Assembly: GCF_014647455.2 (NCBI RefSeq)
Contig: NZ_BMPF01000001.1
Span: 310,001-374,000, forward strand
DNA from: Halarchaeum grantii
Lineage (GTDB): Archaea; Halobacteriota; Halobacteria; Halobacteriales; Halobacteriaceae
DNA length: 64,000 nt
Reading direction: 5' to 3'
Part shown: piece by piece, positions 1-64,000 of the stretch
Position numbering within the stretch: position 1 is the stretch's first letter
Layout of the letters: every line of letters starts with the position of its first letter
Position numbers and translations under genes: made by a program
Notes under the pieces: model-generated
Database searches by the model: none
What the model was told of the DNA's origin: nothing
Seen by the model: the letters and a program-made list of their open reading frames with translations, nothing else

Positions 1-11
1 CGTACCGGCGC

Positions 12-758
12 TCAGGGGACGCCGACGAGGGCACGCTGTTCGGCGAGCACGTCGCCGTCGAGCGTCGCCACGAGGTCGCGCTCGCCGCGCCCGAGACGCG
101 CGTGGACGGTGCCGTCCGGTCGCACGACCGCCGAGCGGCCCGCGTAGCGCGCGTCGCCGCTCTCGCCCGTCCGACCGCAGCCGACGACCCACCGCACGCC
201 GTCGAGGGCGCGTGCCCGCAGGAGGAGGTCCCAGTTCGCGGCGTGCGCGGCCGGCCACGCGCCCGGGACGAAGAGCGCGTCGACGGCGCGCTCGGTGAAC
301 GCCGCGCTCTCCGCGACGAAGTTCAGGTCGTAGCACGTGAGGAGGCCGGTCGCTCCGGCGGCCGTCTCGACGACGACGCGCTCGGTGCCCGGCGTGACGG
401 CGGCCGCCTCCTCGCCCCACAGGTTGCGCTTGCGGTAGTACGTGCGCGCGCCGTCGGGCGCGACGTACGCGAGCGTGTTGTGGCGGGCGTCGCCGGCGTC
501 CTCGAGGAAGCCGACGAGCGCGGCGACACCGTGGTTCGCGGCGGCGGCTTCCACGGCGGCGAGCTCGGGGCCGTCGCGGGAGACCGCGTACGCCTCGGGC
601 GCGCCGGCGTCGAAGCCGGTGAGCCCGTACTCGGGGAAGACTGCGACGTCCACGCGGTCGGGGAGGCCGGCGAGGCGCTCGCGGACGACCGCGACGTTCG
701 CGTCGGTGTCACCCTCGGCGACGGCGTGCTGGCAGGCGGCGACGGTGGCGTCGGTCAT
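12..758 (-). CDS. carbon-nitrogen hydrolase (nitrilase superfamily)
   Basis: This 248-aa protein is a cytosolic C-N hydrolase that cleaves a non-peptide C-N bond through a Glu-Lys-Cys triad. The triad is visible as Glu43 (FPEYGLTG), Lys110 (YYRKRNLWGEE) and Cys142 (LLTCYDLNF), with the family order and spacing. I chose the ATG at 758 because the family begins with a short beta strand (TVAACQ); the 22 extra upstream residues are basic and unlike the rest. The length fits single-domain members. The substrate cannot be told from sequence. The gene is divergent from the NCS2 permease, which hints at nucleobase or amide salvage, but that is inference. Confidence 0.88.
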   Translation of the reverse strand: MTDATVAACQHAVAEGDTDANVAVVRERLAGLPDRVDVAVFPEYGLTGFDAGAPEAYAVSRDGPELAAVEAAAANHGVAALVGFLEDAGDARHNTLAYVAPDGARTYYRKRNLWGEEAAAVTPGTERVVVETAAGATGLLTCYDLNFVAESAAFTERAVDALFVPGAWPAAHAANWDLLLRARALDGVRWVVGCGRTGESGDARYAGRSAVVRPDGTVHARLGRGERDLVATLDGDVLAEQRALVGVP

Positions 759-875
759 CGCCACGGAGTGGCCGTGCGAGCGACAAGAGTGGTGTGGTCT
801 CACGCGACGCGGCGGGCACGACACGAGTAGCCTTATGCCGCGTCGCGGGCACCCACACCGTGAACAGAGGCACGC

Positions 876-2426
876 ATGACAGGAGCAGAGAACCCGGACG
901 CACCGCCGGAGGGGATCGCGGGCGAACCCGGGACCGAGTCGGTCGAACAGTCGAGCGACGTCGAGTACGGCGTCGACGAGCGCCCGCCGACGGGCGAATC
1001 GGCGTTACTGGGCCTCCAGCACTACCTCACGATGGTCGGCGCGAACATCGCGGTGCCGCTCGCGCTCGCCGCCGCGATGGGGATGCCGGACCGGTACGTC
1101 CCGCTCTACGTCGGGACGTTCTTCGTCGTCTCCGGGGTGGGGACGCTCCTCCAGACGACGGTCGGGAACCGCTATCCCATCGTGCAGGGCGCGACGTTCT
1201 CGATGCTCGCGCCCGCCATCGCCATCATCGGCTTCGTCGGCACCGGGAACTGGGAGCAGGCCATCCTCGCGCTGCAGGGCGCGATCATCGTCGGCGGTAT
1301 CGTCGAGGTCGTTCTGGGGTATCTCGGCGTCATGGGATGGCTCAAGCAGTACCTCTCGCCGGTCGTCATCGCGCCCACGATCGCGCTGATCGGCCTCTCG
1401 CTCTTCAGCGCCCCGCAGGTCACGATGGCGGGGCAGGCGTGGTGGCTCGTCGGCCTCACCGTCCTCCTCATCGTCGCGTTCAGCCAGTATCTCGACACCG
1501 CCCACCGGGTCTTCCGGCTCTACCCGGTCCTGCTGGGCATCGTCGCCGCGTGGGCGCTCGCCACCGCACTCTCCGTCGTCGGCGTGATTCCGAGCGGGTC
1601 GCCGGCGTTCGTCGACCTCGCGCCCGTCGCGAACGCCGACCTCGTGCAGGTGCCGATGCCGCTCCAGTGGGGGATGCCGACGTTCCAGACGTCCTTCGTC
1701 ATCGGGATGTTCGCGGGCGTCCTCGCCTCCATGATCGAGTCCTTCGGCGACTATCACGCCGTCGCGCGCCTCGCCGGCGAGCGCGCGCCCTCCGCGCGCC
1801 GCATCGACCACGGCATCGGCATGGAGGGGCTCGCGACCGTCTTCGCGGGCGTCATGGGCACCGGGAACGGCTCGACGTCCTACTCGGAGAACATCGGCGC
1901 CATCGGCCTCACGGGCGTCGCGAGCCGGTACGTCATCCAGATCGGCGCCGTCCTCATGCTCGTCGTCGGCTTCGTCGGGTACTTCGGCGCGCTCATCACC
2001 ACGATTCCCGACCCCATCGTCGGCGGCCTCTACATCGCGATGTTCGGGCAGATCGCGGCCGTCGGCCTCTCGAACCTGAAACACGTCGACCTCGATAGCT
2101 CGCGGAACGTCTTCATCATCGGCCTCGCGCTCTTCTGCGGCCTCGCGTTCCCCGCCTACATGGGGAACGTCGGGAGCGCGAGCGCCTTCCAGGCGGGGAT
2201 GGCGAGCACGCCGCTCGTCGGGTGGCTCCTCGGCCTGAAGGTCGTCTCCGACACCGTCTACGTCGTCGGCGGCACCGGCATGGCGGTCGGCGGCATCGTC
2301 GCGTTCGTTCTCGACAACACCGTCGAGGGCACGCGCGAGGAGCGCGGCCTCGACGAGTGGGACCAGCTCACCGAGTCGGACGAGGCCTTCGAGTCCGCCT
2401 ACGAGCGCTACGTGAAGGGCGACTGA
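876..2426 (+). CDS. NCS2 family uracil/xanthine permease
   Basis: The protein (516 aa) is a polytopic inner-membrane nucleobase:cation symporter of the NCS2/UraA family. After an acidic soluble N-terminus of about 45 residues come many hydrophobic segments. The family signature region is present around residues 325-350 (GTGNGSTSYSEN followed by IGAIGLTGVASR), including the Asn-x-Gly that contacts the base in UraA. The ATG at 876 is the first in frame. A TTAT-type TATA element lies about 40 nt upstream. The C-terminus is acidic and cytosolic. Base specificity (uracil against xanthine or urate) is not decided here. Confidence 0.9.
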   Translation: MTGAENPDAPPEGIAGEPGTESVEQSSDVEYGVDERPPTGESALLGLQHYLTMVGANIAVPLALAAAMGMPDRYVPLYVGTFFVVSGVGTLLQTTVGNRYPIVQGATFSMLAPAIAIIGFVGTGNWEQAILALQGAIIVGGIVEVVLGYLGVMGWLKQYLSPVVIAPTIALIGLSLFSAPQVTMAGQAWWLVGLTVLLIVAFSQYLDTAHRVFRLYPVLLGIVAAWALATALSVVGVIPSGSPAFVDLAPVANADLVQVPMPLQWGMPTFQTSFVIGMFAGVLASMIESFGDYHAVARLAGERAPSARRIDHGIGMEGLATVFAGVMGTGNGSTSYSENIGAIGLTGVASRYVIQIGAVLMLVVGFVGYFGALITTIPDPIVGGLYIAMFGQIAAVGLSNLKHVDLDSSRNVFIIGLALFCGLAFPAYMGNVGSASAFQAGMASTPLVGWLLGLKVVSDTVYVVGGTGMAVGGIVAFVLDNTVEGTREERGLDEWDQLTESDEAFESAYERYVKGD

Positions 2427-2454
2427 CGCGCCGGCGCTCGCTCTGAGCGTGGGT

Positions 2455-3318
2455 CTAGGGACCCACGTGGACGAACAGCAGCGGGACCATCACCGCCGCA
2501 CCCCCCAGCAGGCCGAGCACGAAGGCCGGAATCCCCCGGTTCGGGAGGTCGCGGCCCGTCTCGAGGGCGTCCGGGACGAACTCCGTGAGCACGAGGTAGG
2601 CCATCGCGCCGCCCGCGAACCCGAAGCCGAACGGGAGGACGTCGCGCGCGACGCGGACGAACGCGAACGCGACGACGGCGCCGAGCGGCTGTGGGAGACT
2701 CGAGAAGACGGCGGCGCCGACCATCCGCCACTCGCCGACGTCCATCGCCTTCAGCGGGATGCTCACCGCGAGACCCTCGGGGACGTTGTGGACGCTGATC
2801 GCGACCGTCATCAGCACCGCGAGCGGCGGCACCGTCAGGCCGAGTATCGGGACGCCGGAGCCGAGGCCGAGTTCCGCGAAGGAGACGCCGACCGCGACGC
2901 CCTCGGGGAAGGAGTGGACGGTGAGCACGCCGAGGACGAGCACGAGCGTCCGCAGGTCGCCGGCGGCGATCGCGGACGGGTCGATCTCCGGGCTGACCGC
3001 GCTCCCGTCGACGTCCGCGTCGGCACCACCGACGTCGAGGCGCTCGAGCAGGCGGTCCGAGACCTCGACGAGGGCGATGCCGACGACGACGCCGGCCGCG
3101 AGGAGCACCGGGAGACCCGAGGAGTAGGCGAGGCCCTCGCGGGCGAGCCCGAAGAACGACGCCGCGAGCATGATGCCGGAGGCGACCCCCCAGAGCGCGA
3201 CCGTCGCGCGGTCCGAAACGTCGTCGACGTAGAAGAACGGGAGGGCGCCGAGGCCCGTCGCGAGGTCCGTGACGAGTCCCGCGAGGAAGACGAACGCGAG
3301 CGCCTCGAAGGCGACCAT
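2455..3318 (-). CDS. ZIP family divalent metal transporter
   Basis: This is a 287-aa membrane protein of the ZIP (GufA-like) family, which moves Zn2+ or related divalent metals into the cytoplasm. Hydrophobic helices run through its length. The two ZIP metal-binding helices are recognisable as HSFPEGVAVGVSF and HNVPEGLAVSIPL, each with the His-x-x-Pro-Glu-Gly core. Between the third and fourth helices there is a variable acidic loop. The start at 3318 gives a protein beginning directly with the first membrane helix; a much longer frame upstream is antisense to the acyl-CoA synthetase and is rejected. The gene converges on the NCS2 permease. Confidence 0.9.
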   Translation of the reverse strand: MVAFEALAFVFLAGLVTDLATGLGALPFFYVDDVSDRATVALWGVASGIMLAASFFGLAREGLAYSSGLPVLLAAGVVVGIALVEVSDRLLERLDVGGADADVDGSAVSPEIDPSAIAAGDLRTLVLVLGVLTVHSFPEGVAVGVSFAELGLGSGVPILGLTVPPLAVLMTVAISVHNVPEGLAVSIPLKAMDVGEWRMVGAAVFSSLPQPLGAVVAFAFVRVARDVLPFGFGFAGGAMAYLVLTEFVPDALETGRDLPNRGIPAFVLGLLGGAAVMVPLLFVHVGP

Positions 3319-3390
3319 CACGCGACGATAGCGGCCTCCGCGACTTAGGGCTGACTGCCGCCTCTCGCAGCGCGGGAACCCGCCCCGGGG

Positions 3391-3396
3391 CTTAAG
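3391..3396 (+). promoter_or_regulatory. TATA box of the acyl-CoA synthetase operon
   Basis: A CTTAAG element is centred about 27 nt before the GTG at 3421. This is the spacing expected for a leaderless haloarchaeal transcript and supports that GTG as the start. Confidence 0.55.
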
Positions 3397-3420
3397 CGCA
3401 CGCCGGGCGTCGGAGCACGC

Positions 3421-5577
3421 GTGCAGGCAGACACGAACGCGGACACCGGCGCCGAAGCGGACGCGGACGCGGACGGCCTGTTCGTCCCGGAGCGCGTCGC
3501 GGTGGTGGGCGCGACCGACCGCGAGGGGTCCGTCGGGCGCGCCATCCTCACGAACCTCGCGGAGTTCGACGGCGACGTCGTCGCCGTGAACCCCGGCCGC
3601 GAGCGCGTCCTCGACTACCCCTGCTACGACGGCCTCGGGGACGTCCCCGGGCCCGTCGACCTCGCGGTCGTCGTCGTCCCCCCGAGCGCGGTCGCGGACG
3701 TCGTGCGCGACGCGGGCGAGGCCGGCGTCCCGAACGTCGTCGTCGTCACCGCCGGCTTCGGCGAGGCCGGGAGCGAGGGCGCGAACCGCGAGCGCGATCT
3801 CGTGGCGCTCGCCGAGGAGTACGACATCACGCTCGTCGGCCCGAACTGCCTCGGCGTCATGAGCACGCGCTCCGGGCTGAACGCGTCGTTCGGCCCGCAG
3901 ATGGCGCTCCCCGGCTCCGTCGCGTTCATGAGCCAGTCCGGGGCGTTCATCACCGCCGTCCTCGACTGGGCGCGCGATCAGGGCTTCGGCTTCTCGGACG
4001 TCGTCAGCCTCGGGAACAAGGCCGTCGAGGACGAGACGGACTTCATGCGCCGGTGGGCGCGGAGCGAGGAGACGAACGTCGTCCTCGCCTACCTCGAATC
4101 CATCGTGGACGGCCGCGCGTTCATCGACACCGCGCGCGAGGTCACGACGGACACGCCCGTCGTCGCCGTGAAGTCCGGGCGGACGAGCGCGGGCGCGCAG
4201 GCCGCCTCCAGTCACACGGGCGCGCTCGCCGGGAGCGAGGCCGCCTACGAGGCCGGCCTCGAACAGGCGGGCGTCCTCCGCGCGGAGAACGTCGAGGAGT
4301 TCTTCGACTTCGCGCGCGCCCTCGACGGCCTCCCGCTCCCCGAAACGGACGCCGTCGCCGTCGTGACGAACGCGGGCGGCCCCGGCGTGATGGCGACCGA
4401 CGCCGTCGGGGACTCGGGCCTCGAGATGGCGTCGCTCGCTGACGCGACCCGGAGCGCGCTCGCCGACGCGCTCCCCGCGAACGCGAACGTCCACAACCCC
4501 GTGGACGTCATCGGCGACGCGGACGTCGCCCGCTTTTGCGACGCCCTCGACACGACGCTCGCCGACCCCGGCGTCGGCGCGGTCGTCGTCGTCGCCGCCC
4601 CGACGGCCGTCCTCGACTACGACGGCCTCGCCGAGGCGGTCGTCGACGTCCAGCGCGAGCACGGGAAGCCCGTCGTCGCCTCCCTCATGGGCGGCGAGCG
4701 CGTCGACGCCCCCGCCGACGTCCTCGCGGACGCCGGCGTCCCGAACTACTTCGACCCCGCGCGCGCCGTCGACAGCCTCGACGCCCTCGCGTCCTACGCC
4801 GCGATCAGCGAGCGCGACTACGCGGCGCCCCGCGGGTTCGCGGACGTGGACCGCGAGCGCGCCCGCGCCGTCCTCGAACGCGTCACCGAGCGCGAGTCGA
4901 ACCAACTCGGCGTCGAAGCGATGGACCTCCTCGACGCCTACGGCATCCCGACGCCCGCCGGCGGGGTCGCCGACTCGCCCGACGAAGCCGACTCGCTCGC
5001 CGCCGACCTCGGCGGCGACGTCGTGATGAAGGTCGTCAGCCCCGACATCACGCACAAGTCGGACATCGGCGGCGTCGAAGTCGGCGTTCCGCGCGAGGAG
5101 GTCCGGGACACCTACGAGACGCTCGTGACGCGCGCGCGGAACTACCAGCCGGACGCCCGCGTCCTCGGCGTCCAAGTGCAGGAGCGCGTCGACACCGACG
5201 CGGGCGTCGAGACCATCCTCGGGATGACACGCGACCCCCAGTTCGGCCCGCTGCTCATGTTCGGCCTCGGGGGCATCTTCGTCGAAGTGCTCGAGGACAC
5301 GACGTTCCGCGTCGCGCCCGTCAGCACCGATGAGGCCGCCGCGATGCTCGACGACGTCGACGCCGCACCGCTCCTCCGCGGCGCGCGCGGCCGCGCCCCC
5401 GTGGACCGCGAGGCGCTGCGGGAGTGCGTCGAACGACTCGGCCGCCTCGTCGACGACTTCCCCGCGATACTCGAGCTGGACGTCAACCCACTGCTCGCGC
5501 GCCCCGCGTCCGACGACGGCGACGCCGGCGCCCTCGCGCTCGACCTCCGACTCACCGTCGACCCAGAGAAGCTATGA
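3421..5577 (+). CDS. ADP-forming acyl-CoA synthetase (fused alpha-beta)
   Basis: At 718 aa this has the size of fused NDP-forming acetate/acyl-CoA ligases, which convert acyl-CoA + ADP + Pi to acid + ATP + CoA. The order is CoA-binding Rossmann domain (about 17-110), succinyl-CoA ligase-like domains (about 150-460) with the phospho-His motif SSHTGALAG at His265, and an ATP-grasp domain (about 480-715) containing DVVMKVVSPDITHKSD. The GTG start is supported by the TATA box about 27 nt upstream. Its stop overlaps the ATG of the next gene by 4 nt, so the two are cotranscribed. Acyl specificity is unknown. Confidence 0.92.
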   Translation: MQADTNADTGAEADADADGLFVPERVAVVGATDREGSVGRAILTNLAEFDGDVVAVNPGRERVLDYPCYDGLGDVPGPVDLAVVVVPPSAVADVVRDAGEAGVPNVVVVTAGFGEAGSEGANRERDLVALAEEYDITLVGPNCLGVMSTRSGLNASFGPQMALPGSVAFMSQSGAFITAVLDWARDQGFGFSDVVSLGNKAVEDETDFMRRWARSEETNVVLAYLESIVDGRAFIDTAREVTTDTPVVAVKSGRTSAGAQAASSHTGALAGSEAAYEAGLEQAGVLRAENVEEFFDFARALDGLPLPETDAVAVVTNAGGPGVMATDAVGDSGLEMASLADATRSALADALPANANVHNPVDVIGDADVARFCDALDTTLADPGVGAVVVVAAPTAVLDYDGLAEAVVDVQREHGKPVVASLMGGERVDAPADVLADAGVPNYFDPARAVDSLDALASYAAISERDYAAPRGFADVDRERARAVLERVTERESNQLGVEAMDLLDAYGIPTPAGGVADSPDEADSLAADLGGDVVMKVVSPDITHKSDIGGVEVGVPREEVRDTYETLVTRARNYQPDARVLGVQVQERVDTDAGVETILGMTRDPQFGPLLMFGLGGIFVEVLEDTTFRVAPVSTDEAAAMLDDVDAAPLLRGARGRAPVDREALRECVERLGRLVDDFPAILELDVNPLLARPASDDGDAGALALDLRLTVDPEKL

Positions 5578-6641
5578 CCACGAACACGACGCTCGTCGCC
5601 TCGACCGAAGCCAGCACCGGGAAGACCGCCGTGTCGCTCGCGCTCGCCGCGAGCGCGCGCGACGACGGCCGCACCGTGGGGTACATGAAGCCGAAGGGCA
5701 CGCGGTTGCGCTCGGCCGTCGGGAAGACGCTCGACGAGGACCCGATGCTCGCCCACGACCTCCTCGACCTCGACGCGACCGTCGCGGACATGGAGCCGAT
5801 CGTCTACTCGCCGACGTTCGTCGCGAACGCCGTCCGGGGCGGCGAGGACGAGGCGGCGCTCCACGAGCGCGTCCGCGACGCCTACGAGACGCTCGCCGAC
5901 GGCTGTGAGACGTTCCTCGTCGAGGGCGCGGACGGCGTCTCGACCGGCCGCGTCGTCGGCCTCGACGAACCCGCCGTCGCCGAACTGCTCGACGCCGAGG
6001 TCGTCCTGCTCGCGCGCTACCGCGAGCCCGGCGACGTCGACGACGTGCTCGCCGCCGCGGACGCGTTCGGCGACCGACTGCGCGGCGTGCTCTTCAACGC
6101 CGTCGCCGACGCCGACCACGACACCGTCGCCGAGGACGTCGCGGCCTGCCTCGAACGCGAGGGCGTCCCCGTCCTCGGCGTCCTCCCGCGCGTCCACGAC
6201 CTCGCGGGGGTCAGCGTCGCCGACCTCGCGGACGAACTTGGCGGCCGCGTCGTCACCGACGCCGGCGGCGACATCTTCGTCGAGCGCTTCCTCGTCGGCG
6301 CGATGAGCGGCGAGAGCGCGCTCGGGCACTTCCGGCGGACGAAGGACGCCGCGGTCGTCACCGGCGGCGACCGCGCGGACGTCCAGGCCGCCGCGCTCGA
6401 AGCCCCCGGCGTGAACGCGCTCGTGCTCACCGGCGGCTACGAGCCCTCGGGCGCCGTCGCCGGCCGCGCCGAGCGCGCGGGCGTCCCCATCGTCGTCGTC
6501 GACGGCGACACGCGCGCGACGGTCGAGCGCGTCGAATCCGTCGTGAGCGGCGGGCGGACTCGGAACGCGCGAACCGTCGAGCGGATGCGCGAGCTGCTCG
6601 CCGACCACGCGGACGTCGCGCACCTGCTCGGCGACGACTGA
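5574..6641 (+). CDS. phosphotransacetylase-related P-loop protein (BioD-like/DRTGG)
   Basis: This 355-aa protein resembles the N-terminal regulatory part of long phosphotransacetylases. It starts with a dethiobiotin-synthetase-like P-loop (STEASTGKTAVSLA, about residues 9-22) and ends with a DRTGG-type domain (about 215-330). The catalytic phosphate acetyltransferase domain is missing, as in stand-alone archaeal members. The ATGA overlap with the acyl-CoA synthetase gene ties it to acyl-CoA/acetate energy metabolism, perhaps as a regulator. This role is inferred from context and has no direct sequence proof. Confidence 0.8.
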   Translation: MTTNTTLVASTEASTGKTAVSLALAASARDDGRTVGYMKPKGTRLRSAVGKTLDEDPMLAHDLLDLDATVADMEPIVYSPTFVANAVRGGEDEAALHERVRDAYETLADGCETFLVEGADGVSTGRVVGLDEPAVAELLDAEVVLLARYREPGDVDDVLAAADAFGDRLRGVLFNAVADADHDTVAEDVAACLEREGVPVLGVLPRVHDLAGVSVADLADELGGRVVTDAGGDIFVERFLVGAMSGESALGHFRRTKDAAVVTGGDRADVQAAALEAPGVNALVLTGGYEPSGAVAGRAERAGVPIVVVDGDTRATVERVESVVSGGRTRNARTVERMRELLADHADVAHLLGDD

Positions 6642-6733
6642 CGCCGCGTCCCCGAGACCGCGCGGGCCGCGCGCGCACCGCGACGCCGGTGAGCGAGCCG
6701 GCGAACCGTCGCGGAACCGAAGGCGACAACGGC

Positions 6734-6738
6734 TTTAC
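6734..6738 (+). promoter_or_regulatory. TATA-like element of the aminotransferase gene
   Basis: TTTAC lies about 26 nt before the GTG at 6762, consistent with a leaderless transcript and with that unusual start codon. Confidence 0.45.
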
Positions 6739-6761
6739 TCGCCCGCCGTGAACCCTGCGAC

Positions 6762-7883
6762 GTGTTCCCCCACATCGAGTACCTCGAGTGGATGCAGGGC
6801 CGGCCCGACGTCGCGATGTACGACCTCGGCTCCACCGATCTGCGCGGTGTCGCCGAGGAGCGCCCCTCGACGATACCGCCCGCGCTGGAGGGACGCGACG
6901 ACCCGCCGGTCGGCGCGACGCTCGAGATGCAGATCGCGAGCGAGTACGGCGTCGACCCGGAGCAGGTCCTCGTCACTGCGGGTGCGAGTCACGCGAACTT
7001 CCTCGCGACCGCGACCGCGCTCGATGCCGACCCCGAGAGCGAGCGCGACGACGACGAGCACCTGCGCGCGCTCGTCGAGAAGCCCGGCTACGAGCCCCAT
7101 CGCCGCACGCCCGCCGCCTTCGACGCCGCCGTCGACCGCTTCATCCGCGAGGACGACTACCGCCTCGAACCCGAGCGCGTCGAGAAAGCGCTCACCGCGG
7201 AGACGGCGCTCGTCACCGTGACGAACCGCCACAACCCCACCGGTCGCCTCGCCGAGCGCGAGACGCTCGAAGCGGTCGCCGAGCACGCCCGCGAGTACGG
7301 CGCGCGCCTCCTCGTCGACGAAGTGTACGCGCCGTTCGTCACGGGCGAACAGGCCACCGAGGGCGCGTTCGGCGGCCCGACCGCCGCCGGTATCGAGGGC
7401 GTCGCCGTCACCGGGTCGCTCACGAAGTTCCTCGGCCTCGGCGACCTCCGCGTCGGCTGGCTCGTCGCCGACGCCGACTTCGTCGACCGCGCGCGCGAAG
7501 TCTCCCACCACGTCCCCGCCGTCTCCGACGTCTCGCGCGCCTACGGGATGCGCGCCTTCCACCACCTCGACGACATCGTCGCCGACCAGCGCGCGATGCT
7601 CGAGGAGAACACCGCCCTCCTCGCCGAGTTCGTCGAGGAGCGCGACGACCTCACCGGATTCGTCGCCCCGGGCAGCACGTACGCCTTCCTCCGCCCGACC
7701 GAACGCGACGCCGAGCAGCTCCAAGAGGACGCGTGGGAGAACGGTCTCCTCCTCGCCCCCGGCCGGTTCTTCGACGACGAGTCTGCGATACGGGTCAGCC
7801 TCGGGCGCGCGCCGCCGGACATGGCGGTAGCGCTGCGCGCGCTCGGCGAGCTGCTCGACGCGCCCGATAGCTCCAACACTTAA
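6762..7883 (+). CDS. class I/II PLP-dependent aminotransferase
   Basis: The 373-aa product is a fold-type I aminotransferase. The Schiff-base lysine is Lys222 in SLTKFLGLGDLRVGW, the usual S-x-x-K-x-x-G-x-x-x-x-R-x-G pattern. Upstream are VTNRHNPTGR (PLP/carboxylate contact) and LLVDEVYAPF (the Asp that contacts the PLP ring nitrogen). The start is a GTG 26 nt after a TATA-like element. The substrate pair cannot be predicted. The next gene's TATA box overlaps this gene's stop codon, so the two genes are probably separate transcription units. Confidence 0.88.
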   Translation: MFPHIEYLEWMQGRPDVAMYDLGSTDLRGVAEERPSTIPPALEGRDDPPVGATLEMQIASEYGVDPEQVLVTAGASHANFLATATALDADPESERDDDEHLRALVEKPGYEPHRRTPAAFDAAVDRFIREDDYRLEPERVEKALTAETALVTVTNRHNPTGRLAERETLEAVAEHAREYGARLLVDEVYAPFVTGEQATEGAFGGPTAAGIEGVAVTGSLTKFLGLGDLRVGWLVADADFVDRAREVSHHVPAVSDVSRAYGMRAFHHLDDIVADQRAMLEENTALLAEFVEERDDLTGFVAPGSTYAFLRPTERDAEQLQEDAWENGLLLAPGRFFDDESAIRVSLGRAPPDMAVALRALGELLDAPDSSNT

Positions 7884-7884
7884 G
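7879..7884 (+). promoter_or_regulatory. TATA box of the PRC-barrel gene
   Basis: CTTAAG overlaps the TAA stop of the aminotransferase gene and lies 26-31 nt before the ATG at 7910, giving leaderless geometry. Confidence 0.5.
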
Positions 7885-7909
7885 AGGCGGCACGCCGTTC
7901 GCCACGGAC

Positions 7910-8200
7910 ATGGACGAGACCCCGCAGGAGATCACGTCGCTCGTCGGCCGGGAAGTCTACTCGAACAACGGCGTCTTCGTCGGCGAAGTCGAGGACATCC
8001 GCCTCGACCTCGACACCGAAGTCGTCAACGGCCTCGCGGTCGGCGAACTCAACCCCGACCTCTTCGAGAACTACGACACCGGGCGACGCGGCGTCATCGT
8101 CCCCTACCGCTGGGTCCGCGCCGTCGGCGACGTCATCCTCATCAACGACGTCGTCGAGCGCCTCAAGACGACCGACGACGAGGAGAGCGCGGTCGTCTAG
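7910..8200 (+). CDS. PRC-barrel domain protein, probable CdpB-type cell division protein
   Basis: This 96-aa protein consists of one PRC-barrel domain (ITSLVGREVYSNNG at residues 7-20 through VIVPYRWVRAVGDVILI). It has no membrane segment. Small haloarchaeal PRC-barrel proteins of this size include CdpB1 and CdpB2, which link SepF to the division machinery in Haloferax. I infer that this is a CdpB-like protein, but which paralogue is not certain from sequence alone. Its TAG stop overlaps the stop of the convergent DHH gene by two bases, so the two ORFs meet tail to tail without a spacer. Confidence 0.7.
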   Translation: MDETPQEITSLVGREVYSNNGVFVGEVEDIRLDLDTEVVNGLAVGELNPDLFENYDTGRRGVIVPYRWVRAVGDVILINDVVERLKTTDDEESAVV

Positions 8201-9660
8201 GAGCTCCCGTTCTGCGATGACGACGTCGCCTCCTGATCGACGCCCATCGCGTTGAACAGCTTCCGTTTCACCGCTTCCTCCGTCAGCTGCAGGAGCGTCT
8301 CGCGGTTCTCCTCGGAGGTCTCGATGCCCGTGAAGATGCCGAGCGGGATCTCCGCCGACCCCTGCGTCGAGTGCCCGCCCGCGTCGCCGATCTCGCTGAA
8401 GGCGTCCTGGAGGACCTTCCCGATGTTCATCCGGATGTCCTTCGAGCGCGCCGCGAGATAGATCGTGTCGTCCACGATGCCGAACACCGCCGTCGTCGTG
8501 ATGCCCTCGAGGTTGAGGAGCTGCTGGGCGGCCTGCGCGAGCGCGTCCCGGTTCCGGATGAAGCCCGCGTCGCTGACGAGGTGGCTCCCCTGGACGTCGC
8601 GGTTCGTGATGGCCTCCGCGAGCACGTCGAGGGTCTCCGGGCTCATGTTCGGCGACTCCACCTGCTCGAGGACATCGTGGTCCGCGAACGGGTAGAGGTA
8701 CGCGGCGGCCGTCAGGTCCGCCGGCGTCGTCTCCCGGCGGAAGTCGAGCGTCTCCGCGCGGATCCCGTAGAGGAGCGCGGTCGCGACCTCCTGGGAGACG
8801 GAGAGGTCGAACTCCTGGATGTACTTCGTGAGGATGGTGGAGGTCGCGGAGACGTTCGGCCGGACGTCCACGAACTCCGCGTCGACCTCGCCGGAGGCCT
8901 CGTAGTGGTCGATGAAGACGTCGATGTCGGACTCGACCTGTATCTCGCCCGCCTTCGCCGGGTCGATGAGCGCCGTCGTGTCGTAACCCTCGATGTCGAC
9001 GTCGTCGTAGGGCGTGAGCTCTATGTCGAGGAGGTTGACGAACGCGCGGTTCTCCTGATGACCGATCTCGCCGAAGTAGAGGATGTCCGCCTCGATGCCG
9101 AGGTGTTCGGCGATCGCTTGGAGGGCGGCCGCCGCCGCGATCGAGTCCGGGTCCGGGTTGTCGTGCGTGACGATCGCCATGCGCTCGGTCGTCGCCTCGA
9201 TGACGTCGGCGAGCTGGCGGGCCTTGTACTCGAGCTCGCCCGATTCGAGCGCGTGAAGCGCGGCGTCCGCGATCACGGAGGAGGGGTTGACGACGACGTC
9301 CGCGCCGAGGTCGGTGAGTTCGTCGCTCGAGACCGGGTCGCTCGCGCGCACCACGAGGAACTGCTCGTCGTCGCGCGCGCGGATGTTCCGCACCGCGTCC
9401 TCGTTGGCCTCGACGTCCGACGCCATTACGAGGACGACGTCGCGGTCCGCGACGAGTTCGGCGACCTCCTCCTCGCGGATGTCGGCCGCCTGCGCGTTCA
9501 GGTCCTGATCGCGCAGCGCCTCCACCCGGGACTCGTCCCGGTCGACGATGAGCACGTCCTTCCCGCGCTCGACGAGTTCCTCGGCGACCGCGTGCCCGAC
9601 GCTGCCGCAGCCGAGGATGGCGTACGTCGACATGGACGAGATCGTAGCCCGGCTACTCAT
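8197..9660 (-). CDS. TrkA-N / DHH family phosphoesterase
   Basis: The protein (up to 487 aa) joins an N-terminal NAD-binding TrkA-N (RCK-like) Rossmann domain, with YAILGCGSVGHAVAEEL, to a DHH/RecJ-like phosphoesterase (about 150-330) and a DHHA1 domain. DHH motifs include THDNPDPDSIAAA and FIDHYEASGE; in the latter the usual second His of DHH is Tyr. The family acts on nucleotides such as cyclic dinucleotides or nanoRNA, but this fusion is uncharacterised. A TATA box at 9686-9694 fits the ATG at 9660 as a near-leaderless start. The internal ATG at 9633 (MSTYAIL) gives a more typical N-terminus and is the alternative. Confidence 0.85.
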   Translation of the reverse strand: MSSRATISSMSTYAILGCGSVGHAVAEELVERGKDVLIVDRDESRVEALRDQDLNAQAADIREEEVAELVADRDVVLVMASDVEANEDAVRNIRARDDEQFLVVRASDPVSSDELTDLGADVVVNPSSVIADAALHALESGELEYKARQLADVIEATTERMAIVTHDNPDPDSIAAAAALQAIAEHLGIEADILYFGEIGHQENRAFVNLLDIELTPYDDVDIEGYDTTALIDPAKAGEIQVESDIDVFIDHYEASGEVDAEFVDVRPNVSATSTILTKYIQEFDLSVSQEVATALLYGIRAETLDFRRETTPADLTAAAYLYPFADHDVLEQVESPNMSPETLDVLAEAITNRDVQGSHLVSDAGFIRNRDALAQAAQQLLNLEGITTTAVFGIVDDTIYLAARSKDIRMNIGKVLQDAFSEIGDAGGHSTQGSAEIPLGIFTGIETSEENRETLLQLTEEAVKRKLFNAMGVDQEATSSSQNGSS

Positions 9661-9685
9661 GGATAGGCCTCGCTACCGCCCCGCA

Positions 9686-9694
9686 GTACTTAAC
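9686..9694 (-). promoter_or_regulatory. TATA box of the TrkA-N/DHH gene
   Basis: On the minus strand GTTAAGTAC lies about 30 nt before the ATG at 9660. It supports a near-leaderless transcript. Confidence 0.45.
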
Positions 9695-9756
9695 GTCCCC
9701 GACGAGCGGACTCGTGGCGGCGCGTGCGACGGCGGCCCACGACGGCACCGGAAAGA

Positions 9757-9764
9757 AACTTATT
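9757..9764 (+). promoter_or_regulatory. probable promoter of the tRNA-Lys gene
   Basis: AACTTATT is the only AT-rich TATA-like stretch in the GC-rich spacer. It lies about 35 nt before the mature 5' end at 9796, which leaves room for a short leader. Confidence 0.5.
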
Positions 9765-9795
9765 TGACTACCCCGCAGCAAGTGATGGATGCGTT

Positions 9796-9869
9796 GGGCC
9801 GGTAGCTCAGTTAGGCAGAGCGTCTGACTCTTAATCAGACGGTCGGGGGTTCAATTCCCTCCCGGCCCG
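9796..9869 (+). tRNA. tRNA-Lys (anticodon CTT)
   Basis: A 74-nt cloverleaf is present. Acceptor GGGCCGG (9796-9802) pairs perfectly with CCGGCCC (9862-9868). The D stem is GCTC/GAGC. The anticodon stem TCTGA/TCAGA encloses loop CTCTTAA with anticodon CTT. The T arm GGGGG-TTCAATT-CCCTC follows. The discriminator is G9869. CCA is not encoded. There is no intron. The 3' part is the attachment site of the adjoining integrative element, and the gene stays intact because the element restores the 3' end. Confidence 0.97.
9842..9869 (+). repeat. attL: 28-bp core shared with the tRNA-Lys 3' end
   Basis: The last 28 nt of the tRNA, from the variable loop through the discriminator base, are repeated exactly at 24361-24388. 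After one or two mismatched bases both copies continue with TTCCTGAAG. This is the classical signature of tyrosine-integrase insertion into a tRNA 3' end. Confidence 0.93.
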
Positions 9870-10212
9870 CTTCCTGAAGGACTGATGCCGAGTTAGACCG
9901 TTAGCGGCTGAACTGGTTACTGATAGGGGTTAGAGCAACTACAACCTTGTGGAACCCCCGGTATTTTGGCGTCAGTTCATCACGAACCTACCGCGCATCG
10001 TCGTCCTCCGGTGGTTTTGGTTCAGCCGAAAACGGTGTCTCTCTGCATCGAGTCAATTCTGTCGCGCGCGAGGATTCGGCCTCGGTGATACACCCAATAT
10101 CTGATTTTGTGGCTTCCACCCGACCTAAGAGGACGCTCCTACAGACTACCAGCAGATAGGTGATCGAATACTACCTGTTCCTTGTTCAGGCTTTGACCCC
10201 ACCAGAAGTCGG
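9870..10212. other. gene-poor left end of the integrative element
   Basis: No convincing gene is found here. A 70-codon plus-strand frame (9947-10159) is Ser/Arg-rich and lacks any recognisable motif or haloarchaeal acidity. The segment may hold integrase arm-binding sites, but no clear repeat is visible. Confidence 0.5.
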
Positions 10213-10464
10213 TCAGAGATCATCACTCGCGTTCCGCTGTTCCGCACACCAATCGAGAATCTCCTCACGGAGATTGTCAGGCGTCGGCCCGAACAGTCGT
10301 CCAAGCCGCCAGCCGAGGTTGTTCCACGTCAGTTCTTCGAGTACTCCTTCGTACTCTTGCCCCTCAACCGCGCGTGTCCAGCCCTGCTTGAAGTTTCGTC
10401 GGCGTCCGTCGGTCAAGTCCTTGCGCTTGTCCTCCTCGTACGTGAGGCCCTCCAAGTCGAACAT
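10213..10464 (-). CDS. small hypothetical protein
   Basis: The 83-aa product is charged and shows regular amphipathic segments (EGLTYEEDKRKDLTDGRRRN, then WNNLGWRLGRLFG), which argues for a real folded protein. It has no Cys and no membrane helix. I do not recognise a named family. It is divergent from the GNAT-like gene with only about 30 nt between starts, so promoters must overlap coding DNA if both starts are right. Confidence 0.6.
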   Translation of the reverse strand: MFDLEGLTYEEDKRKDLTDGRRRNFKQGWTRAVEGQEYEGVLEELTWNNLGWRLGRLFGPTPDNLREEILDWCAEQRNASDDL

Positions 10465-10497
10465 GGCGAACTCAACATTTCAGAAGAAGACTCATCA

Positions 10498-10857
10498 ATG
10501 CTTGCCCCCACGTTGAATCCAGAGATGACCTTAGCCGACGAGATCGAGGAAGTGGAGCCGGAGGAAGTGCGCCTCGATGAAGCGATGCTCGGCTACAACA
10601 TCTACGTGTGTGGCGAATACGCGGGTGCTATCGAAGGTGTACCCGGTTCGTTGGAGCATCTCGTAGTGGAAATGCATTGGGAGGGGAAGGGGGTGGGTCG
10701 AACGGCACTTCGTAAGTTCATCGAGCTGAGTCGTGCTGAGGGGTGTTCTGTTGTCACGACGAACAACGACGTGCATCCCGCGATGACGCATATCCTCGAA
10801 ACGGAGGGCTTCGAGGAGCAGACAGACGGTATTGGGTGGGAGAAGGAAGTTCAGTAA
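10498..10857 (+). CDS. GNAT-like N-acetyltransferase
   Basis: The 119-aa protein has the acetyl-CoA-binding motif A of GNAT enzymes in EMHWEGKGVGRTALRKFIE (the Q/R-x-x-G-x-G/A pyrophosphate loop), followed by a helix and a C-terminal strand-helix with TNNDVHPAMTHILETEGFEE. It is short for a GNAT and may be a minimal or partly reduced version. An internal ATG at 10525 is an alternative start; the frame also stays open upstream, overlapping the divergent small gene. The acceptor substrate is unknown. Confidence 0.6.
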   Translation: MLAPTLNPEMTLADEIEEVEPEEVRLDEAMLGYNIYVCGEYAGAIEGVPGSLEHLVVEMHWEGKGVGRTALRKFIELSRAEGCSVVTTNNDVHPAMTHILETEGFEEQTDGIGWEKEVQ

Positions 10858-10864
10858 TCTTCCG

Positions 10865-11230
10865 TCAGTAGATCAAGTGCGACTCCAGTTCCGAACGTAT
10901 CGCTTCCTGAGTCTCTCGTACGTTCTCCAGTCGGTGACTCACAGCATCGAGGTCGCTGTTACTCTCCTCGACTCCCTCGGCGATCTGCTCCAGTAGTTCC
11001 TGCTGTCGTTCGAGCATCGAACGAATTGCGGTCACGTCGTAGTCGGGTGAGAGCTGTTCGAGCGTGGCTGTCTCCTCCGCAATAAGGAGCTGAAGGAGTT
11101 CGGATTCGTTCCCGACCGCATCGTTGGCTTCGACGGCGGCCTCCAGCTTATCGCCCTGTTCGGGGGATAACGCCACCTCGATGAGTTCTGGCTCGTAGGG
11201 TGTCACACTCGCTCCTGCTCGGGCCACCAT
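10865..11230 (-). CDS. hypothetical coiled-coil protein
   Basis: This 121-aa acidic protein has a short N-terminal strand-helix segment (LIEVALSPEQGDKLEAAVEA) and a long C-terminal amphipathic helix from about residue 65 to 118, likely a coiled coil. The N-terminus could suit a ribbon-helix-helix-like or small dimerisation fold, but no DNA-binding signature is certain. The convergent GNAT-like gene ends 7 bp away. Confidence 0.62.
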   Translation of the reverse strand: MVARAGASVTPYEPELIEVALSPEQGDKLEAAVEANDAVGNESELLQLLIAEETATLEQLSPDYDVTAIRSMLERQQELLEQIAEGVEESNSDLDAVSHRLENVRETQEAIRSELESHLIY

Positions 11231-11622
11231 GTAAATCGTTGGTCAACAACACATCAAGGGCGGCGAAAAAGCCCCCATACGCCCACAATTAGTAGACGCA
11301 GAACGCCGGGATTTTCGCCGTCTCAGCGACCCAAAATCGGAGTGAAATCACCCCAATTTCGCAGAGCGGCTTACCTATCTGCACGCCCTACGGGGGGTGG
11401 GTGATGTTCTAACCGGTGGTTAGACAATTGTCGTACTCTTTCGCGTGTACCCTACACTCTCTGCGACGTGGTGCTGTACGGTTTCTTAGACGGGTTTCGG
11501 TGGGAAGATTATGCTTCCCCACTTGTAGAGTTGCGGAGCTTCTGTATCGCTCTGCTGTGGCTTCTGATGGGCTACGATCTGGTGGGAAGTGAGGGAGTTG
11601 TTCGTCACGGTCGAGCGGGGGG

Positions 11623-11796
11623 CATACACAGTAGTAGTACTGTTGTAGTTCACCGTATGGTTCACAACTCAACTGGACACTCAAACGGACTAATCAAGTG
11701 ACTTAACGCATAGAGGGGCAGTAGAACAGCTAACGATATAGAATAGAGTATGACCGTATTACTGTTGTCTCAATCAGTACTATACTACTGTGTATG
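11623..11796. repeat. 14-bp inverted repeat pair
   Basis: CATACACAGTAGTA at 11623-11636 has its exact reverse complement at 11783-11796. The arms are 146 bp apart and continue imperfectly through GTAC-containing sequence on the inner side. Confidence 0.7.
11697..11718 (+). repeat. dispersed 22-nt motif, copy 1
   Basis: The motif is GTGA, four variable bases and the core ACGCATAGAGGGG. It matches copies at 18370-18391 and 19142-19163. All three lie outside genes in the element. Confidence 0.65.
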
Positions 11797-12148
11797 GTCG
11801 GGGGTAGTACTCCGATCAACCTACCTCAGTTACCAACGGGTTGGGCAGTAGGTTCCACGGTAGAGAACCACGACTACCGAGAAGACATTATAGGTTCGAC
11901 AAATGTCTAAATAGTATTGTTCTTGGGTACCGTGGAGATTGCAGTCTCGTCTGGCTCAACCAGATAATAACACCCGCACATACTCAACCGGGCTATAGGG
12001 TTCGACCAGAACCGCTCATCTTGCGACCATAGTCGAAGATCAGAGTCGTATCGGCAGTCGTTTTCAGCCATCGACTGCCAGCGAAACTATCCATACTCCG
12101 ATCTTCAGTGAGGGGGTAGCGAGTGAGCGACCGATGTGAGTCGAACAA

Positions 12149-12170
12149 GCCCTCGATGCGGTGATTCCGA
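12149..12170 (-). repeat. dispersed 22-nt motif, divergent copy
   Basis: The reverse complement carries CGCATCGAGGG with a partial upstream match, about 16 of 22 positions against copy 18370. It is followed by CGGTGATTCCG, which also adjoins the copy at 18503. Confidence 0.4.
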
Positions 12171-12221
12171 TGGCACAGGAGCCTTCGGGAAGTCCGAGGA
12201 TACAAGAAGCGAACAAGACCG

Positions 12222-12243
12222 CGTGATCTACCGCATCGAGGTC
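12222..12243 (+). repeat. dispersed 22-nt motif, divergent copy
   Basis: CGTGATCTACCGCATCGAGG matches the motif except at a few positions including the last two bases. Confidence 0.4.
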
Positions 12244-12300
12244 AAGAACGGTCAGATACACGACTTCCGACAACACGATCTCCGACCGCCGAGAGAGTCG

Positions 12301-13023
12301 TCAGAGGTCGTCCTCAGAGAAGATCAACCGAGCGCTGTTGTCGGTGAGCCACTCCGAGTGCGCTTCGTACTCAGGGTCATGCTCGGCTACGAGTGACCAG
12401 AACTCCGAGCTGTGGTTCGCCTCACGGAGATGGGCGAGTTCGTGAACGACGACGTAGTCAACGATCTCCGGCGGAGCCATCATCAGTCGCCAATTTAGGC
12501 CGAGTGTTCCGTTCGAGGAGCAACTCCCCCACTTGGTACGCTGGTTCCGAACCTCGATCTGCTCGTACCCAACGCCCATCCGTTCTGCGAAGTAGTCCGT
12601 TCGTCGCTCGAACCGTTGGCGGGCATTTCTCCGGTATAGCGTTTCCAAAGCGCGCTCAATGGATGTATCCTCGACGTGGTGTTTCGCAAGCCGAAGCATG
12701 CCGTCAACAACGCTCGATGAAGGACGCTGCTCGACGACAACCTCGTGTTCCTCTCCGAGATACGGGAACGACTCACCCGCCTCGAATCGTCGCTCAGGAA
12801 CTTGGTCGCGGTACTTCTCGAACCCTCTCGTCTTTTCGACTACCCACGCGGCGTTGTCGCGGAGAAGCTCGTCCGGAGTGACTGCCGGAAACTCGGGAAG
12901 GACGACGGTGACACCGTGAATGTCCACGTCGATGCGAGGGTTCGAGGCGTCCGAACTATGGCGCACGTCGTACTCGATGGCGTTCCCAAGCAGGTCGATT
13001 TCGTGGAGTTGGGCTTTAGCCAT
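12301..13023 (-). CDS. YgjP-like zinc metallopeptidase (DUF45/M48-like)
   Basis: The 240-aa product is a cytosolic gluzincin-type metalloprotein. The zinc motif HELAH is at residues 194-198 with a third ligand candidate His204, and the family signature RTKWGSCSSNGTLGLNWRL precedes it. YgjP/DUF45 genes often accompany type I restriction loci; their role there is not established. The ATG overlaps the hsdR stop by 8 nt (ATGGCTAA), so it is the last gene of the hsd operon. Confidence 0.87.
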   Translation of the reverse strand: MAKAQLHEIDLLGNAIEYDVRHSSDASNPRIDVDIHGVTVVLPEFPAVTPDELLRDNAAWVVEKTRGFEKYRDQVPERRFEAGESFPYLGEEHEVVVEQRPSSSVVDGMLRLAKHHVEDTSIERALETLYRRNARQRFERRTDYFAERMGVGYEQIEVRNQRTKWGSCSSNGTLGLNWRLMMAPPEIVDYVVVHELAHLREANHSSEFWSLVAEHDPEYEAHSEWLTDNSARLIFSEDDL

Positions 13024-15970
13024 GGTTACGGATGAGGTAGTTCCGGAGCGCGTCCACGAAGTCGTCGTTCCGAATCAGGTGGCCGAGATCGTACTGCTTG
13101 ACCATTACGTCCAGCAGGATACGCTCGATCTCCGAGATGGTCTGCTGGTTCGTCTTCCAGCCCGGATAGTCGCGGTCAACACGGTCGTTGAACTGTGAGA
13201 CGATCTCCTCGGCTATCGCTTCCGCTTGCTCCTCGGACTCGATTGCGTCGGGTGTCTCCTCCGTGAGGTGCGTGTAGATGGCGAACTCGGCGTCGTCCAT
13301 CCCCTGCTCCTCGGCATCTTCTTCGACGCGCATCACCGCGTCCTCAACCGACTTCAGGGCCTCCACAGCATCCGGGTCACTGATCTGGTCGTTCTGCCAG
13401 CGTTCGACTATATCGGTCACGCGCTCACTCAGCCGTTTGTATCGTGGATTCTGGTTCTCCCGGGGATGGAGATGTTCCCGAGTAGCGTGAGCGATCTGCG
13501 ACGCTTTCACACCGGGGTTGTCGAGGTCTTCAACGTCTTCGAGGTACTCCTCCCCGAGCTTGTAGGTGGGGAAGTCACGCTTTATCTCCGTGATTTCGAC
13601 GTTGTCGCTGATTATCTCCCGCGTCTTCTCCCGCATATCCTCCTCAGGGTCGTCCTCTCCCGATGTGGTTCGCGTGAACGCGACGTGAATCCGACTCAGC
13701 CACTTGTAGTCCTGCTCGATGCCTTCGGTCACGAGACGGCCATCCGGCGCGACGGCCTCGTAGAGATTCTGGAGGCGACGGAACCCCTGCTTGAACTCGC
13801 GACGTTCGGGGTGGGTGCTGACCCGGTTGACCGCCTCGTAGGTGGCTTCCTGCGTGTCGGTTTTCGGAACCCCGTCGAAGATGGTCATCACCGACTCGAC
13901 TTGCTCGACGAGGTCGTCGAACAGCTCGTCCTTGTCGCGGGCGGCGTAGGCTTTCGTCTCGGCGTCGTAGTCCAGCGCCTCGTCGATGTTCTCGAAGACG
14001 CCTTGGAAGTCCACGATCTCCCCGTTCTCCTTGCCCGGTGCAGGCCGGTTCGTTCGGGCGATAGCCTGCATGAGGTTGTGGTTCTTCAGGTTTCGGTCGA
14101 GGTACATCGTCTTCAGTATCGGCGCATCGAAGCCCGTCAGGAGCATGTTGTGGACGACGAGCAGTTCCGGGCCTCCATCTTCCTTGAACGCCTTGACGAT
14201 GCTGTCACGCTCCTCAGAATCCGTGTGGAACTGCTCGATCAAGTCGGGGTCGTCCTTCGTCGCCGTGTAGAGGACTTCGACAGCATCCTCCCCACGCCGC
14301 TCGATGAGTCGTTCCCCGTACATCGCCGCCGACCGACGACTCGGTGTGACGACCATCCCCTTCCAGCCGTTCGGCGCGACGTGTTCCGCGTAGTGGTGGT
14401 CGATCTCATCGACGGCGCGGTCAACACGCGGCTCGATCTCCGCGAGCGTCGTCGCGTTCACGTTATCGCGGATGAACTCGCGTTTCTCGTCGGTCGTCAT
14501 CCCACGGAAGTTCTCCTCGAACTCCTCGTCCAATCCCGCCTCGTCGATCTCCCACTCCATCTCGTGACGGAGCGTGAAGTACACGGGAAGAATCAGACCG
14601 TCCTCGATGCCGCGTTTCACGGAGTAGCGATGCAGGTAGTCCTCGCCCTCGGGGGAGAACTCGCGGAACGTGTTCTTGTCCTTCTCGCGTTCTCCCTCCT
14701 GAACAGGCGTGCCGGTGAAGCCGAAGTGATAGCAGTCGGGTAACGCCGCATCGAGGCGGCTCCCAAGATCGGCCTCCATGAAGCGATGGGCCTCGTCGGA
14801 CATGACGATGACCTCGTCGTTGCCCTGCACGTCGGGGTCAACGTCCTCGAACTTCTGGATGGTGGTGAGAACGAGTTCGCTCTGCCCTCGCTCGATGAGT
14901 TCTTGCAGGTGGTCGATGCTCTCCGCTTCCGTCCACCGTTCGAGGGAGAGGTTCGCCAGCTGGTCGCGCATCTGGCTGTTGAGCTTGTCCGTATCGACGA
15001 TGATGAACACCTGCGGGTTCTGCGCCACGTCGCGCTTCAGGAGGTTCTCGGCGGCGTAGAGCATCGTGAAGGACTTCCCCGACCCTTGGGTGTGCCAGAT
15101 GAGTCCGCGCTTGTGTTCGCCCTTCTGGACGCGGTCGAGAATCCGGTTCACCGCGTAGTACTGCATGTAGCGCGGAACGATCTTCGCGTCCCCGCCAGCT
15201 CGCCGTTCGTAGAAGACGAAGTTCTTCAGCAGATCGAGGAGCGTCTGCGGGTTACAGAGCGCGTTCACCGCCTGCCGCATCTCGTTGTCGTCCTCGAACT
15301 TCGCGGGGGCGTCGTTCCACGGTTCGTAGAACTCTCGGGGAGCGCCGACAGCACCGTAGCGCAGTTCCATCGTGTCGGCGGCGACGTTGAACAGCCCGGG
15401 AGAGAACAGTCGCGGTACGTCGTCTTGATAGGCCAGCAGGTCGCTGACGGCGTCGTGCCAGTCGTTATCCTGCGCGACGCTCTTGAGCTCCATCGTCACG
15501 AGCGGAATCCCGTTCACGAACAGGGATACGTCCGGGCGGATGGTTGTCTCCCGGGAGACGGAGAACTGATTCACCGCATGGAAGCGATTCTTCTCGGGGT
15601 TCTCGTAGTCGATCAGGTCAACGTAGACCGTCTCAGTTGTGCCGTCGTCGCGCTGGACGGTGAAGGTCTTCCCCTTGGTGAGAAGCTGGTGGAACGCCCG
15701 GTTGCCGTCCATGAGGTTCTCCGCATCGAGGTCGCGCTTCAGCGAGGAGACGAACTTCTCCACGTTCTCCTCGGTCACGTCCTCGTTGAGTGCGACGACC
15801 TGCTCCGCGAGGAGGTTCCAGTAGACGACCTCGTGGTTGCTCCGTTCGTAGGCGTCATCAAGGACTTTCGCGCCTCTGTCCCCGTCTTGTCCGTGGGTTT
15901 CCCATCCGACGCCGTCGAGCCACGAAAGAAGCGAGCGTTCGACGCCGTACTCGGATGGGGTACTAACCAT
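13016..15970 (-). CDS. hsdR: type I restriction enzyme, R (endonuclease/translocase) subunit
   Basis: At 984 aa this is a full-length HsdR, the DNA-cleaving motor of a type I restriction complex. The N-terminal PD-(D/E)xK nuclease is seen as Asp147 and Glu161-x-Lys163 (RPDVSL, TMELKS). The SF2 motor follows with Walker A TQGSGKS (Lys299), SDEAH at 391-395, and motif VI QAIARTNRPAPGK. A C-terminal helical region should contact HsdM. The start overlaps hsdS by 8 nt. Unlike hsdS, it has the same high GC as the 5' part of hsdM. Confidence 0.96.
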   Translation of the reverse strand: MVSTPSEYGVERSLLSWLDGVGWETHGQDGDRGAKVLDDAYERSNHEVVYWNLLAEQVVALNEDVTEENVEKFVSSLKRDLDAENLMDGNRAFHQLLTKGKTFTVQRDDGTTETVYVDLIDYENPEKNRFHAVNQFSVSRETTIRPDVSLFVNGIPLVTMELKSVAQDNDWHDAVSDLLAYQDDVPRLFSPGLFNVAADTMELRYGAVGAPREFYEPWNDAPAKFEDDNEMRQAVNALCNPQTLLDLLKNFVFYERRAGGDAKIVPRYMQYYAVNRILDRVQKGEHKRGLIWHTQGSGKSFTMLYAAENLLKRDVAQNPQVFIIVDTDKLNSQMRDQLANLSLERWTEAESIDHLQELIERGQSELVLTTIQKFEDVDPDVQGNDEVIVMSDEAHRFMEADLGSRLDAALPDCYHFGFTGTPVQEGEREKDKNTFREFSPEGEDYLHRYSVKRGIEDGLILPVYFTLRHEMEWEIDEAGLDEEFEENFRGMTTDEKREFIRDNVNATTLAEIEPRVDRAVDEIDHHYAEHVAPNGWKGMVVTPSRRSAAMYGERLIERRGEDAVEVLYTATKDDPDLIEQFHTDSEERDSIVKAFKEDGGPELLVVHNMLLTGFDAPILKTMYLDRNLKNHNLMQAIARTNRPAPGKENGEIVDFQGVFENIDEALDYDAETKAYAARDKDELFDDLVEQVESVMTIFDGVPKTDTQEATYEAVNRVSTHPERREFKQGFRRLQNLYEAVAPDGRLVTEGIEQDYKWLSRIHVAFTRTTSGEDDPEEDMREKTREIISDNVEITEIKRDFPTYKLGEEYLEDVEDLDNPGVKASQIAHATREHLHPRENQNPRYKRLSERVTDIVERWQNDQISDPDAVEALKSVEDAVMRVEEDAEEQGMDDAEFAIYTHLTEETPDAIESEEQAEAIAEEIVSQFNDRVDRDYPGWKTNQQTISEIERILLDVMVKQYDLGHLIRNDDFVDALRNYLIRNHG

Positions 15971-16763
15971 GACGGAGGATATGTTCTGGTATTTCTATAT
16001 CTTTGTTGTTCGTTCTAACTCTTCCTGAGAAAAGGTCGTCCATAAGACCACGCTTTAGTTGGATGAGTTTCCCTTTATATCGCTTTTCACCACGGTGAAT
16101 ATCCGCTTTCCCGGCGATCTCGTTAGTCTTTTTAATTGTACTGTCAATATTATTTAAAATAGTTGCTATCTTGCGCTGTTCTTCTAAGGGAGGAAGAGGA
16201 ATCAATAACGAGGCGTATTCGCCAGTATTGATGTTTGATTGTGCTGTCGTTTTCGCACGGCGACGAATCCAATCCCAATAGCGCTCACTAAGCGTGTATT
16301 GTAATATATATTGATTGTTAACACCTTGCTCAACCAGTCGGTGCCGGATTGAGTAGCCACCAAAACAACACTCTCCGTCAGTAGGGTCATATAAATACGT
16401 TTTTCCGAGTGACGCCCCTACTGAACCACTCCGTGCGAAGAGCAAGTCGCCTTCCTCTAAGATGCCATCCACAGCTTTATCTTCGGAAAGGCTTGCCAGA
16501 CTATCGTCCTGAAGTCCTCCAAAATCATCAAAATCTTGCGTCCTGATGTATCGAGGTTTCTCAGGGTCGTACTCCTCTGCTGATTCAGTAAGTCCGTATT
16601 CGGTTTCAAGCGTGACATCTCCTAACCGAACCGCGTACCAGTCCTCGGGAATATCCCCGACAGAGGTTTCATCAAGGCTCGATTTTACGGAAGACTTCGG
16701 TAGATCTTCGATGGTATTCTCTTTGTCACCAGTAAACTCATTCAATGTTCGTTCGTTACTCAT
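15963..16763 (-). CDS. hsdS: type I restriction-modification specificity subunit, half-size
   Basis: This 266-aa protein sets the DNA target of the complex. It has one target-recognition domain (about 40-190), ending in the typical LIPLPPLEEQRKIATIL junction, and one conserved helical spacer (about 195-250). Standard HsdS proteins are 400 aa or longer with two such units. It has a normal start and stop and overlaps both neighbours by 8 nt, so it looks intact and not truncated by decay. Half-size S subunits can work as dimers and then recognise a symmetric bipartite site; that is inference here. Sampled GC is about 45%, far below hsdR. Confidence 0.9.
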   Translation of the reverse strand: MSNERTLNEFTGDKENTIEDLPKSSVKSSLDETSVGDIPEDWYAVRLGDVTLETEYGLTESAEEYDPEKPRYIRTQDFDDFGGLQDDSLASLSEDKAVDGILEEGDLLFARSGSVGASLGKTYLYDPTDGECCFGGYSIRHRLVEQGVNNQYILQYTLSERYWDWIRRRAKTTAQSNINTGEYASLLIPLPPLEEQRKIATILNNIDSTIKKTNEIAGKADIHRGEKRYKGKLIQLKRGLMDDLFSGRVRTNNKDIEIPEHILRHG

Positions 16764-18258
16764 AGTTAAGCACCTCCAGGTGATTGTCTATCGTTTCTTC
16801 GAGACTCTTACGCTCCTTCTGGAGCCTATGTAACTCCGACCATTCTTCTTTGACATTGATGTCCGGACGTGGCTCAGTTGTGTCAACATATAGGGATACA
16901 TTCAGATTATAATCATTTGCTTGTATTTCATCAATACCGACAACACGGCTAATGCGGGGTTCGTCTGACCATGTTCTGAAATTCTCAACAATATTATTTA
17001 ATCCCTTTTCGGTAAGCTCGTTTTGATTAGAAAGTTCTCGATAGAACCCCTCAGACCCTGCATAAGCGAAGAATATCTGGTCTTTCTTCGCCTCGGGCTT
17101 ATCCGTATTCAGGACTAAGATGGCTGAAGGGATGGAAACATTTTGGAATAGATTGTCGGGCAATCCAACAATTGCCTCAACATAGTCTCTATTAACCATC
17201 GGCTTTCGATAGCGGTCTTCGTTACTTCTAAATAACACACCATTTGGAATGAGGATTGCGGCCTTCCCGCCAACGCCGTCCTGATCGGGGCGCTTCAACT
17301 GCTTCGCCATGTGCATGATGAAGGCGTAGTCGCCTCGGTCGGCACGCGGGAGCTTCTCGTGCCAGTCGAAGCGCCCGTAGGGGTCGTCTTGGAGGTCGTC
17401 TTTCGCCCAATCAGCCGAGAACGGGAAGTTAGCAAGCACGCGGTCAAAGCGCGTGAGTTCGTTCTCCTCGTCGTTCGTGAACGCGGGGTTGGAGAGTGAA
17501 TCCTCGCGCTGTATCTCTCCATCGAGGCCGTGTATGGAGAGGTTCATCTTCGCAATCGCGGCAATGTCCGGGTTGATCTCCTGCCCGGTGAACGTCATCT
17601 TCGAGGGGTCGCCGCCTTGTTCCTCGCGGTAGTACCGCGCCGCCTCGATGAGCATCCCACCGGAGCCAACGGTCGGGTCGTGGAACGTCATGCCGTCCTC
17701 GAAGGAATCGACGAGCCGAACGCAGAGGTTGACGATGTGCGGTGGCGTGAAGAACTGCCCGCCGGACTTGCCTTCTTCCTCCGCGAAGTGCCGCACCAAG
17801 TCCATATACGCCTCTCCGAGCATATCCGGCGGAACGCTGTCGCGGTCAAGGTCGTACTGTGACAGGTGTTCGATCAGCCGCCCGAGTCGGTCGTCATCGA
17901 GGGCGTCGGCGTCGATGTAGTCAGCTCGAAAGACGCCCTGAAGCTGAGGGTTCTCCTCGACGAGTGCGTCGAAGGCCTCATTCAGCGCTTGATCGACGTT
18001 GTCGGAGACGGCGCGAAGGTCGTCCCACAGGTAGCCTTCGGGGACGATGGGAATGTCGTAGAGGTTCTCGCGCCGGGCGAACTCCTCGCCGTACTCCTCG
18101 GCGTTTTGCTCGTACTGTACCTCGAACTCGTCGGAGATCGACTTGTAGTAGACGAGTGGGAGGATGTATTCCTTGTAGTCGGTGGGGTCAACGGCGTCGC
18201 GGATTATGTCCGCGCATTTGAATAGGTGAGATTCGAGGTCGTCAAGTGAGATGGGCAT
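16756..18258 (-). CDS. hsdM: type I restriction-modification methyltransferase subunit
   Basis: HsdM (500 aa) is the N6-adenine methyltransferase of the type I complex. The N-terminal helical HsdM domain (about 5-140) precedes the catalytic domain with SAM motif DPTVGSGG (194-201) and catalytic motif IV NFPF (277-280). The N-terminal two thirds are about 65% GC, but from about nucleotide 17260 to the end (residue about 333 onward) GC drops to about 43%, like hsdS. A TATA box 24-31 nt upstream makes the ATG at 18258 a leaderless start. Confidence 0.96.
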   Translation of the reverse strand: MPISLDDLESHLFKCADIIRDAVDPTDYKEYILPLVYYKSISDEFEVQYEQNAEEYGEEFARRENLYDIPIVPEGYLWDDLRAVSDNVDQALNEAFDALVEENPQLQGVFRADYIDADALDDDRLGRLIEHLSQYDLDRDSVPPDMLGEAYMDLVRHFAEEEGKSGGQFFTPPHIVNLCVRLVDSFEDGMTFHDPTVGSGGMLIEAARYYREEQGGDPSKMTFTGQEINPDIAAIAKMNLSIHGLDGEIQREDSLSNPAFTNDEENELTRFDRVLANFPFSADWAKDDLQDDPYGRFDWHEKLPRADRGDYAFIMHMAKQLKRPDQDGVGGKAAILIPNGVLFRSNEDRYRKPMVNRDYVEAIVGLPDNLFQNVSIPSAILVLNTDKPEAKKDQIFFAYAGSEGFYRELSNQNELTEKGLNNIVENFRTWSDEPRISRVVGIDEIQANDYNLNVSLYVDTTEPRPDINVKEEWSELHRLQKERKSLEETIDNHLEVLNYE

Positions 18259-18280
18259 ACCTGTGGGTGCCTCTCTGTTG

Positions 18281-18289
18281 GTATATCTT
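18281..18289 (-). promoter_or_regulatory. promoter of the hsd operon
   Basis: The minus strand reads AAGATATAC about 27 nt before the hsdM ATG, with a leaderless arrangement. It also shares TGGTAT with the dyad at 18332-18352. Confidence 0.6.
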
Positions 18290-18331
18290 CTGCGGTGAAG
18301 TGCGATGGTGATAGACGCGAAAAGTCCCCGC

Positions 18332-18352
18332 TGGTATCCAAGAGGGATACCA
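18332..18352. promoter_or_regulatory. 8-bp dyad upstream of hsdM (candidate operator)
   Basis: TGGTATCC, a 5-nt spacer and GGATACCA form a perfect inverted repeat 74-94 bp before hsdM, upstream of its TATA box. Its position suits a regulator of the restriction operon. No such regulator is identified. Confidence 0.5.
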
Positions 18353-18369
18353 ACGGGAGAGGAGTACAG

Positions 18370-18391
18370 CGTGACTCAACGCATCGAGGGG
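18370..18391 (+). repeat. dispersed 22-nt motif, copy 2
   Basis: CGTGACTCAACGCATCGAGG continues with GG. It differs from copy 1 and copy 3 at a few positions in the variable part and one base in the core (A to C). Confidence 0.65.
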
Positions 18392-18502
18392 GAGTGTGGA
18401 AATATCTGGTAGGAGCGGGGCAGATGGTAGAGAATGGAAGAAAGTAGTATATGATCGAATCGTGGGGAATAGCGTTATAGGATAGGTGTTCCGGTGATTC
18501 CG

Positions 18503-18524
18503 CACCTCGATGTGTTGATTCACG
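18503..18524 (-). repeat. dispersed 22-nt motif, inverted copy
   Basis: Read on the minus strand it matches copy 2 at 19 of 22 positions. It directly follows the 11-mer CGGTGATTCCG at 18492-18502, also found at 12159-12169. Confidence 0.5.
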
Positions 18525-18905
18525 GTGTGATCTGCTCAAGTGTTCTAACCCGTGATTCTCAAGTTGCAAACCCCCCCCATGCTCCCCCAATCCGGGGCTG
18601 TTGCTCTGGCCGCTCGTTCACGTAGGGACTTTCTGAGCCTATTTTACCGTCGTTACACGCGTTACAGCGCGCACGGTTCGGAACCGCTCAACCTAAGAGG
18701 CGTTACTGCCGGCGACTCATCGAGCGCAAGGTCTTGTGTTCGCCTCTTTGCTCTCTGCCGACAGCCCCTCACCATCCAGTTGTTACTACGAGCGTTGATG
18801 GATACCCCGACTCGAAGGTCAGGACAGCCACCATAGCCTTGACGAGCAAATCGCTTGCCGAAATTTCACCGGCCACCATTCCGCAGAATCGTTCGTCGAA
18901 CTCAG

Positions 18906-19115
18906 CTACGTCGAATCAACCAGCCGAGTGTTACCTCGGTCAAGCCATTCCCGATAGTCGCCAGTACAGACACTACAGAGGTAATACTCGAACGTCTCTG
19001 CTTCCGGGAGATGGTCTTCCGGGTTGTTCGTCTGGCTGATCTCTACGTGCGAGTCGTAACTGTCGAACGTATTGCCGCACCGCTCACAGGGTCGAAGAAG
19101 ATCGTGTTCAGGCAT
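18906..19115 (-). CDS. small CxxC zinc-finger protein
   Basis: This 69-aa protein has two CxxC pairs, CERCGNTF at residues 10-17 and LCSVC near residue 46-50, which should bind one zinc ion. It is acidic, without membrane segments, and resembles the many small CPxCG-type proteins of haloarchaea. Its function is unknown. It lies alone between hsdM and the helicase gene, in a region otherwise without genes. Confidence 0.72.
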   Translation of the reverse strand: MPEHDLLRPCERCGNTFDSYDSHVEISQTNNPEDHLPEAETFEYYLCSVCTGDYREWLDRGNTRLVDST

Positions 19116-19141
19116 CGTTATCGAAAGGACGTGACTGATCG

Positions 19142-19163
19142 AGTGATCAAACGCATAGAGGGG
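19142..19163 (+). repeat. dispersed 22-nt motif, copy 3
   Basis: AGTGATCAAACGCATAGAGG continues with GG. The core is identical to copy 1. Confidence 0.65.
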
Positions 19164-19382
19164 AAGGAGACTAACAACGAGTGGAAGACTGAACGAGTAT
19201 TCCGAATCGCTGTTTCTACTCCGCTCGGTCTATGCGTGAAGACACGAGAGGAGTCACCGGGTTCTCCACCGTGCTTCTACCTTCCTACACTCCTATTAAT
19301 GGTAAAGGGTTAATATACCACCCCCGGAGTTTATAAGTAAAGTATAATGTAATTGGGTTGTTTTGGGGCGAATACCGCCGAT

Positions 19383-19420
19383 AACGGCCAATTTCGCGTG
19401 AAACGGCCAATTTCGCGTGA
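19383..19420 (+). repeat. two perfect tandem 19-bp repeats (iteron-like)
   Basis: The unit AACGGCCAATTTCGCGTGA occurs at 19383-19401 and again directly at 19402-19420. Its core CCAATTTCGC occurs once more in the element at 11353-11362. Such repeats beside a replication-type gene are typical of initiator-binding iterons. Confidence 0.85.
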
Positions 19421-19504
19421 TTTTGTCGGTTCATCGTTCTCGCGCGCGGTTGCCGGTTTACGAAGTTCCGCGTATAGGGTACGAACGTCAGAGTTCGGAA
19501 ACCC

Positions 19505-21355
19505 CTACTCTATGCGCCCGAACACGGAGAAGTCCTCCAGCCGCTCGTTCGACCAATGGTACGCGTTCCCGCGTCCACCACGTCGATGGGTTACGTAACC
19601 CTCCTCGTCCAGCTCCTTCATCAGCTCGCCAACCTGCCGTGTCGTCACGGACACCGACTCCGCGATCTCACCGTTCGTCCACTCACCATCCGGCCACTTC
19701 TCCGAGCTACGTAATGCCTCCACGACCTCCTGCATCCCCTTCGACCACGTCGTCACGTCTACTCGCTCATCTGCCTCAACCCATCGAGGGAGGCGAGAGG
19801 TGTGAACGTACACCCTCGCTCCATGCTTTCCATCGCTCTCGGTTCGACCGAATCGCATGACTGCTTGAAGGACTTCGTACTCGGCAACGTCTCTAAAGAG
19901 CGCGTTTCCGAGCGGCCCGAAGTCGAGATCAACACCCTTCGTGATTCTCCCCTCGTCGTCCGTCTTCCTCTCGACAGCGTCCCCGTTCAATGCACCCCAT
20001 CGCTGAACTGCTTCACCCTCAGGAGGATGCGGGCTTCCAATCACCACCCCAAGTCGCGTCTCCTCGAACTCGTTACTTCCCTTCAGGTTGCCGTAGTGTT
20101 CAGCGACCTCGATGTGTCCGTCCACCTCGGTTGATTCGTACTGCTCTTTCGCTTGCTTCGACGTGATAACCGACGGTCGGTGTCCCTCTCGGCTGTGGAT
20201 GTTCTCCAAGAGCGCGCCGTCCGACCTGACGTTCACGTTGTTCCCGCTCTGATAGGGTTTCGCGCCGCCGTCGGTCTGAATGATTTCGAGGCCGAGAACG
20301 TCCCGTAGGTATTCTCGCTTCTCTCGATCAGAGTTCAAGACTGGCTCATGCACTATGTAATCGCCGCCGAGGACGAGACGCCACTTCGTAAGCGTCGGTG
20401 TCCCATCGAGCGCAACAACGCTCTCAGCCGCATAGAGGGGCGGTGGAATCAGTACCGTCCACTCGTCCTCGGGACTCCGAACGGCCTTCCGTCCAGACCC
20501 GAGGTTCGCGTACTCCCACTCGTTGTCCAGTAGCTCGAACTCAAGACCAGCATGGGTAAGGAGCGGAGCATGAGCGTGAAATCCGGGTTTCCGCTGTAAC
20601 TGGACGCGGGTGTCGCGGTGGGAATAGAACCCAAGGTCGTCCTTCCACTCTCGGACAGCGTCCTCGTGTTCGTCGTTGTTGCGTCGCCGAATAAGGTCTT
20701 TCCAGTTCTTGAATGGAAGCCTTTCCTCGGCATTTAGGTAGTTCCTGATCGCTCTCGTCGCCTCATTATGCGTCGGCGTGAAGAAGTACGCATCTCCGGG
20801 GAACTCGTCGAACGCGACGTAGCGATCTTCGAGATAGTCGCGATTGTGAGCCTGAAGGTAGTGGCCGATCAGCACATCATAGTTCTCGGGACTGAAATCC
20901 CTGCTCTCCATGTACGGACACCGTCCATCGTGCTGGCTGGGTAGTCGCTCCCCGAAGTACCGTTCCGCATCACGATGGAGTTGTGCGCCCGAAATGCCGG
21001 ACGCATAGACCTCGCGTACCTCCGCCTCGATGGAGTCTTTCGCAGGTGGTGATTCTCGCTCGTGATCTATCGTCCCGCACTCTCGATGGAACGCCGGGAG
21101 AGTTCGGTGTGATAGCCCGCGATCAACACACCAGTCTTCGTACTGGCCGTACAGTTCGCTTCGAGCTGTGAATACAGTAAGCGGGCGGCCCGTGTCCTCG
21201 GCCCATTCGACGACGCCGTAGCTCTTGCCCATAGCTGGAAGCGCCTCGATGAGTGTTTTCTCGTCGTTGCGAAACGCATCTCGGAGTGCCGTGGCGAGAC
21301 GATCACGGACGCTATCGAGTGATAGCTCCGACCGGGTATCCGTAAATAGGCTCAC
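19505..21355 (-). CDS. XPD/DinG-like SF2 helicase with C-terminal winged helix
   Basis: I infer a helicase for this 616-aa protein from several patterns. A Walker A-like loop LPAMGKS is at 39-45. A CPY motif (Cys146) is followed by a hydrophobic strand and then VAFDEFPGD, with acidic Asp183-Glu184 at the DEAH position, an arrangement like XPD/Rad3 proteins after their Fe-S domain. Late in the protein, LQAVMRFGRTESDG resembles motif VI. Only three Cys (76, 93, 146) precede the DE pair, so an intact 4Fe-4S cluster is doubtful. Residues about 555-605 form a winged helix (TNGEIAESVSVTTRQVGELM). The adjoining iteron-like repeats suggest a role in element replication. Confidence 0.65.
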   Translation of the reverse strand: MSLFTDTRSELSLDSVRDRLATALRDAFRNDEKTLIEALPAMGKSYGVVEWAEDTGRPLTVFTARSELYGQYEDWCVDRGLSHRTLPAFHRECGTIDHERESPPAKDSIEAEVREVYASGISGAQLHRDAERYFGERLPSQHDGRCPYMESRDFSPENYDVLIGHYLQAHNRDYLEDRYVAFDEFPGDAYFFTPTHNEATRAIRNYLNAEERLPFKNWKDLIRRRNNDEHEDAVREWKDDLGFYSHRDTRVQLQRKPGFHAHAPLLTHAGLEFELLDNEWEYANLGSGRKAVRSPEDEWTVLIPPPLYAAESVVALDGTPTLTKWRLVLGGDYIVHEPVLNSDREKREYLRDVLGLEIIQTDGGAKPYQSGNNVNVRSDGALLENIHSREGHRPSVITSKQAKEQYESTEVDGHIEVAEHYGNLKGSNEFEETRLGVVIGSPHPPEGEAVQRWGALNGDAVERKTDDEGRITKGVDLDFGPLGNALFRDVAEYEVLQAVMRFGRTESDGKHGARVYVHTSRLPRWVEADERVDVTTWSKGMQEVVEALRSSEKWPDGEWTNGEIAESVSVTTRQVGELMKELDEEGYVTHRRGGRGNAYHWSNERLEDFSVFGRIE

Positions 21356-21615
21356 GCTGTGAATACTGTAGCTGGTTCGATACCGGGATTAAAATCTATG
21401 GAATCAAATCGACAGACGCAACGGGTAAAGTGCGCCATAGAACAACTCGAATACTCCCCCTGTGATTCGCAAATCGTTACATGCAGGTTGTCAACCGAAA
21501 ACCGCCATTAATCATATATTTAAATGGTAGAGCTTCGAAGGGTCGTTGCGTATATTCCACGCTTCTTCGACAGCCCTTCGTTTTATTATTCCACATGCTT
21601 GAACTCATTCTTGCC

Positions 21616-21972
21616 ATGTCTAAATCAGAAACTGACGGGAGGGGCTTTGACATTTTGGAGTCGACCCAAGGAGACCGTGTGAGGGTGAATCAGGAAGAAT
21701 ACGAAGTGACGAGGAAAATCCATCTCCGAGATACAGATACCGACGACTACACAGACGACATTTACGGCGTTAGCATGAAGAAAGAAAATACCCGGTATAG
21801 AATATACGTCCATCCGGCCTCAATGGAAAACCACAACTGGATTTCCGAAATTTATCTATGGGCAGGAAGAGTCCTGAAGGAGCCAGTAGAAGAATTCAAC
21901 CGGTTAGATGAGGGTACGAATCAGAGGGTCTCTCGAGAACGATACAAAGAGATGTGGAGCCAAGACGGGTAA
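21616..21972 (+). CDS. hypothetical protein of the integrative element
   Basis: The 118-aa product has alternating strand-like segments (DRVRVNQEEYEVTRKIHLR, then NTRYRIYVHP) and a terminal helix. No family is recognised. The ATG at 21616 is preferred over one at 21481 because TTTTATTA lies about 32 nt upstream and the extra residues are hydrophobic and atypical. Codon use is AT-richer than the chromosome, consistent with transfer. Confidence 0.58.
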   Translation: MSKSETDGRGFDILESTQGDRVRVNQEEYEVTRKIHLRDTDTDDYTDDIYGVSMKKENTRYRIYVHPASMENHNWISEIYLWAGRVLKEPVEEFNRLDEGTNQRVSRERYKEMWSQDG

Positions 21973-22099
21973 AATCAATAGAATATCCTACTTAATCCGG
22001 AATTCTCGATGCCGCCCGACACTCAAAGCCGCCAAGTTTGCACGCTTACCTACCAGCTGATTCCGACCACAGCTGTTGAGACGAATACCACGATGACGG

Positions 22100-22654
22100 T
22101 TAGACACACGAAGCCGATTCTTCGTGACCGGGAAGGATACCACTACTCTGAGACTGCTCCATACAATGCGTACAGAGCGGAACCGATTCACGCCAGTCCT
22201 CAGGAACCTCCGAGAGGGGCGTGAGTGTATCGAAGGTTGGATACGGAACCTCGCGGGGTAGTAGTCCGACCCGTTTCTCGCCCTCTATGATTTCGGGTGA
22301 CGGGATATTCGCGTCAGTTCGGCAGATCGTCGCCCCACCTTGAACGATGTGAGAGCGATAACTACGGTTTTCGCCGTCACCCTCCCATCCGTTCGAACCA
22401 TCGCGCTCATAGAGAAGGTACGGGCTGTCACGTCCATCGTAGAACCCACGGCGCTTGAACTCGTACGACCACTCAACGCGTACCAGCTCAAGATCGTCAT
22501 CGTCCCATCCGTCACCAGCATACTGACAGTAGAGGCCGTAGGTCTTATCGCGAGATACCCACCAATCGTGGCCCGAGAAGTCAATCACCCGCTCAAAGTC
22601 CATCGGTAGCGCCTCGCCCTGCGATGCGTCCGGCTCATCGAAGTTGTCAATCAT
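22100..22654 (-). CDS. hypothetical acidic protein
   Basis: This 184-aa protein is acidic and Trp/Tyr-rich (HDWWVSRDKTYGLYCQYAG, LVRVEWSYEFKRRGFYDGR), suggesting a beta-rich domain. The C-terminus carries CTHCM, but no second CxxC pair is nearby. I do not recognise a family. The frame antisense to it (22009-22224) looks like a shadow. Confidence 0.6.
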   Translation of the reverse strand: MIDNFDEPDASQGEALPMDFERVIDFSGHDWWVSRDKTYGLYCQYAGDGWDDDDLELVRVEWSYEFKRRGFYDGRDSPYLLYERDGSNGWEGDGENRSYRSHIVQGGATICRTDANIPSPEIIEGEKRVGLLPREVPYPTFDTLTPLSEVPEDWRESVPLCTHCMEQSQSSGILPGHEESASCV

Positions 22655-23257
22655 CAGTAAATCACCACATGGAGTCGGCGGCTTTCGTCGCGGCCCTGAT
22701 GGTCGAGATCAACCATTTTGAGGCCTTGTTCGCTCATATTCACAATACGGACTACCCCGATATAATACTTATCAAATATAATACTAAAGGCTTGGAGTTG
22801 GCACTTCCGTCTTTATCCTGCATCAGGCATCTCCCACCAGCCACACCAAGAAAAACTACTCTCGACTATCAGGAGATCAGCCCATCCTGTCGAGAGCGTC
22901 ACGATGATCTTCGACCGGAGCCTGATCGTACTTCATCGTCGTCTTGGCCCGCTTGTGACGGAGCTGTGACTGCGCGTCGGCGAGTCCCTTCCTCCCGTGA
23001 GATATACGCCCTTCAAACGGAAGGTGACTTCATCGAGGCGGGTTCTCCCCCACTCAATTCTGTGACTCCCACGGAGGATTACGTTACTCGTTGCAGGCCT
23101 GTGTGAAGTCAAAACGGCTCGCTTGGAGTACGCTATTACTCTCTGTGGTCAACTTCCCCCTCCATGCGTTCTTCTCTTTCTTCCGGAACCCCGAAATATC
23201 GGCCAACACTCCAAACTCCGAAAAACAAGTGGTAAGAAATCGGGAACGGCTCTATCG
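22655..23257. other. 603-bp region with decayed DNA between hypothetical gene and integrase
   Basis: It contains the integrase remnant at 22877-23029 and an AT-rich stretch near 22740-22800. I find no intact gene. The remaining frames are short and lack haloarchaeal composition. Confidence 0.5.
22877..23029 (-). pseudogene. C-terminal remnant of a second tyrosine recombinase
   Basis: The minus strand encodes an open stretch ending in GLADAQSQLRHKRAKTTMKY and then DQAPVEDHRDALDRMG before a stop. This is the usual C-terminus of XerC/D-like integrases, with the box II His in LRHK and the catalytic Tyr in MKYD. No N-terminal or central domain is joined to it, and a stop lies just upstream at 23030-23032. 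A neighbouring frame stays open further upstream, which may be the rest after a frameshift. It is probably a relic of an earlier integrase. Confidence 0.65.
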
Positions 23258-24280
23258 TTAGATGTTATCGAAGTAGCCGCGACGATTCTTCATTTGCTGT
23301 TCTTTCGTCCGTTTGTCGTAGTGCTTTTTCAGTACATCGGCACTCACGTCCATTCGTTCCGATACGGCCTCGATTGGTACGTCACTCCTTCGTGCGTGCG
23401 TTATTGCGCCTTTCCGAAGGGAGTGCGAAGCGTGTGATGATGGACATTTTGAGGCGGCATGGTAAGAACTGGCCGCGTCACAGTCCTCTGGCTCACGGTC
23501 GTGAGGGCAGTCAAGCCCGTAATCGCAAGGTCGGGTAGTACGGTAGCAGTTGCTTCGGATAGAGGTCTTCGAGATACGTCCTTGGCGGGTCGTCAGTAGC
23601 GGCTCACGACCGAACTCGTCAACCTTGGAGAATCGGTGATGGTCGATGTAATCCGCCACGATCTGGTTCACGTTGGGCTTGAGAGAGACAACACGCTCAC
23701 CCGCCTTCCCATTTTTCAGCGGAGTATCTTCATCGGGGCGGTGATGGACTTCGAGAGTCCGTTTTTCCGTATCGTAGTCATCGAGGTCGATTGCTCGGAG
23801 CGCGCCGTTTCGCATCCCGGTATGCCACAGTAACTCGAAGATGACGTGTTCGCGCTGTGAGTAGTTGAATTTCCGCTGGTATTCGATGATGGTTTGTGCG
23901 GTTTCGGCGTCAACGTAGTCATCGTTCACGTCCTCTTTGTTCTTCATCGTCGGCGGGTCGATGTAGTCCGACAGACCGGAACGAACCGCGTCAATACTCT
24001 CGCAGAAGGCAATGAAGACCTTGAGGGTACTCAGTTGGGTCGCCATTGTGACCTTGTTGCAGTCGCCCTTCTCTCGACGCCATTTCTTGTACCGATGGAA
24101 GTGCCGACCGCTGAGGTCGTTCATATTCGTCACGCCACCCTCGGTGTTACACCACTCAATGAAGGGAGATAGCCGGTACTTGTGCGCCCGGTAAGTGGCG
24201 TCGGCAAGTTCGCCACGGCGGTTTTCGAGATACCATTCTTTCGCTTCCTGCGGTTCGATCGGCTGGAGTTCGTTTGTCAT
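23258..24280 (-). CDS. int: tyrosine recombinase/integrase of the element
   Basis: The 340-aa protein is the likely enzyme for insertion into tRNA-Lys. A SAM-like core-binding domain (about 10-110) precedes the catalytic domain. Catalytic residues seen are Arg157 (HTGMRNGALR), His286-x-x-Arg289 (SHSLRKG) and Tyr321 (KKHYDKR). The usual second His of box II is not evident; the matching stretch is ERMDVS. A Cys-rich insert at 246-279 (NCYRTTRPCDYGLDCPHD) may bind zinc. The gene is intact and reads away from attR, 81 bp inside it. Confidence 0.93.
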   Translation of the reverse strand: MTNELQPIEPQEAKEWYLENRRGELADATYRAHKYRLSPFIEWCNTEGGVTNMNDLSGRHFHRYKKWRREKGDCNKVTMATQLSTLKVFIAFCESIDAVRSGLSDYIDPPTMKNKEDVNDDYVDAETAQTIIEYQRKFNYSQREHVIFELLWHTGMRNGALRAIDLDDYDTEKRTLEVHHRPDEDTPLKNGKAGERVVSLKPNVNQIVADYIDHHRFSKVDEFGREPLLTTRQGRISKTSIRSNCYRTTRPCDYGLDCPHDREPEDCDAASSYHAASKCPSSHASHSLRKGAITHARRSDVPIEAVSERMDVSADVLKKHYDKRTKEQQMKNRRGYFDNI

Positions 24281-24338
24281 TGGTGGGCCTCGCGCTCAGC
24301 ACACCAACAGCGACACCTCGGTAATCCTCCTGCCCGGA

Positions 24339-24353
24339 GGCGCTAAAAGCGCC
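24339..24353. repeat. short hairpin beside attR
   Basis: GGCGCT-AAA-AGCGCC forms a 6-bp stem-loop 8 bp before attR. It may be an integrase accessory site or a terminator; neither can be decided. Confidence 0.35.
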
Positions 24354-24360
24354 GGAGGGC

Positions 24361-24388
24361 GTCGGGGGTTCAATTCCCTCCCGGCCCG
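24361..24388 (+). repeat. attR: partial copy of the tRNA-Lys 3' end
   Basis: An exact 28-bp copy of 9842-9869 is present. It is not part of any tRNA here because the preceding bases do not form the rest of a cloverleaf. Confidence 0.93.
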
Positions 24389-24404
24389 TTTTCCTGAAGA
24401 ACCA

Positions 24405-24423
24405 CGAACCGCGTAGCGGTTCG
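24405..24423. repeat. 8-bp perfect hairpin after attR
   Basis: CGAACCGC-GTA-GCGGTTCG lies in the chromosomal sequence just right of the element. It is similar in design to the 10-bp palindrome inside the RPA-associated gene at 38611-38633. Confidence 0.6.
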
Positions 24424-24509
24424 GCCGCGCGAAGCCGACCGATCTCGACGGCGTCGAGACACGGGTGGCCTCCCGGTACACCGAAGTAGCGCACGCGCCG
24501 AGGTGGTGC

Positions 24510-25910
24510 ATGGAGGAGTCGGAGGGGGATCGCCGGGTCGTCGTCGCCTCGGACGCGAGCGAGGCAGGCCGTGAGTCCGTTGGGGACGCGCTCGCCGCCG
24601 CGTTCGACGTGCGACGCGTCGAAACCGCCGGCGCGTGTCTGTCCCGCGCGGAGGCCGGGAGCGCCGACGCGGTGCTCGCCGCACACGACCTCCCGGGGAT
24701 CGACGGGCTCGGCCTCCTGCGCTCCATCCGGCTGTCGCGGCCGGCGCTCCCGTTCGTCCTCGCGCCCGCGAGCGGCTCGGAGGCGCTCGCCGGGGAGGCG
24801 CTCGCGGCGGGCGCGGACGGCTACGTGCCGGCGGACGCCGACGCGGAGACGGTCGTGGCGCGCGTCCGCGACGCGCTCGAGGAGACGGGGCGAGACGCGG
24901 GGGCGTCGGCGGGCCGACGCTACCGGTCGCTCGTCGAGTCCTCGCCGGCGCCGATAAACGTCTTCGACGCGGACGGCCGGTCGATATGGGGGAACGACGC
25001 GGTCCTCGACCTCCTCGGCCTCGACGACCGCGCGGACCTCATCGGGCGGTCGATATTCGAGCTGGTCCACCCGGACGACCACGAGCGGGCGCGCCGCGAG
25101 CTCGCGTCGGTCGTCGAGGCGAAGGAGGCGACGGGGCCGACGGAGATGCGCCTCCGAACGCCGGGTCGGGGGACGAGATACGTGCGTGTCTCGACCGCTG
25201 TCGGGCGGTTCCGCGGCGCGGACGTCGGACAGGCGATCGCCGTCGACGTCACGGGCGTCCGGGAGCGCGAGCACCAGCTCCAGTTGCTCGACCGGTGGCT
25301 CCGACACAACGTCCGAAACGAGATGACGGTCATTCGGGGGTTGGCCGAGGACCTCCGTCGCGGCGCGGTCGACGACGTGAGCGCGGCGGCGAGCCGGATC
25401 AGCGCGTCCGCGAACACCCTATTGAAGCAGGCGGAGCACGAGCGGGAGCTGATCGAGACGCTCACGGAGTCGCTCGGCGAGGAGTTCGTGCGCGTGAACG
25501 TGGCGGCGGTCGCGCGACGGCAGGTCATGGCGTGTGCGGCGGCGAACCCGCACGCGGACGTCGAGCTGATTCGGGCGGACGACGTGGAGGCGCGCGTGCT
25601 CCCGGCGCTCTCGACGGCGGTCCGCGAACTCCTCGACAACGCGGTCCGCCACAGCGACGTCGCGGAGCCACGCGTCGAGGTGTCGGTCGAGCGCGACGGC
25701 GACACGGGCGTGATACGCGTGGCGGACGACGGCCCGGGCATCCCGGCGGGAGAGCGCGACGCGCTCTCCGTCGACGCGGAGACCGACCAGCTCCACCACG
25801 GCTCGGGGCTGGGGCTCGCGCTCGTCTACTGGCTCGTCCGGCGCTCCGGCGGCGACGTCGCGTTCTCGGAGAACGACCCGCGCGGGAGCGTCGTCACCGT
25901 TCGGCTGTGA
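24510..25910 (+). CDS. PAS-domain sensor histidine kinase with pseudo-receiver
   Basis: The 466-aa soluble kinase has three parts: a receiver-like domain (about 8-125), a PAS domain (about 135-250), and DHp plus HATPase domains. The phosphoacceptor His is in RWLRHNVRNEM, the N box is ELLDNAVRHS, and G boxes are DDGPGIP and GSGLGLAL. The receiver seems inactive: the Asp expected in the SDYDMP-like stretch is Ala (AAHDLPGIDG), and the conserved Lys position reads YVPA. I prefer the ATG at 24510 over an upstream ATG because the receiver begins 10 residues later. No partner regulator is adjacent. Confidence 0.87.
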   Translation: MEESEGDRRVVVASDASEAGRESVGDALAAAFDVRRVETAGACLSRAEAGSADAVLAAHDLPGIDGLGLLRSIRLSRPALPFVLAPASGSEALAGEALAAGADGYVPADADAETVVARVRDALEETGRDAGASAGRRYRSLVESSPAPINVFDADGRSIWGNDAVLDLLGLDDRADLIGRSIFELVHPDDHERARRELASVVEAKEATGPTEMRLRTPGRGTRYVRVSTAVGRFRGADVGQAIAVDVTGVREREHQLQLLDRWLRHNVRNEMTVIRGLAEDLRRGAVDDVSAAASRISASANTLLKQAEHERELIETLTESLGEEFVRVNVAAVARRQVMACAAANPHADVELIRADDVEARVLPALSTAVRELLDNAVRHSDVAEPRVEVSVERDGDTGVIRVADDGPGIPAGERDALSVDAETDQLHHGSGLGLALVYWLVRRSGGDVAFSENDPRGSVVTVRL

Positions 25911-25947
25911 CGGCCGCAACGTCGAACTCCCTCGCGCGTCGTAGCCG

Positions 25948-27006
25948 TCAGTACTGTGCGAGTTCGTCGAGGTCGATCTCGCCGGCGTCGAGTTCGGCCT
26001 CGATCTCGCGGGCGGCCTGCACCATGTTCTCCATCTTGCCGTAGGCGATTTCGCGCGGCAGGAGCTTGAGCCCGCAGTCGGGGCTGACGGTGAGTTTCTC
26101 CGGCGGGACGACCTTCAGTCCCTCGAGGATGTTCTCCTTGATCTCGGCGACGGACTCGACCTCGGCGACGTGGGCGTCCGTGACGCCGAGCGCGAGGTCG
26201 GGTTCGAACGTCGGGTCGGTGAAGACGTCGATCTGCTCGTAGTCGCCGTTCGCGAGTTCGACGTCGAACTCGTCGATGGGGTAGTCGTTGATCTCCGGGT
26301 AGATGCGCGAGTAATCGCCGTAGCAGACGTGCAGTCCGATGCGGACGTCGTCGGGGAGGTCGGCGACGATGCGATCGAGGCACTCGCCGACGATGGCGTG
26401 GTCGTCGGGCGTCGTCGCGAGCGCGGGCTCGTCGATCTGGATGTAGCGCGCGCCGGCCTCGACGAGCTTCTCGATCTCCTCGTTCACGAGGTCCGCGAGG
26501 TCGTACGCGAGGTCGGCCTCGGTGTCGTAGGCCTCGTTGAAGCTCCACGACGCGAGCGTGTAGGGGCCGGTGATCGGGACCTTCACGGGGCGCTCGGCGA
26601 CGTCGGCGGTGAACTCGTACTCGTCGACGAGCCACGGGTCGTCGTAGGCGACTTCGTCGGCGACGCTGGGCTTGTCGAAGTAGTTGTGCCCCCAGACCTT
26701 CACGGGGCCGTTGAACTCGTAGCCGTCGATGCGCTCGGCGAAGAACTCGACCATCTCCTCGCGGCGCATCTCGCCGTCGCAGACGACGTCGAGGCCGGCG
26801 TGCTCGTGCTCGTGCGTGATGAGCCGAGAGGCGTCGTCGGTCGCCTCCTCCCAGTCGCTCTCGTCGAACTGCTCGCTCTCGCCCTCCTCGTGGAGGTCGC
26901 GCGCGCGGTTCAGCCACGTCGGCTTCGGGTAGGAGCCGACGACGGTCGTCAGCAGGAAGTGGTCGTGCTCGTGCTCGGGCGGTCGGAACTGCTCTCGGGT
27001 GCTCAT
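25948..27006 (-). CDS. metE: cobalamin-independent methionine synthase (MetE C-terminal type)
   Basis: This 352-aa protein corresponds to the catalytic half of MetE, which transfers a methyl group to homocysteine. It starts with the TTVVGSYPKP signature. Zinc/thiol ligands are visible in LHVCYGDY and SPDCGLK, and IQIDEPAL is the conserved Asp-Glu-Pro loop. Archaeal core-type enzymes lack the N-terminal folate half; the methyl donor in haloarchaea is not evident here. The ATG overlaps the stop of the upstream paralogue by 4 nt, so the pair is an operon. Confidence 0.92.
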   Translation of the reverse strand: MSTREQFRPPEHEHDHFLLTTVVGSYPKPTWLNRARDLHEEGESEQFDESDWEEATDDASRLITHEHEHAGLDVVCDGEMRREEMVEFFAERIDGYEFNGPVKVWGHNYFDKPSVADEVAYDDPWLVDEYEFTADVAERPVKVPITGPYTLASWSFNEAYDTEADLAYDLADLVNEEIEKLVEAGARYIQIDEPALATTPDDHAIVGECLDRIVADLPDDVRIGLHVCYGDYSRIYPEINDYPIDEFDVELANGDYEQIDVFTDPTFEPDLALGVTDAHVAEVESVAEIKENILEGLKVVPPEKLTVSPDCGLKLLPREIAYGKMENMVQAAREIEAELDAGEIDLDELAQY

Positions 27007-28001
27007 TGGTGGGCCTCCGTCGTCAGAGAGACGCCCTCGGCGAGCGTCTGGAGTTTGGCTTCGAACTTGTTCACGGGCAGGTAGAAGAGTTCGGTGTTCG
27101 GCGTCGCGTAGACGGTCTCGAAGTCGCTGACGGGGACTGATTCCTCGAACCACTCGATGCGTTCGCGAACCGTCTCGGCGTCCTCGACGAGCGTGTTCTG
27201 GCCGTCGACGAGGCCGAGCGCGACGGAGTCGGCGGTGCCGTACTCCTGGACGAGATAGGCCGACTCCTCGTGGGCGGTGACGAGGTCGTAGCCGAGCGCG
27301 TCGACGCCCGTGTCGAGGAGGTGGGCGTGCAGTGTCTCGTCCAAGGCGCCCCAGTAGGAGTGGAGGACGACGTCGGCGTCGGCGGCCTCGCTGACGGTCC
27401 GGACGGCGTCGCGGACGCGCTCGTGGGCGCCCTCATCGGGCGCGTCGAAGGTGAGGCTCGGTTCGAGGAGGAAGACGGTCTCGGTCTCCTCGGGGAACTG
27501 CGCGATTTCGCCGGCGAGGAACTCCGCGACGGCGGCGAGGAACGCCGACTCGTCCCCGTAGTGCTCGTCGGTCGCGAGGGTGGCGAGCGAGTAGGGGCCG
27601 GGCGCGACGGCCTGCAGGTCGTCGGTGAGGCGCGCGGCCTTCGCGAGGTCGGCGGCGAGGTCCCCGTCCTCGACGAGTTCGCCCTCGACGACCGGCTCCC
27701 GGTAGAAGTTGTTGTTGTCGAAGTAGCGCACGATGCCCTCGGTCCGGACGTTGTCGTGGACACAGAGCGGGTGGGCGAGCATGTCGTCCCAGCGCGCTTG
27801 GCCCTCGACGACGCGGTCGAGACCGGCGTCCCGCTGGACGCTGACGAGGCGCTCGCGCGCGGCGTCGTAGGTCGCTGTCACGTCCGCGGATTCGTCACCG
27901 CTGATGAGGTCGGACTTCTGGTGTCCTTTGAGGTCGGCGAGCCGCTCCCGCTGGTTGTCGGGGAGCGGGAACAGGCCGGCCGTCGTCGCGACGAGTTCCA
28001 T
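27003..28001 (-). CDS. MetE-like homocysteine methyltransferase paralogue
   Basis: The 332-aa product is a second MetE-family protein with a TIM-barrel layout. It lacks the clear His-x-Cys and late Cys ligands of the downstream protein (LHSYWGAL takes the place of LHVCYGDY). It could be the N-terminal-like or methyl-donor-binding partner of the neighbouring MetE, working as a two-subunit enzyme; that is inference from the operon. A TATA box about 30 nt upstream fits a near-leaderless start. Confidence 0.82.
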   Translation of the reverse strand: MELVATTAGLFPLPDNQRERLADLKGHQKSDLISGDESADVTATYDAARERLVSVQRDAGLDRVVEGQARWDDMLAHPLCVHDNVRTEGIVRYFDNNNFYREPVVEGELVEDGDLAADLAKAARLTDDLQAVAPGPYSLATLATDEHYGDESAFLAAVAEFLAGEIAQFPEETETVFLLEPSLTFDAPDEGAHERVRDAVRTVSEAADADVVLHSYWGALDETLHAHLLDTGVDALGYDLVTAHEESAYLVQEYGTADSVALGLVDGQNTLVEDAETVRERIEWFEESVPVSDFETVYATPNTELFYLPVNKFEAKLQTLAEGVSLTTEAHQ

Positions 28002-28026
28002 GTACCCGGAGTTCGGAACCCCTACT

Positions 28027-28037
28027 GTTAATATTTT
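28027..28037 (-). promoter_or_regulatory. promoter of the metE pair
   Basis: The minus strand reads AAAATATTAAC, the only AT-rich block nearby, centred about 30 nt before the ATG at 28001. Confidence 0.6.
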
Positions 28038-28077
28038 CCTTCCGTGTTTATTCTTCTCGGTAATTCGCCGTGTGCGG

Positions 28078-28452
28078 TCACGACTCGGCGAGCGCGCGCG
28101 AACGCAACGTCAGGTAGGTGATCGCGAGCACGGAGTCGAGGAGCGGCACGACGATGAGGCCGAGCCCGAGAAACCCCCAGTTCGCCGGGTCCGGGTTCCA
28201 CGCGACCTCCGCGTCGCGGATCGCCTTCGCGTCGTTGTAGAGCGCAACCGGCAACAGGACGCGAACGAGGAGCGCGACGGCGATGAACGGCGCCGCCGGC
28301 GCCAACACCATCACGGGGTCCATGCTCCCGACGGACTCGTACGCGAACCCGACGAGGAGGAAACCCAGACACGCCTCGATGACGGTCACGACCGGCATCG
28401 CGAGGACGAGCAACCACCACCGCGACGCCACCGACGCCGACCCATCGCTCAT
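28078..28452 (-). CDS. small multi-pass membrane protein
   Basis: The 124-aa protein has three to four hydrophobic helices (starting RWWLLVLAMPVVTVIE, then VMVLAPAAPFIAVALLV and FLGLGLIVVPLL). There is no transporter motif or signal peptide, and the function is unknown. The ATG at 28452 removes nine non-conserved-looking residues from a longer frame. It ends just upstream of the metE promoter and follows hemK2 in the same direction. Confidence 0.7.
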   Translation of the reverse strand: MSDGSASVASRWWLLVLAMPVVTVIEACLGFLLVGFAYESVGSMDPVMVLAPAAPFIAVALLVRVLLPVALYNDAKAIRDAEVAWNPDPANWGFLGLGLIVVPLLDSVLAITYLTLRSRALAES

Positions 28453-28483
28453 ACCCGCGAGTAGCGCCGACGCGGACAAACCG

Positions 28484-29071
28484 TTACCGGACGAGCTTCA
28501 ACACCGTCAGCGTCTCGAATGGGAAGGACTCGTCCGCGAGCGCCGCCGCCGCCGAGAAGCCGCGCGCACCCGCGTACTCCACGACCTCATCGACGCCCGT
28601 CAGCGTGCTCACGAGTACGAGCGCGTACCCGGACGGCGCGAGCACGCGCCCGACGTCGTCGAGGAACGCCTCCACGACCTCCCGCCCCGTCTCGCCGCCC
28701 GTCAGCGCGACCTCCATCCAGTCCTCGCGCGCCGCCGCCGCGTCCGCCGGCAGGTAGGGCGGGTTGAACAGCACGGCGTCGAAGGCTCCCTCACGGAACG
28801 GCGCGACGAGGTCCGCGCGCACCGCCTCGATTCCGGCGTCTCGAGCGCGCCGACACGCGTGCGGGTTCAGGTCCGACCCGACGACGCGCGCGCCCGTCTC
28901 CGCCGCGACCGTCGACGCGACGTAGCCCGACCCCGTGCCGACGTCGAGGACGGTGTCGCCGCTCCCGACCGCGTCGCTCGCAACGTCCGCGAGGAGTCGC
29001 GAGTCCTCGGCCGGATCGTACACGTCCGTCTCGATACCGCGACGCGCCGCGAGGTCCGACTCGTCCGTCAT
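28484..29071 (-). CDS. HemK2-type protein N5-glutamine methyltransferase
   Basis: This 195-aa SAM-dependent enzyme has the fold motifs DVGTGSGYVA (SAM loop) and the catalytic NPPY at about residue 105. Its short length without an N-terminal domain identifies the HemK2/Mtq2 type, which methylates the GGQ glutamine of release factor aRF1. Its ATG overlaps the mscS stop by 4 nt. It belongs to the archaeal block with ksgA and rpoF. Confidence 0.88.
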   Translation of the reverse strand: MTDESDLAARRGIETDVYDPAEDSRLLADVASDAVGSGDTVLDVGTGSGYVASTVAAETGARVVGSDLNPHACRRARDAGIEAVRADLVAPFREGAFDAVLFNPPYLPADAAAAREDWMEVALTGGETGREVVEAFLDDVGRVLAPSGYALVLVSTLTGVDEVVEYAGARGFSAAAALADESFPFETLTVLKLVR

Positions 29072-30216
29072 CGCTCGCCCTCCGTGGACCCCGAGACGTC
29101 CGCGTCGTCCACGTCGTCAACCGGCGCGTCCGCCCCGTCGCGAACGCGGAGTCCCTCGGCCTCGGGCCGCGCCGAGAGTTCGCGCTGCGGGAAGGGGATC
29201 TTGATGTCGTGCTCGTCGAACGTCTCGTGAACCGCCGAGATGATCGCCGTGTGCGCGCGCCACTTCCGGCGCGCGCTCGGTTTGTCGATCCAGAACCGGA
29301 GGTCGATCGTGACCGCCGAGTCGCCGAACGACGTGAGGACGGCCTGCGGGCGCGGCACCGAGAGCACCTCCTCGACGTCGCGCATCGCCTCCTCGGCGAC
29401 CTCGACCGCCTGATCGACGTCCGCCCCGTAGTCCACGCCGACCTCGACGTGCAGGCGGAGTCGGCCCTTTCGCGAGCGGTTGATAACCTCCTGTGAACCC
29501 ACGTAGTCGTTCGGGAGCATCACGTACTCGCCGTCGAAGGTCTGGATACGCGTGTTCACGATGCTGATCTCCGTGACGATGCCCTCGTTCTCGCCGACCT
29601 CCACCCAGTCGCCGATCTCGAACGGCCGCGCGAACATCAACACGAAGCCCGCGAGCACCGCACCGAGCGTCTGGCGCGCCGCCATCCCGAGGACGATACC
29701 GAGGAACCCCGCGCCGATCAGGAACCCCGAGAGGTCGACGCCCCAGATACGCAACAACACGAACGTCAACACGAGGTAGATACCCACCTGAACGAGGCGG
29801 AAGGTGATCTCGACCTCGTGGTCGGTGATGCCGTCGCGGCGCTTCGCCACGTTCTCTATCGCGCGCCTGATCACGCCCGTCGCGACGTACGTCAGCGCCG
29901 CGATCGCGAGCGAGACGAACGCGCGCGCACCGACCGTGATCGGGTCGCCGATCTGGCGCAGTATCTCGAAGAGACGCGCCTCGACGTTCCAGATGTAGAC
30001 GAGCGCGCTCCCCTCCGCGACGAGGAGGCCGAGCAACAGCAGCCCGAGGAGGAGGTCGAGGAGGCGCGCGCCGAACTCGCCCCGCACCCTGTCCGCGACC
30101 CTCCGTATCGCCCACCAGACGACCACGAACGCGACGACCGACCCGAGCGAGAGCGCGAGGTCGCTCCAGTGCGTCGCGAGGTCGGGGAGCGAGACGAGCG
30201 CGAGCGCCGGCGTCAC
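29068..30216 (-). CDS. MscS-type mechanosensitive channel
   Basis: The 382-aa membrane protein has four or five N-terminal helices and a conserved MscS core. The pore-lining/beta-domain junction reads GAGFLGIVLGMAARQTLG followed by GFVLMFARPFEIGDWVEV. The C-terminal tail is acidic. It would release solutes on hypo-osmotic shock. The GTG start at 30216 overlaps the ksgA TGA by 4 nt, which decides the start. Confidence 0.92.
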   Translation of the reverse strand: MTPALALVSLPDLATHWSDLALSLGSVVAFVVVWWAIRRVADRVRGEFGARLLDLLLGLLLLGLLVAEGSALVYIWNVEARLFEILRQIGDPITVGARAFVSLAIAALTYVATGVIRRAIENVAKRRDGITDHEVEITFRLVQVGIYLVLTFVLLRIWGVDLSGFLIGAGFLGIVLGMAARQTLGAVLAGFVLMFARPFEIGDWVEVGENEGIVTEISIVNTRIQTFDGEYVMLPNDYVGSQEVINRSRKGRLRLHVEVGVDYGADVDQAVEVAEEAMRDVEEVLSVPRPQAVLTSFGDSAVTIDLRFWIDKPSARRKWRAHTAIISAVHETFDEHDIKIPFPQRELSARPEAEGLRVRDGADAPVDDVDDADVSGSTEGER

Positions 30217-31046
30217 ATCGGCTCACCGTGGGCGGCGGCGAGCGCCGCGAGTTCGGCGAACGTCTCCGGCGCGAGGTTCCCGGGGCGCTTGCGTAGCAGG
30301 TCCTCGTCGACCGCCTCGACGACCGCTTCCGGGTCGCCGAGGTGCGAGATGTGCGCGGTGTTCCGGATCGCGTTCCGGACGTTCTTGCGGCGCTGCGTGA
30401 ACAGCGCCTTCACGAAGTCGAGGAAGAACGCTTCGTCCTCAACCTCGTACGCCGGGTCGCGCGGCGTCACGCGGACGAGCGCGGACGCGACGCGCGGCTG
30501 CGGGTCGAAGGCCTCCTTCGGGACGGTCTCGACGACCTCGATGTCCGCGTAGTGCTGTGCGGTGACGCTCAAGCGGCCGTAGGCGTCGTCGTCGACGCTC
30601 GCCGCCATCCGCTCCGCGAACTCCCGCTGGAACATCAGCACCGCCGGCTTCGACTCCGGGAGGAGGCGGAACGCGATCTCGCTCGACGCCGAGTACGGGA
30701 GGTTGGAGACGCTACAGGTGTAGTCGGGGAGTGCGACCTCGAGGGCGTCGCCCTCGACGACGGTGAGCGCGCCGTCCGCGACGGCGTCGGCGAACTCCTC
30801 GCGGAGGAAGGACGCGAAGTCGGGGTCGCGTTCGACGACCGTCACGCGCTCGGCGACCGCGAGCAGGCGGTCGGTGAGCGCGCCCGGCCCCGCGCCGATC
30901 TCGAGGACGTGCGAGCGGTCGAAGGACTCCGCGTACGTCGGGATGCGGTCGAGGACGCGGTCGTCGACGAGGAAGTGCTGGTCGAAATCGGGGTTGCCAC
31001 GGCCCGCGCGCCGGATGAGCGCGTCGGGATCCCGTCGCTCGGTCAT
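30213..31046 (-). CDS. ksgA: 16S rRNA dimethyladenosine transferase
   Basis: This 277-aa KsgA/Dim1 enzyme dimethylates two adjacent adenosines at the 3' end of 16S rRNA. It opens with QHFLVDDRVLDRI, followed by the SAM loop EIGAGPGALT and the catalytic NLPYSAS at about residue 118. The C-terminal helical domain is present, so it is full length. It lies between DUF655 and mscS in the same direction. Confidence 0.95.
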   Translation of the reverse strand: MTERRDPDALIRRAGRGNPDFDQHFLVDDRVLDRIPTYAESFDRSHVLEIGAGPGALTDRLLAVAERVTVVERDPDFASFLREEFADAVADGALTVVEGDALEVALPDYTCSVSNLPYSASSEIAFRLLPESKPAVLMFQREFAERMAASVDDDAYGRLSVTAQHYADIEVVETVPKEAFDPQPRVASALVRVTPRDPAYEVEDEAFFLDFVKALFTQRRKNVRNAIRNTAHISHLGDPEAVVEAVDEDLLRKRPGNLAPETFAELAALAAAHGEPM

Positions 31047-31085
31047 TAGCGGCCGGTACGCTCCCGCCCGGTGTAAAGCCTCCTC

Positions 31086-31658
31086 TTAGCGCTCGGTGCC
31101 GACGAAGGCGCGGTACTTCACGTCCTCGTCCTTCAGTTCGGCGAGGACGCGCTCGACGATGGTCTCCTTCGGGTCGTGAAGCCCGGAGACGCGTTCTTCG
31201 AGGTCCGCGAAGTCCGCGAAGGGGCCGCGCTTGCGCTCGTCGAGGATGTTGTCCCGGAGGGTGTCGCCGATTCCCGGCAGGAGGTTCAGCTGGTGGAGGC
31301 GCAGGGAGACCGGCTGGGCGTCGTTGTAGAACGCCACGAAATCCGCTTCGTTCGCCTCGACGAGCTCCTCGACGACGTACTCGAGTTCGGACTGCGCGCC
31401 CGGCGAGAGGTCGGCGTACTCGACCTCGTTCACGCGCTCGATGCCCGCCTCGGCGTCGGGTGCGACGCGCACGCGGTCGCCGATCGAGACGTCCGCGTCG
31501 TCGCTCATCACGAACTCGTAGAGCGTGAAGTCGTCCGCCGCGACGGCGAGGCCGACCTGCTGGCGGCGGAAGGCCGCTCTATCGTCGTCCGAGCGGCCGT
31601 GCCGAAGGACGTCGAGGACGACGGCGTTCGTCCCGTCGTCCGAAGGGGTGTCGCTCAT
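31086..31658 (-). CDS. DUF655 family RNA-binding-type protein
   Basis: The 190-aa archaeal protein has an N-terminal beta-barrel-like part (about 25-75) and a C-terminal helix-hairpin-helix region (LNLLPGIGDTLRDNILDERK). DUF655 proteins are thought to bind nucleic acid and nearly always sit next to ksgA, as here. A minus-strand CTTTTAAG element just upstream gives it its own leaderless promoter. Confidence 0.9.
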   Translation of the reverse strand: MSDTPSDDGTNAVVLDVLRHGRSDDDRAAFRRQQVGLAVAADDFTLYEFVMSDDADVSIGDRVRVAPDAEAGIERVNEVEYADLSPGAQSELEYVVEELVEANEADFVAFYNDAQPVSLRLHQLNLLPGIGDTLRDNILDERKRGPFADFADLEERVSGLHDPKETIVERVLAELKDEDVKYRAFVGTER

Positions 31659-31680
31659 GGGCGACCGTAGGACGAGGGAG

Positions 31681-31690
31681 TTCTTAAAAG
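31681..31690 (-). promoter_or_regulatory. TATA box of the DUF655-ksgA unit
   Basis: The minus strand reads CTTTTAAGAA about 27 nt before the ATG at 31658. It indicates transcription separate from rpoF. Confidence 0.6.
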
Positions 31691-31751
31691 GTCGGCCGGT
31701 GGACCCGCTCGTGGGGGCGGATCACACGCCACTGCGGAGAAACGCGGGCGA

Positions 31752-32111
31752 TCAGGCGTACTTCGCGACGACGTTCAGCACCTCGTCGAGCTCGTCCCCG
31801 GAGAGCGCGTAGCGCTCTTGGGCGAAGACGGCGCGGAGTTCGTCGCGGTTGCGCGGGAGCAGGTCCGCGATCTTCACGGCGGTCGCGGTCTCCGCGATCT
31901 GCTCTAGCTCCAGGAGGTCCTCGACGAGCTCGCGGGACTCCTCGCCTTCGAGCACCGCGAAGCGGTCGACGTGCTCGACGGCACGCGAGAGCTCGTAGCG
32001 GAGCTCGCGCTCCTCGTCGGCCGCGCGCTCGGCCTCGACGTCGGCGAGGAGGTCACGCGCCTCCGAGACGGTGAGGAACTCCTCGTCGACGGTCTCCTTG
32101 AAGATCGTCAC
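31752..32111 (-). CDS. rpoF: DNA-directed RNA polymerase subunit Rpo4 (RpoF)
   Basis: The 119-aa protein is archaeal RNA polymerase subunit F/Rpo4, which forms the stalk with Rpo7. The helical HRDC-like C-terminus (VKIADLLPRNRDELRAVF) is characteristic. It starts 2 nt after the eL21 stop, so they are translationally coupled. Confidence 0.93.
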   Translation of the reverse strand: MTIFKETVDEEFLTVSEARDLLADVEAERAADEERELRYELSRAVEHVDRFAVLEGEESRELVEDLLELEQIAETATAVKIADLLPRNRDELRAVFAQERYALSGDELDEVLNVVAKYA

Positions 32112-32113
32112 GC

Positions 32114-32404
32114 TTACTCCTGCGCGCGGAGGTGCGCGGGCTTGACGATGAGCGTCTTCTCCTTCCCGCCGTCGTCGATCTGGACCTTGAACGCGCGGCC
32201 CTGTTTCCCGACGACCTCACCGGTGTGCCCGGAGAAGCGCGGGTGGAAGCGACCCTCGTTCACCGAGGGGTCGATCTTCAGGTGAACCTTCTGGCCCTCG
32301 TCGTACTCCGCGACGGCGCGAGCGGGCGGGGAGGTACCGCGTTCTCGGGGCTTGTTGGCGAGCTTCTTCCGCGTGCTGTTGAGGGGTCCGTTGGAGCTCG
32401 GCAT
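32114..32404 (-). CDS. rpl21e: 50S ribosomal protein eL21
   Basis: This 96-aa basic protein has the eL21 pattern: N-terminal [13 protein letters not shown], then a KOW-like barrel with [18 protein letters not shown] and [17 protein letters not shown]. The ATG at 32404 follows GTTTTATAAC by about 31 nt. It is the first gene of the eL21-rpoF unit. Confidence 0.95.
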
Positions 32405-32434
32405 AGTCGTATGTGCTGTCGTACTGGCGTCTCG

Positions 32435-32444
32435 GTTATAAAAC
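32435..32444 (-). promoter_or_regulatory. promoter of eL21-rpoF
   Basis: The minus strand reads GTTTTATAAC, a strong haloarchaeal TATA box, 31-40 nt before the ATG, leaving a very short leader. Confidence 0.65.
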
Positions 32445-32516
32445 GCACGTTCCCGACTCGCCGTGGGAGGTGCCGCCGCCTCAACCGTTATGCACGCGGC
32501 GCCACCACCCGCACCT

Positions 32517-33203
32517 ATGGAACTCGCAGACGGCGTCTTCGACCTCCCGGTGACGCTCGACACGGACGGCGGCGAGCGGGTGTTCCACCCGAGCGCGGTC
32601 GAACTCCCCGACGGTGGCGTCCTGCTCGTCGACGCGGGCTTCGCGCACACGCTCGACCAGCTCGAGGCGGGACTCGCCGAACACGGCCACAGCCTCGATG
32701 ACGTCCGATACGTCCTCCTCACGCACCAGGACGGCGACCACGCGGGCGGCCTCGCGCCGCTCTGCGACCGCCTCGAACACCCCGTGACGGTGTTCGCGCA
32801 CCGCGACGACGCGCCCGTCGTCGAGGGTCTCGCGGACCCGGTCAAGGGCGACCCCGACGACCGCTACGCGCCCGCCCCGGTCGACGTACAGGTCGTCGAC
32901 GGCGTCGAACTCCGGACGGCCGTCGGCCCCCTGCAGGTCGTCGCGACGCCCGGGCACACACCTGGCCACGTCTCCTGCTACCTCCCGGACACGGGCGTCC
33001 TCCTCGCGGCGGACGCCACCGTCGCCGAGGACGGCGAACTCGTCGGGCCGGCGGAGCGCTTCACGCCGGAGGTGGCGCGCGCCTACGAGTCGCTCGGGCG
33101 GCTCGCGGAGCTCGCGTTCACGGACGTGCTCTGCTACCACGGCGGCCACGTCGAGGCGGGCCCCGAGCGGTTCCGCGAACTCGTCGCGGACGCTGAGGAG
33201 TGA
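32517..33203 (+). CDS. MBL-fold metallohydrolase
   Basis: The 228-aa metallo-beta-lactamase-fold protein has the metal motif [12 protein letters not shown] and a second His site in [13 protein letters not shown], with [10 protein letters not shown] supplying the bridging Asp. In the first motif the usual second His of HxHxDH is Gln-Asp (THQDGDH), common in MBL subfamilies. The substrate is unknown. A CGTTATGC element about 31 nt upstream supports the ATG at 32517. Confidence 0.88.
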
Positions 33204-33293
33204 CGCGCGGGGAGCGAGGAGAGCGACGGCTGTGGGCGGAAACGACACCGAGCGGCGGTCGCTCGGGAGAGAACGAGTTGTGGCGCGCTCGCG

Positions 33294-33560
33294 TTATATG
33301 CGGCCGGTCTCCTGCACCTGCACGGACTCCACGCCGTCGACGCTCGTGAACGCCTCCTCGACGGCTTCCGTGCCGCCCGCGTCGTCGGGGACGACGACGG
33401 TGGGGAGGAGCGCGACGAGGCCGAAGGCGACCTCCTCCTGCTCGAAGCCGCGGAGCTTCGCGCCCTCGGGGAGGGAGTCCTCGAGGCGCTCTTTCAGCTC
33501 GTCGAGGTCGATCTCGGGGCTCTGCGGCATGACCTTGAGGACGGCGGCGACCTTCCCCAT
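33294..33560 (-). CDS. translation elongation factor aEF-1 beta
   Basis: The 88-aa protein is the archaeal EF-1 beta nucleotide exchange factor for aEF-1 alpha. [19 protein letters not shown] at the start and [15 protein letters not shown] in the middle are family-typical of its ferredoxin-like fold. It follows the zinc-ribbon gene with a 2-nt gap, a pair conserved in haloarchaea. Confidence 0.93.
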
Positions 33561-33562
33561 CG

Positions 33563-33736
33563 TTAGGGCCCCCGGAACCCGCAGTCGGGACACTCGTAGA
33601 GGTTGCTCTGCTTGCGGCACTTCGCACAGCGGTAGATCTGCGTGCCGCAGTCCGGGCACTTGAACGCCGCGGCGTTCGTCCCGGAGATGTTGATCCCACA
33701 GGAGACGCATTTGCGCGCCTGTCGACCTTCGCTCAT
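33563..33736 (-). CDS. HVO_2753-like small zinc-ribbon protein
   Basis: This 57-aa protein starts [10 protein letters not shown] and has four CxxC pairs: Cys10/13, 27/30, 37/40 and 49/52 (CVSC, CPDC, CAKC, CPDC). Two zinc sites are expected. It matches the small haloarchaeal zinc-finger family typified by HVO_2753, which has been linked to biofilm and swarming in Haloferax. A GAGTTAAAAC element about 30 nt upstream serves both it and the aEF-1 beta gene. Confidence 0.9.
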
Positions 33737-33760
33737 ACGAACACGGTAGCCGCGCGAGCA

Positions 33761-33770
33761 GTTTTAACTC
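33761..33770 (-). promoter_or_regulatory. promoter of the zinc-ribbon/aEF-1 beta pair
   Basis: The minus strand reads GAGTTAAAAC, centred about 30 nt before the ATG at 33736, giving a near-leaderless transcript. Confidence 0.6.
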
Positions 33771-33840
33771 TTGTCTTGTGCGAGCGAGGCGGGGCGAGGC
33801 TTCGGCAGGCTTTTGGACGGGTCGTTCGAACCCGCGCATC

Positions 33841-34134
33841 ATGACCGACGACGTCGAGACGGTGACGTTCACCGTCGACGGACCGGACGGTAGCGACGAG
33901 TTCGAACTCCCGGCGGGCCTCGTGGACCTCCTCGCGGAGGAGGACGACGAGTCGCAGGCGCAGGTCGTCGCGGACATCGCGCTGATGGGCTTCGCGAACC
34001 GCGCCCACCAGTTCGCCCACCACGGGCAGGGCGAGGCGAGCGACGAGCTCGAGGCCATCGAGTCGGAGACGCTCGACCTCTTCGAGGAGCGCTTCGGCGT
34101 CTCCTACGGCGAGGCGACCGGCCACTCGCACTGA
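33841..34134 (+). CDS. conserved-looking acidic small protein
   Basis: This 97-aa, very acidic protein has a beta-strand N-terminus ([13 protein letters not shown]) and a helical C-terminus with several His ([14 protein letters not shown]). It lacks membrane and metal motifs that I can name. TTTT about 30 nt upstream supports the ATG at 33841. The next gene starts 4 nt after its stop, so they are probably cotranscribed. Confidence 0.75.
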
Positions 34135-34138
34135 CGCC

Positions 34139-34900
34139 GTGACGCCCCCGGTGACGGCGCCGGAGCCGGTTGCGGACGCGCTCCGCGCCCTGTGCGCCGA
34201 GCACGACGTCTCTCCTTGCGCCGTTGCCGAAGTCGGGAGCCGCGCGTGGGGCTACGCCGGGCCGGCGAGCGACCACGACGTCGGCGTCGTCTACGCCCAG
34301 CCACCCGCGAAATACGTCGTCCTCGACGGCTACGTCCCGGCGGTCCACGGCACGTTCGACGGCGTGGACGTCCGCGCGTGGAACCTCACGCGGTTCGCCG
34401 AGCTCCTCGTCGCGTCGAACCCCACGGCGCTCGAGTTCCTCGCGAGCCCGGTCGTCTATCGGGTCTGCCCGGGGTTCGACGCCCTCCGCGAGCACGCGCT
34501 GTCGTCGTTCTCACCCATCGACGCCTACCACCACTACCGCTCGCTCGCGGAGAGCGGGCGCGAGGACGCGGCGTCCGTTTCGACGCAACTCCACGCGGTG
34601 CGCGCGGCGCTCTACGCGCGCTACGTGCTCGCGACACACGCGTTCCCCGACCCCGATTTTCGCGCGTTCCTCGACGCCGAAGCCGCGCGCTTCCCGGACG
34701 CGTGGGTCGAGGCGGCGCGCGCCCTCGTCGAACGAAAGCGCGCGGGCGAGGGGGACGCCGCCGTGGACGCGTGCCCGGACGACCTTTTCGACCTGCCGAG
34801 CGACGTGGCTCCGGACGCGCACGCCGGACGTACTGTCGAGCGCGAGCGCGTGAACGAGTTCGTCCGCGCGGCGTTCGCGGACGCCTACGCGACGGTGTAG
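34139..34900 (+). CDS. nucleotidyltransferase superfamily protein (RlaP/YcgL type)
   Basis: The 253-aa protein has the Pol-beta-type nucleotidyltransferase motif GSRAWGYAGPASDHDVGVVY: GS followed by D-x-D (Asp46 and Asp48 by position). The all-helical C-terminal half matches the predicted nucleotidyltransferase family COG3541 (RNA-ligase-associated RlaP-like). No RNA ligase gene adjoins it. The GTG at 34139 is the only suitable start near the upstream stop. The substrate is unknown. Confidence 0.8.
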   Translation: MTPPVTAPEPVADALRALCAEHDVSPCAVAEVGSRAWGYAGPASDHDVGVVYAQPPAKYVVLDGYVPAVHGTFDGVDVRAWNLTRFAELLVASNPTALEFLASPVVYRVCPGFDALREHALSSFSPIDAYHHYRSLAESGREDAASVSTQLHAVRAALYARYVLATHAFPDPDFRAFLDAEAARFPDAWVEAARALVERKRAGEGDAAVDACPDDLFDLPSDVAPDAHAGRTVERERVNEFVRAAFADAYATV

Positions 34901-35547
34901 GAGAGGAGGACGCCGTCGTCGAGACGCTCGACGTCCGCGAGTTCGAGGTCGGGGAAGTCGGAGACGAAGCCGTCGCCGTCGGCGAGCGTCGGGGCGTCGC
35001 GACCCCCGACGAGGAGGCTCCCGACGTAGACGGTGAGCTCGTCGACGAGGCCGGCCTCGAAGAGCGAGAAGATGAGTTCGCCGCCGCCCTCGACCATGAG
35101 GCGCTCGACGCCCATCGCGTCGAGGTCGGCGAGCGCCCCACGGAGGTCGACGCGGTTCCCGCCGGCGACGACGACGTCCGCGCCGGCGGCGTCGAGGGCG
35201 GCGGCGTGCTCGTCGGGTTCGGCGTCGGCGACGAGGACGACCGAGCGCGCGCGGTCGTCGAGCACGGCGGCGTCCGGCGGCGTCCGGGCGTGCGAGTCGG
35301 CGACGACGCGCGCGGGCTGTGGCGACTCGCCGCGCGCCTCGCGCTCGGCGACGAGGTCGTCGTCCTTCACGGTGAGCGAGGGGTCGTCCGCGAGGACGGT
35401 GCCGACGCCGACCATCACGGCGTCGCAGGACGCGCGCAGGCGATCGACGCGCGCGAAGTCCTCGGGACCGCTGATCGTCAGCTGTTCGCGACGCCGCGAG
35501 GCGAGCTTCCCGTCCACGCTCGTCGCGGCGTTCACGAGGACGTGCAT
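34885..35547 (-). CDS. RibD-like 2,5-diamino-6-ribosylamino-pyrimidinone phosphate reductase
   Basis: This 220-aa protein resembles the reductase domain of RibD and archaeal ArfC, acting in riboflavin/F420 synthesis. It begins VNAATSVDGKLASRR and contains VGVGTVLADDPSLTV, VVADSHARTP and VEGGGELIFSLFEAGLVDEL. The deaminase domain is missing, as in archaeal enzymes. An ATG at 35556 is an alternative start. It converges on the nucleotidyltransferase gene, overlapping it by 16 nt. Confidence 0.88.
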   Translation of the reverse strand: MHVLVNAATSVDGKLASRRREQLTISGPEDFARVDRLRASCDAVMVGVGTVLADDPSLTVKDDDLVAEREARGESPQPARVVADSHARTPPDAAVLDDRARSVVLVADAEPDEHAAALDAAGADVVVAGGNRVDLRGALADLDAMGVERLMVEGGGELIFSLFEAGLVDELTVYVGSLLVGGRDAPTLADGDGFVSDFPDLELADVERLDDGVLLSYTVA

Positions 35548-35663
35548 ACGCGCCATCGCGGGGCGAACGGGGAAACCGTTCGGGTTCGCGGCGGGCGCCC
35601 CGTCCGTGCGTCCCGACGCCTCACGTCGCACCGCCCCTCACGCGTCGCTCGCCCGCCCTCGCG

Positions 35664-36179
35664 TTACTCCCGGACGCCCGCGTGGTCGGTGTGGAGGTAG
35701 ATGCCGTCGACGTGGCCCGCTTCGGCGAACGGCAGTTCGCCGTCGAGTCGTCCCGGGGTTTCGGGTGCGGACGGGAAGCCGCCGGCGGGCGCGAACTCGC
35801 CGAAGGGCGCCTCGAGCGTGCAGTCGTGACGCTCGAAGAAGTCGCGGTACTTCTCGTAGTAGGCGTCGCGTTCCTCCGGGGGGAACTCGAGGAGTTCTCC
35901 CCAGCCGTGGTTCGCGAAGTCGAAGGCACCCTGCACGTGCGTTATCTCGCGGGCGTGACTCTCCGGGTAGCCCTCCGCGAGCGCGCGCTCGTAGACGGCG
36001 ATCGACGCCTCGAAGACGGCGCGAAGGTGGGGTTCGCGCGCAGCGGCGTCGCGCTCGCTCGCGTCGCGGAAGAACTCCGTGTGGAGGTCGACGAGCCAGT
36101 CGCGGACGACCGAGTCGACGACCGGGGTGCCGAGCGCGAGCTGTACCGCGTAGTTGCGCCACGTCTGGTAGAGCCGCAT
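35664..36179 (-). CDS. uncharacterised haloarchaeal helical protein
   Basis: The 171-aa product is mainly helical with His/Trp-rich stretches (HVQGAFDFANHGWGELLEF) and a C-terminal HVDGIYLHTDH. I do not recognise a function. It is divergent from the RPA operon, separated by about 110 bp. Confidence 0.7.
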   Translation of the reverse strand: MRLYQTWRNYAVQLALGTPVVDSVVRDWLVDLHTEFFRDASERDAAAREPHLRAVFEASIAVYERALAEGYPESHAREITHVQGAFDFANHGWGELLEFPPEERDAYYEKYRDFFERHDCTLEAPFGEFAPAGGFPSAPETPGRLDGELPFAEAGHVDGIYLHTDHAGVRE

Positions 36180-36265
36180 GCGTCGGCAGAGCGGCGGCGC
36201 GGGGAAGGTCGTTCGGGCCGCGCCGTCGGCCCGTTCGCCATTGCGCGCGCTCGCGCGACGAACGC

Positions 36266-36270
36266 TTTTA
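36266..36270 (+). promoter_or_regulatory. TATA box of the RPA operon
   Basis: TTTTA lies 22-26 nt before the ATG at 36292, which fits a leaderless transcript. Confidence 0.5.
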
Positions 36271-36291
36271 CGTCCCCCGCCCCAACTCCCG

Positions 36292-37569
36292 ATGATGGAT
36301 GTAGACGATCACGCCGAGGAGCTCGCCTCCGACCTCGGTGTTGACAAAGAGGAGGTCGCAGAGGGACTCCGCAATCTCGTGGAGTACAGCGTGCCGATGG
36401 AGGAGGCCAAGCAGAGCCTCCGCCGGAAGTACGGCGGCGATTCGGGGGGCGGGTCCTCGACGCCGACGTCCGCGGACCTCGCGGACGTCTCCCCCGACTC
36501 CGGGAACGTCACCGTCACCGCGACGCTCCTGACCGTGGGCAAGCGCTCGATCCGCTACAACGGCGACGACCACGTCATCTTCGAGGGCGAACTCGCCGAC
36601 GAGACCGGGAAGCTCTCCTACACGGCGTGGGAGGACTTCGGGCTCTCGGCGGGCGATGTCGTCCAGATCGGGAACGCGGGCGTCCGCGAGTACGAGGGCT
36701 ACCCCGAGTTGAACTTCGGCGAGTCCTCGACCGTCACGACCGTCGACCAGACGCTCGACGTCCCCTACGACGTCGGCGGCGAGGCGTCGCTCGCGGAGCT
36801 CGACTCGGGCGACCGTGGCGTCGCCCTCGACGTGCGGGTCGTCGAGGTCGAACGTAAGACGATCGACGGGCGCGACGGCGAGACGGAGATTCTCTCCGGC
36901 GTCCTCGGCGACGAGTCCGCGCGCCTGCCGTTCACGGCGTGGGAGCCGACGCCCGCCCTCGAGGAGGAGGGCGCGAGCGTCCACATCGAGAACGCGTACG
37001 TCCGGGAGTTCCGCGGCGTCCCGGAGGTCAATATCTCCGAATTCTCCGTGGTCGCGCCGCGCGAGGCGGCCGTCGAGGTGGGCGGCCCGACGCGAATGAC
37101 CGTCCGCGAGGCCGTCTCGGGCGGTGGCGCGTACGACGTCGAACTCGTCGGGAACGTCATCGAGGTCCGAGACGGCTCCGGACTCATCCAGCGCTGCCCG
37201 GAGTGCGGGCGCGTCATCCAGAAGGGGCAGTGTCGCACGCACGGCCAAGTGGACGGCGAGGACGACCTGCGCGTGAAGGCCATCCTCGACGACGGCACCG
37301 GGACGACGACGGTCGTCCTCGACCGGGAGACGACCGAAGACGTCTACGGGGGCACGCTCGAGGACGCCCTCGACGCCGCGCGCGAGGCGATGGACCAGGA
37401 GGTCGTCGCGGACGACATCCGCGAGTCGGTCGTCGGGAAGGAGTACGAGGTACGCGGGCACCTCTCCGTCGACGAGTACGGCGCGAACCTCGAGGCCGTC
37501 CGGTTCCGCGAGAGCGCGGGCGACCCGGCCGAGCGCGCGCACGCCCTCCTCACGGAGGTGTCGGCGTGA
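36292..37569 (+). CDS. rpa1: replication protein A, single-stranded DNA-binding protein
   Basis: The 425-aa protein is an archaeal RPA with an N-terminal helical segment (1-45), OB folds at about 65-155, 165-260 and 280-400, and a zinc finger in the third (CPECGRVIQKGQCRTH). It protects single-stranded DNA in replication and repair. The tandem ATGs at 36292 and 36295 are equivalent. Its TGA overlaps the GTG of the next gene, in the rpa1-rpap1-phosphoesterase order known from haloarchaea. Confidence 0.93.
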   Translation: MMDVDDHAEELASDLGVDKEEVAEGLRNLVEYSVPMEEAKQSLRRKYGGDSGGGSSTPTSADLADVSPDSGNVTVTATLLTVGKRSIRYNGDDHVIFEGELADETGKLSYTAWEDFGLSAGDVVQIGNAGVREYEGYPELNFGESSTVTTVDQTLDVPYDVGGEASLAELDSGDRGVALDVRVVEVERKTIDGRDGETEILSGVLGDESARLPFTAWEPTPALEEEGASVHIENAYVREFRGVPEVNISEFSVVAPREAAVEVGGPTRMTVREAVSGGGAYDVELVGNVIEVRDGSGLIQRCPECGRVIQKGQCRTHGQVDGEDDLRVKAILDDGTGTTTVVLDRETTEDVYGGTLEDALDAAREAMDQEVVADDIRESVVGKEYEVRGHLSVDEYGANLEAVRFRESAGDPAERAHALLTEVSA

Positions 37570-39188
37570 GCGCGAACGACTCCGACTCCGAGGACGACCG
37601 GCCGCGCCGCGAGGTCGCGTGGCGCCTCTTCGCCGCCGAGTTCGACGACGCGGACTACCAGTACGCCGAGAGCGAGGAGGAGCGCGCGCCGAACTACGTC
37701 GTCACGCCGACGGGCGCGCGCGTCAACCGCCTGTTCGTCGTCGGCGTCCTCACGTCCGTCGAGCAGGTGAACGAGGACGTCGTGCGCGCTCGCGTCGTCG
37801 ACCCGACGGGCGCGTTCGTCGTCTACGCCGGCCAGTACCAGCCGGACGCGCTCGCGTCGCTGGAGAACGCGGACGTGCCGTCGTTCGTCGCTGTGACGGG
37901 CAAAGCGCGCACGTTCAGCCCGGAGGATTCCGAGCAGGTCTATACCTCGATCCGGCCGGAGAGCGTGAACGCGGTGACACCCGAGACCCGCGACCGCTGG
38001 GTCGTCACGACCACTGAGCGGACGCTCGCGCGCGTCTCGACGTTCGCGGACGCCCTCGACATGCCGGAGCGCGGCGACGAGCTGACGGACGCGCTGGCCG
38101 AACGCGACGTCCCGTACGGGCTCGCGTCCGGCATCTCGCACGCCATCGACCACTACGGGACGACGCCCGCGTATCTCGCGGCGGTGCGCGAACTCGCCCT
38201 CGACGCCTCGCGCGTCGTCGCGGGCGAGCGCGACGAGGTCGCGGAACTCGCGCTCGCGCCGAACGAGGGCGACGGGACGGACGCCGACCTCTCCTACGCG
38301 GACGCGGAACTCGCCGACGTGGAGACGACGGCGACGATGGACGAGCACGTCGAGGCGACCCCGGAGGGCGAAGCCGTCACCGACGAACCGGAGCCGTCCC
38401 CGGACGACTTCGAGTCGGACGCGGGCGACACCGAGGGTGAGACCACCGAGGCTGAGACGGAAGAAGCCGATGCCGAGACGGCCGACGCCGAAACCGCGAC
38501 GGCGGACGTCGAGTCGGTCCGAACCGAGGCGACCCCGGAGGGCGAGACGGCCACGGACGAGGCCGAGCCGTCCCCGGACGTCGACGACTCGCGCAGCGAT
38601 TCGTCTGCGAACCAGAACGCTCGGCGTTCTGGTGATGACTTCGAGCCGGATGCGGGCGACACCGCCGCGACCGCTGATACCGAGGAGAGCGCGTCCGCGT
38701 CCGATGCGGACGACGACGAGCAGTGGGAGATGGACGAGGAGACGCGCGCCGAGGTCGAGGAGGAGTTCGATGTCGGCTTCTCCAGCGGGACGGAGATCCC
38801 CGAGAGCGACGGGAACGACGAGAGCGACCGCTCGCCGGACGACGCGGCGGCCGACGAGACCGGGAGCTCGCTCGGTGACTTCGAGCCGTCTCCCGACGAC
38901 GAGCCCGACGACCAGACGAGCGACGACTACACCGAGGACGCGTACGACGAGCCGGAGTCCGAGGCGTCGGACGCCGAATCCGCGCCCGCCGACCTCGACC
39001 TCGAAGACCTCGTCGTGGACTACATGGACGAACTCGACGACGGCGACGGCGCCGAGCGCGACGACCTCGTGCGCACCGTTATGGAGGAGACGGACGCGGA
39101 CGAGGACGAGATCGCGGACGCCATCCAGTCCGCGCTCATGAGCGGTCGGTGCTACGAGTCGGGCGACGACCACCTGAAGGCCATCTAG
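37566..39188 (+). CDS. rpap1: RPA-associated protein (COG3390 type)
   Basis: The first 230 residues form an OB-fold-bearing RPA-associated domain (starting REVAWRLFAAEFDDADYQY). The last 70 form a winged-helix-like domain (LVVDYMDELDDGDGAERDD). Between them lies an extremely acidic linker of about 230 residues with repeated TPEGE..TDE and EPSPDDFE/DAGDT blocks. The usual family length is shorter, so the linker is expanded. The GTG start overlaps the rpa stop by 4 nt (GTGA). It probably binds RPA; the linker role is unknown. Confidence 0.88.
   Translation: MSANDSDSEDDRPRREVAWRLFAAEFDDADYQYAESEEERAPNYVVTPTGARVNRLFVVGVLTSVEQVNEDVVRARVVDPTGAFVVYAGQYQPDALASLENADVPSFVAVTGKARTFSPEDSEQVYTSIRPESVNAVTPETRDRWVVTTTERTLARVSTFADALDMPERGDELTDALAERDVPYGLASGISHAIDHYGTTPAYLAAVRELALDASRVVAGERDEVAELALAPNEGDGTDADLSYADAELADVETTATMDEHVEATPEGEAVTDEPEPSPDDFESDAGDTEGETTEAETEEADAETADAETATADVESVRTEATPEGETATDEAEPSPDVDDSRSDSSANQNARRSGDDFEPDAGDTAATADTEESASASDADDDEQWEMDEETRAEVEEEFDVGFSSGTEIPESDGNDESDRSPDDAAADETGSSLGDFEPSPDDEPDDQTSDDYTEDAYDEPESEASDAESAPADLDLEDLVVDYMDELDDGDGAERDDLVRTVMEETDADEDEIADAIQSALMSGRCYESGDDHLKAI
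38611..38633. repeat. 10-bp perfect palindromic hairpin inside rpap1
   Basis: ACCAGAACGC-TCG-GCGTTCTGGT lies in the linker-coding part and is read in frame as NQNARRSG. The basic ARR interrupts an otherwise acidic stretch. Confidence 0.8.
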
Positions 39189-39926
39189 ATGGCGCGGGTC
39201 GAACCCGTCCCCGACCGGCCGGCCGCCGTCGCCGACCTCGGGGGCGAGTCGGCCCTCGTCGTCGCGGACTACCACGCGGGCATCGAGCGCTCGCTCCGCC
39301 GGGACGGTCTCGAAGCCCGCTCGCGCGCCGAGGAGCGCCGCGACCGCGTGCTCTCCCTCGTCGTCTCCGAGGGCGTCGAGCGCGTCGTCTTCCTCGGCGA
39401 CCTCGGGCACTCGATCGGCGAGCCCGAGGATACCGAACTCGCGGAGCTCGAGGCGCTCGTCGCCGAACTCCCCGTGCCGGTGACGCTCGTGCGCGGGAAC
39501 CACGACGGCGGCCTCGCGGAGGCGCTCGACGTCGAGGCGACGCCGGCCGAAGGCGCGCGCTTCGGCGACGTCGGCCTCTGCCACGGCCACACGTGGCCGG
39601 CCCGAGAGGTCCTCGAAGCGGACGTGGTCTGCGTGGGCCACGAGCATCCGGCGGTGCGTCTCGAGGACGACGTCGGCGGGAGCCGCGTCGAGCGCGTCTG
39701 GCTCCGCGGGCCCCTCGACGGTGCGGCGTTCGCAGAGCATTACGACGCACCGCTCGACGTCGCGGGCGAGCTCGTCGTCTGCCCGGCGTTCAACAACTAC
39801 AGCGGCGGGACGTGGGTGAACGTCGCGGGGCAGGAGTTCCTCGCGCCGTTCCTCCCCGAGGCGTGCCCGGACGCCGACGCGTACCTGTGTGATGGCACGC
39901 GCCTCGGCCCCTACCGTGGGCTCTGA
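39189..39926 (+). CDS. RPA-associated calcineurin-like phosphoesterase
   Basis: The 245-aa metallophosphoesterase has the full metal motif set: DYHAG, LGDLGHS, RGNHDGG, CHGHT and VGHEHP. This third gene of RPA operons is a phosphoesterase of unknown substrate. Its ATG follows the preceding TAG directly, so the three genes form one operon. Confidence 0.9.
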   Translation: MARVEPVPDRPAAVADLGGESALVVADYHAGIERSLRRDGLEARSRAEERRDRVLSLVVSEGVERVVFLGDLGHSIGEPEDTELAELEALVAELPVPVTLVRGNHDGGLAEALDVEATPAEGARFGDVGLCHGHTWPAREVLEADVVCVGHEHPAVRLEDDVGGSRVERVWLRGPLDGAAFAEHYDAPLDVAGELVVCPAFNNYSGGTWVNVAGQEFLAPFLPEACPDADAYLCDGTRLGPYRGL

Positions 39927-39965
39927 GGCCACCGAGACTATCCCGTCGTGGCACGTCTCCGGAGC

Positions 39966-40115
39966 ATGGCTGACTCGACGCTCGGCTGGTCGCTTTTCTC
40001 CTCCGGGATCGTCACGCTCCTGTTACTCGCCCTGCCCGGCGACGAGCTCTGGTGGGGTCTCGCGCTCGTCGTGGCGGGCGTCGCCCTCCTCATGCGACGC
40101 GACCGCCGATACTGA
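39966..40115 (+). CDS. 49-aa two-helix membrane protein
   Basis: The frame starts MADSTLGWSLFSSG and encodes two hydrophobic helices around a PGDELWWG turn, ending in RRDRRY, a positive-inside tail. Its GC pattern and codon use match its neighbours. Small two-helix proteins of this kind are common in haloarchaea; function unknown. Confidence 0.65.
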   Translation: MADSTLGWSLFSSGIVTLLLLALPGDELWWGLALVVAGVALLMRRDRRY

Positions 40116-40120
40116 CACGC

Positions 40121-40900
40121 TTACTCGCTCGTGACGCGCTCGGGCGCACGGAGTTCCGCCCACTCTCTGTCGGCAAGCCACTCGCAGAGCGCTTCGAGCT
40201 GGTCGCTCGCGGCGTCGAAGAGCTCCGCGCCTTTCTCGGCGCTGGCGGCCGTCGGGTCGCCGAACGCGCCGTTCGGGGAGTTCTCGACGGTGTCGTAGAA
40301 GGTCGCGGCGCCGTTGCGGGTGCGGATGGACGCCTCGGGGTCGACCGCGCCGCCGTCGCGGGCCTCGGCGAGACGCTCGTCGTGGACGAGGTCGGGGCGG
40401 AGGTGCTGTATCAGAGCCGTCTCCTTCGGGCCGGCGTGCGGGCCGTTCTGTTCGAAGGCGTCGTCGACGAGGTCGGGGATGGATTCGTTCCACATCCACT
40501 CCACGGCGTACGCGACGTCGTCGTCGCGGAGTCGGCGCCCGACCTCGCGGAGGTGCTGGACGTTCCCACCGTGCGCGTTCACGAAGACGACGCGGTCGAT
40601 GCCGTGGTAGGCGAGGTTGCGGACGTAGGACTCGACGTAGTCGCGGAAGACGGGCGCGTCCACCCACGCGGTGCCGGGGAACTGGCGGTGGTGGGGGCTG
40701 ACGCCGACGCGCACCGTGGGCACACGGAGGTAGCCGGTGCGCTCGGCGGCCTCGTCGCCGAACGCCTCGGCGATGAGGTGGTCGGTGGCGAGCGGGAGGT
40801 GGGGGCCGTGCTGTTCGGTGCTCCCGAGCGGGACGATGGCGAGCGACTCCGCCTCGAAGTACGCCTCCAGGTCGGGCCACGCCGCGTCGGCGAGATGCAT
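40121..40900 (-). CDS. creatininase family protein, candidate ArfB
   Basis: The 259-aa metalloamidase has the creatininase pattern: PLGSTEQHGPHLPLATDH with Glu/His/Asp metal ligands, NAHGGNVQHL, and HAGPKETALIQHL. The archaeal member ArfB deformylates the first riboflavin/F420 intermediate, and an ArfC-like reductase is encoded 5 kb upstream, so ArfB is a sensible guess. Creatininase itself is less likely in this context. The start at 40900 is the first ATG before the family N-terminus. Confidence 0.8.
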   Translation of the reverse strand: MHLADAAWPDLEAYFEAESLAIVPLGSTEQHGPHLPLATDHLIAEAFGDEAAERTGYLRVPTVRVGVSPHHRQFPGTAWVDAPVFRDYVESYVRNLAYHGIDRVVFVNAHGGNVQHLREVGRRLRDDDVAYAVEWMWNESIPDLVDDAFEQNGPHAGPKETALIQHLRPDLVHDERLAEARDGGAVDPEASIRTRNGAATFYDTVENSPNGAFGDPTAASAEKGAELFDAASDQLEALCEWLADREWAELRAPERVTSE

Positions 40901-40961
40901 GCGCGGTGACACGCGCGCCGGGGCGAGAAAGCTTGGGGTGGGGTTCGCGGCCGGCGAGGGG

Positions 40962-40967
40962 CTTAAC
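40962..40967 (+). promoter_or_regulatory. TATA box of the lhr gene
   Basis: CTTAAC lies 25-30 nt before the ATG at 40992, consistent with leaderless transcription. Confidence 0.5.
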
Positions 40968-40991
40968 TCGCTTCCGGCCCTTCTTCCGGCG

Positions 40992-43835
40992 ATGAGTGAG
41001 ACCGGCGTCGTGGACGCGTTCGCCCGCCTCGGCGACCCCGTCCGGGACGCGCTCTCCGAACGCGGGTTCGAGACGCCGACGGAGCCACAGCGGCGCGCGA
41101 TCCCGCCGCTGGTCGCCGGACACGACGCCCTCGTCGTCGCGCCGACGGGGACGGGGAAGACGGAGACGGCGATGCTCCCCGTGCTCGACGCCATCGCCGA
41201 GCGCAAAGCCGACGGACACGTCCACGGCATCAGCGCGCTCTACGTCACGCCCCTGCGGGCGCTGAACCGCGACATGCGCGAGCGCCTCGACTGGTGGGGG
41301 GAGGTACTGGACATCGACGTGGACGTCCGCCACGGCGACACGACGCAGTACCAGCGCACGAAGCAGGCGAACGACCCGCCGGACGTCCTCGTGACGACGC
41401 CGGAGACCCTGCAGGCGATGCTGACGGGCGAGAAACTCCGCACGGCGTTGAGCGACGTCGAACACGTCGTCGTCGACGAGGTGCACGAGCTCGCGGGCGC
41501 GAAGCGCGGCGCGCAGTTGGCGATCGGCCTCGAACGTCTCCGCGAGCTCTCGGGGGCGTTCCAGCGCGTCGGCCTCTCCGCGACGGTCGGTGACCCCGAG
41601 GAGGTCGGGAACTTCCTCACGGGCGGGCGCGACGTCGACATCGTGGAGGTGGACGTCACCTCGCAGGTCGAGTTCGACGTCGTCGCGCCCGAGGTCCGCG
41701 AGAGCGACGAACGCCTGAGCAACGAGCTGTTGACGACGCCGGAGATGGCGAGTCACGTCCGGGCCATCCGCGAGCTCGTCGAGCGACACGACTCGACGCT
41801 GGTCTTCGTGAACACCCGCCAGACGGCGGAGGCGCTCGGTTCGCGCTTCAAGGAGGCCGGTGCGAACGTCGGCGTCCATCACGGCAGCCTCTCGAAGGAC
41901 GCCCGCATCGAGGTCGAGGAGGCGTTCAAGGCCGGCGAGCTCGACGCGATGCTCTGCACGTCCTCGATGGAGCTCGGCATCGATGTCGGGCACATCGACC
42001 ACGTCGTCCAGTACAACAGCCCGCGCGAGGTCGCGCGCCTCCTCCAGCGCGTCGGGCGCGCCGGCCACCGCCGCGACGCCGTCTCCTCGGGGACGGTCGT
42101 CGCGACGCACCCGGACGAGGTGATGGAGGCGCTCGCCATCGCGCGCCGCGCCGGCGCGGGCGAGGTGGAGACGGTGAACATCCACCACGGGAGCCTCGAC
42201 ACGGTCGCGAACCAGCTCGCGGGCATCGCGATGGACTTCGGCGACGTCTCGGCCCGGCGCGCCTACCGCATCGTCACGCGGGCCTATCCGTTCCGCGACC
42301 TCGACGAGGAGGCCTTCCGGGAGGTCGTCCGCGAGCTCCACGGCAACAGAGTGCTCTACCTGAACGAGGCGGACGACGAGCTCTCCACGTCGGGCGGGAC
42401 GTGGCAGTACGTCTACGCGAACCTCTCGATGATCCCGGACGAGGAGACCTACGAGGTCTACGACATGGCGGCCGGCCGGCAGGTCGGGACGCTCGACGAG
42501 CGCTTCGTCGTGAACTTCGCCGAACCCGGCGAGACGTTCATCCAGCGCGGCGAGATGTGGCGGATCGCGGAGATCGACGAGGAGGAGGGGCGCGTGAACG
42601 TCTCGCCGATCGCCGACCCGGGCGGTGAGGTGCCGTCGTGGACGGGCTCGGAGATCCCGGTGCCCTACGACGTCGCCCAGGAGGTCGGCGAGATGCGCGC
42701 CGCGGCGGCCGCGCAGTTCGAGGCGGGCGCCGGCCTCGACGCGGTCGCGCGCGACGTCGCGACCCGCTATCCCGCCGACGCGGCGACCGTCGCGACCGGC
42801 CTCGAACCGATCGCGCGGCAGGTCGAGGCCGGCGCGCCCGTGCCGACGGACGACCGGGTCGTGATCGAGGCGCAGGGCCGCGCCATCCGGCTGAACGCCG
42901 CGTTCGGCCACGAGGTGAACGAGACGCTCGGGCGGCTGCTCTCGGCGCTCCTCGGCCAGCGCACCGGCTCGTCCGTGGGCCTCGACAGCGGCCCGTACAG
43001 GGTCGAACTCGAGGTGCCCCAAGGCGTCCGGGCGAGCGAGGCGGAGGCGATACTGCGCGAGACCGACCCCGAGCACGTCGCCGCGCTCCTCGAACTGTCC
43101 TTGAAGCGCTCGGACGCGCTGAAGTTCACGCTCGCACAGGTCGCCGCGAAGTTCGGCGCGCTCGACCGCTCGAAGGGCGGCGACGGCGTCGGCCTGAACC
43201 GCATCATGGGCGCGCTAGAGGACACGCCGGTCTACGACGAGGCGCTCCGCGAGGTGTTCCACACGGACCTCGACGTCGAGGGCGCGAGCGACGTCCTCGC
43301 CCGCGTCCGGTCCGAGTCCCTCGAGGTCGTCCGCCACGGCGAGCACACCCCCATCGGTGCCGGCGGCCGCTCCTCGGGGCAGGAACTCCTCACGCCGGAG
43401 AACGCGGACGCGAGCGTCGTGCGCGCCGTCCGGGAGCGCCTCATGGACGACCGCGTGAACCTCGTCTGCCTCCACTGCGGGGAGTGGGAGCAGGAGACGA
43501 AGGTCCGCAGGGTGCGCGAGCAACCGGAGTGTCCGCGCTGTGGGTCGACGCGGATCGCCGCGCTCTCCCCGTGGGCCGACGAGGTAGTCGACGCCCTCAA
43601 CGCCGACCCCGAGTCGCGCGACGGCGAGCAGGAGAAACGCGTGGAGCGCGCCTACCGGAACGCGAGCATCGTCCAGAGCCACGGGAAGAAGGCCGTCGTC
43701 GCGCTCGCCGCGCGCGGCGTCGGCCCGCAGAACGCCGCGCGCGTCATCAACAACCACCGCGAGGACGAGGCGGACTTCTACCGCGACATCCTCGAGCGCG
43801 AACGCGAATACGCCCGCACGAAGGCCTTCTGGTGA
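40992..43835 (+). CDS. lhr: Lhr-type ATP-dependent SF2 helicase
   Basis: The 947-aa protein is an Lhr-family helicase acting on branched or hybrid nucleic acids in repair. Walker A is APTGTGKTETA (about residue 55), the box II motif is VVDEVHEL, motif VI is LLQRVGRAGHRRDA. A winged helix and Lhr-specific beta domain follow. A zinc ribbon LVCLHCGEWEQ ... CPRCGS is near residues 825-855. All motifs are intact. Confidence 0.93.
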   Translation: MSETGVVDAFARLGDPVRDALSERGFETPTEPQRRAIPPLVAGHDALVVAPTGTGKTETAMLPVLDAIAERKADGHVHGISALYVTPLRALNRDMRERLDWWGEVLDIDVDVRHGDTTQYQRTKQANDPPDVLVTTPETLQAMLTGEKLRTALSDVEHVVVDEVHELAGAKRGAQLAIGLERLRELSGAFQRVGLSATVGDPEEVGNFLTGGRDVDIVEVDVTSQVEFDVVAPEVRESDERLSNELLTTPEMASHVRAIRELVERHDSTLVFVNTRQTAEALGSRFKEAGANVGVHHGSLSKDARIEVEEAFKAGELDAMLCTSSMELGIDVGHIDHVVQYNSPREVARLLQRVGRAGHRRDAVSSGTVVATHPDEVMEALAIARRAGAGEVETVNIHHGSLDTVANQLAGIAMDFGDVSARRAYRIVTRAYPFRDLDEEAFREVVRELHGNRVLYLNEADDELSTSGGTWQYVYANLSMIPDEETYEVYDMAAGRQVGTLDERFVVNFAEPGETFIQRGEMWRIAEIDEEEGRVNVSPIADPGGEVPSWTGSEIPVPYDVAQEVGEMRAAAAAQFEAGAGLDAVARDVATRYPADAATVATGLEPIARQVEAGAPVPTDDRVVIEAQGRAIRLNAAFGHEVNETLGRLLSALLGQRTGSSVGLDSGPYRVELEVPQGVRASEAEAILRETDPEHVAALLELSLKRSDALKFTLAQVAAKFGALDRSKGGDGVGLNRIMGALEDTPVYDEALREVFHTDLDVEGASDVLARVRSESLEVVRHGEHTPIGAGGRSSGQELLTPENADASVVRAVRERLMDDRVNLVCLHCGEWEQETKVRRVREQPECPRCGSTRIAALSPWADEVVDALNADPESRDGEQEKRVERAYRNASIVQSHGKKAVVALAARGVGPQNAARVINNHREDEADFYRDILEREREYARTKAFW

Positions 43836-43918
43836 GCGCGCTCTTCGCCGGCCTCACCGCGCTCGCCGTCGGGAACCACACTTAATTCGCGGGCGGGCGA
43901 AGACCGGGGTATCCCCAG

Positions 43919-44935
43919 ATGAAACCGCTCCGCCTCGTCGCCGCCGGGTCGCTCTCGGCCACCGGCGTCATCCTGCTCGTGCCGATCCTCGATCACCTGC
44001 TCGCGGGACCGCCGCCGCTCGGCATCGTCCTCGGCGTCGTCGGCGTCCTCGTCTCGCTCGGCCTCGTCGCGGTCGGCGCCGTCGTCTATCGGCTCGACGT
44101 CTCGCAGACGAACGCCCTCCGAATCGCGGGCTGGAACTTCCTCGGCATCGTCGTCCTCGGCGTCGTCTTCACGCTCCTCTTCACGTACCGGCCGGTCGAG
44201 GACGCGGGCTTCCTCTTCGCGGTCGCGCTCTCGGCGGGCGCGGTCGCGCACGTCATCATCGGCGTGTACGACGTCCGGCGCATCCGCGCGGAGGAACTCG
44301 CGACCGAGCGCGAGCGCCTCGCCGTCGTCAACACGCTCGTCCGGCACAACCTTCGGCACGAGGCCCAGAACCTCCTCTTCGCCGTCGAGGCGGTGCGCGA
44401 CACCGCACCGGACGCCGCCGAGCGCATCGAGGGCGTCGCGAACAACCTCTCGGAGATGAACGAGAACGTCCAAGCCGTCGAGGACGCCATCGGGGAGGAG
44501 CGACGCCGCATGGACGCGAGCGCGGTCTGCGAAACCGTCGTCGCGGACGTCAGCGAGCGCTACCCGGACGCCGACATCGACCTCGACGCGCCCGGCGGCC
44601 TCGCGGTGTCCGCCGGAAGCCACCTCGACGACGCGGTGACGGAGCTGGTCGAGAACGCGGTCGAGCACAACGGGAGCGAGACGCCGACGGTCGAGGTGCG
44701 CGCGGCGGCGCGCGGCGGCGCGGTCGCGATCACGGTCGCCGACGACGGCCCCGGCATCTCGGAGACGGAGCGCGAACTCGTCTCCGGCGAGCGGGAGATC
44801 ACGCAGCTCGAGCACGGGAGCGGCCTCGGCCTCTGGCTCGTCCGCTGGGTCGTCGAGGAGTACGGCGGGTCGCTCACCTTCGATGACTCCGACCTCGGGG
44901 GGACGGCGGTGACGGTGACGCTCCCGGCGGCCTGA
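43919..44935 (+). CDS. membrane-bound sensor histidine kinase
   Basis: This 338-aa kinase has four N-terminal membrane helices (about 5-120) with no large extracellular domain, so it may sense the membrane itself. A DHp domain (TLVRHNLRHEAQNLL) and a HATPase domain with ELVENAVEHN, DDGPGIS and GSGLGLWL follow. All catalytic boxes are intact. No response regulator is adjacent. A CTTAAT element at about 43878 lies 36 nt before the ATG. Confidence 0.9.
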   Translation: MKPLRLVAAGSLSATGVILLVPILDHLLAGPPPLGIVLGVVGVLVSLGLVAVGAVVYRLDVSQTNALRIAGWNFLGIVVLGVVFTLLFTYRPVEDAGFLFAVALSAGAVAHVIIGVYDVRRIRAEELATERERLAVVNTLVRHNLRHEAQNLLFAVEAVRDTAPDAAERIEGVANNLSEMNENVQAVEDAIGEERRRMDASAVCETVVADVSERYPDADIDLDAPGGLAVSAGSHLDDAVTELVENAVEHNGSETPTVEVRAAARGGAVAITVADDGPGISETERELVSGEREITQLEHGSGLGLWLVRWVVEEYGGSLTFDDSDLGGTAVTVTLPAA

Positions 44936-44947
44936 GGCCCCTCTTTC

Positions 44948-45604
44948 TCACTCCAGTCCGGCGCGCACGCGCTCGCGGAGGTCGGCGGGCGAGGTGGCGA
45001 CGGCGTCCGCCGCCGAGTGGTCCATGTCCGCGCTCGCGCCGTGGCTGTAGCCGACGACGTGCGCGCCCGCGCTCGTCGCCGCCGCGACGCCGTGCTCGGA
45101 GTCCTCGACGACGAGCATCGCCGCCGGCGCGACGCCGAGGCGCTCGGCCGCGAGCTCGTAGAGGTCGGGCTCGGGCTTCCCGGGAACGTCCTCGCCGCCG
45201 GCGGTCACGACGACGTCGAAGCGCTCGTCGAGGTCGAAGCGCTCGAAGACCGACGACACCCACGACGGGAACGAGGACGTGACGAGGCCGACCGGGAGGC
45301 CGCGCGCCGCGACGTCGTCGAGGAGGTCGTGGAACCCCGGCGTGAGCGCGGCGTGCTCCGTGTAGAGTTGCTCGGCGTAGCGGTCGTAGAGGTCGAAGTA
45401 GCCCTCGCGGTCCACCGCGAGGTCGTAGCCCTCCGCCTCGAGCATATCGTACTGGTCGTAGACGTTGATGCCGACGACGCGCGCCGGGTCGATTTCGGCA
45501 CCGGGGACGGCCTCCGCGAGAATGTCGGCGATCTGCTCGCGCCAGTAGTCCTCCGAGTCCACGACGACGCCGTCCATGTCGAAGACGACGGCTTCGATTG
45601 CCAT
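44948..45604 (-). CDS. HAD superfamily hydrolase (phosphatase-like)
   Basis: The 218-aa protein has the HAD motifs FDMDGVVVDSED (nucleophile and acid/base Asp), TSSFPSW (motif II Ser), GKPEPD (motif III Lys) and VVEDSEHG (motif IV). The alpha-helical cap between residues 15 and 90 makes it a beta-phosphoglucomutase/phosphatase-like C1 member. The substrate is unknown. It converges on the membrane kinase. Confidence 0.9.
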   Translation of the reverse strand: MAIEAVVFDMDGVVVDSEDYWREQIADILAEAVPGAEIDPARVVGINVYDQYDMLEAEGYDLAVDREGYFDLYDRYAEQLYTEHAALTPGFHDLLDDVAARGLPVGLVTSSFPSWVSSVFERFDLDERFDVVVTAGGEDVPGKPEPDLYELAAERLGVAPAAMLVVEDSEHGVAAATSAGAHVVGYSHGASADMDHSAADAVATSPADLRERVRAGLE

Positions 45605-45649
45605 ACTCGACGGGAGGTGGGACGGCCCCGTCTATCTGTCGCCGCGCGG

Positions 45650-47746
45650 CTACCGCGACGCCGCGTATCGCTCCAGCGCGTCCTCGAAGTGTCGGCCGCG
45701 AATGCGGACGTCCTCGGGGTGGTCGGCGGCGTCCCCCGGGTGGGCGTCCACGGTGTCGCGGATGGCGTCGAGGGCGGCGGCGCGAACGACGGCGGCGAGG
45801 TCCGCGCCCGTGTACCCGTCCGTCCGCTCGGCGACGGCGTCGAGGTCCACGTCCTCGGCGAGCGGCTTCTCGCGGGCGTGCACCCCGAGGATGGCCCGGC
45901 GTGCGGATTCGTCGGGTCGCGGGACGTGGATGTGCGTCTCGAAGCGCCCGGGGCGGAGGAGTGCGGGGTCGAGGGCGTCGCGACGGTTGGTCGCGGCGAG
46001 CACGACGAGGTTCGGGTTCTCGGCCGCCGCGTCGAGTTCGGTGAGGAGTTGGCTGACGACGCGCTCGGTGGCCTCGCTCGTGTCCGGGCCGCGCGCGCTC
46101 GCGACGGCGTCGATCTCGTCGAAGAAGACGACGCAGGGCGCGGTGCGTCGCGCGCGCTCGAAGACCTCGCGAACCGCTTTCTCGGACTCGCCGACGTACT
46201 TGTCCACGAGTTCCGGGCCGGCGACGCGGACGACGTTCACGCCGCTCTCGTGGCCGATGGCGCGCGCGAGCATCGTCTTCCCCGTGCCGGGCGGGCCGTA
46301 GAGGAGGACGCCCGTCGGCGGGTCGGTGTGCGCGGCCTCGAAGAGGGAGGCGTACTGGAGCGGCCACTGGACGGCCTCCCGGAGGGTGGCTTTCGCCTCA
46401 GCGAGGCCGCCGACGTCGTCGAAGGAGACGTCCGGGGACTCCGCGACCACCTCGCGCATCGCGGACGGGTCCGTGGAAGCGAACGCCGTCTCGAGGTCGG
46501 CGCGCGTCACGGTGTCCCGGTCGTCGCGGATCGCCGCCATCGCCGCCTCCGTGACGAGCGCGCGCAGGTCCGCGCCGACATACCCATGCGTACGGTCCGC
46601 GAACGTCCCGAGGTCGACGTCGTCGGCGAGCGGCATCCCGCGCGTGAGGACGTCGAGGATCTCCGCGCGACCCCCGCGCGAGGGGACGCCGATCTCGATC
46701 TCGCGGTCGAAGCGCCCGCCGCGCCGGAGCGCGGGGTCGATGGCGTTGACCCTGTTCGTCGCGGCGATGACGACGACCTCGCCACGGCCCTCGAGGCCGT
46801 CCATGAGGCTGAGGAGCTGGCCGACGATGCGGTTCTCCATGTCGCCCGCGTCGTCGCGCTCGCCCGCGATGGCGTCGAACTCGTCGAAGAAGACGATGCT
46901 CGGCGCGTGCTCGCGCGCCTCCTCGAACACCTCGCGCAGTTGCTCCTCGGACTCGCCCTTGTACTTCGAGGTGATCTCGGGGCCGGAGACGCTCACGAAG
47001 TGCGCGTCCACCTCGTTCGCGACGGCGCGCGCGATGAGCGTCTTCCCGGTACCGGGCGGGCCGTAGAGGAGGACGCCCTTCGGCGGTTCGACGCCCATCC
47101 GGCGGAATCGCCCCGGGTCGGTGAGGGGGAGTTCGACGAGTTCGCGGACGGCGGCGAGCTCCTCGCCGAGGCCGCCGACGTCCTCGTAGGTGACGCCGAC
47201 GCCCGCCCCGTCGCCCGTGCCGGCGTCCGCGTTCGCGCCCGCGCCCGGTTCCTCGACCGCGACCTCGACGCTCGTCTCGCCGGTGACGACGACGTCCGAC
47301 CCCGGGTCGGTGTGCGTGACGCGGAACTCGCCGATCTCGCCGAGCGCGTCCACGCGGACGGTCTCGCCCTCGCTCACCGGCCGGTCGAAGAGGGCGTCGC
47401 GCACCGCGTCCTCGACGGCGGCGCGCTCGCGCGCGGGCGGGACCGACGGCGTCACGACGACGCGCTCGGCCTCGCGGACGGTGGCCCTCTCGACGCGAAC
47501 GGTGTCGCCCACCGAGACGCCGGCGTTCGTGCGCGTCGCGCCGTCGATGCGGAGTTCGTCCGCGTCCAGCGTCGCGTCCGGCCACACCTTCGCGACGGTC
47601 GCGCCCGCGCCGACGATGCGGACGGTGTCACCGCTCAACACCCCGAGGTCGCGTCTGACGGCGTCCGAGAGGCGGACGATACCGCGCCCGGCGTCGCGCG
47701 GCGCGGCCTCGCGGACGACGAGTCGGCGACCCGAATCCTCGCTCAT
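45650..47746 (-). CDS. CDC48/p97-type AAA ATPase
   Basis: The 698-aa protein has an N-terminal double-psi barrel-like domain (about 1-105) and two AAA modules. Walker A is YGPPGTGKT in both (near residues 231 and 491). Walker B is FFDEFDAIAG in the first and FFDEIDAVAS in the second. It would unfold proteins in the cytosol. The C-terminal proteasome-docking HbYX motif is not present: the protein ends ALERYAASR. Confidence 0.94.
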   Translation of the reverse strand: MSEDSGRRLVVREAAPRDAGRGIVRLSDAVRRDLGVLSGDTVRIVGAGATVAKVWPDATLDADELRIDGATRTNAGVSVGDTVRVERATVREAERVVVTPSVPPARERAAVEDAVRDALFDRPVSEGETVRVDALGEIGEFRVTHTDPGSDVVVTGETSVEVAVEEPGAGANADAGTGDGAGVGVTYEDVGGLGEELAAVRELVELPLTDPGRFRRMGVEPPKGVLLYGPPGTGKTLIARAVANEVDAHFVSVSGPEITSKYKGESEEQLREVFEEAREHAPSIVFFDEFDAIAGERDDAGDMENRIVGQLLSLMDGLEGRGEVVVIAATNRVNAIDPALRRGGRFDREIEIGVPSRGGRAEILDVLTRGMPLADDVDLGTFADRTHGYVGADLRALVTEAAMAAIRDDRDTVTRADLETAFASTDPSAMREVVAESPDVSFDDVGGLAEAKATLREAVQWPLQYASLFEAAHTDPPTGVLLYGPPGTGKTMLARAIGHESGVNVVRVAGPELVDKYVGESEKAVREVFERARRTAPCVVFFDEIDAVASARGPDTSEATERVVSQLLTELDAAAENPNLVVLAATNRRDALDPALLRPGRFETHIHVPRPDESARRAILGVHAREKPLAEDVDLDAVAERTDGYTGADLAAVVRAAALDAIRDTVDAHPGDAADHPEDVRIRGRHFEDALERYAASR

Positions 47747-47823
47747 ACTTGGAGTTCTCGCTCCGGCGCAAAAGGGTTACTGCGGGGAAAACGCCTAACA
47801 CGACGGGTGCCGAGAACTCGAGT

Positions 47824-47958
47824 ATGGTCGAGGAAACCCAGCGGGACGAGATGACCTGGTACCGCTGTGAGAAATGTGGACTGATGTTCGACGCGAAGGA
47901 GGACGCCGAGAGCCACGAGGAGACCTGCGACGCCGAAGAGCCCTCGTACTTGCAGTAG
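47824..47958 (+). CDS. 44-aa zinc-finger protein
   Basis: This small protein has CEKCGLMFDAKEDAESHEETC, a single C-x2-C ... H-x4-C finger, in an acidic background. It is divergent from cdc48 and converges on the next gene, from which it is separated by only one base. Function unknown; such single-finger proteins are a recurring haloarchaeal class. Confidence 0.8.
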   Translation: MVEETQRDEMTWYRCEKCGLMFDAKEDAESHEETCDAEEPSYLQ

Positions 47959-47959
47959 C

Positions 47960-48391
47960 CTACGCCTCGGGCGCGAACAGCTCGAAGCTGTACTCGCTCA
48001 TCTCGTCCTCCTCGAAGACGAAGACTCGCCCGCGCGCGACCTCCGGGTCCGCGGTGATCTCCGCGGCGTAGCCGTCCATCTCCACCGTCACGCCCGGGAA
48101 GACCTCCTCCGTCTCGCCGGGCTCGAGCATCACGCGCCCGACGCCCGTCCCCTCGAGGATGTCGTCGTGCGTGTTCCGGTCGTTCACGTAGAGCATCACG
48201 CCCTCCGTCTCCGTCGGGTCGCAGACGAGCACCTGGACGTTCATCCCGGGGCTCGTCCGGAGCGTCCCCTCGTGGCGCTCGGGGGCGCCGTGGTAGAAGG
48301 TCTCGCGACCGTCCGCGTACGTGACGACGATCCCGTCCTCCGTCAGCTCGACCGGGAGCGTCTCCGGCGCGACGTCGTTCCGATAGCTCAT
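47960..48391 (-). CDS. uncharacterised haloarchaeal beta-rich protein
   Basis: The 143-aa product is acidic and mainly beta-strand, starting MSYRNDVAPETLPVELTEDG. It has no catalytic motif that I know. I chose the ATG at 48391 because the preceding 29 residues of the longer frame are basic and unlike the rest. It probably is a DUF-type family protein (DUF5796-like). Confidence 0.72.
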   Translation of the reverse strand: MSYRNDVAPETLPVELTEDGIVVTYADGRETFYHGAPERHEGTLRTSPGMNVQVLVCDPTETEGVMLYVNDRNTHDDILEGTGVGRVMLEPGETEEVFPGVTVEMDGYAAEITADPEVARGRVFVFEEDEMSEYSFELFAPEA

Positions 48392-48495
48392 ACCTCGACT
48401 TGCGCGTTCGCGCGCAAAAGCGCCGCGCTCTCCGTGAGTCGCGGAGCGGTTGTCGAGACCGCCAACGGTAAGTGCCACGTCGGCTACTCACACGC

Positions 48496-49347
48496 ATGGA
48501 CGGCAGCGCCGAGGCCCCCGCAGCCGGCACCGTGCTGAACGCGCTCGCGACCGGCCGGGGCGCCGCGTTCGCCATCGACCGCTACGTCAGCGCGACCGTC
48601 GAACTCGGCGGGAGCGACGTCACGGGGTCGGTCGTCGGCGAACCCGACGCGGACACCCGCCTCGTCGAGCGCTGCGTCGAACTCGTCTGCGAGACCTACG
48701 GCGACGGCGAGCGCGGCGGGCACGTGGAGACGGAGTCGGAGATCTCGATGGCGGCCGGCCTCAAGTCCTCGAGCGCCGCCGCGAACGCCACCGTCCTCGC
48801 GACACTCGACGCGCTCGGCGAGGCGGAAGCCGTCTCGCGCGAGGACGCCGCGCTACTGGGCGTGCAGGCCGCGCGCGACGTCGGCGTCACCGTCACCGGC
48901 GCGTACGACGACGCGAGCGCGAGCATGCTCGGCGGCCTCACCGTCACCGACAACGAGCGGGACGTCCTGCTCGCGCGCGACGATCCCACGTGGGACGTCC
49001 TCGTCTGGACGCCGGACGAGCAGGCGTTCAGCGCGGACGCGGACGCCGCGCGCTGTGCGCGCATCGCGCCGCTCGCAGAGCACGTCGAAGAACTGGCGCT
49101 CGCGGGCCGCTACGGCCTCGCGATGACCATCAACGGCTTCGCGTTCTGCGGGGCGCTCGGCTTCTCGAGCGACCCGCTCGTCGAAGCCATGCCCGCCGTC
49201 GACGGCGTCTCGCTCTCCGGGACCGGCCCGAGTTACGTCGCCGTCGGCGAGCGGGCGGCCCTCGAGAACCTACAGGAATCATGGGAGACGAGACCGGGAA
49301 CGACGTTCCTCACGACGACGCAGCACGACGGCGCACGGACGAGATGA
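48496..49347 (+). CDS. aroK: archaeal shikimate kinase (GHMP type)
   Basis: At 283 aa this is the archaeal GHMP-family shikimate kinase, unrelated to bacterial AroK. The ATP-binding GHMP motif is MAAGLKSSSAAANAT, and LSGTGPSYVAVG is the C-terminal glycine loop. It phosphorylates shikimate in aromatic amino acid synthesis. Its TGA overlaps the ATG of chorismate mutase by 4 nt. Confidence 0.93.
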   Translation: MDGSAEAPAAGTVLNALATGRGAAFAIDRYVSATVELGGSDVTGSVVGEPDADTRLVERCVELVCETYGDGERGGHVETESEISMAAGLKSSSAAANATVLATLDALGEAEAVSREDAALLGVQAARDVGVTVTGAYDDASASMLGGLTVTDNERDVLLARDDPTWDVLVWTPDEQAFSADADAARCARIAPLAEHVEELALAGRYGLAMTINGFAFCGALGFSSDPLVEAMPAVDGVSLSGTGPSYVAVGERAALENLQESWETRPGTTFLTTTQHDGARTR

Positions 49348-49619
49348 GCCTCGACGAGCTCCGCGAGGAGATCGAGGAGATCGACCGCGACATCGTCGAA
49401 CTCATCGCGCGACGCACCTACGTCGCGGACGCCGTCGCCGGCGTCAAAGAGCAGCAGGACCTCGCGACGACCGACGAGGCCCAAGAGGAGGCCGTGATGG
49501 CGCGCGCCGGGCGGAACGCCGAGTCCTTCGACCTCGACTCGAACCTCGTCAAGGCCGTCTTCCGGCTGCTCATCGAGTTGAACAAGGTCCAGCAGCGCCA
49601 GTCGCGCGAGGAGCAGTAG
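49344..49619 (+). CDS. chorismate mutase (AroQ class)
   Basis: The 91-aa all-helical protein has the AroQ pattern: LREEIEEIDRDIVELIARR, the K in AGVKEQQ, and a final helix LLIELNKVQQRQSREEQ. It converts chorismate to prephenate. The ATGA overlap with shikimate kinase favours this start over an ATG at 49281. Confidence 0.93.
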   Translation: MSLDELREEIEEIDRDIVELIARRTYVADAVAGVKEQQDLATTDEAQEEAVMARAGRNAESFDLDSNLVKAVFRLLIELNKVQQRQSREEQ

Positions 49620-49623
49620 GCGC

Positions 49624-52077
49624 TCAGTCGTCCGCCGCGAGGAGGGGGTCAGTGGGCGCGGCGTCCCCGGCGTCGACACCCTCGGGGTCGGCCTCCGGCT
49701 CCGTCGCCTCGACGCGGGCGAACTCGCCGTCGTACTCGTAGGCGTCGTGGCCGCGCGTCGGGTCGACGACGGTGAGCGAGAGCCAGCCGTTCTCGCAGAG
49801 CGTGCGGACGTGCTCGTTGTCGGCGAGGACGTCCCGGACGCGCTCTACGGGCGCGTGGACGACGACGGAGAGGCGGAGGGGCTGGTGGTACGGGTCGTCG
49901 TCGGCGGCCATGAGCGACTGGAGCGGGAGGCCGGTCATGAGGTCGCCGCCGTTGCCCTGATAGACGCCGACGTTCCCGACCGGGTTCTGCGTGACCTTCG
50001 AGCCGCTGCCGTAGGCGGCGTTGTCGACGGTCGAGAAGTAGTACTGGGCGTTGATCCACTGCGTGACGACGACGGGGCCGGCGAAGATGTCGGCGAGGGC
50101 GTCGCCGTCGTCGCGTTCCCAGTCGTAGGAGTGGAGGAACGCGCGCCCGTCCAAGTCGCGGTCGGCGGTGAGGTCGCGCGGCCCGACGACGAACGCGGCG
50201 TTGCCGGCGAGCCCCCACTCGGGGCGCGTCTCCGCCCAGTCGGCGGCGCGGCGCTCGGTCTCGCGGGTCGCGTCCTCGGGGTCGACGGCCATCGCCTCGG
50301 CGCGCTCGGCGGCCGCGCCGGAGCGCGCGACGTCGAGGTCCGCGCGGAGCCGTTCGACGTCGGCGGCGTGGCTCTCGGGGACGTCGCGGTCGTAGAGCGT
50401 CACCTCGTCCGTGGTGGTGTTGTGTTCGGCGGCGAGGAACACGGTGTCCTCGGGGAGCTCGTGGCCGCGCTCGCGGAGGGCGTCGCGCACCGCGTCGTCG
50501 TTGCAGATGGCGGCGAGCACGCGCGCGTTCGGGCCGCCGGGTTGGCCCGCGCAGGCGCCGCAGTCGAGACTCGCCTCGTAGGGGTTGTTCGACGTCTCGC
50601 TCGCGTGCCCGGTGAAGACGACGAGGCGGGAGAACTCCGCCCAACCCATCGTCTCGAAGGCCGCCGCCGCGTACTCGACCCGCTCCTCGTGAGTCATCCC
50701 AACGGGAAGGCCGCCCTCGTGCGTGCCGTCGCGCTCGACGGTAGGCGTGCAGAAGTCGGGCACGCTCGGGAGACGCTCGTCGAGGGCGTCCCGGAGGTCG
50801 TGAACGCGCTCGGGGACGAGGGTGCGCGCGGCGAGGGCGACGCCGTACGCGCTCCCGGCGCTCTCGACGAAGCTGAACGCGGTCGCGGCGTTCGACTTCA
50901 CGGCCTTCAACACCGTCTCGCCGGCGTGGAGGCGGCCCGTCCAGCGGTCGTGGGCGGCGCGCTCGTGTGCGTGGGCGTCGGCCGGGCGCTCGCCGACGTG
51001 GTGCTCGGCGTCGACGATCGGCGGGCAGGCGTCCGTGCTCGCCTCGGCGCCGTAGCCCTCGTAGCGCATCGGGACGCCGAAGAAGCCCGCGTAGCCGTGC
51101 GTCTCGTAGTCCCCGGCGGCCTCGAGGTGGCGGCGGAACACCTCGGAGCGCGTGTCGATGCAGAAGACGAGTTGGGCGTCCGCGCGCTCGGCGTCGCCCT
51201 CGGTGTCACCGTCTGCGCGCGCCGCGCTCGCGTCCGCGACGGCGTCGACGACCTCGTCGCGATAGGAGGCCTCCCACGCGCGCAGCCACGCCTCGGCGAG
51301 CGGGACGTCCGGCTCGTCCGGCGTGTCGGCCTCACCCTCTGCGAGCGGGTCGAGGGGCGCGTCGAAGCGCTCGGCGAGGAGGAGGCGCGCGGCGAGGTAG
51401 CCGACGAGCGTGATCGGGTAGGCGTCCTGCCACTCGTCGCCGCGCTCGACGCGGTATTTGACGAGGCCGGTCCAGCCGGGGAGGGCGTTCAGGTGGGCCT
51501 CGAAGACGGCCGTCCAGCGCTCGCGGGGGACGTCCGCGAGGACGGCGGCGATGGCGGCGGCGGGGTCGTCGGGCGCGTCGGCGAGCGAGGCGGCGTTCGG
51601 GATCCGCGAGTCGTGGCGCGCGGTCGTGCGGACGGCGTCGTAGAAGCCGGCCTCGCGGTTCGGCATCGGCCACGACGCCTCGCCCTCGTCGCAGAAGGCG
51701 GCGAGCCACTTCGCGAGCGCGCGGTCGACGCGCGCGGTCGCGTCGTCGCGCTCGGGGTCGCAGTCGTCGCGCTCGGCGAGGCGGGCGAGGGAGGTCTCGG
51801 GGTCCGCGTCGTAGCCATGTGCGGCGAGTTCCGCGCGGAGGGCGTCGGGGTCGATCCGGCCGCGCTCCCACGCGTCGCGGAACGTCTCGACGCCGGGGTA
51901 GGTGCGCCCGCCGCGCAGACGCTCGGCGCGCTCGGCGGCCTCGTGGAACGGGCGGTCCTCGTAGCCCGCGAGGGGGTTCGCGGTGACGAACGAGTGGATC
52001 GGCCAGTTCGTGCCGACGGTGTCGGCGGCTGTGGCGATGCGGTCGCGGACGTCGTCGGTGTCGTGCTCAGTAGGCAT
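49624..52077 (-). CDS. dabA: DabA, inorganic-carbon accumulation subunit
   Basis: The 817-aa protein belongs to the DabA/DUF2309 family, a beta-carbonic-anhydrase-like subunit that works with DabB to accumulate bicarbonate using an ion gradient. The zinc-site residues align by spacing: Cys306 and Asp308 (FCIDTRSE), His491 (TGHASET) and Cys506 (DCGACAG). The 15-residue His-Cys spacing equals that of the characterised Halothiobacillus protein. Its start overlaps the dabB stop by 11 nt. Confidence 0.92.
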   Translation of the reverse strand: MPTEHDTDDVRDRIATAADTVGTNWPIHSFVTANPLAGYEDRPFHEAAERAERLRGGRTYPGVETFRDAWERGRIDPDALRAELAAHGYDADPETSLARLAERDDCDPERDDATARVDRALAKWLAAFCDEGEASWPMPNREAGFYDAVRTTARHDSRIPNAASLADAPDDPAAAIAAVLADVPRERWTAVFEAHLNALPGWTGLVKYRVERGDEWQDAYPITLVGYLAARLLLAERFDAPLDPLAEGEADTPDEPDVPLAEAWLRAWEASYRDEVVDAVADASAARADGDTEGDAERADAQLVFCIDTRSEVFRRHLEAAGDYETHGYAGFFGVPMRYEGYGAEASTDACPPIVDAEHHVGERPADAHAHERAAHDRWTGRLHAGETVLKAVKSNAATAFSFVESAGSAYGVALAARTLVPERVHDLRDALDERLPSVPDFCTPTVERDGTHEGGLPVGMTHEERVEYAAAAFETMGWAEFSRLVVFTGHASETSNNPYEASLDCGACAGQPGGPNARVLAAICNDDAVRDALRERGHELPEDTVFLAAEHNTTTDEVTLYDRDVPESHAADVERLRADLDVARSGAAAERAEAMAVDPEDATRETERRAADWAETRPEWGLAGNAAFVVGPRDLTADRDLDGRAFLHSYDWERDDGDALADIFAGPVVVTQWINAQYYFSTVDNAAYGSGSKVTQNPVGNVGVYQGNGGDLMTGLPLQSLMAADDDPYHQPLRLSVVVHAPVERVRDVLADNEHVRTLCENGWLSLTVVDPTRGHDAYEYDGEFARVEATEPEADPEGVDAGDAAPTDPLLAADD

Positions 52078-53563
52078 CGTACTCCTCCGTGTTCGCGGTG
52101 ACGGTCTCCGGGGTTGGCTGCGTCGCGTTGCGGAGCGCGACGTAGAGGCGTTCGCTGCGGCGATACGCGCCGGTCTCGATGGCGAAGTAGACGAGAGCGA
52201 ACGCGGCGGCGACGGCGACGTGGACGACGGTGAGATCGGTGGGCGCGCTCGCGATCACCGAGCCGGCGAGGACGCCCTCGACGGCGGCGTAGACGAGGCC
52301 GTAGACGGCGATGGCGGGGAGGAAGACGAGCGCGACGGCGCCGTACCGAATCGCGGGCGAGACGCCGGTGCGCCCGAGGGCTTGGCGGGTCGCGTGGAGC
52401 GTCGTCAGGACGACGAGGCCGGCGAGGAGGAGGCCGCTGTCGGCGTGGAGGCCCTCGCCGGTGAGGAGGGCGAAGACGGCGCCGCCCGCGACGGCGGTTG
52501 CGGCGGTGGCGAGCGCGCCGACGGCGGTGAGCGAGGGCGTCGCGCCGTGACCGTGGCCGGGCGTCGTGTGCGTGACGCGGCTCCCGTTCGAGAGGAACAT
52601 GTAGGCTTTGTAGAAGCCGTGGAGGACGAGGTGGGTGACGGCGGCGGCGAAGAAGCCGAGGCCGGCCTGCATGAGCATGTAACTCATCTGCCCGGTGGTC
52701 GAGCAGCCGAGGCGGCCCTTGACGTCCGCTTGGACGGTGCGGAGGAGTTTGCCGACGAGCGCGCTCGCGGCGCCGACGGCGACGACGAGGAGCATGAAAC
52801 GCTCGTCGGCGGTGACGACGGGTGCGAAGCGGACGAGGAGGATGCCGCCGGCGTTGACGAAGCCGGCGTGCATGAGCGCGGACGCGGGCGTCGGCGCGGT
52901 CATCGAGGAGAGGAGCCACGTGTGGAAGGGGACGAGCGCGGACTGGATCATCGCGGCGAGGAGGAGGCCGCCCGCGACGAGAAGCCAGACCGCGGGCGGG
53001 AGCGCGTCGGCGACGGCGGCGACGCCGTCGAAGGTCGTCGCGCCGGTCGTCGCCCAGAGTGCGAGGGCGACGGCGCCGACGAGCGCGCTGCTCGCGAGGA
53101 AGTACCTGCGGGAGAGCGACGCGGCGGCCTGCGCTTGGGGCCAGTCGCGAGCGTAGCCGATGAGGTCGGCCATGATGAGCCCCATCGCGAGCCACGCGAG
53201 CGCGAAGAGCGCGGTGTTCGCGGCGGCGACGAGGACCATCACGACGACGGTGAAGCCGGTGATGCGCGCGAAGAACGCGGTGACGCGCTCGCTCCCGGCC
53301 ATGTAGCGCCGCGAGTAGCTGTGGACGATGCCGCTGAAGAAGGTGGCGGCGACCCACATGACGCCGGTGAGGCCGTCGACGGCGAGGACGCCCCCGACCG
53401 CCCACGTGGCGCCCGTGCGGACGTGGGCGCCGAGGACGAGGAGGCTCGCGGCCCACAGGACCCAGACGAGTCGGGTGAGCGCGGCGGGGAGTCGCGAGGG
53501 CGACTGCGGCGTCGCGGCGTCCGAGAGCGCTCCGATCGTCCGTGTGGTGTGGGTGTCCGACAT
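52067..53563 (-). CDS. dabB: DabB, NuoL-like membrane subunit
   Basis: The 498-aa protein is a multi-helix antiporter/NADH-dehydrogenase-5-like subunit. Helices run throughout, with VPFHTWLLSSMTAPTPASALMHAG (proton-antiporter signature, split here over two helices) and the Lys in VGKLLRTVQADVKGRLGCST. In the DAB system it supplies the ion-driven energy. I chose the ATG at 53563. It is the first gene of the dab operon. Confidence 0.9.
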   Translation of the reverse strand: MSDTHTTRTIGALSDAATPQSPSRLPAALTRLVWVLWAASLLVLGAHVRTGATWAVGGVLAVDGLTGVMWVAATFFSGIVHSYSRRYMAGSERVTAFFARITGFTVVVMVLVAAANTALFALAWLAMGLIMADLIGYARDWPQAQAAASLSRRYFLASSALVGAVALALWATTGATTFDGVAAVADALPPAVWLLVAGGLLLAAMIQSALVPFHTWLLSSMTAPTPASALMHAGFVNAGGILLVRFAPVVTADERFMLLVVAVGAASALVGKLLRTVQADVKGRLGCSTTGQMSYMLMQAGLGFFAAAVTHLVLHGFYKAYMFLSNGSRVTHTTPGHGHGATPSLTAVGALATAATAVAGGAVFALLTGEGLHADSGLLLAGLVVLTTLHATRQALGRTGVSPAIRYGAVALVFLPAIAVYGLVYAAVEGVLAGSVIASAPTDLTVVHVAVAAAFALVYFAIETGAYRRSERLYVALRNATQPTPETVTANTEEYDAY

Positions 53564-53677
53564 CGTTCTGTGCGTATCGTGACGCGGGGAGGTGGGCCCG
53601 GTCACGTCTACCCCACACTACGAACGGATTGGGCAATAAACCTTCTTGTGTTCCCGATTCGTTCGATAGAATGCGTT

Positions 53678-53693
53678 ATCTTTCGTGAAAGAT
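53678..53693. promoter_or_regulatory. 16-bp palindrome between the Lrp gene and dabB (candidate operator)
   Basis: ATCTTTC-GT-GAAAGAT is a perfect dyad in the AT-rich 156-bp gap, 115-130 bp before the dabB start. The adjacent Lrp-type regulator is a natural candidate to bind it. Confidence 0.55.
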
Positions 53694-53719
53694 TCGTCGG
53701 CGGCGAGCGCCGTGGTCGC

Positions 53720-54184
53720 TCACTCCTCCTCGAAGCGGCCGAACGGCGTCGTCACGTGGCTCTTCACGAGCACCTCGTCGGCCACGGTGATCCCCATGTC
53801 GAGGAGCTCCTCCGCGATCGGCGTGATGTCGCTGTCCGAGCGCCCGACCGCCGTCACGAGGAGGTTCTGCTCGCCCGTGATGAGCTCCTGTACGGAGACG
53901 ACGCCGTCGATGGCCAGCACCTCGGGAATGAGGTCGCTTCGCTCGTGGATCGACGCCGTGCAGAAGAGGAGCATCCGGATCGGATAGCCCGAGCGCTCGT
54001 AGTCCACCTCGGCGCTGTACCCCTTGATCACGCCCGCATCCTCGAGTCGCTGGATGCGCTTTCGGACCGTGCTCCCCGACGTCCCGGTGCGCTCCGCGAT
54101 GTCGCTCGAGGAGAGGGTGCGGGCGTCCTCCTGCAGGGCGTACAGGATCTCCCGGTCGACCTCGTCGATGTCTTCTGCGGACAT
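53720..54184 (-). CDS. Lrp/AsnC family transcriptional regulator
   Basis: The 154-aa protein has an N-terminal winged helix (DEVDREILYALQEDART, with recognition helix SGSTVRKRIQRLEDAGVI) and a C-terminal RAM-type alpha-beta domain for ligand binding or assembly. It lies upstream of the dab operon in the same direction and divergent from arsR, so it may regulate either. Start at 54184 by the usual N-terminus. Confidence 0.9.
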   Translation of the reverse strand: MSAEDIDEVDREILYALQEDARTLSSSDIAERTGTSGSTVRKRIQRLEDAGVIKGYSAEVDYERSGYPIRMLLFCTASIHERSDLIPEVLAIDGVVSVQELITGEQNLLVTAVGRSDSDITPIAEELLDMGITVADEVLVKSHVTTPFGRFEEE

Positions 54185-54259
54185 ACCGGTACGTTGCCCC
54201 GTCGCCGGCAAAGGGACTTCGCCTCCGCGAACGCCGCGTGCCGTCACGTGCGGGCTGTC

Positions 54260-54300
54260 TGAACGACAGTTCACATCGGAATATCTATGTGCACACACAT
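54260..54300. promoter_or_regulatory. arsR promoter/operator region
   Basis: The gap between the divergent Lrp and arsR genes holds TGAAC-GACA-GTTCA (54260-54273), AATATCT as TATA-like element, and ATGTG-CACA-CACAT (54287-54300) next to the start of arsR. Dyads of this kind at the transcription start suit repression by ArsR itself. Confidence 0.5.
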
Positions 54301-54314
54301 TCAGATGGAGAGTG

Positions 54315-54704
54315 ATGGCGGATTCATCGACCCGACTGGAGCGGCTCCTCGCCGACGAGCTCGGCGAGTGTTGCGACGCCGACGTCGAGCGCCGGCGCGC
54401 CGAACTCGACGCCGTCGCCGACGAGGCGTTCGCCACCGACGACGTGCGCGAACCGTTCGCCGTCCTCGGGAACGAGACGCGCTATCGACTCGCGCGCGCG
54501 CTCGCCGTCGACGGCACCGAGCGCTGCGTCTGCGAACTCGAAGCCCTCGTGGACGTCAGCGAGAGCGCCGTCAGTCACGCGCTCGCCGACCTCGTCGCCG
54601 CCGGCCTCGCGAGCAGGCGCAAGGACGGCAACTGGCGCTACTACGAGAGCACCGCGCTCGCTGACGACCTGTTCGCGGCCGCAGAACAGGGGAGCGAGAC
54701 GTGA
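54315..54704 (+). CDS. arsR: ArsR family metalloregulator
   Basis: The 129-aa winged-helix repressor has the ArsR-type helix RCVCELEALVDVSESAVSHAL, whose Cys-x-Cys is the classic arsenite/antimonite site, and a nearby ECC pair. It heads a unit with acr3 and arsC. Its TGA overlaps the acr3 GTG by 4 nt. The ATG at 54315 is preferred over one at 54305, which is out of frame. Confidence 0.92.
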   Translation: MADSSTRLERLLADELGECCDADVERRRAELDAVADEAFATDDVREPFAVLGNETRYRLARALAVDGTERCVCELEALVDVSESAVSHALADLVAAGLASRRKDGNWRYYESTALADDLFAAAEQGSET

Positions 54705-55756
54705 GCGACTCCCTCTCCGTCCTGGACCGGTACCTCACCGTCTGGATCGGCCTCGCGATGGCGCTCGGCGTCGGCCTCGGGCGCTTCGTCCCCGGAATCG
54801 TCGACGTCCTCGACGCCGTCACGTGGCACGGCACCAGTCTCCCCATCGCCGTCGGCCTCTTCGTGATGATCTTCCCGATCATGGCCGAGATCGACTACGG
54901 CCGCATCCCACGCGTCACCCGAACCAACCGCGCCGAGATCGGCCTCACGCTCGCGTTCAACTGGCTCGTCGCGCCCGCGCTCATGTACGGCCTCGCCGTG
55001 TTCTTCCTCGGCGGCTACCCCGACCTCGTCACCGGCCTCGTCATCGTCGGCATCGCGCCCTGCATCGCGATGGTGCTCGTCTGGAACGAACTCGCCGCCG
55101 GCAACCAGGAGATGTGCGCGGTCTGCGTCGGCGTCAACTCCCTCCTGCAGATCGTCCTCTTCGTCCCCTACGCGTTCTTCTTCCTCACCGTCCTCCGAGG
55201 GACCGCCGTCGACGTCTCGATGGCGCTCGTCGCACAGATGGTCGGCGTCTTCCTCGGCCTCCCGCTTCTCCTGGGGTATCTCGCGCAGAAAGTGGCCTTC
55301 CGCACCGTCGGTCGCGAGGCCTACTACGGACGCGTCATCCCGCGCATCGGCCCGCTCGGCCTCCTCGGGTTGCTCTTCACTGTCGTCGTCATGTTCGCAC
55401 TGAAGGGCGACTACATCCTCTCCAACCCCCTCCAGATCGTCCGCATCGCCGCGCCCCTTCTCGTCTTCTTCGTCGCGCTCTGGACGGTCGCGTACGCCGT
55501 CAGCGCCGCCATCGGCTTCGACTACGCCGAGGGCGTCAGCCTCGCGTTCACCGCCGCCTCGAACAACTTCGAACTGGCGATCGCCGTCGCCGTCGCCGTC
55601 TTCGGTATCGGGAGCGACGTCGCGCTCGCCACCGTCGTCGGTCCGCTCATCGAGGTCCCCGTGATGCTCGCGCTCGTCCGCGTCGCGCTCGCCACCAAGG
55701 ACTCCCTCTTCGGCACCGCCGGCCCCCGAGCCGCCGTCACCGCCACAGACGACTGA
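54701..55756 (+). CDS. acr3: Acr3-type arsenite efflux permease
   Basis: The 351-aa protein has ten or so membrane helices of the Acr3/BART family. Family signatures are VMIFPIMAEIDYGRIP, GIAPCIAMVLVWNELAAG with the functional Cys, and AFTAASNNFELAIAVA. It would export arsenite in exchange for protons. The GTG start overlaps arsR. Confidence 0.93.
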   Translation: MSDSLSVLDRYLTVWIGLAMALGVGLGRFVPGIVDVLDAVTWHGTSLPIAVGLFVMIFPIMAEIDYGRIPRVTRTNRAEIGLTLAFNWLVAPALMYGLAVFFLGGYPDLVTGLVIVGIAPCIAMVLVWNELAAGNQEMCAVCVGVNSLLQIVLFVPYAFFFLTVLRGTAVDVSMALVAQMVGVFLGLPLLLGYLAQKVAFRTVGREAYYGRVIPRIGPLGLLGLLFTVVVMFALKGDYILSNPLQIVRIAAPLLVFFVALWTVAYAVSAAIGFDYAEGVSLAFTAASNNFELAIAVAVAVFGIGSDVALATVVGPLIEVPVMLALVRVALATKDSLFGTAGPRAAVTATDD

Positions 55757-55762
55757 ACACCC

Positions 55763-55906
55763 ATGACTCACACACCCACCACCGACGACTCGCCCACGAC
55801 CACCGTCGCCTTCGCCTGCGTGCAGAACTGGGCGAGGCGGTCGTCCCGCTTCGCTCGACGCTGCGACTCGCGTGCCCTGCACGCGGTCGACGAGGTGACG
55901 GCCTGA
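55763..55906 (+). pseudogene. truncated arsC duplicate
   Basis: This 47-codon frame begins with a tag (MTHTPTTDDSPTTT) and then VAFACVQN, which matches the first strand of the next gene's AFVCVQN; the two DNA stretches 55805-55828 and 55918-55941 agree at 22 of 24 positions. The catalytic A-G-R loop is lost and unrelated Arg-rich sequence follows. Its TGA overlaps the ATG of the intact arsC by one base. It may once have been the start of a longer arsC. Confidence 0.7.
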
Positions 55907-56322
55907 TGACCGTCACACTCGCCTTCGTCTGCGTGCAGAACGCGGGCCGCTCGCAGATGGCCACCGCGTTCGCCGAGCGCGAGGTCGCCGCACGCGGCCT
56001 CGCGGACGACATCGAGATACTCACCGGCGGGACGCGACCCGCCGAGCACGTCCACCCGGAAGTCGTCGAGACGATGCGCGACGTCGGCATCGACCTCGGC
56101 GACCGGGAGCCGCGCGAAGTGACCGTCGAGGAGATCCAGCGCGCCGACTACGTGGTCACGATGGGCTGTTCGGCCGACGACGTCTGCCCGGCTGGCTGGG
56201 CGGGCGAGAACCGCGACTGGGACCTGACCGACCCCGACGGGAAATCCCCCGAGGCGGTCGCGGAGATACGCGACGACATCGAGGCGCGCGTCGCCGCCCT
56301 CTTCGACGAACTCGCTCAGTAG
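55906..56322 (+). CDS. arsC: arsenate reductase (low-molecular-weight phosphatase family)
   Basis: The 138-aa enzyme reduces arsenate to arsenite for Acr3 export. It has the P-loop CVQNAGRSQ (C-x5-R) and a later Cys pair in TMGCSADDVCP that would complete the thiol relay. Length and motifs are complete. It follows acr3 in the same direction after the truncated copy and converges on surE. Confidence 0.92.
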   Translation: MTVTLAFVCVQNAGRSQMATAFAEREVAARGLADDIEILTGGTRPAEHVHPEVVETMRDVGIDLGDREPREVTVEEIQRADYVVTMGCSADDVCPAGWAGENRDWDLTDPDGKSPEAVAEIRDDIEARVAALFDELAQ

Positions 56323-57080
56323 GTCTCCGCGAGCGCGTCCAGCACCTCGTGGTGCTCGGTCGTGTGCGGCGCGGTGAGCGGCGAGACGCTCGTCCGCCCC
56401 TCGACGACGGCTCGCAGGTCGCTATCGTCGGGTTCGTCCGCGACGATGCCCTCGTCCATCCGCCGCCACATCCGGTCCTCGAGACGGAGGTGCGCGCCGT
56501 CGCGCTCGACCGTCATGTCGTAGCCGTGCGTCGGCGTCGTCACCGACAGCTCGCCCGTCTCGGTGCCGGGGCGGGGCGCGTTCACGTTCAGGTAGTCCGC
56601 GCGCTCGAAGACGCCGGAGTCGAGCGTCTCCTCCACGAGGTAGGTGGTCGCCGCCGCCGCCTCGCTGTAGTCGGACTTCGGCGTCGCACCGCCCGCGAAA
56701 TCCTCGCTCGTCAGCGTGAGCGACACCGAAATCGCCGGCACGTCGAAGAACGCCGCCTCGACGGCCGCGCTCACCGTCCCCGAGCGCCCGAGGACGTACA
56801 TCCCGAGGTTCCCGCCCCGATTACAGCCCGAGACGACGAGGTCCGGATCGGGCGCGAGCGACTCCAGCGCCGCCACCACGCAGTCCGCGGGCGTCCCGTG
56901 GACGGCGTAGCCGAGGTCGTGCTCGTCGACCGTCACCTCCCGGGAGAGCGCGCGCCCCGTCGCGCTCATATCCGAGGCGGGCGCGACCGCCGTGACGTCC
57001 GCGACGGCGGAGAGCGACTCGTAGAGCGCCGCCAAGCCGGGGCTCTCGATGCCGTCGTCGTTCGTGAGGACGATATCCAT
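56316..57080 (-). CDS. surE: 5'/3'-nucleotidase SurE
   Basis: The 254-aa phosphatase removes phosphate from nucleoside monophosphates. Metal ligands are in VLTNDDGIESPG (Asp-Asp), the SREV Ser, and SGCNRGGNLG (Asn). The full family length is present. The ATG at 57080 begins with MDIVLTND, the usual start. Its end overlaps arsC by 7 nt. Confidence 0.93.
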   Translation of the reverse strand: MDIVLTNDDGIESPGLAALYESLSAVADVTAVAPASDMSATGRALSREVTVDEHDLGYAVHGTPADCVVAALESLAPDPDLVVSGCNRGGNLGMYVLGRSGTVSAAVEAAFFDVPAISVSLTLTSEDFAGGATPKSDYSEAAAATTYLVEETLDSGVFERADYLNVNAPRPGTETGELSVTTPTHGYDMTVERDGAHLRLEDRMWRRMDEGIVADEPDDSDLRAVVEGRTSVSPLTAPHTTEHHEVLDALAETY

Positions 57081-57150
57081 GCCTCTCGGTGGACCGGCGT
57101 CGGGCAAAACGGTTCCCGTCTCGGCTCGCGCGCACCGCGCAGGTCGACGG

Positions 57151-58548
57151 CTACCCGAGGCGGTCGACGACGGTGTCCTCGTCGACGACGAAGTTGTACG
57201 CGCCCTCGTCGTCGTTCCAGAGGCAGAGCGCGGACTCGAACTCGAGGAGGTCGCCGTAGTCCGCGCTCAGGAGGTCGCGGTTCAGCGCGGTGCGGTTGAC
57301 CAGCACCGCGTAGCAGTCCACGTCCTCGGAGCCGTCGCTCACCTTGAACAGCGGGTTCCCGCCCTCCGAGAGGTCGTCCGAGAGCTTCGCCGCGACGAGG
57401 TCGACGCGGTTCGAGACGTGCGTCTCGGCGTCCGCGAGCCGCGCGTACCTGCTCGCGGGGAGCGAGACGTCGTGGCGCCGCCGCCCGTCCGCCCGGAGAA
57501 AGCTGTAACTGTACTTCACCGTCTCGTTCAGGAACTCCGAGGGGCGCTCGGCGGCCTCCGCGAGTCGGCGCTGGAAGGGCGGCGCGGTGACGTCGGGTTT
57601 CTCGACGAACGACCAGCCCCGGTCGGTCGGGCGCTCGCCCGCCCAGAGGCGCACCGACGGCGCGTAGACGGACATGGCGCCGTCCTCGAGGTCGCGCTCT
57701 ATCTCGCGGAGTTGGATGCTCGTGTTCCGGTCCGCCGGCGCGACGAGGACGAGCGTGCCGTCCTCGGCGAGGACGTCGCGGTAGGATTCGGCGACCGCGA
57801 GCGGGTCGTCGAGTTCGCTCAGCAGGCTGAACGCAGTCACGAGATCGAACTCGCCCTCGACCTCCGCGGCGTAGGCCTCCGCGGTGCGCGGGTGAAGCGT
57901 CCCGTGGACGTTTCTGGGGGCCGCATCGAAGAAGTCCGTGAGGACGTCGGCGGTCGGGCTCGGCTCGACGGCGTGATAGTCGAGGAGGCCGTCCGCCGGG
58001 AACGCGTCGGCGAGACCGAGGAACGGGCCGCCGACGCCCGCGCCGAGGTCGAGGACGCGCGCGTCGCGGGGCAGGAGGCCGTCGCGCGCGAGGTCGGCGG
58101 CGACGTACCGGCCGACCGCGTAGTAGTCCGGGAGGTGGTAGATCGCGTAGCCGAGCGCCGCCGTCTCGTCGTACGTGACGTCGTTCTCGTGGTAGTAGTC
58201 GGCCTTCAGGCGGCGGATCGCCTCGCGGAGCGCGTCCCCGGACGCACCGCGATGCCAGTCCGGGCCGTACGCGTCGAGGAGGCGGTCCTCGAGGACGCGC
58301 GCGTGCTCGGTCGGGAACTCGGTGATGGTGGCGTCCGGGACCGTCGCGGGCCCGCCCTCGACGGGGACGAACGTCCCGTCCTCGCGCTCGACGAGGCCGA
58401 GGTCGACGGCCTCCTCGCGGAGCGCCTGCCGGACGACCGCCGGATGGCGCGGCGTCGAGAGGTACTCGCAGATCTCCGCCGGGTCGATGGGGCGGACGTT
58501 CCGGAGGTACTTCGCGTTCGCGCGGAGGTCGTCTCTATCCACGGACAT
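57151..58548 (-). CDS. Rsm22-like SAM-dependent methyltransferase
   Basis: The 465-aa protein has a methyltransferase domain with LDLGAGVGGPFLGLADAF as the SAM loop (about residue 169) and DYHAVEPSPTADVL. Its overall shape resembles Rsm22-type small-ribosomal-subunit-associated methyltransferases, though the Cys-rich tail of some Rsm22 proteins is not seen. Its start overlaps the prephenate dehydrogenase stop by 14 nt. Its substrate is not known. Confidence 0.75.
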   Translation of the reverse strand: MSVDRDDLRANAKYLRNVRPIDPAEICEYLSTPRHPAVVRQALREEAVDLGLVEREDGTFVPVEGGPATVPDATITEFPTEHARVLEDRLLDAYGPDWHRGASGDALREAIRRLKADYYHENDVTYDETAALGYAIYHLPDYYAVGRYVAADLARDGLLPRDARVLDLGAGVGGPFLGLADAFPADGLLDYHAVEPSPTADVLTDFFDAAPRNVHGTLHPRTAEAYAAEVEGEFDLVTAFSLLSELDDPLAVAESYRDVLAEDGTLVLVAPADRNTSIQLREIERDLEDGAMSVYAPSVRLWAGERPTDRGWSFVEKPDVTAPPFQRRLAEAAERPSEFLNETVKYSYSFLRADGRRRHDVSLPASRYARLADAETHVSNRVDLVAAKLSDDLSEGGNPLFKVSDGSEDVDCYAVLVNRTALNRDLLSADYGDLLEFESALCLWNDDEGAYNFVVDEDTVVDRLG

Positions 58549-59278
58549 CCTCGAAGAGGTCGTCGTAGTCCTCGGGATCGGTCTCGGCGAGGCGCTCGGC
58601 GGCCGCGGCGATGTCGCGCGCGCCGTCGAACGTCGCCTGAATGTCCGCGTAGACGCGCGGCGTCCCGTCGAGGACGCGCGCGGCGAGCGCGGCGAGCTGG
58701 TCGTAGACCGGCGTCGCGAGCGCGTCCGGCACCTCGGTCTCGGCGGCGTCGGCGGCGAGCGCGAACGCGAGAACCGCCGCGTGCGTACGCCCCTGCACGG
58801 TGCGCATCGCGTCGTCGTGCTCCTCGGGCGCGACGTCCACGAGGTCGTTCCCCGCCGCTTCGAGGTCGCGACGAACGCCGTCCGTCGCCGGCCCGCCCGC
58901 GGCCGTCGAGACCGCGACCGTCCCGGGCGCGGCGTCCGCCGCGAAGAGCGGGTGGAAGCTCACGCGCTCGCGAGCCGGGGCGACGCGTGCCATCGCGTCC
59001 AGCGGCGCGCGCATCGATCCCGTGACGTCCACGACGGCCTGCTCGGCCTTCCCGGCGTGTTCGGCGACCGCCTCGGTCGCGACGCGCATCGGCACGGCGA
59101 CGCAGACGACGCCGAACGACTCCGAGGAATCGAGCGGGACGGCGCGCGCGCGCCGGTCGAGCGCGTCCGCCGCCGCCTCCGCGCGCGCCGGGTCCGCGTC
59201 CGCGAACGCGACGTCGGACGCGACGGCGGCCGCGAACCAGCGGCCCATCTCGCCCGCTCCGACGACGAGTACCTCCAT
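58535..59278 (-). CDS. tyrA: prephenate dehydrogenase
   Basis: The 247-aa enzyme oxidises prephenate towards tyrosine. It has an N-terminal NAD(P) fold (EVLVVGAGEMGRWFA) and the substrate-binding helix with SFHPLFAADA, where the His is the family's catalytic residue. The C-terminal domain is helical. The pathway partners chorismate mutase, EPSP synthase and chorismate synthase lie within this window. Confidence 0.9.
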   Translation of the reverse strand: MEVLVVGAGEMGRWFAAAVASDVAFADADPARAEAAADALDRRARAVPLDSSESFGVVCVAVPMRVATEAVAEHAGKAEQAVVDVTGSMRAPLDAMARVAPARERVSFHPLFAADAAPGTVAVSTAAGGPATDGVRRDLEAAGNDLVDVAPEEHDDAMRTVQGRTHAAVLAFALAADAAETEVPDALATPVYDQLAALAARVLDGTPRVYADIQATFDGARDIAAAAERLAETDPEDYDDLFEDVRG

Positions 59279-59340
59279 ATCGACTGGCGATAGCCCGCGA
59301 GCGGGCAAAAGACGTTCGCTCCCCTCGCCGCGTCTGGGGG

Positions 59341-59347
59341 ATTTAAG
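59341..59347 (+). promoter_or_regulatory. TATA box of the HalX regulator gene
   Basis: ATTTAAG lies about 30 nt before the ATG at 59374. Confidence 0.5.
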
Positions 59348-59373
59348 CGTCGTCACGTCAAAGCCTCTTGTGA

Positions 59374-59952
59374 ATGACCGACCGGCCGACCGTCCTCGTC
59401 GTCGAGGACGACCGTGACCTCGCGGACCTCTACGCCGCGTGGCTCGAAGGCGAGCACGACGTCCGCATCGCCAACACGGCGAGCGAGGCCCTCGAGGAGT
59501 TCGACGCGGAAGTCGACGTCGTCCTCCTCGACCGCCGCCTGCCCGAGTCCTCCGGCGACGAAGTGCTCTCGTCGATCCGCGAAGAGGGGAGTGACGCACA
59601 GGTCGCGATGGTGAGCGCCGTCGACCCCGACTTCGACATCATCGAGATGGGGTTCGACGCCTACCTCGTCAAGCCGGTCACGCGCGAGGAACTCATGGAC
59701 CTCGTCGGTCGCCTGCTCACGCGCCGCGTCTACACCGTCGAGGTGCGCGAGTACTTCGCACTCGCCTCGAAGCGCGCCGCCCTCGAGTCCCGCAAGGACG
59801 CCGAGACGCTCGCGGAGAACGAGGAGTACCAGCGCCTCCTCGCCGACCTCGAGGCGCTCGAATCCGCGCTCGACGAGGAGATGGGGTCGCTCAGCGACGA
59901 GGACGTCGTCGCGGTCTTCAAGTCGCTCAGCGACGGCCAACCGGACGACTGA
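59374..59952 (+). CDS. HalX-domain response regulator
   Basis: The 192-aa protein has a receiver domain with the acidic pair in VVEDDRDLADLY, the phosphoacceptor Asp in VVLLDRRLPESSG, and the conserved Lys in YLVKPV. The C-terminal HalX domain (about 125-185) is a helical region found mainly in haloarchaea. It has no DNA-binding domain. The degenerate PAS sensor lies next to it in the same direction. Confidence 0.92.
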   Translation: MTDRPTVLVVEDDRDLADLYAAWLEGEHDVRIANTASEALEEFDAEVDVVLLDRRLPESSGDEVLSSIREEGSDAQVAMVSAVDPDFDIIEMGFDAYLVKPVTREELMDLVGRLLTRRVYTVEVREYFALASKRAALESRKDAETLAENEEYQRLLADLEALESALDEEMGSLSDEDVVAVFKSLSDGQPDD

Positions 59953-60020
59953 GTCCCGCTTCGCTCGCGCGGCGTTCCGCCAACGCGCTTTTCACCGCCG
60001 ACGCGCAACACTCCCACAAT

Positions 60021-60962
60021 ATGGAGGAGGGGGTTCGGATACTCCACGTCGGCGGGCCCGACGAGCGCTCGCGGGCGCTCGCGGACGCCGCCGGCGTCGC
60101 CGACGTCGTGTCCGTCGCTGACGGAGCGGCGGTCACCGACGTCCTCGCCGACCGCGACATCGACTGCATCGCCTGCGAGGACGCCGACGGACTGGACGCC
60201 GTCGCCGTCCTCCGCCGCGTGCGCGACACGTACCCCGCGATCCCGTTCGTCCTCTACGCCTCGAACGGCTCCGAGGAACTCGCTGCCGACGCCGTCTCCG
60301 CCGACGTCACCGACTACGTGCGAGCGGCCGACACAACGCTCGCGGAGCTCGCGGACGCGCTCGTCTCCGAGTCGCGCCGATATCGGGCCGAGCAGGACGT
60401 TGCGCTCCTCAACGACCTCGCGCGGAACGTCTACGAGCGCATCACCGAGGCGTTCGTCACGGTCGACCGGGAGTGGCGGGTCACCTACGTCAATCAGGAG
60501 GCGGAGGCGCTCCTCGAAGTCACCGCCGACCGCGTCGTCGGCGAGAACGTCTGGGAGGTCTTCCCGGAGGCGATCGGGTCGACGTTCTACACGGAGTGCA
60601 ACCGCGCCATCGCGACGCAGACGCCCGTGACGTTCGACGGCGCCTTCGACCCGCTCGGGAAGCACTTCGAGGTGCGGGCCTACCCCTCCGAAGAGGGGCT
60701 CTCCATCCACTTCCAGCACGCCGCCAGCGGCGAGTCGACGCGCGGCGACCACCTGCTGGCGCTGACGAGCGTCCTCTCCTACGACCTCGCGGACTCCATC
60801 GAGAGCGCGCGCGCCGCGCTCACCGCGACGCGCGCCACCAACCCGGACGCGGAGGGTCTCGGGGACGTCGAGGCCGCGCTCGACCGGATGGAGGACCTCA
60901 TCAATCACTCCATCACGCTCGCGAACGAGGAGGACTACTCGACCACCCACTCGACGGGATAG
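60021..60962 (+). CDS. pseudo-receiver/PAS sensor with degenerate kinase-like end
   Basis: The 313-aa protein starts with a receiver-like domain (about 5-110) whose phosphoacceptor position is altered (DCIACEDADGLDA). A PAS domain follows (about 130-240, VTYVNQEAEALLEVTADR). The last 65 residues look like a DHp helix, but the usual SHDLRNPL phosphoacceptor segment reads LSYDLADSI, with Tyr for His. There is no HATPase domain and a stop follows. It overlaps the convergent peptidase gene by 28 nt. It seems to be a signalling protein without kinase activity. Confidence 0.72.
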   Translation: MEEGVRILHVGGPDERSRALADAAGVADVVSVADGAAVTDVLADRDIDCIACEDADGLDAVAVLRRVRDTYPAIPFVLYASNGSEELAADAVSADVTDYVRAADTTLAELADALVSESRRYRAEQDVALLNDLARNVYERITEAFVTVDREWRVTYVNQEAEALLEVTADRVVGENVWEVFPEAIGSTFYTECNRAIATQTPVTFDGAFDPLGKHFEVRAYPSEEGLSIHFQHAASGESTRGDHLLALTSVLSYDLADSIESARAALTATRATNPDAEGLGDVEAALDRMEDLINHSITLANEEDYSTTHSTG

Positions 60963-62113
60963 TCCGTGAGGTCCTCGTAGCCGTCCTCGGTGACGACCGC
61001 GATGTCCTCGATGCGCACCCCGCCCACGTCGGGGTCGTAGAGGCCGGGTTCGATGGTGACGACGTGGCCGGCCTCGAGCTCGACGTCGGCGCTGTCGCTC
61101 AGTCCCGGCGCCTCGTGGACGTCGAGGCCGACGCCGTGGCCCGTCGAGTGGATGTAGCCCGTCTCCGCTCCGGGGTCCGAGCGCAGCGTCGGATAGCCGG
61201 CGTCCTCGTAGACCTCACAGGCGGCCGCGTGGACGTCCGCGCCCGTCGCGCCCGGTTCGAGGGCGTCGAACGCCGCGTCGAAGGCCGCCCGCGTCAGCTC
61301 GTGGAACTCGCGGGCCGCGTCGCTCGGCGTCCCCTTCACGAACGTGCGCGTCATGTCCGCGTGGTACTTCGAGGTTTTATCGCGCGGGAAGATGTCGATG
61401 ACTATCGGCTCGTCCGCGCGGAGCGGGCCGGAGCCGCGATTGTGGGGTTCGGCGGCGTCCGCACCGCAGGCGACGATGGTCTCGTCGAGCGCGCAGCCGT
61501 GGCGGAGGAGCGTCACCTCGATCTCCTCCTTCACGCGCTCGGCCGTGAGCGGGTCGCCGCCGTAGCGGAGGACGCCGCTCTCGGTGTCGGCCTCCCGGAG
61601 CAGGTCCTCGGCGGCGCGCATCGCCGCCTCGTTCGCCCGTTGGGCGACGCGAACGGACTCGACTTCCGCCTCGGTCTTCACCGCGCGCGCGTCGCCGACG
61701 TGGTCGTCGCGGTCCGCCGTCAGCGCGACGTCGCGCTCGCGGAGGGCGTCCGCGACGCCGAGCGGGAAGCGCCCGTTCGTCGCGACGTCGCCGACCCCGA
61801 ACTCCTCGAGGAACGCGACGAGCACGCGCGTGAACGCCTCGCGGCGGCCGTGCTCGGCGGCCTTCGCGTGCAGGTCGTAGTCGGCGTGTCGCCGCACCGC
61901 GTCCGCGCGCGCCTCGTTCTTCGCGCGGCCGTACTCCAACCCGGAGACGAGGAGCGCCGTCGTCTCGGGCGTGTAGAGCGTGACGAACGGGTCGGGCGCG
62001 TCGAACCCCGAGAGGTAGTACTGGTCGGCGAGGTCCGAGCCCGCGTGCAACAGGTAGCCGTCGTGGCCAGCATCACTGAGGAACTCGTCGAGCGCGGAGA
62101 GGTCCGGGTCCAT
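60935..62113 (-). CDS. M24 family Xaa-Pro peptidase
   Basis: The 392-aa metallopeptidase has an N-terminal creatinase-like domain and the M24 pita-bread fold. Metal ligands are visible as Asp in VIDIFPRD, Asp in ADMTRTF, His in [11 protein letters not shown], Glu in TIEPGLY and Glu in VRIEDIAVV. It cleaves Xaa-Pro bonds in cytosolic peptides. The ATG at 62113 starts before the N-terminal domain and is divergent from aroA. Confidence 0.93.
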
Positions 62114-62213
62114 GGTCGGGAGTGCGCTCGCGCGCCCGAAAAGCGTTGCCGGACGGCGCGGGAACCCGCCTACCCCGGAACGCTTACGGGCGACACCCGC
62201 GTCCGCTCCGCGT

Positions 62214-63500
62214 ATGAAGGTCACGGTCCCCCAGTCTCGCGTCCACGGGGACGCGCACGCACCGCCGTCGAAGAGCTACACGCACCGCGCGATACTCGCG
62301 GCGGGCTACTCGGACGGCGCGCTCGTCCACCACTACCTCGGCTCCGCCGACACCCGCGAGACGATGGGCGCCGTCGAGGCGTTCGGCGGCGACGTCGCCG
62401 ACGTGCAGGACGTCCTCGAAGTCGACGGCTTCGGCGGGCGCCCCGAGGTGCCGCCGGACGTCGTGGACTGCGGGAACTCCGGGACGACGATGCGCCTCAC
62501 CACGGTGGCGGCCGCGCTCGCGGACGGCATCACCGTGCTGACCGGGGACGCGTCGCTGCGCTCGCGCCCGCAGGGGCCGCTCCTCGACGCCGTCGACCAG
62601 CTCGGCGGGTCGGCGCGCTCGACGCGCGCGAACGGGCAGGCGCCGCTCGTCGTCGAGGGTCCCATCGAGGGCGGGACGGTGACGATCCCGGGCGACGTCT
62701 CCTCGCAGTTCGTCTCCGCGCTCCTGATGGCGGGCGCCGTCACCGACGACGGCGTGGACGTCGAGCTCTCGACGGAGCTGAAGTCCGCGCCGTACGTCGA
62801 CATCACGCTCGAAGTGCTCGACGACTTCGGCGTCGAGGCGACGCGGACCGAGAGCGGCTATCGCGTCCCCGGCGGGCAGTCCTACGAGCCGCGCGACGGC
62901 GAGTACACCGTCCCCGGGGACTTCTCCTCGGCGTCCTACCTGCTCGCGGCGGGCGCGCTCGCGGGCGACCCCGAGGTCGAGGTCCACGAGGTCTACCCGA
63001 GCGCGCAGGGCGACAGCGCGATTATCGATATCCTGACGGAGATGGGGGCCGACCTCGAGTGGGACCGCGAGAACGGCCGCGCGGTCGTTCGCCGCTCCGA
63101 GCTATCGGGGACGACGGTGGACGTCGGGGACACGCCCGACCTCCTGCCGACGATCGCGACGCTCGGCGCGGCCGCCGACGGCACGACGGAGATCGTGAAC
63201 GCCGAGCACGTCCGCTTCAAGGAGACGGACCGCGTGAGCGCGATGGCGGAGCAGCTCTCGAAGATGGGCGCAGAGGTCGAGGAGGAGCGCGACGCCCTCC
63301 TCGTCCACGGCGGCGAGAGCGACCTCGTCGGCGCGGACGTCGAGGGCCTCGGCGACCACCGCATCGTGATGGCGCTCGCCGTCGCCGGCCTCGTCGCCGA
63401 CGGCGAGACGACGATCACCGGCGCGGAGGACGTCGACGTCTCCTTCCCCGGGTTCTTCGACGTGCTCTACGAACTCGGCGTGGACGTCTCGCGGGAGTGA
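62214..63500 (+). CDS. aroA: EPSP synthase (3-phosphoshikimate 1-carboxyvinyltransferase)
   Basis: The 428-aa enzyme joins shikimate-3-phosphate and PEP. Active-site motifs are [28 protein letters not shown] and RFKETDRV; all key Lys/Arg/Asp residues are present. It is a full-length two-domain protein. Its ATG at 62214 begins MKVTVPQSR. The next gene in the pathway, chorismate synthase, follows 243 bp downstream. Confidence 0.95.
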
Positions 63501-63694
63501 GCGCGGCGACTGAACGATAGGGGGCGCCGCGAGGCGGGAGCGCCGTCGCTCGCGTATATGGGCTGACACGCCGGGACCGGAAACGGAGCGGACGGCCGGC
63601 GGGTTTCGCGGGACCGCTCCGGGCGACTCGTCAGGGCACGGGGCGCGTTCGCGACGTCCCGTCGGATAAACGCTCGCCCGGGTCCGGTCCGTTT

Positions 63695-63718
63695 TTGCGC
63701 GTTGTGCAAGGCCTTTAA
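63695..63718 (+). promoter_or_regulatory. aroC promoter with TTGCGC/GTGCAA dyad
   Basis: CTTTAA (63713-63718) lies about 28 nt before the aroC ATG, a leaderless arrangement. Just upstream, TTGCGC-GTT-GTGCAA (63695-63709) is a near-perfect dyad, a candidate operator or BRE-overlapping site. Confidence 0.45.
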
Positions 63719-63743
63719 CCTCGGGCCGTCGAAGTCGGTGGTA

Positions 63744-64000
63744 ATGAACGGGAATCGCTTCGGGCGACTCTTTCAGGTGACGACGTACGGCGAGAGCCAC
63801 GGGAAGGGGATGGGCGTGACCGTCTCCGGCGTGCCCGCCGGCCTCGAACTCGACGCCGAGGACATCCAGTACGAACTCGACCGGCGCAAGCCCGGGCAGT
63901 CGATGATCACGACGTCGCGCGGTGAACCCGACGAGGTGACCATCCAGTCGGGGATTCAGGACGGCTACACGACGGGGACGCCGATCGGGCTGACGATCCA
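63744..64000 (+). CDS. aroC: chorismate synthase (5' part, runs off the window)
   Basis: The visible 85 codons start [20 protein letters not shown], the chorismate synthase signature, followed by [16 protein letters not shown], which contacts FMN and substrate. The enzyme makes chorismate from EPSP with reduced FMN. The end of the window cuts the gene; no defect is seen. Confidence 0.95.

What the first reader, a model, noticed from the sequence alone, without database searches (positions are those of the whole stretch)
9842..24388. tRNA-Lys-targeted integrative element carrying a restriction system and a possible replication module
Seen: exact 28-bp repeat of the tRNA 3' end at both ends, an intact tyrosine integrase inside one end, and lower GC throughout. 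Known: tyrosine integrases insert at tRNA 3' ends and restore them. Inferred: the island combines defence cargo (type I R-M plus YgjP peptidase), a helicase with tandem repeats, and no structural virus genes, so it may be an integrative plasmid that can replicate after excision.
Basis: partly seen in the sequence, partly recalled or inferred. Interest (0 to 1): 0.72.

Follow-up and report, generated by a model that had tools for sequence, protein, structure and literature searches.

The report
tRNA-Lys integrative plasmid with restriction cargo
A 14.5-kb mobile DNA element sits exactly at the end of a lysine tRNA gene in a salt-loving archaeon; it belongs to a widespread, modular family that pairs one tRNA-specific integrase with swappable replication and cargo genes (here a type I restriction system), and it carries a dispersed DNA motif of unknown use that is almost absent from the host chromosome.

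Summary
The 28-bp tRNA-Lys(CTT) 3' end is repeated exactly at 9842-9869 and 24361-24388, an intact integrase lies inside one end, GC is low throughout, and three congeneric genomes have the same tRNA without the island. The integrase is SNJ2-type (42% identity to SNJ2 Int), but att lies beside its start rather than its end. All nine other integrases of its >=80%-identity clade lie beside a tRNA-Lys-derived att copy; in the eight long enough to check, tRNA-Lys(CTT) lies at the other end. These elements share both att arms and int, yet carry different second genes (XPD/DinG-like helicase-wHTH or a 540-548-aa primase-like protein) and different cargo. The window's helicase is homologous to the C-terminal half of primase-helicases on free haloarchaeal plasmids of 8.9-23.7 kb. 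An integrative plasmid is therefore the best reading; excision and replication are inferred, not shown, and the window copy has lost one of four otherwise conserved cysteines. The cargo is HsdM-HsdS-HsdR-YgjP with a natural half-size HsdS. Unexpected: a 25-nt motif dispersed in intergenic gaps (15 copies in the element, none in 49.5 kb of flanks), recurring in related elements. It is the most novel part and unexplained.

The parts
9796..9870 (+). tRNA-Lys (CTT), target gene; 3' part regenerated by the element
   Evidence: ARAGORN, Rfam tRNA 70.8 bits
9842..9869 (+). attL: 28-nt tRNA 3' end
   Evidence: exact repeat
9871..10000 (.). left att arm, conserved in all nine tRNA-Lys elements aligned; read toward att it holds a promoter-like CCGAACCTTATAG block in several members (window: CACAAGGTTGTAG)
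   Evidence: alignment, blastn
10498..10857 (+). GNAT-family acetyltransferase-like ORF (longer ORF begins at TTG 10357)
   Evidence: Pfam PF00583 E=1.5e-4
10865..11230 (-). 121-aa putative coiled-coil protein, no convincing family
11698..11722 (+). dispersed motif copy, 30 bits
12145..12169 (-). dispersed motif copy, 22 bits
12223..12247 (+). dispersed motif copy, 23 bits
12301..13023 (-). YgjP-like metallopeptidase, last gene of the R-M operon
   Evidence: PF01863 E=1e-56
13016..15970 (-). HsdR, type I restriction subunit
   Evidence: TIGR00348 E=3e-147; 88-90% aa identity in two other elements
15963..16763 (-). HsdS, 266 aa with a single target-recognition domain (half-S); not conserved between elements
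   Evidence: PF01420 at 39-214 only; full-size relatives are 447 and 461 aa; gap in DNA conservation
16756..18258 (-). HsdM, N6-adenine methyltransferase
   Evidence: PF02384 E=6e-81
18371..18395 (+). dispersed motif copy, 34 bits
18499..18523 (-). dispersed motif copy, 31 bits
18543..18884 (-). conserved noncoding block, 79% identical to the block between Rep and HsdM in the G142 element; indels break any frame; function unknown
19143..19167 (+). dispersed motif copy, 27 bits
19285..19319 (-). 35-40-nt promoter-like element (GGTATATTAACCCTTTACCATTAATAG), 94-97% conserved among this and two other elements
19383..19420 (.). two perfect 19-bp direct repeats downstream of Rep
19505..21355 (-). 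putative replication protein: XPD/DinG-like SF2 helicase with C-terminal winged helix
   Evidence: model pLDDT 78; Foldseek to XPD E=1e-13 and DinG E=7e-12; plasmid homologues
21618..21972 (+). ORF of unknown function (first ORF start 21481)
   Evidence: no family
22100..22654 (-). 184-aa ORF of unknown function
   Evidence: no family
23258..24280 (-). SNJ2-type tyrosine integrase, reading away from att
   Evidence: 42% full-length identity to SNJ2 Int; PF00589 and PF02899
24281..24360 (.). right att arm between int start and att, conserved in the tRNA-Lys clade
24361..24388 (+). attR: second copy of the tRNA-Lys 3' end

Best explanation
A modular integrative plasmid-like element of haloarchaea. 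Shown: it occupies the 3' end of tRNA-Lys(CTT), rebuilds the tRNA and is bounded by the att repeats; its SNJ2-type integrase belongs to a clade whose members are all found at tRNA-Lys; both att arms and int are conserved across elements that otherwise differ; the R-M operon recurs in two elements at other tRNAs with different HsdS subunits. Inferred: Int joins the two ends into a 14.5-kb circle whose attP consists of left arm, core and right arm directly in front of int; the XPD/DinG-like helicase with winged helix acts as replication protein on that circle, using host primase and polymerase; the R-M operon with a half-S (which would dimerise and read a palindromic bipartite site) protects or stabilises the element. 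Because att lies upstream of int, integration separates int from the left arm, which may carry its promoter, so the circle and the integrated form could express int differently.
For: att repeat, intact Int and three empty congener sites. All nine >=80%-identity integrases from 391 genomes lie beside a tRNA-Lys-derived att copy, and in the eight with enough sequence a tRNA-Lys(CTT) gene lies at the other end; the next integrases are <=51% identical. Arms conserved on both sides of attP irrespective of cargo. Rep homologues: 37-41% identity over 88-98% on circular plasmids of 8.9, 10.8 and 23.7 kb, one long form with a DnaG-like N-terminus, relatives present in 115 of 391 genomes of the class, bounded by tRNA/att in many. 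In three sister elements with the same integrase the helicase is replaced by a 540-548-aa primase-like protein. No virus genes; no relatives in IMG/VR by pattern-based search or, for Rep, in the phage collection. Int and Rep are single-copy in the genome at the thresholds used.
Against: No circular junction could be looked for. Rep short forms were found only in chromosomes, large plasmids and draft contigs, not on a small free plasmid. The window Rep carries Ser at position 140 where 15 of 16 aligned sequences have Cys, at one of four cysteines placed like XPD Fe-S ligands, which may impair it. Some elements of the same integrase clade (L136, L138) show no recognisable replication gene, so replication may not be essential for spread.
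Confidence: 0.7

Rival explanations
1. A non-replicating integrative island: Int can excise and reintegrate it, but it never replicates on its own; the helicase has another role (defence or maintenance) or is decaying.
For: Short Rep lacks the primase half of the plasmid homologues; S140 in place of a conserved Cys; some sister elements lack any recognised rep gene; a haloarchaeal pangenome study judged such integrase islands non-replicating remnants (PMC11078007).
Against: The short form is intact and 70-73% conserved in five other genomes, so it is under selection; it is exchanged with a primase-like gene under the same integrase; homologues sit on true plasmids.
Confidence: 0.22
2. A provirus, provirus remnant or satellite of an SNJ2-like pleolipovirus.
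For: The integrase family is shared with pleolipoviruses.
Against: No capsid, spike or packaging genes, no DUF7845 Rep-Arvir match, Rep absent from the phage collection and no relative found in IMG/VR, int oriented oppositely to att, dispersed motif absent from the SNJ2-type viruses scanned.
Confidence: 0.05
3. A stable genomic island that is no longer mobile and is kept for its R-M system.
For: Restriction systems can stabilise their carriers (established knowledge); the window element is the largest of its tRNA-Lys clade and has long noncoding gaps.
Against: Int catalytic residues intact, both att copies identical and attP arms conserved, absent from all three congeners.
Confidence: 0.12

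Closest known systems
SNJ2 / betapleolipovirus integration modules (SNJ2-type integrases; PMC8371274, PMC13107129)
   Same: Tyrosine integrase homologous over its full length (42%), insertion at a tRNA 3' end, intact int after integration.
   Different: Not a virus; att lies at the start of int, whereas in Humcor2 and Harhisp1 it lies just past the end of int and in SNJ2 excision joins int to the other end's operon (PMC13107129). No Rep-Arvir, no accessory orf2/orf3 between att and int, 28-bp rather than 13-15-bp core.
Small haloarchaeal plasmids with a primase-helicase (NZ_CP095486, NZ_CP100453, CP002990 phalar02)
   Same: Their largest protein shares 37-41% identity over most of the window's Rep, with the same helicase-winged-helix order.
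   Different: Their proteins are 1062-1312 aa with an N-terminal half that in one case resembles DnaG; on the two smallest, the annotated integrase is a different 212-aa-class protein; no tRNA-Lys att known.
Small archaeal integrated elements with arCOG07809 prim-pol/helicase/HTH proteins (Makarova et al. 2014, PMC4158269)
   Same: Small integrated elements without capsid genes, a helicase-HTH protein with or without a primase domain, described as uncharacterised.
   Different: Described there with a superfamily I helicase plus Zn finger; ours folds like XPD/DinG (SF2). Homology between the two was not tested.
XPD/DinG (Rad3) helicases
   Same: Best structural matches of the Rep model (E 1e-13 and 7e-12); cysteines between motifs I and II.
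   Different: Only about 10-13% identity, TM 0.40-0.48, fused winged helix, no known role of this family as plasmid replication protein that I found.
Type I restriction-modification systems
   Same: HsdR, HsdM and HsdS in one operon.
   Different: Single-TRD HsdS where two sister systems have two TRDs; YgjP metallopeptidase as fourth gene.

Membership tests
SNJ2-type integrase family | >=30% identity over >=60% of the protein to SNJ2 family members (criterion of PMC8371274) | tested here: met
   42.1% over 100%
SNJ2-type integrase family | Phage_int_SAM plus Phage_integrase domains | tested here: met
   PF02899 and PF00589
SNJ2-type integrase family | catalytic R..K..HxxR..Y | tested here: met
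   R157, K189, H286, R289, Y321 invariant in six aligned members
SNJ2-type integrase family | att located at the 3' end of int (as in the viruses) | tested here: not met
   att 81 nt from the int start; same arrangement in 17 other records, 77-109 nt (287 nt in L100); not required by the published family definition
Betapleolipovirus or provirus | DUF7845 Rep-Arvir replication protein | tested here: not met
   no DUF7845 match in any of the ORFs scanned
Betapleolipovirus or provirus | structural and spike genes | tested here: not met
   no structural match in Pfam, PHROGs or NCBIfam for the ORFs scanned
Integrative plasmid | site-specific integration with att duplication and empty sites in relatives | tested here: met
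Integrative plasmid | replication protein homologous to that of free plasmids | tested here: met
   37-41% identity to proteins of three circular plasmids; that these are the plasmids' replication proteins is itself inferred
Integrative plasmid | excised circular form that replicates | not testable with these tools
   no reads or cultures available
ICE / IME | relaxase, VirB4 or coupling ATPase | tested here: not met
   no such family among the ORFs scanned
Type I R-M | HsdR, HsdM and HsdS subunits | tested here: met
Type I R-M | HsdS with two target-recognition domains | tested here: not met
   one TRD, 266 aa; relatives 447 and 461 aa
XPD/DinG helicase | fold of XPD/DinG | tested here: met
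   top Foldseek matches are XPD and DinG, probability 1.00, although rmsd is large
XPD/DinG helicase | four cysteines for the Fe-S cluster | tested here: inconclusive
   four near-invariant Cys in the family, but window has C76, C93, S140, C146; no metal assay and no structural check of their proximity
arCOG07809 integrated elements | homology to Mpal_2033 | not tested
   sequence not fetched; only the published description was read

The most novel reading that the evidence does not exclude
XPD/DinG-like helicases with a winged helix are an unrecognised class of archaeal replication proteins for a large family of integrative plasmids, and these elements are organised by a dispersed 25-nt motif (GTGATTCAACGCATCGAGGGG-type) that marks their intergenic regions for a protein shared by elements with different integrases and replication genes, for example in regulation, segregation or transfer.
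Probability: 0.35. Interest if true: 0.7.

Novelty: new variant of a known kind. Interest (0 to 1): 0.52.

Why it matters
Integrase islands of this sort are common in haloarchaea (Rep relatives in 115 of 391 genomes, Int relatives at E<=1e-100 in 130 of 391 genomes, in separate counts) and have been set aside as likely inert remnants because no plasmid hallmark gene was recognised (PMC11078007). If the helicase is a replication protein, many of those islands become living plasmids, and one laboratory test decides it. The tRNA-Lys clade shows one integrase with interchangeable replication and cargo modules, a clear natural case of plasmid modularity. The element-specific dispersed motif is a concrete handle on how such elements are controlled.

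Tried and rejected
Virus or provirus reading: no structural genes, no phage or IMG/VR relatives of Rep. Rep as the binder of the motif: weakened, since the motif also occurs in elements without this Rep (L134, L137, L138). Simple dyad CATCGAG-N-CTCGATG as a genome-wide signature: rejected; it also occurs across host genomes at 0-13 copies each, many of them probably in coding sequence because ATC GAG codes Ile-Glu. Noncoding block 18543-18884 as a known RNA: no Rfam match, folding no better than shuffles (z about 0 on both sequences); found in one other genome only. Primase-like 540-548-aa protein: no Pfam or PDB match; only a motif-level alignment to archaeal PriS (hhalign E=0.0014, probability 18%), so the assignment is tentative. 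Older att copy beyond the histidine-kinase gene at 24465-25910: none found. Rep truncated from a longer gene in this genome: rejected, since its 70-73% relatives are equally short.
Full report
What is there. tRNA-Lys(CTT) lies at 9796-9870. Its last 28 nt recur exactly at 24361-24388, 14,519 bp on; similarity runs about a dozen bases past the tRNA end. The next best match to the 28-mer in the window is 19/28. Between the copies GC is 0.44-0.61, outside 0.65-0.75. The ORFs include a GNAT-like protein, a putative coiled-coil protein, YgjP, HsdR, HsdS, HsdM, a 616-aa helicase-like protein, two unknown ORFs and a tyrosine integrase.

Empty site. In the three other genomes of the genus the gene upstream of the tRNA (8197-9660) and the tRNA itself are 89% identical, and metE follows within about 450-650 bp instead of 16 kb. 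In L031 the sequence after the tRNA (CCCGTTTTCCTG) matches that after attR, so attR is the chromosomal side. L030 and L032 carry an extra partial tRNA-Lys 3' end 135 and 109 bp downstream, read as scars of earlier insertions. A histidine-kinase gene just outside attR (24465-25910) is also absent at this spot in congeners; no further att copy was found beyond it.

Integrase. It is 42% identical over its full length to SNJ2 Int and has relatives on pleolipoviruses and haloarchaeal plasmids, with R157, K189, H286, R289 and Y321 conserved. In 391 genomes of the class, nine other integrases are 81-92% identical; the next are at most 51%. All nine lie beside a tRNA-Lys-derived att copy, and in the eight with enough sequence a tRNA-Lys(CTT) gene lies at the other end; the ninth contig ends inside int. 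These elements are 4-8 kb, so the window's 14.5 kb is the largest. att lies 77-109 nt (287 in L100) before the int start in the window and in 17 further records, two of which (L094, L097) are second copies of elements already counted. In the viruses Humcor2 and Harhisp1 the annotated attP lies just past the int stop, and in SNJ2 excision joins int to the operon at the other end (PMC13107129).

Conserved attP arms. Nine tRNA-Lys elements align over roughly 170 bp on the left of the core and about 80 bp on the right, although the genes next to these arms differ. The two arms are neighbours only in the circle. The left arm holds CCGAACCTTATAG in several members, which resembles a haloarchaeal BRE/TATA promoter reading toward int (inference; the window copy is diverged there, CACAAGGTTGTAG).

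Putative replication protein. Relatives are in 115 of 391 genomes. The closest five are 70-73% identical and equally short. Distant relatives form the C-terminal part of 1062-1312-aa proteins on complete circular plasmids of 8.9, 10.8 and 23.7 kb; one has a DnaG-like N-terminal stretch (PF08275 E=7e-5; weak PDB DnaG matches). The AlphaFold model (pLDDT 78) matches XPD (E=1e-13) and DinG (E=7e-12) best, and the profile's C-terminus matches winged helices. Walker A (LPAMGKS), DEFP, LDGTP and QAVMRFGR are conserved. Four near-invariant cysteines between motifs I and II suggest an XPD-like Fe-S cluster (inference); the window has Ser at the third. A pattern-based search of IMG/VR and tblastn of the phage collection found no relative.

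Modularity. With the same integrase and target, the second large gene is the helicase (window; L077 = Halolamina rubra; L140 = Halorubrum Hd13; a distant 23% version in L133) or a 540-548-aa protein (L134, L135, L137) that aligns weakly with archaeal primase small subunits at SG-R-xHVHV. Conversely the HsdM-HsdS-HsdR-YgjP operon recurs, 82-90% identical in HsdM and HsdR, in elements beside tRNA-Ala (L081) and near tRNA-Ser (L141, whose far att was not found). DNA similarity drops only over hsdS. Those two elements have full-size HsdS proteins (461 and 447 aa, two TRDs) while the window has 266 aa with one TRD but both conserved termini. Type I S subunits normally carry two TRDs (PMC3874165); a half-S would have to dimerise (inference from known half-S work).

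Dispersed motif. Repeats noticed led to a 25-nt motif, consensus GTGATTCAACGCATCGAGGGGGAGA. The matrix was trained on sites of the window element and L077. At >=14 bits the window element holds 15 and its 49.5-kb flanks none; 16 other elements hold 49 against 0.9 expected from dinucleotide shuffles (8 shuffles each), and their flanks 4 in about 0.2 Mb; a subset of 11 elements holds 48 against 0-3 with 20 column-permuted matrices. Limits: flanks are richer in GC, some weaker hits fall in coding sequence where ATC GAG (Ile-Glu) is common, and elements sharing genes are not independent. All six window hits of 22 bits or more are intergenic, in the two gaps that flank the R-M operon. In the whole 3.0-Mb genome a degenerate pattern with one mismatch allowed gives six sites, four in this element. 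The motif is absent from the SNJ2-type viruses and pHK2 and from elements L083 and L086-L088, and appears at most once above threshold in the remaining plasmids scanned; L084, L099 and L100 have none at 14 bits. It is present in elements with different replication genes and integrases, so its binder is probably not Rep. Function unknown.

Mechanism. Best supported: Int excises and integrates the element at tRNA-Lys; as a circle it is a 14.5-kb plasmid with the helicase as replication protein; the R-M system protects or stabilises it. Integration specificity and modular descent are shown by sequence; excision, replication, promoter switching and half-S dimerisation are inferred.

Novelty. SNJ2-type integrases at tRNA genes and R-M genes on haloarchaeal integrase islands are known (PMC8371274, PMC11078007), and small archaeal integrated elements with helicase-HTH proteins with or without primase domains have been described (PMC4158269). 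In the papers I could search I did not find the XPD/DinG-like protein named as a plasmid replication protein, the int-start att arrangement, the tRNA-Lys clade or the dispersed motif; many subscription papers were not available.

Noticed in passing
window 11698, 12145, 12223, 18371, 18499, 19143; also L077, L133, L134, L138, L076, L081 and others: 25-nt motif GTGATTCAACGCATCGAGGGG-type dispersed in intergenic regions of many integrative elements, in some as an inverted pair about 20 nt apart near TTCCGAAA and GGTTAGAACA; practically absent from host chromosomes.
   Followed up: partly
window 18543-18884 (-) and L141 5084-5427 (+): 350-nt noncoding block, 79% identical between two elements at different tRNAs, lying between Rep and HsdM in both; no Rfam family, no folding signal. 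Possibly an origin or an RNA.
   Followed up: partly
window 19285-19319 (-), L141 about 5036-5070, L073 about 11917-11952: 35-40-nt promoter-like sequence GGGTATATAAACCCTTTACCATTAATAGTAGTGTAG, 94-97% conserved in front of unrelated downstream sequences.
   Followed up: no
L030 and L032 (two congeners), 135 and 109 bp downstream of tRNA-Lys: Partial second copies of the tRNA-Lys 3' end without an element: scars of earlier integrations.
   Followed up: partly
window 24465-25910: Histidine-kinase/PAS gene immediately outside attR, of host-like GC, absent at this position in all three congeners.
   Followed up: partly
L073 about 9096, L075 about 11203: Two of the closest Rep homologues have no ATG, GTG or TTG near the start of the conserved region; start codon or expression unclear.
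   Followed up: partly
window Rep residue 140 (gene 19505-21355): Serine where 15 of 16 aligned homologues have cysteine, in a set of four near-invariant cysteines.
   Followed up: partly
L134, L135, L137: 540-548-aa protein of tRNA-Lys elements without Pfam or PDB match, with an SG-RSIHVHVP motif like archaeal primase small subunits; a possible unrecognised replication protein family.
   Followed up: partly
L077 about 5986-6015: A third, partial tRNA-Lys 3' end beyond the att of the Halolamina rubra element, again suggesting repeated use of the site.
   Followed up: no
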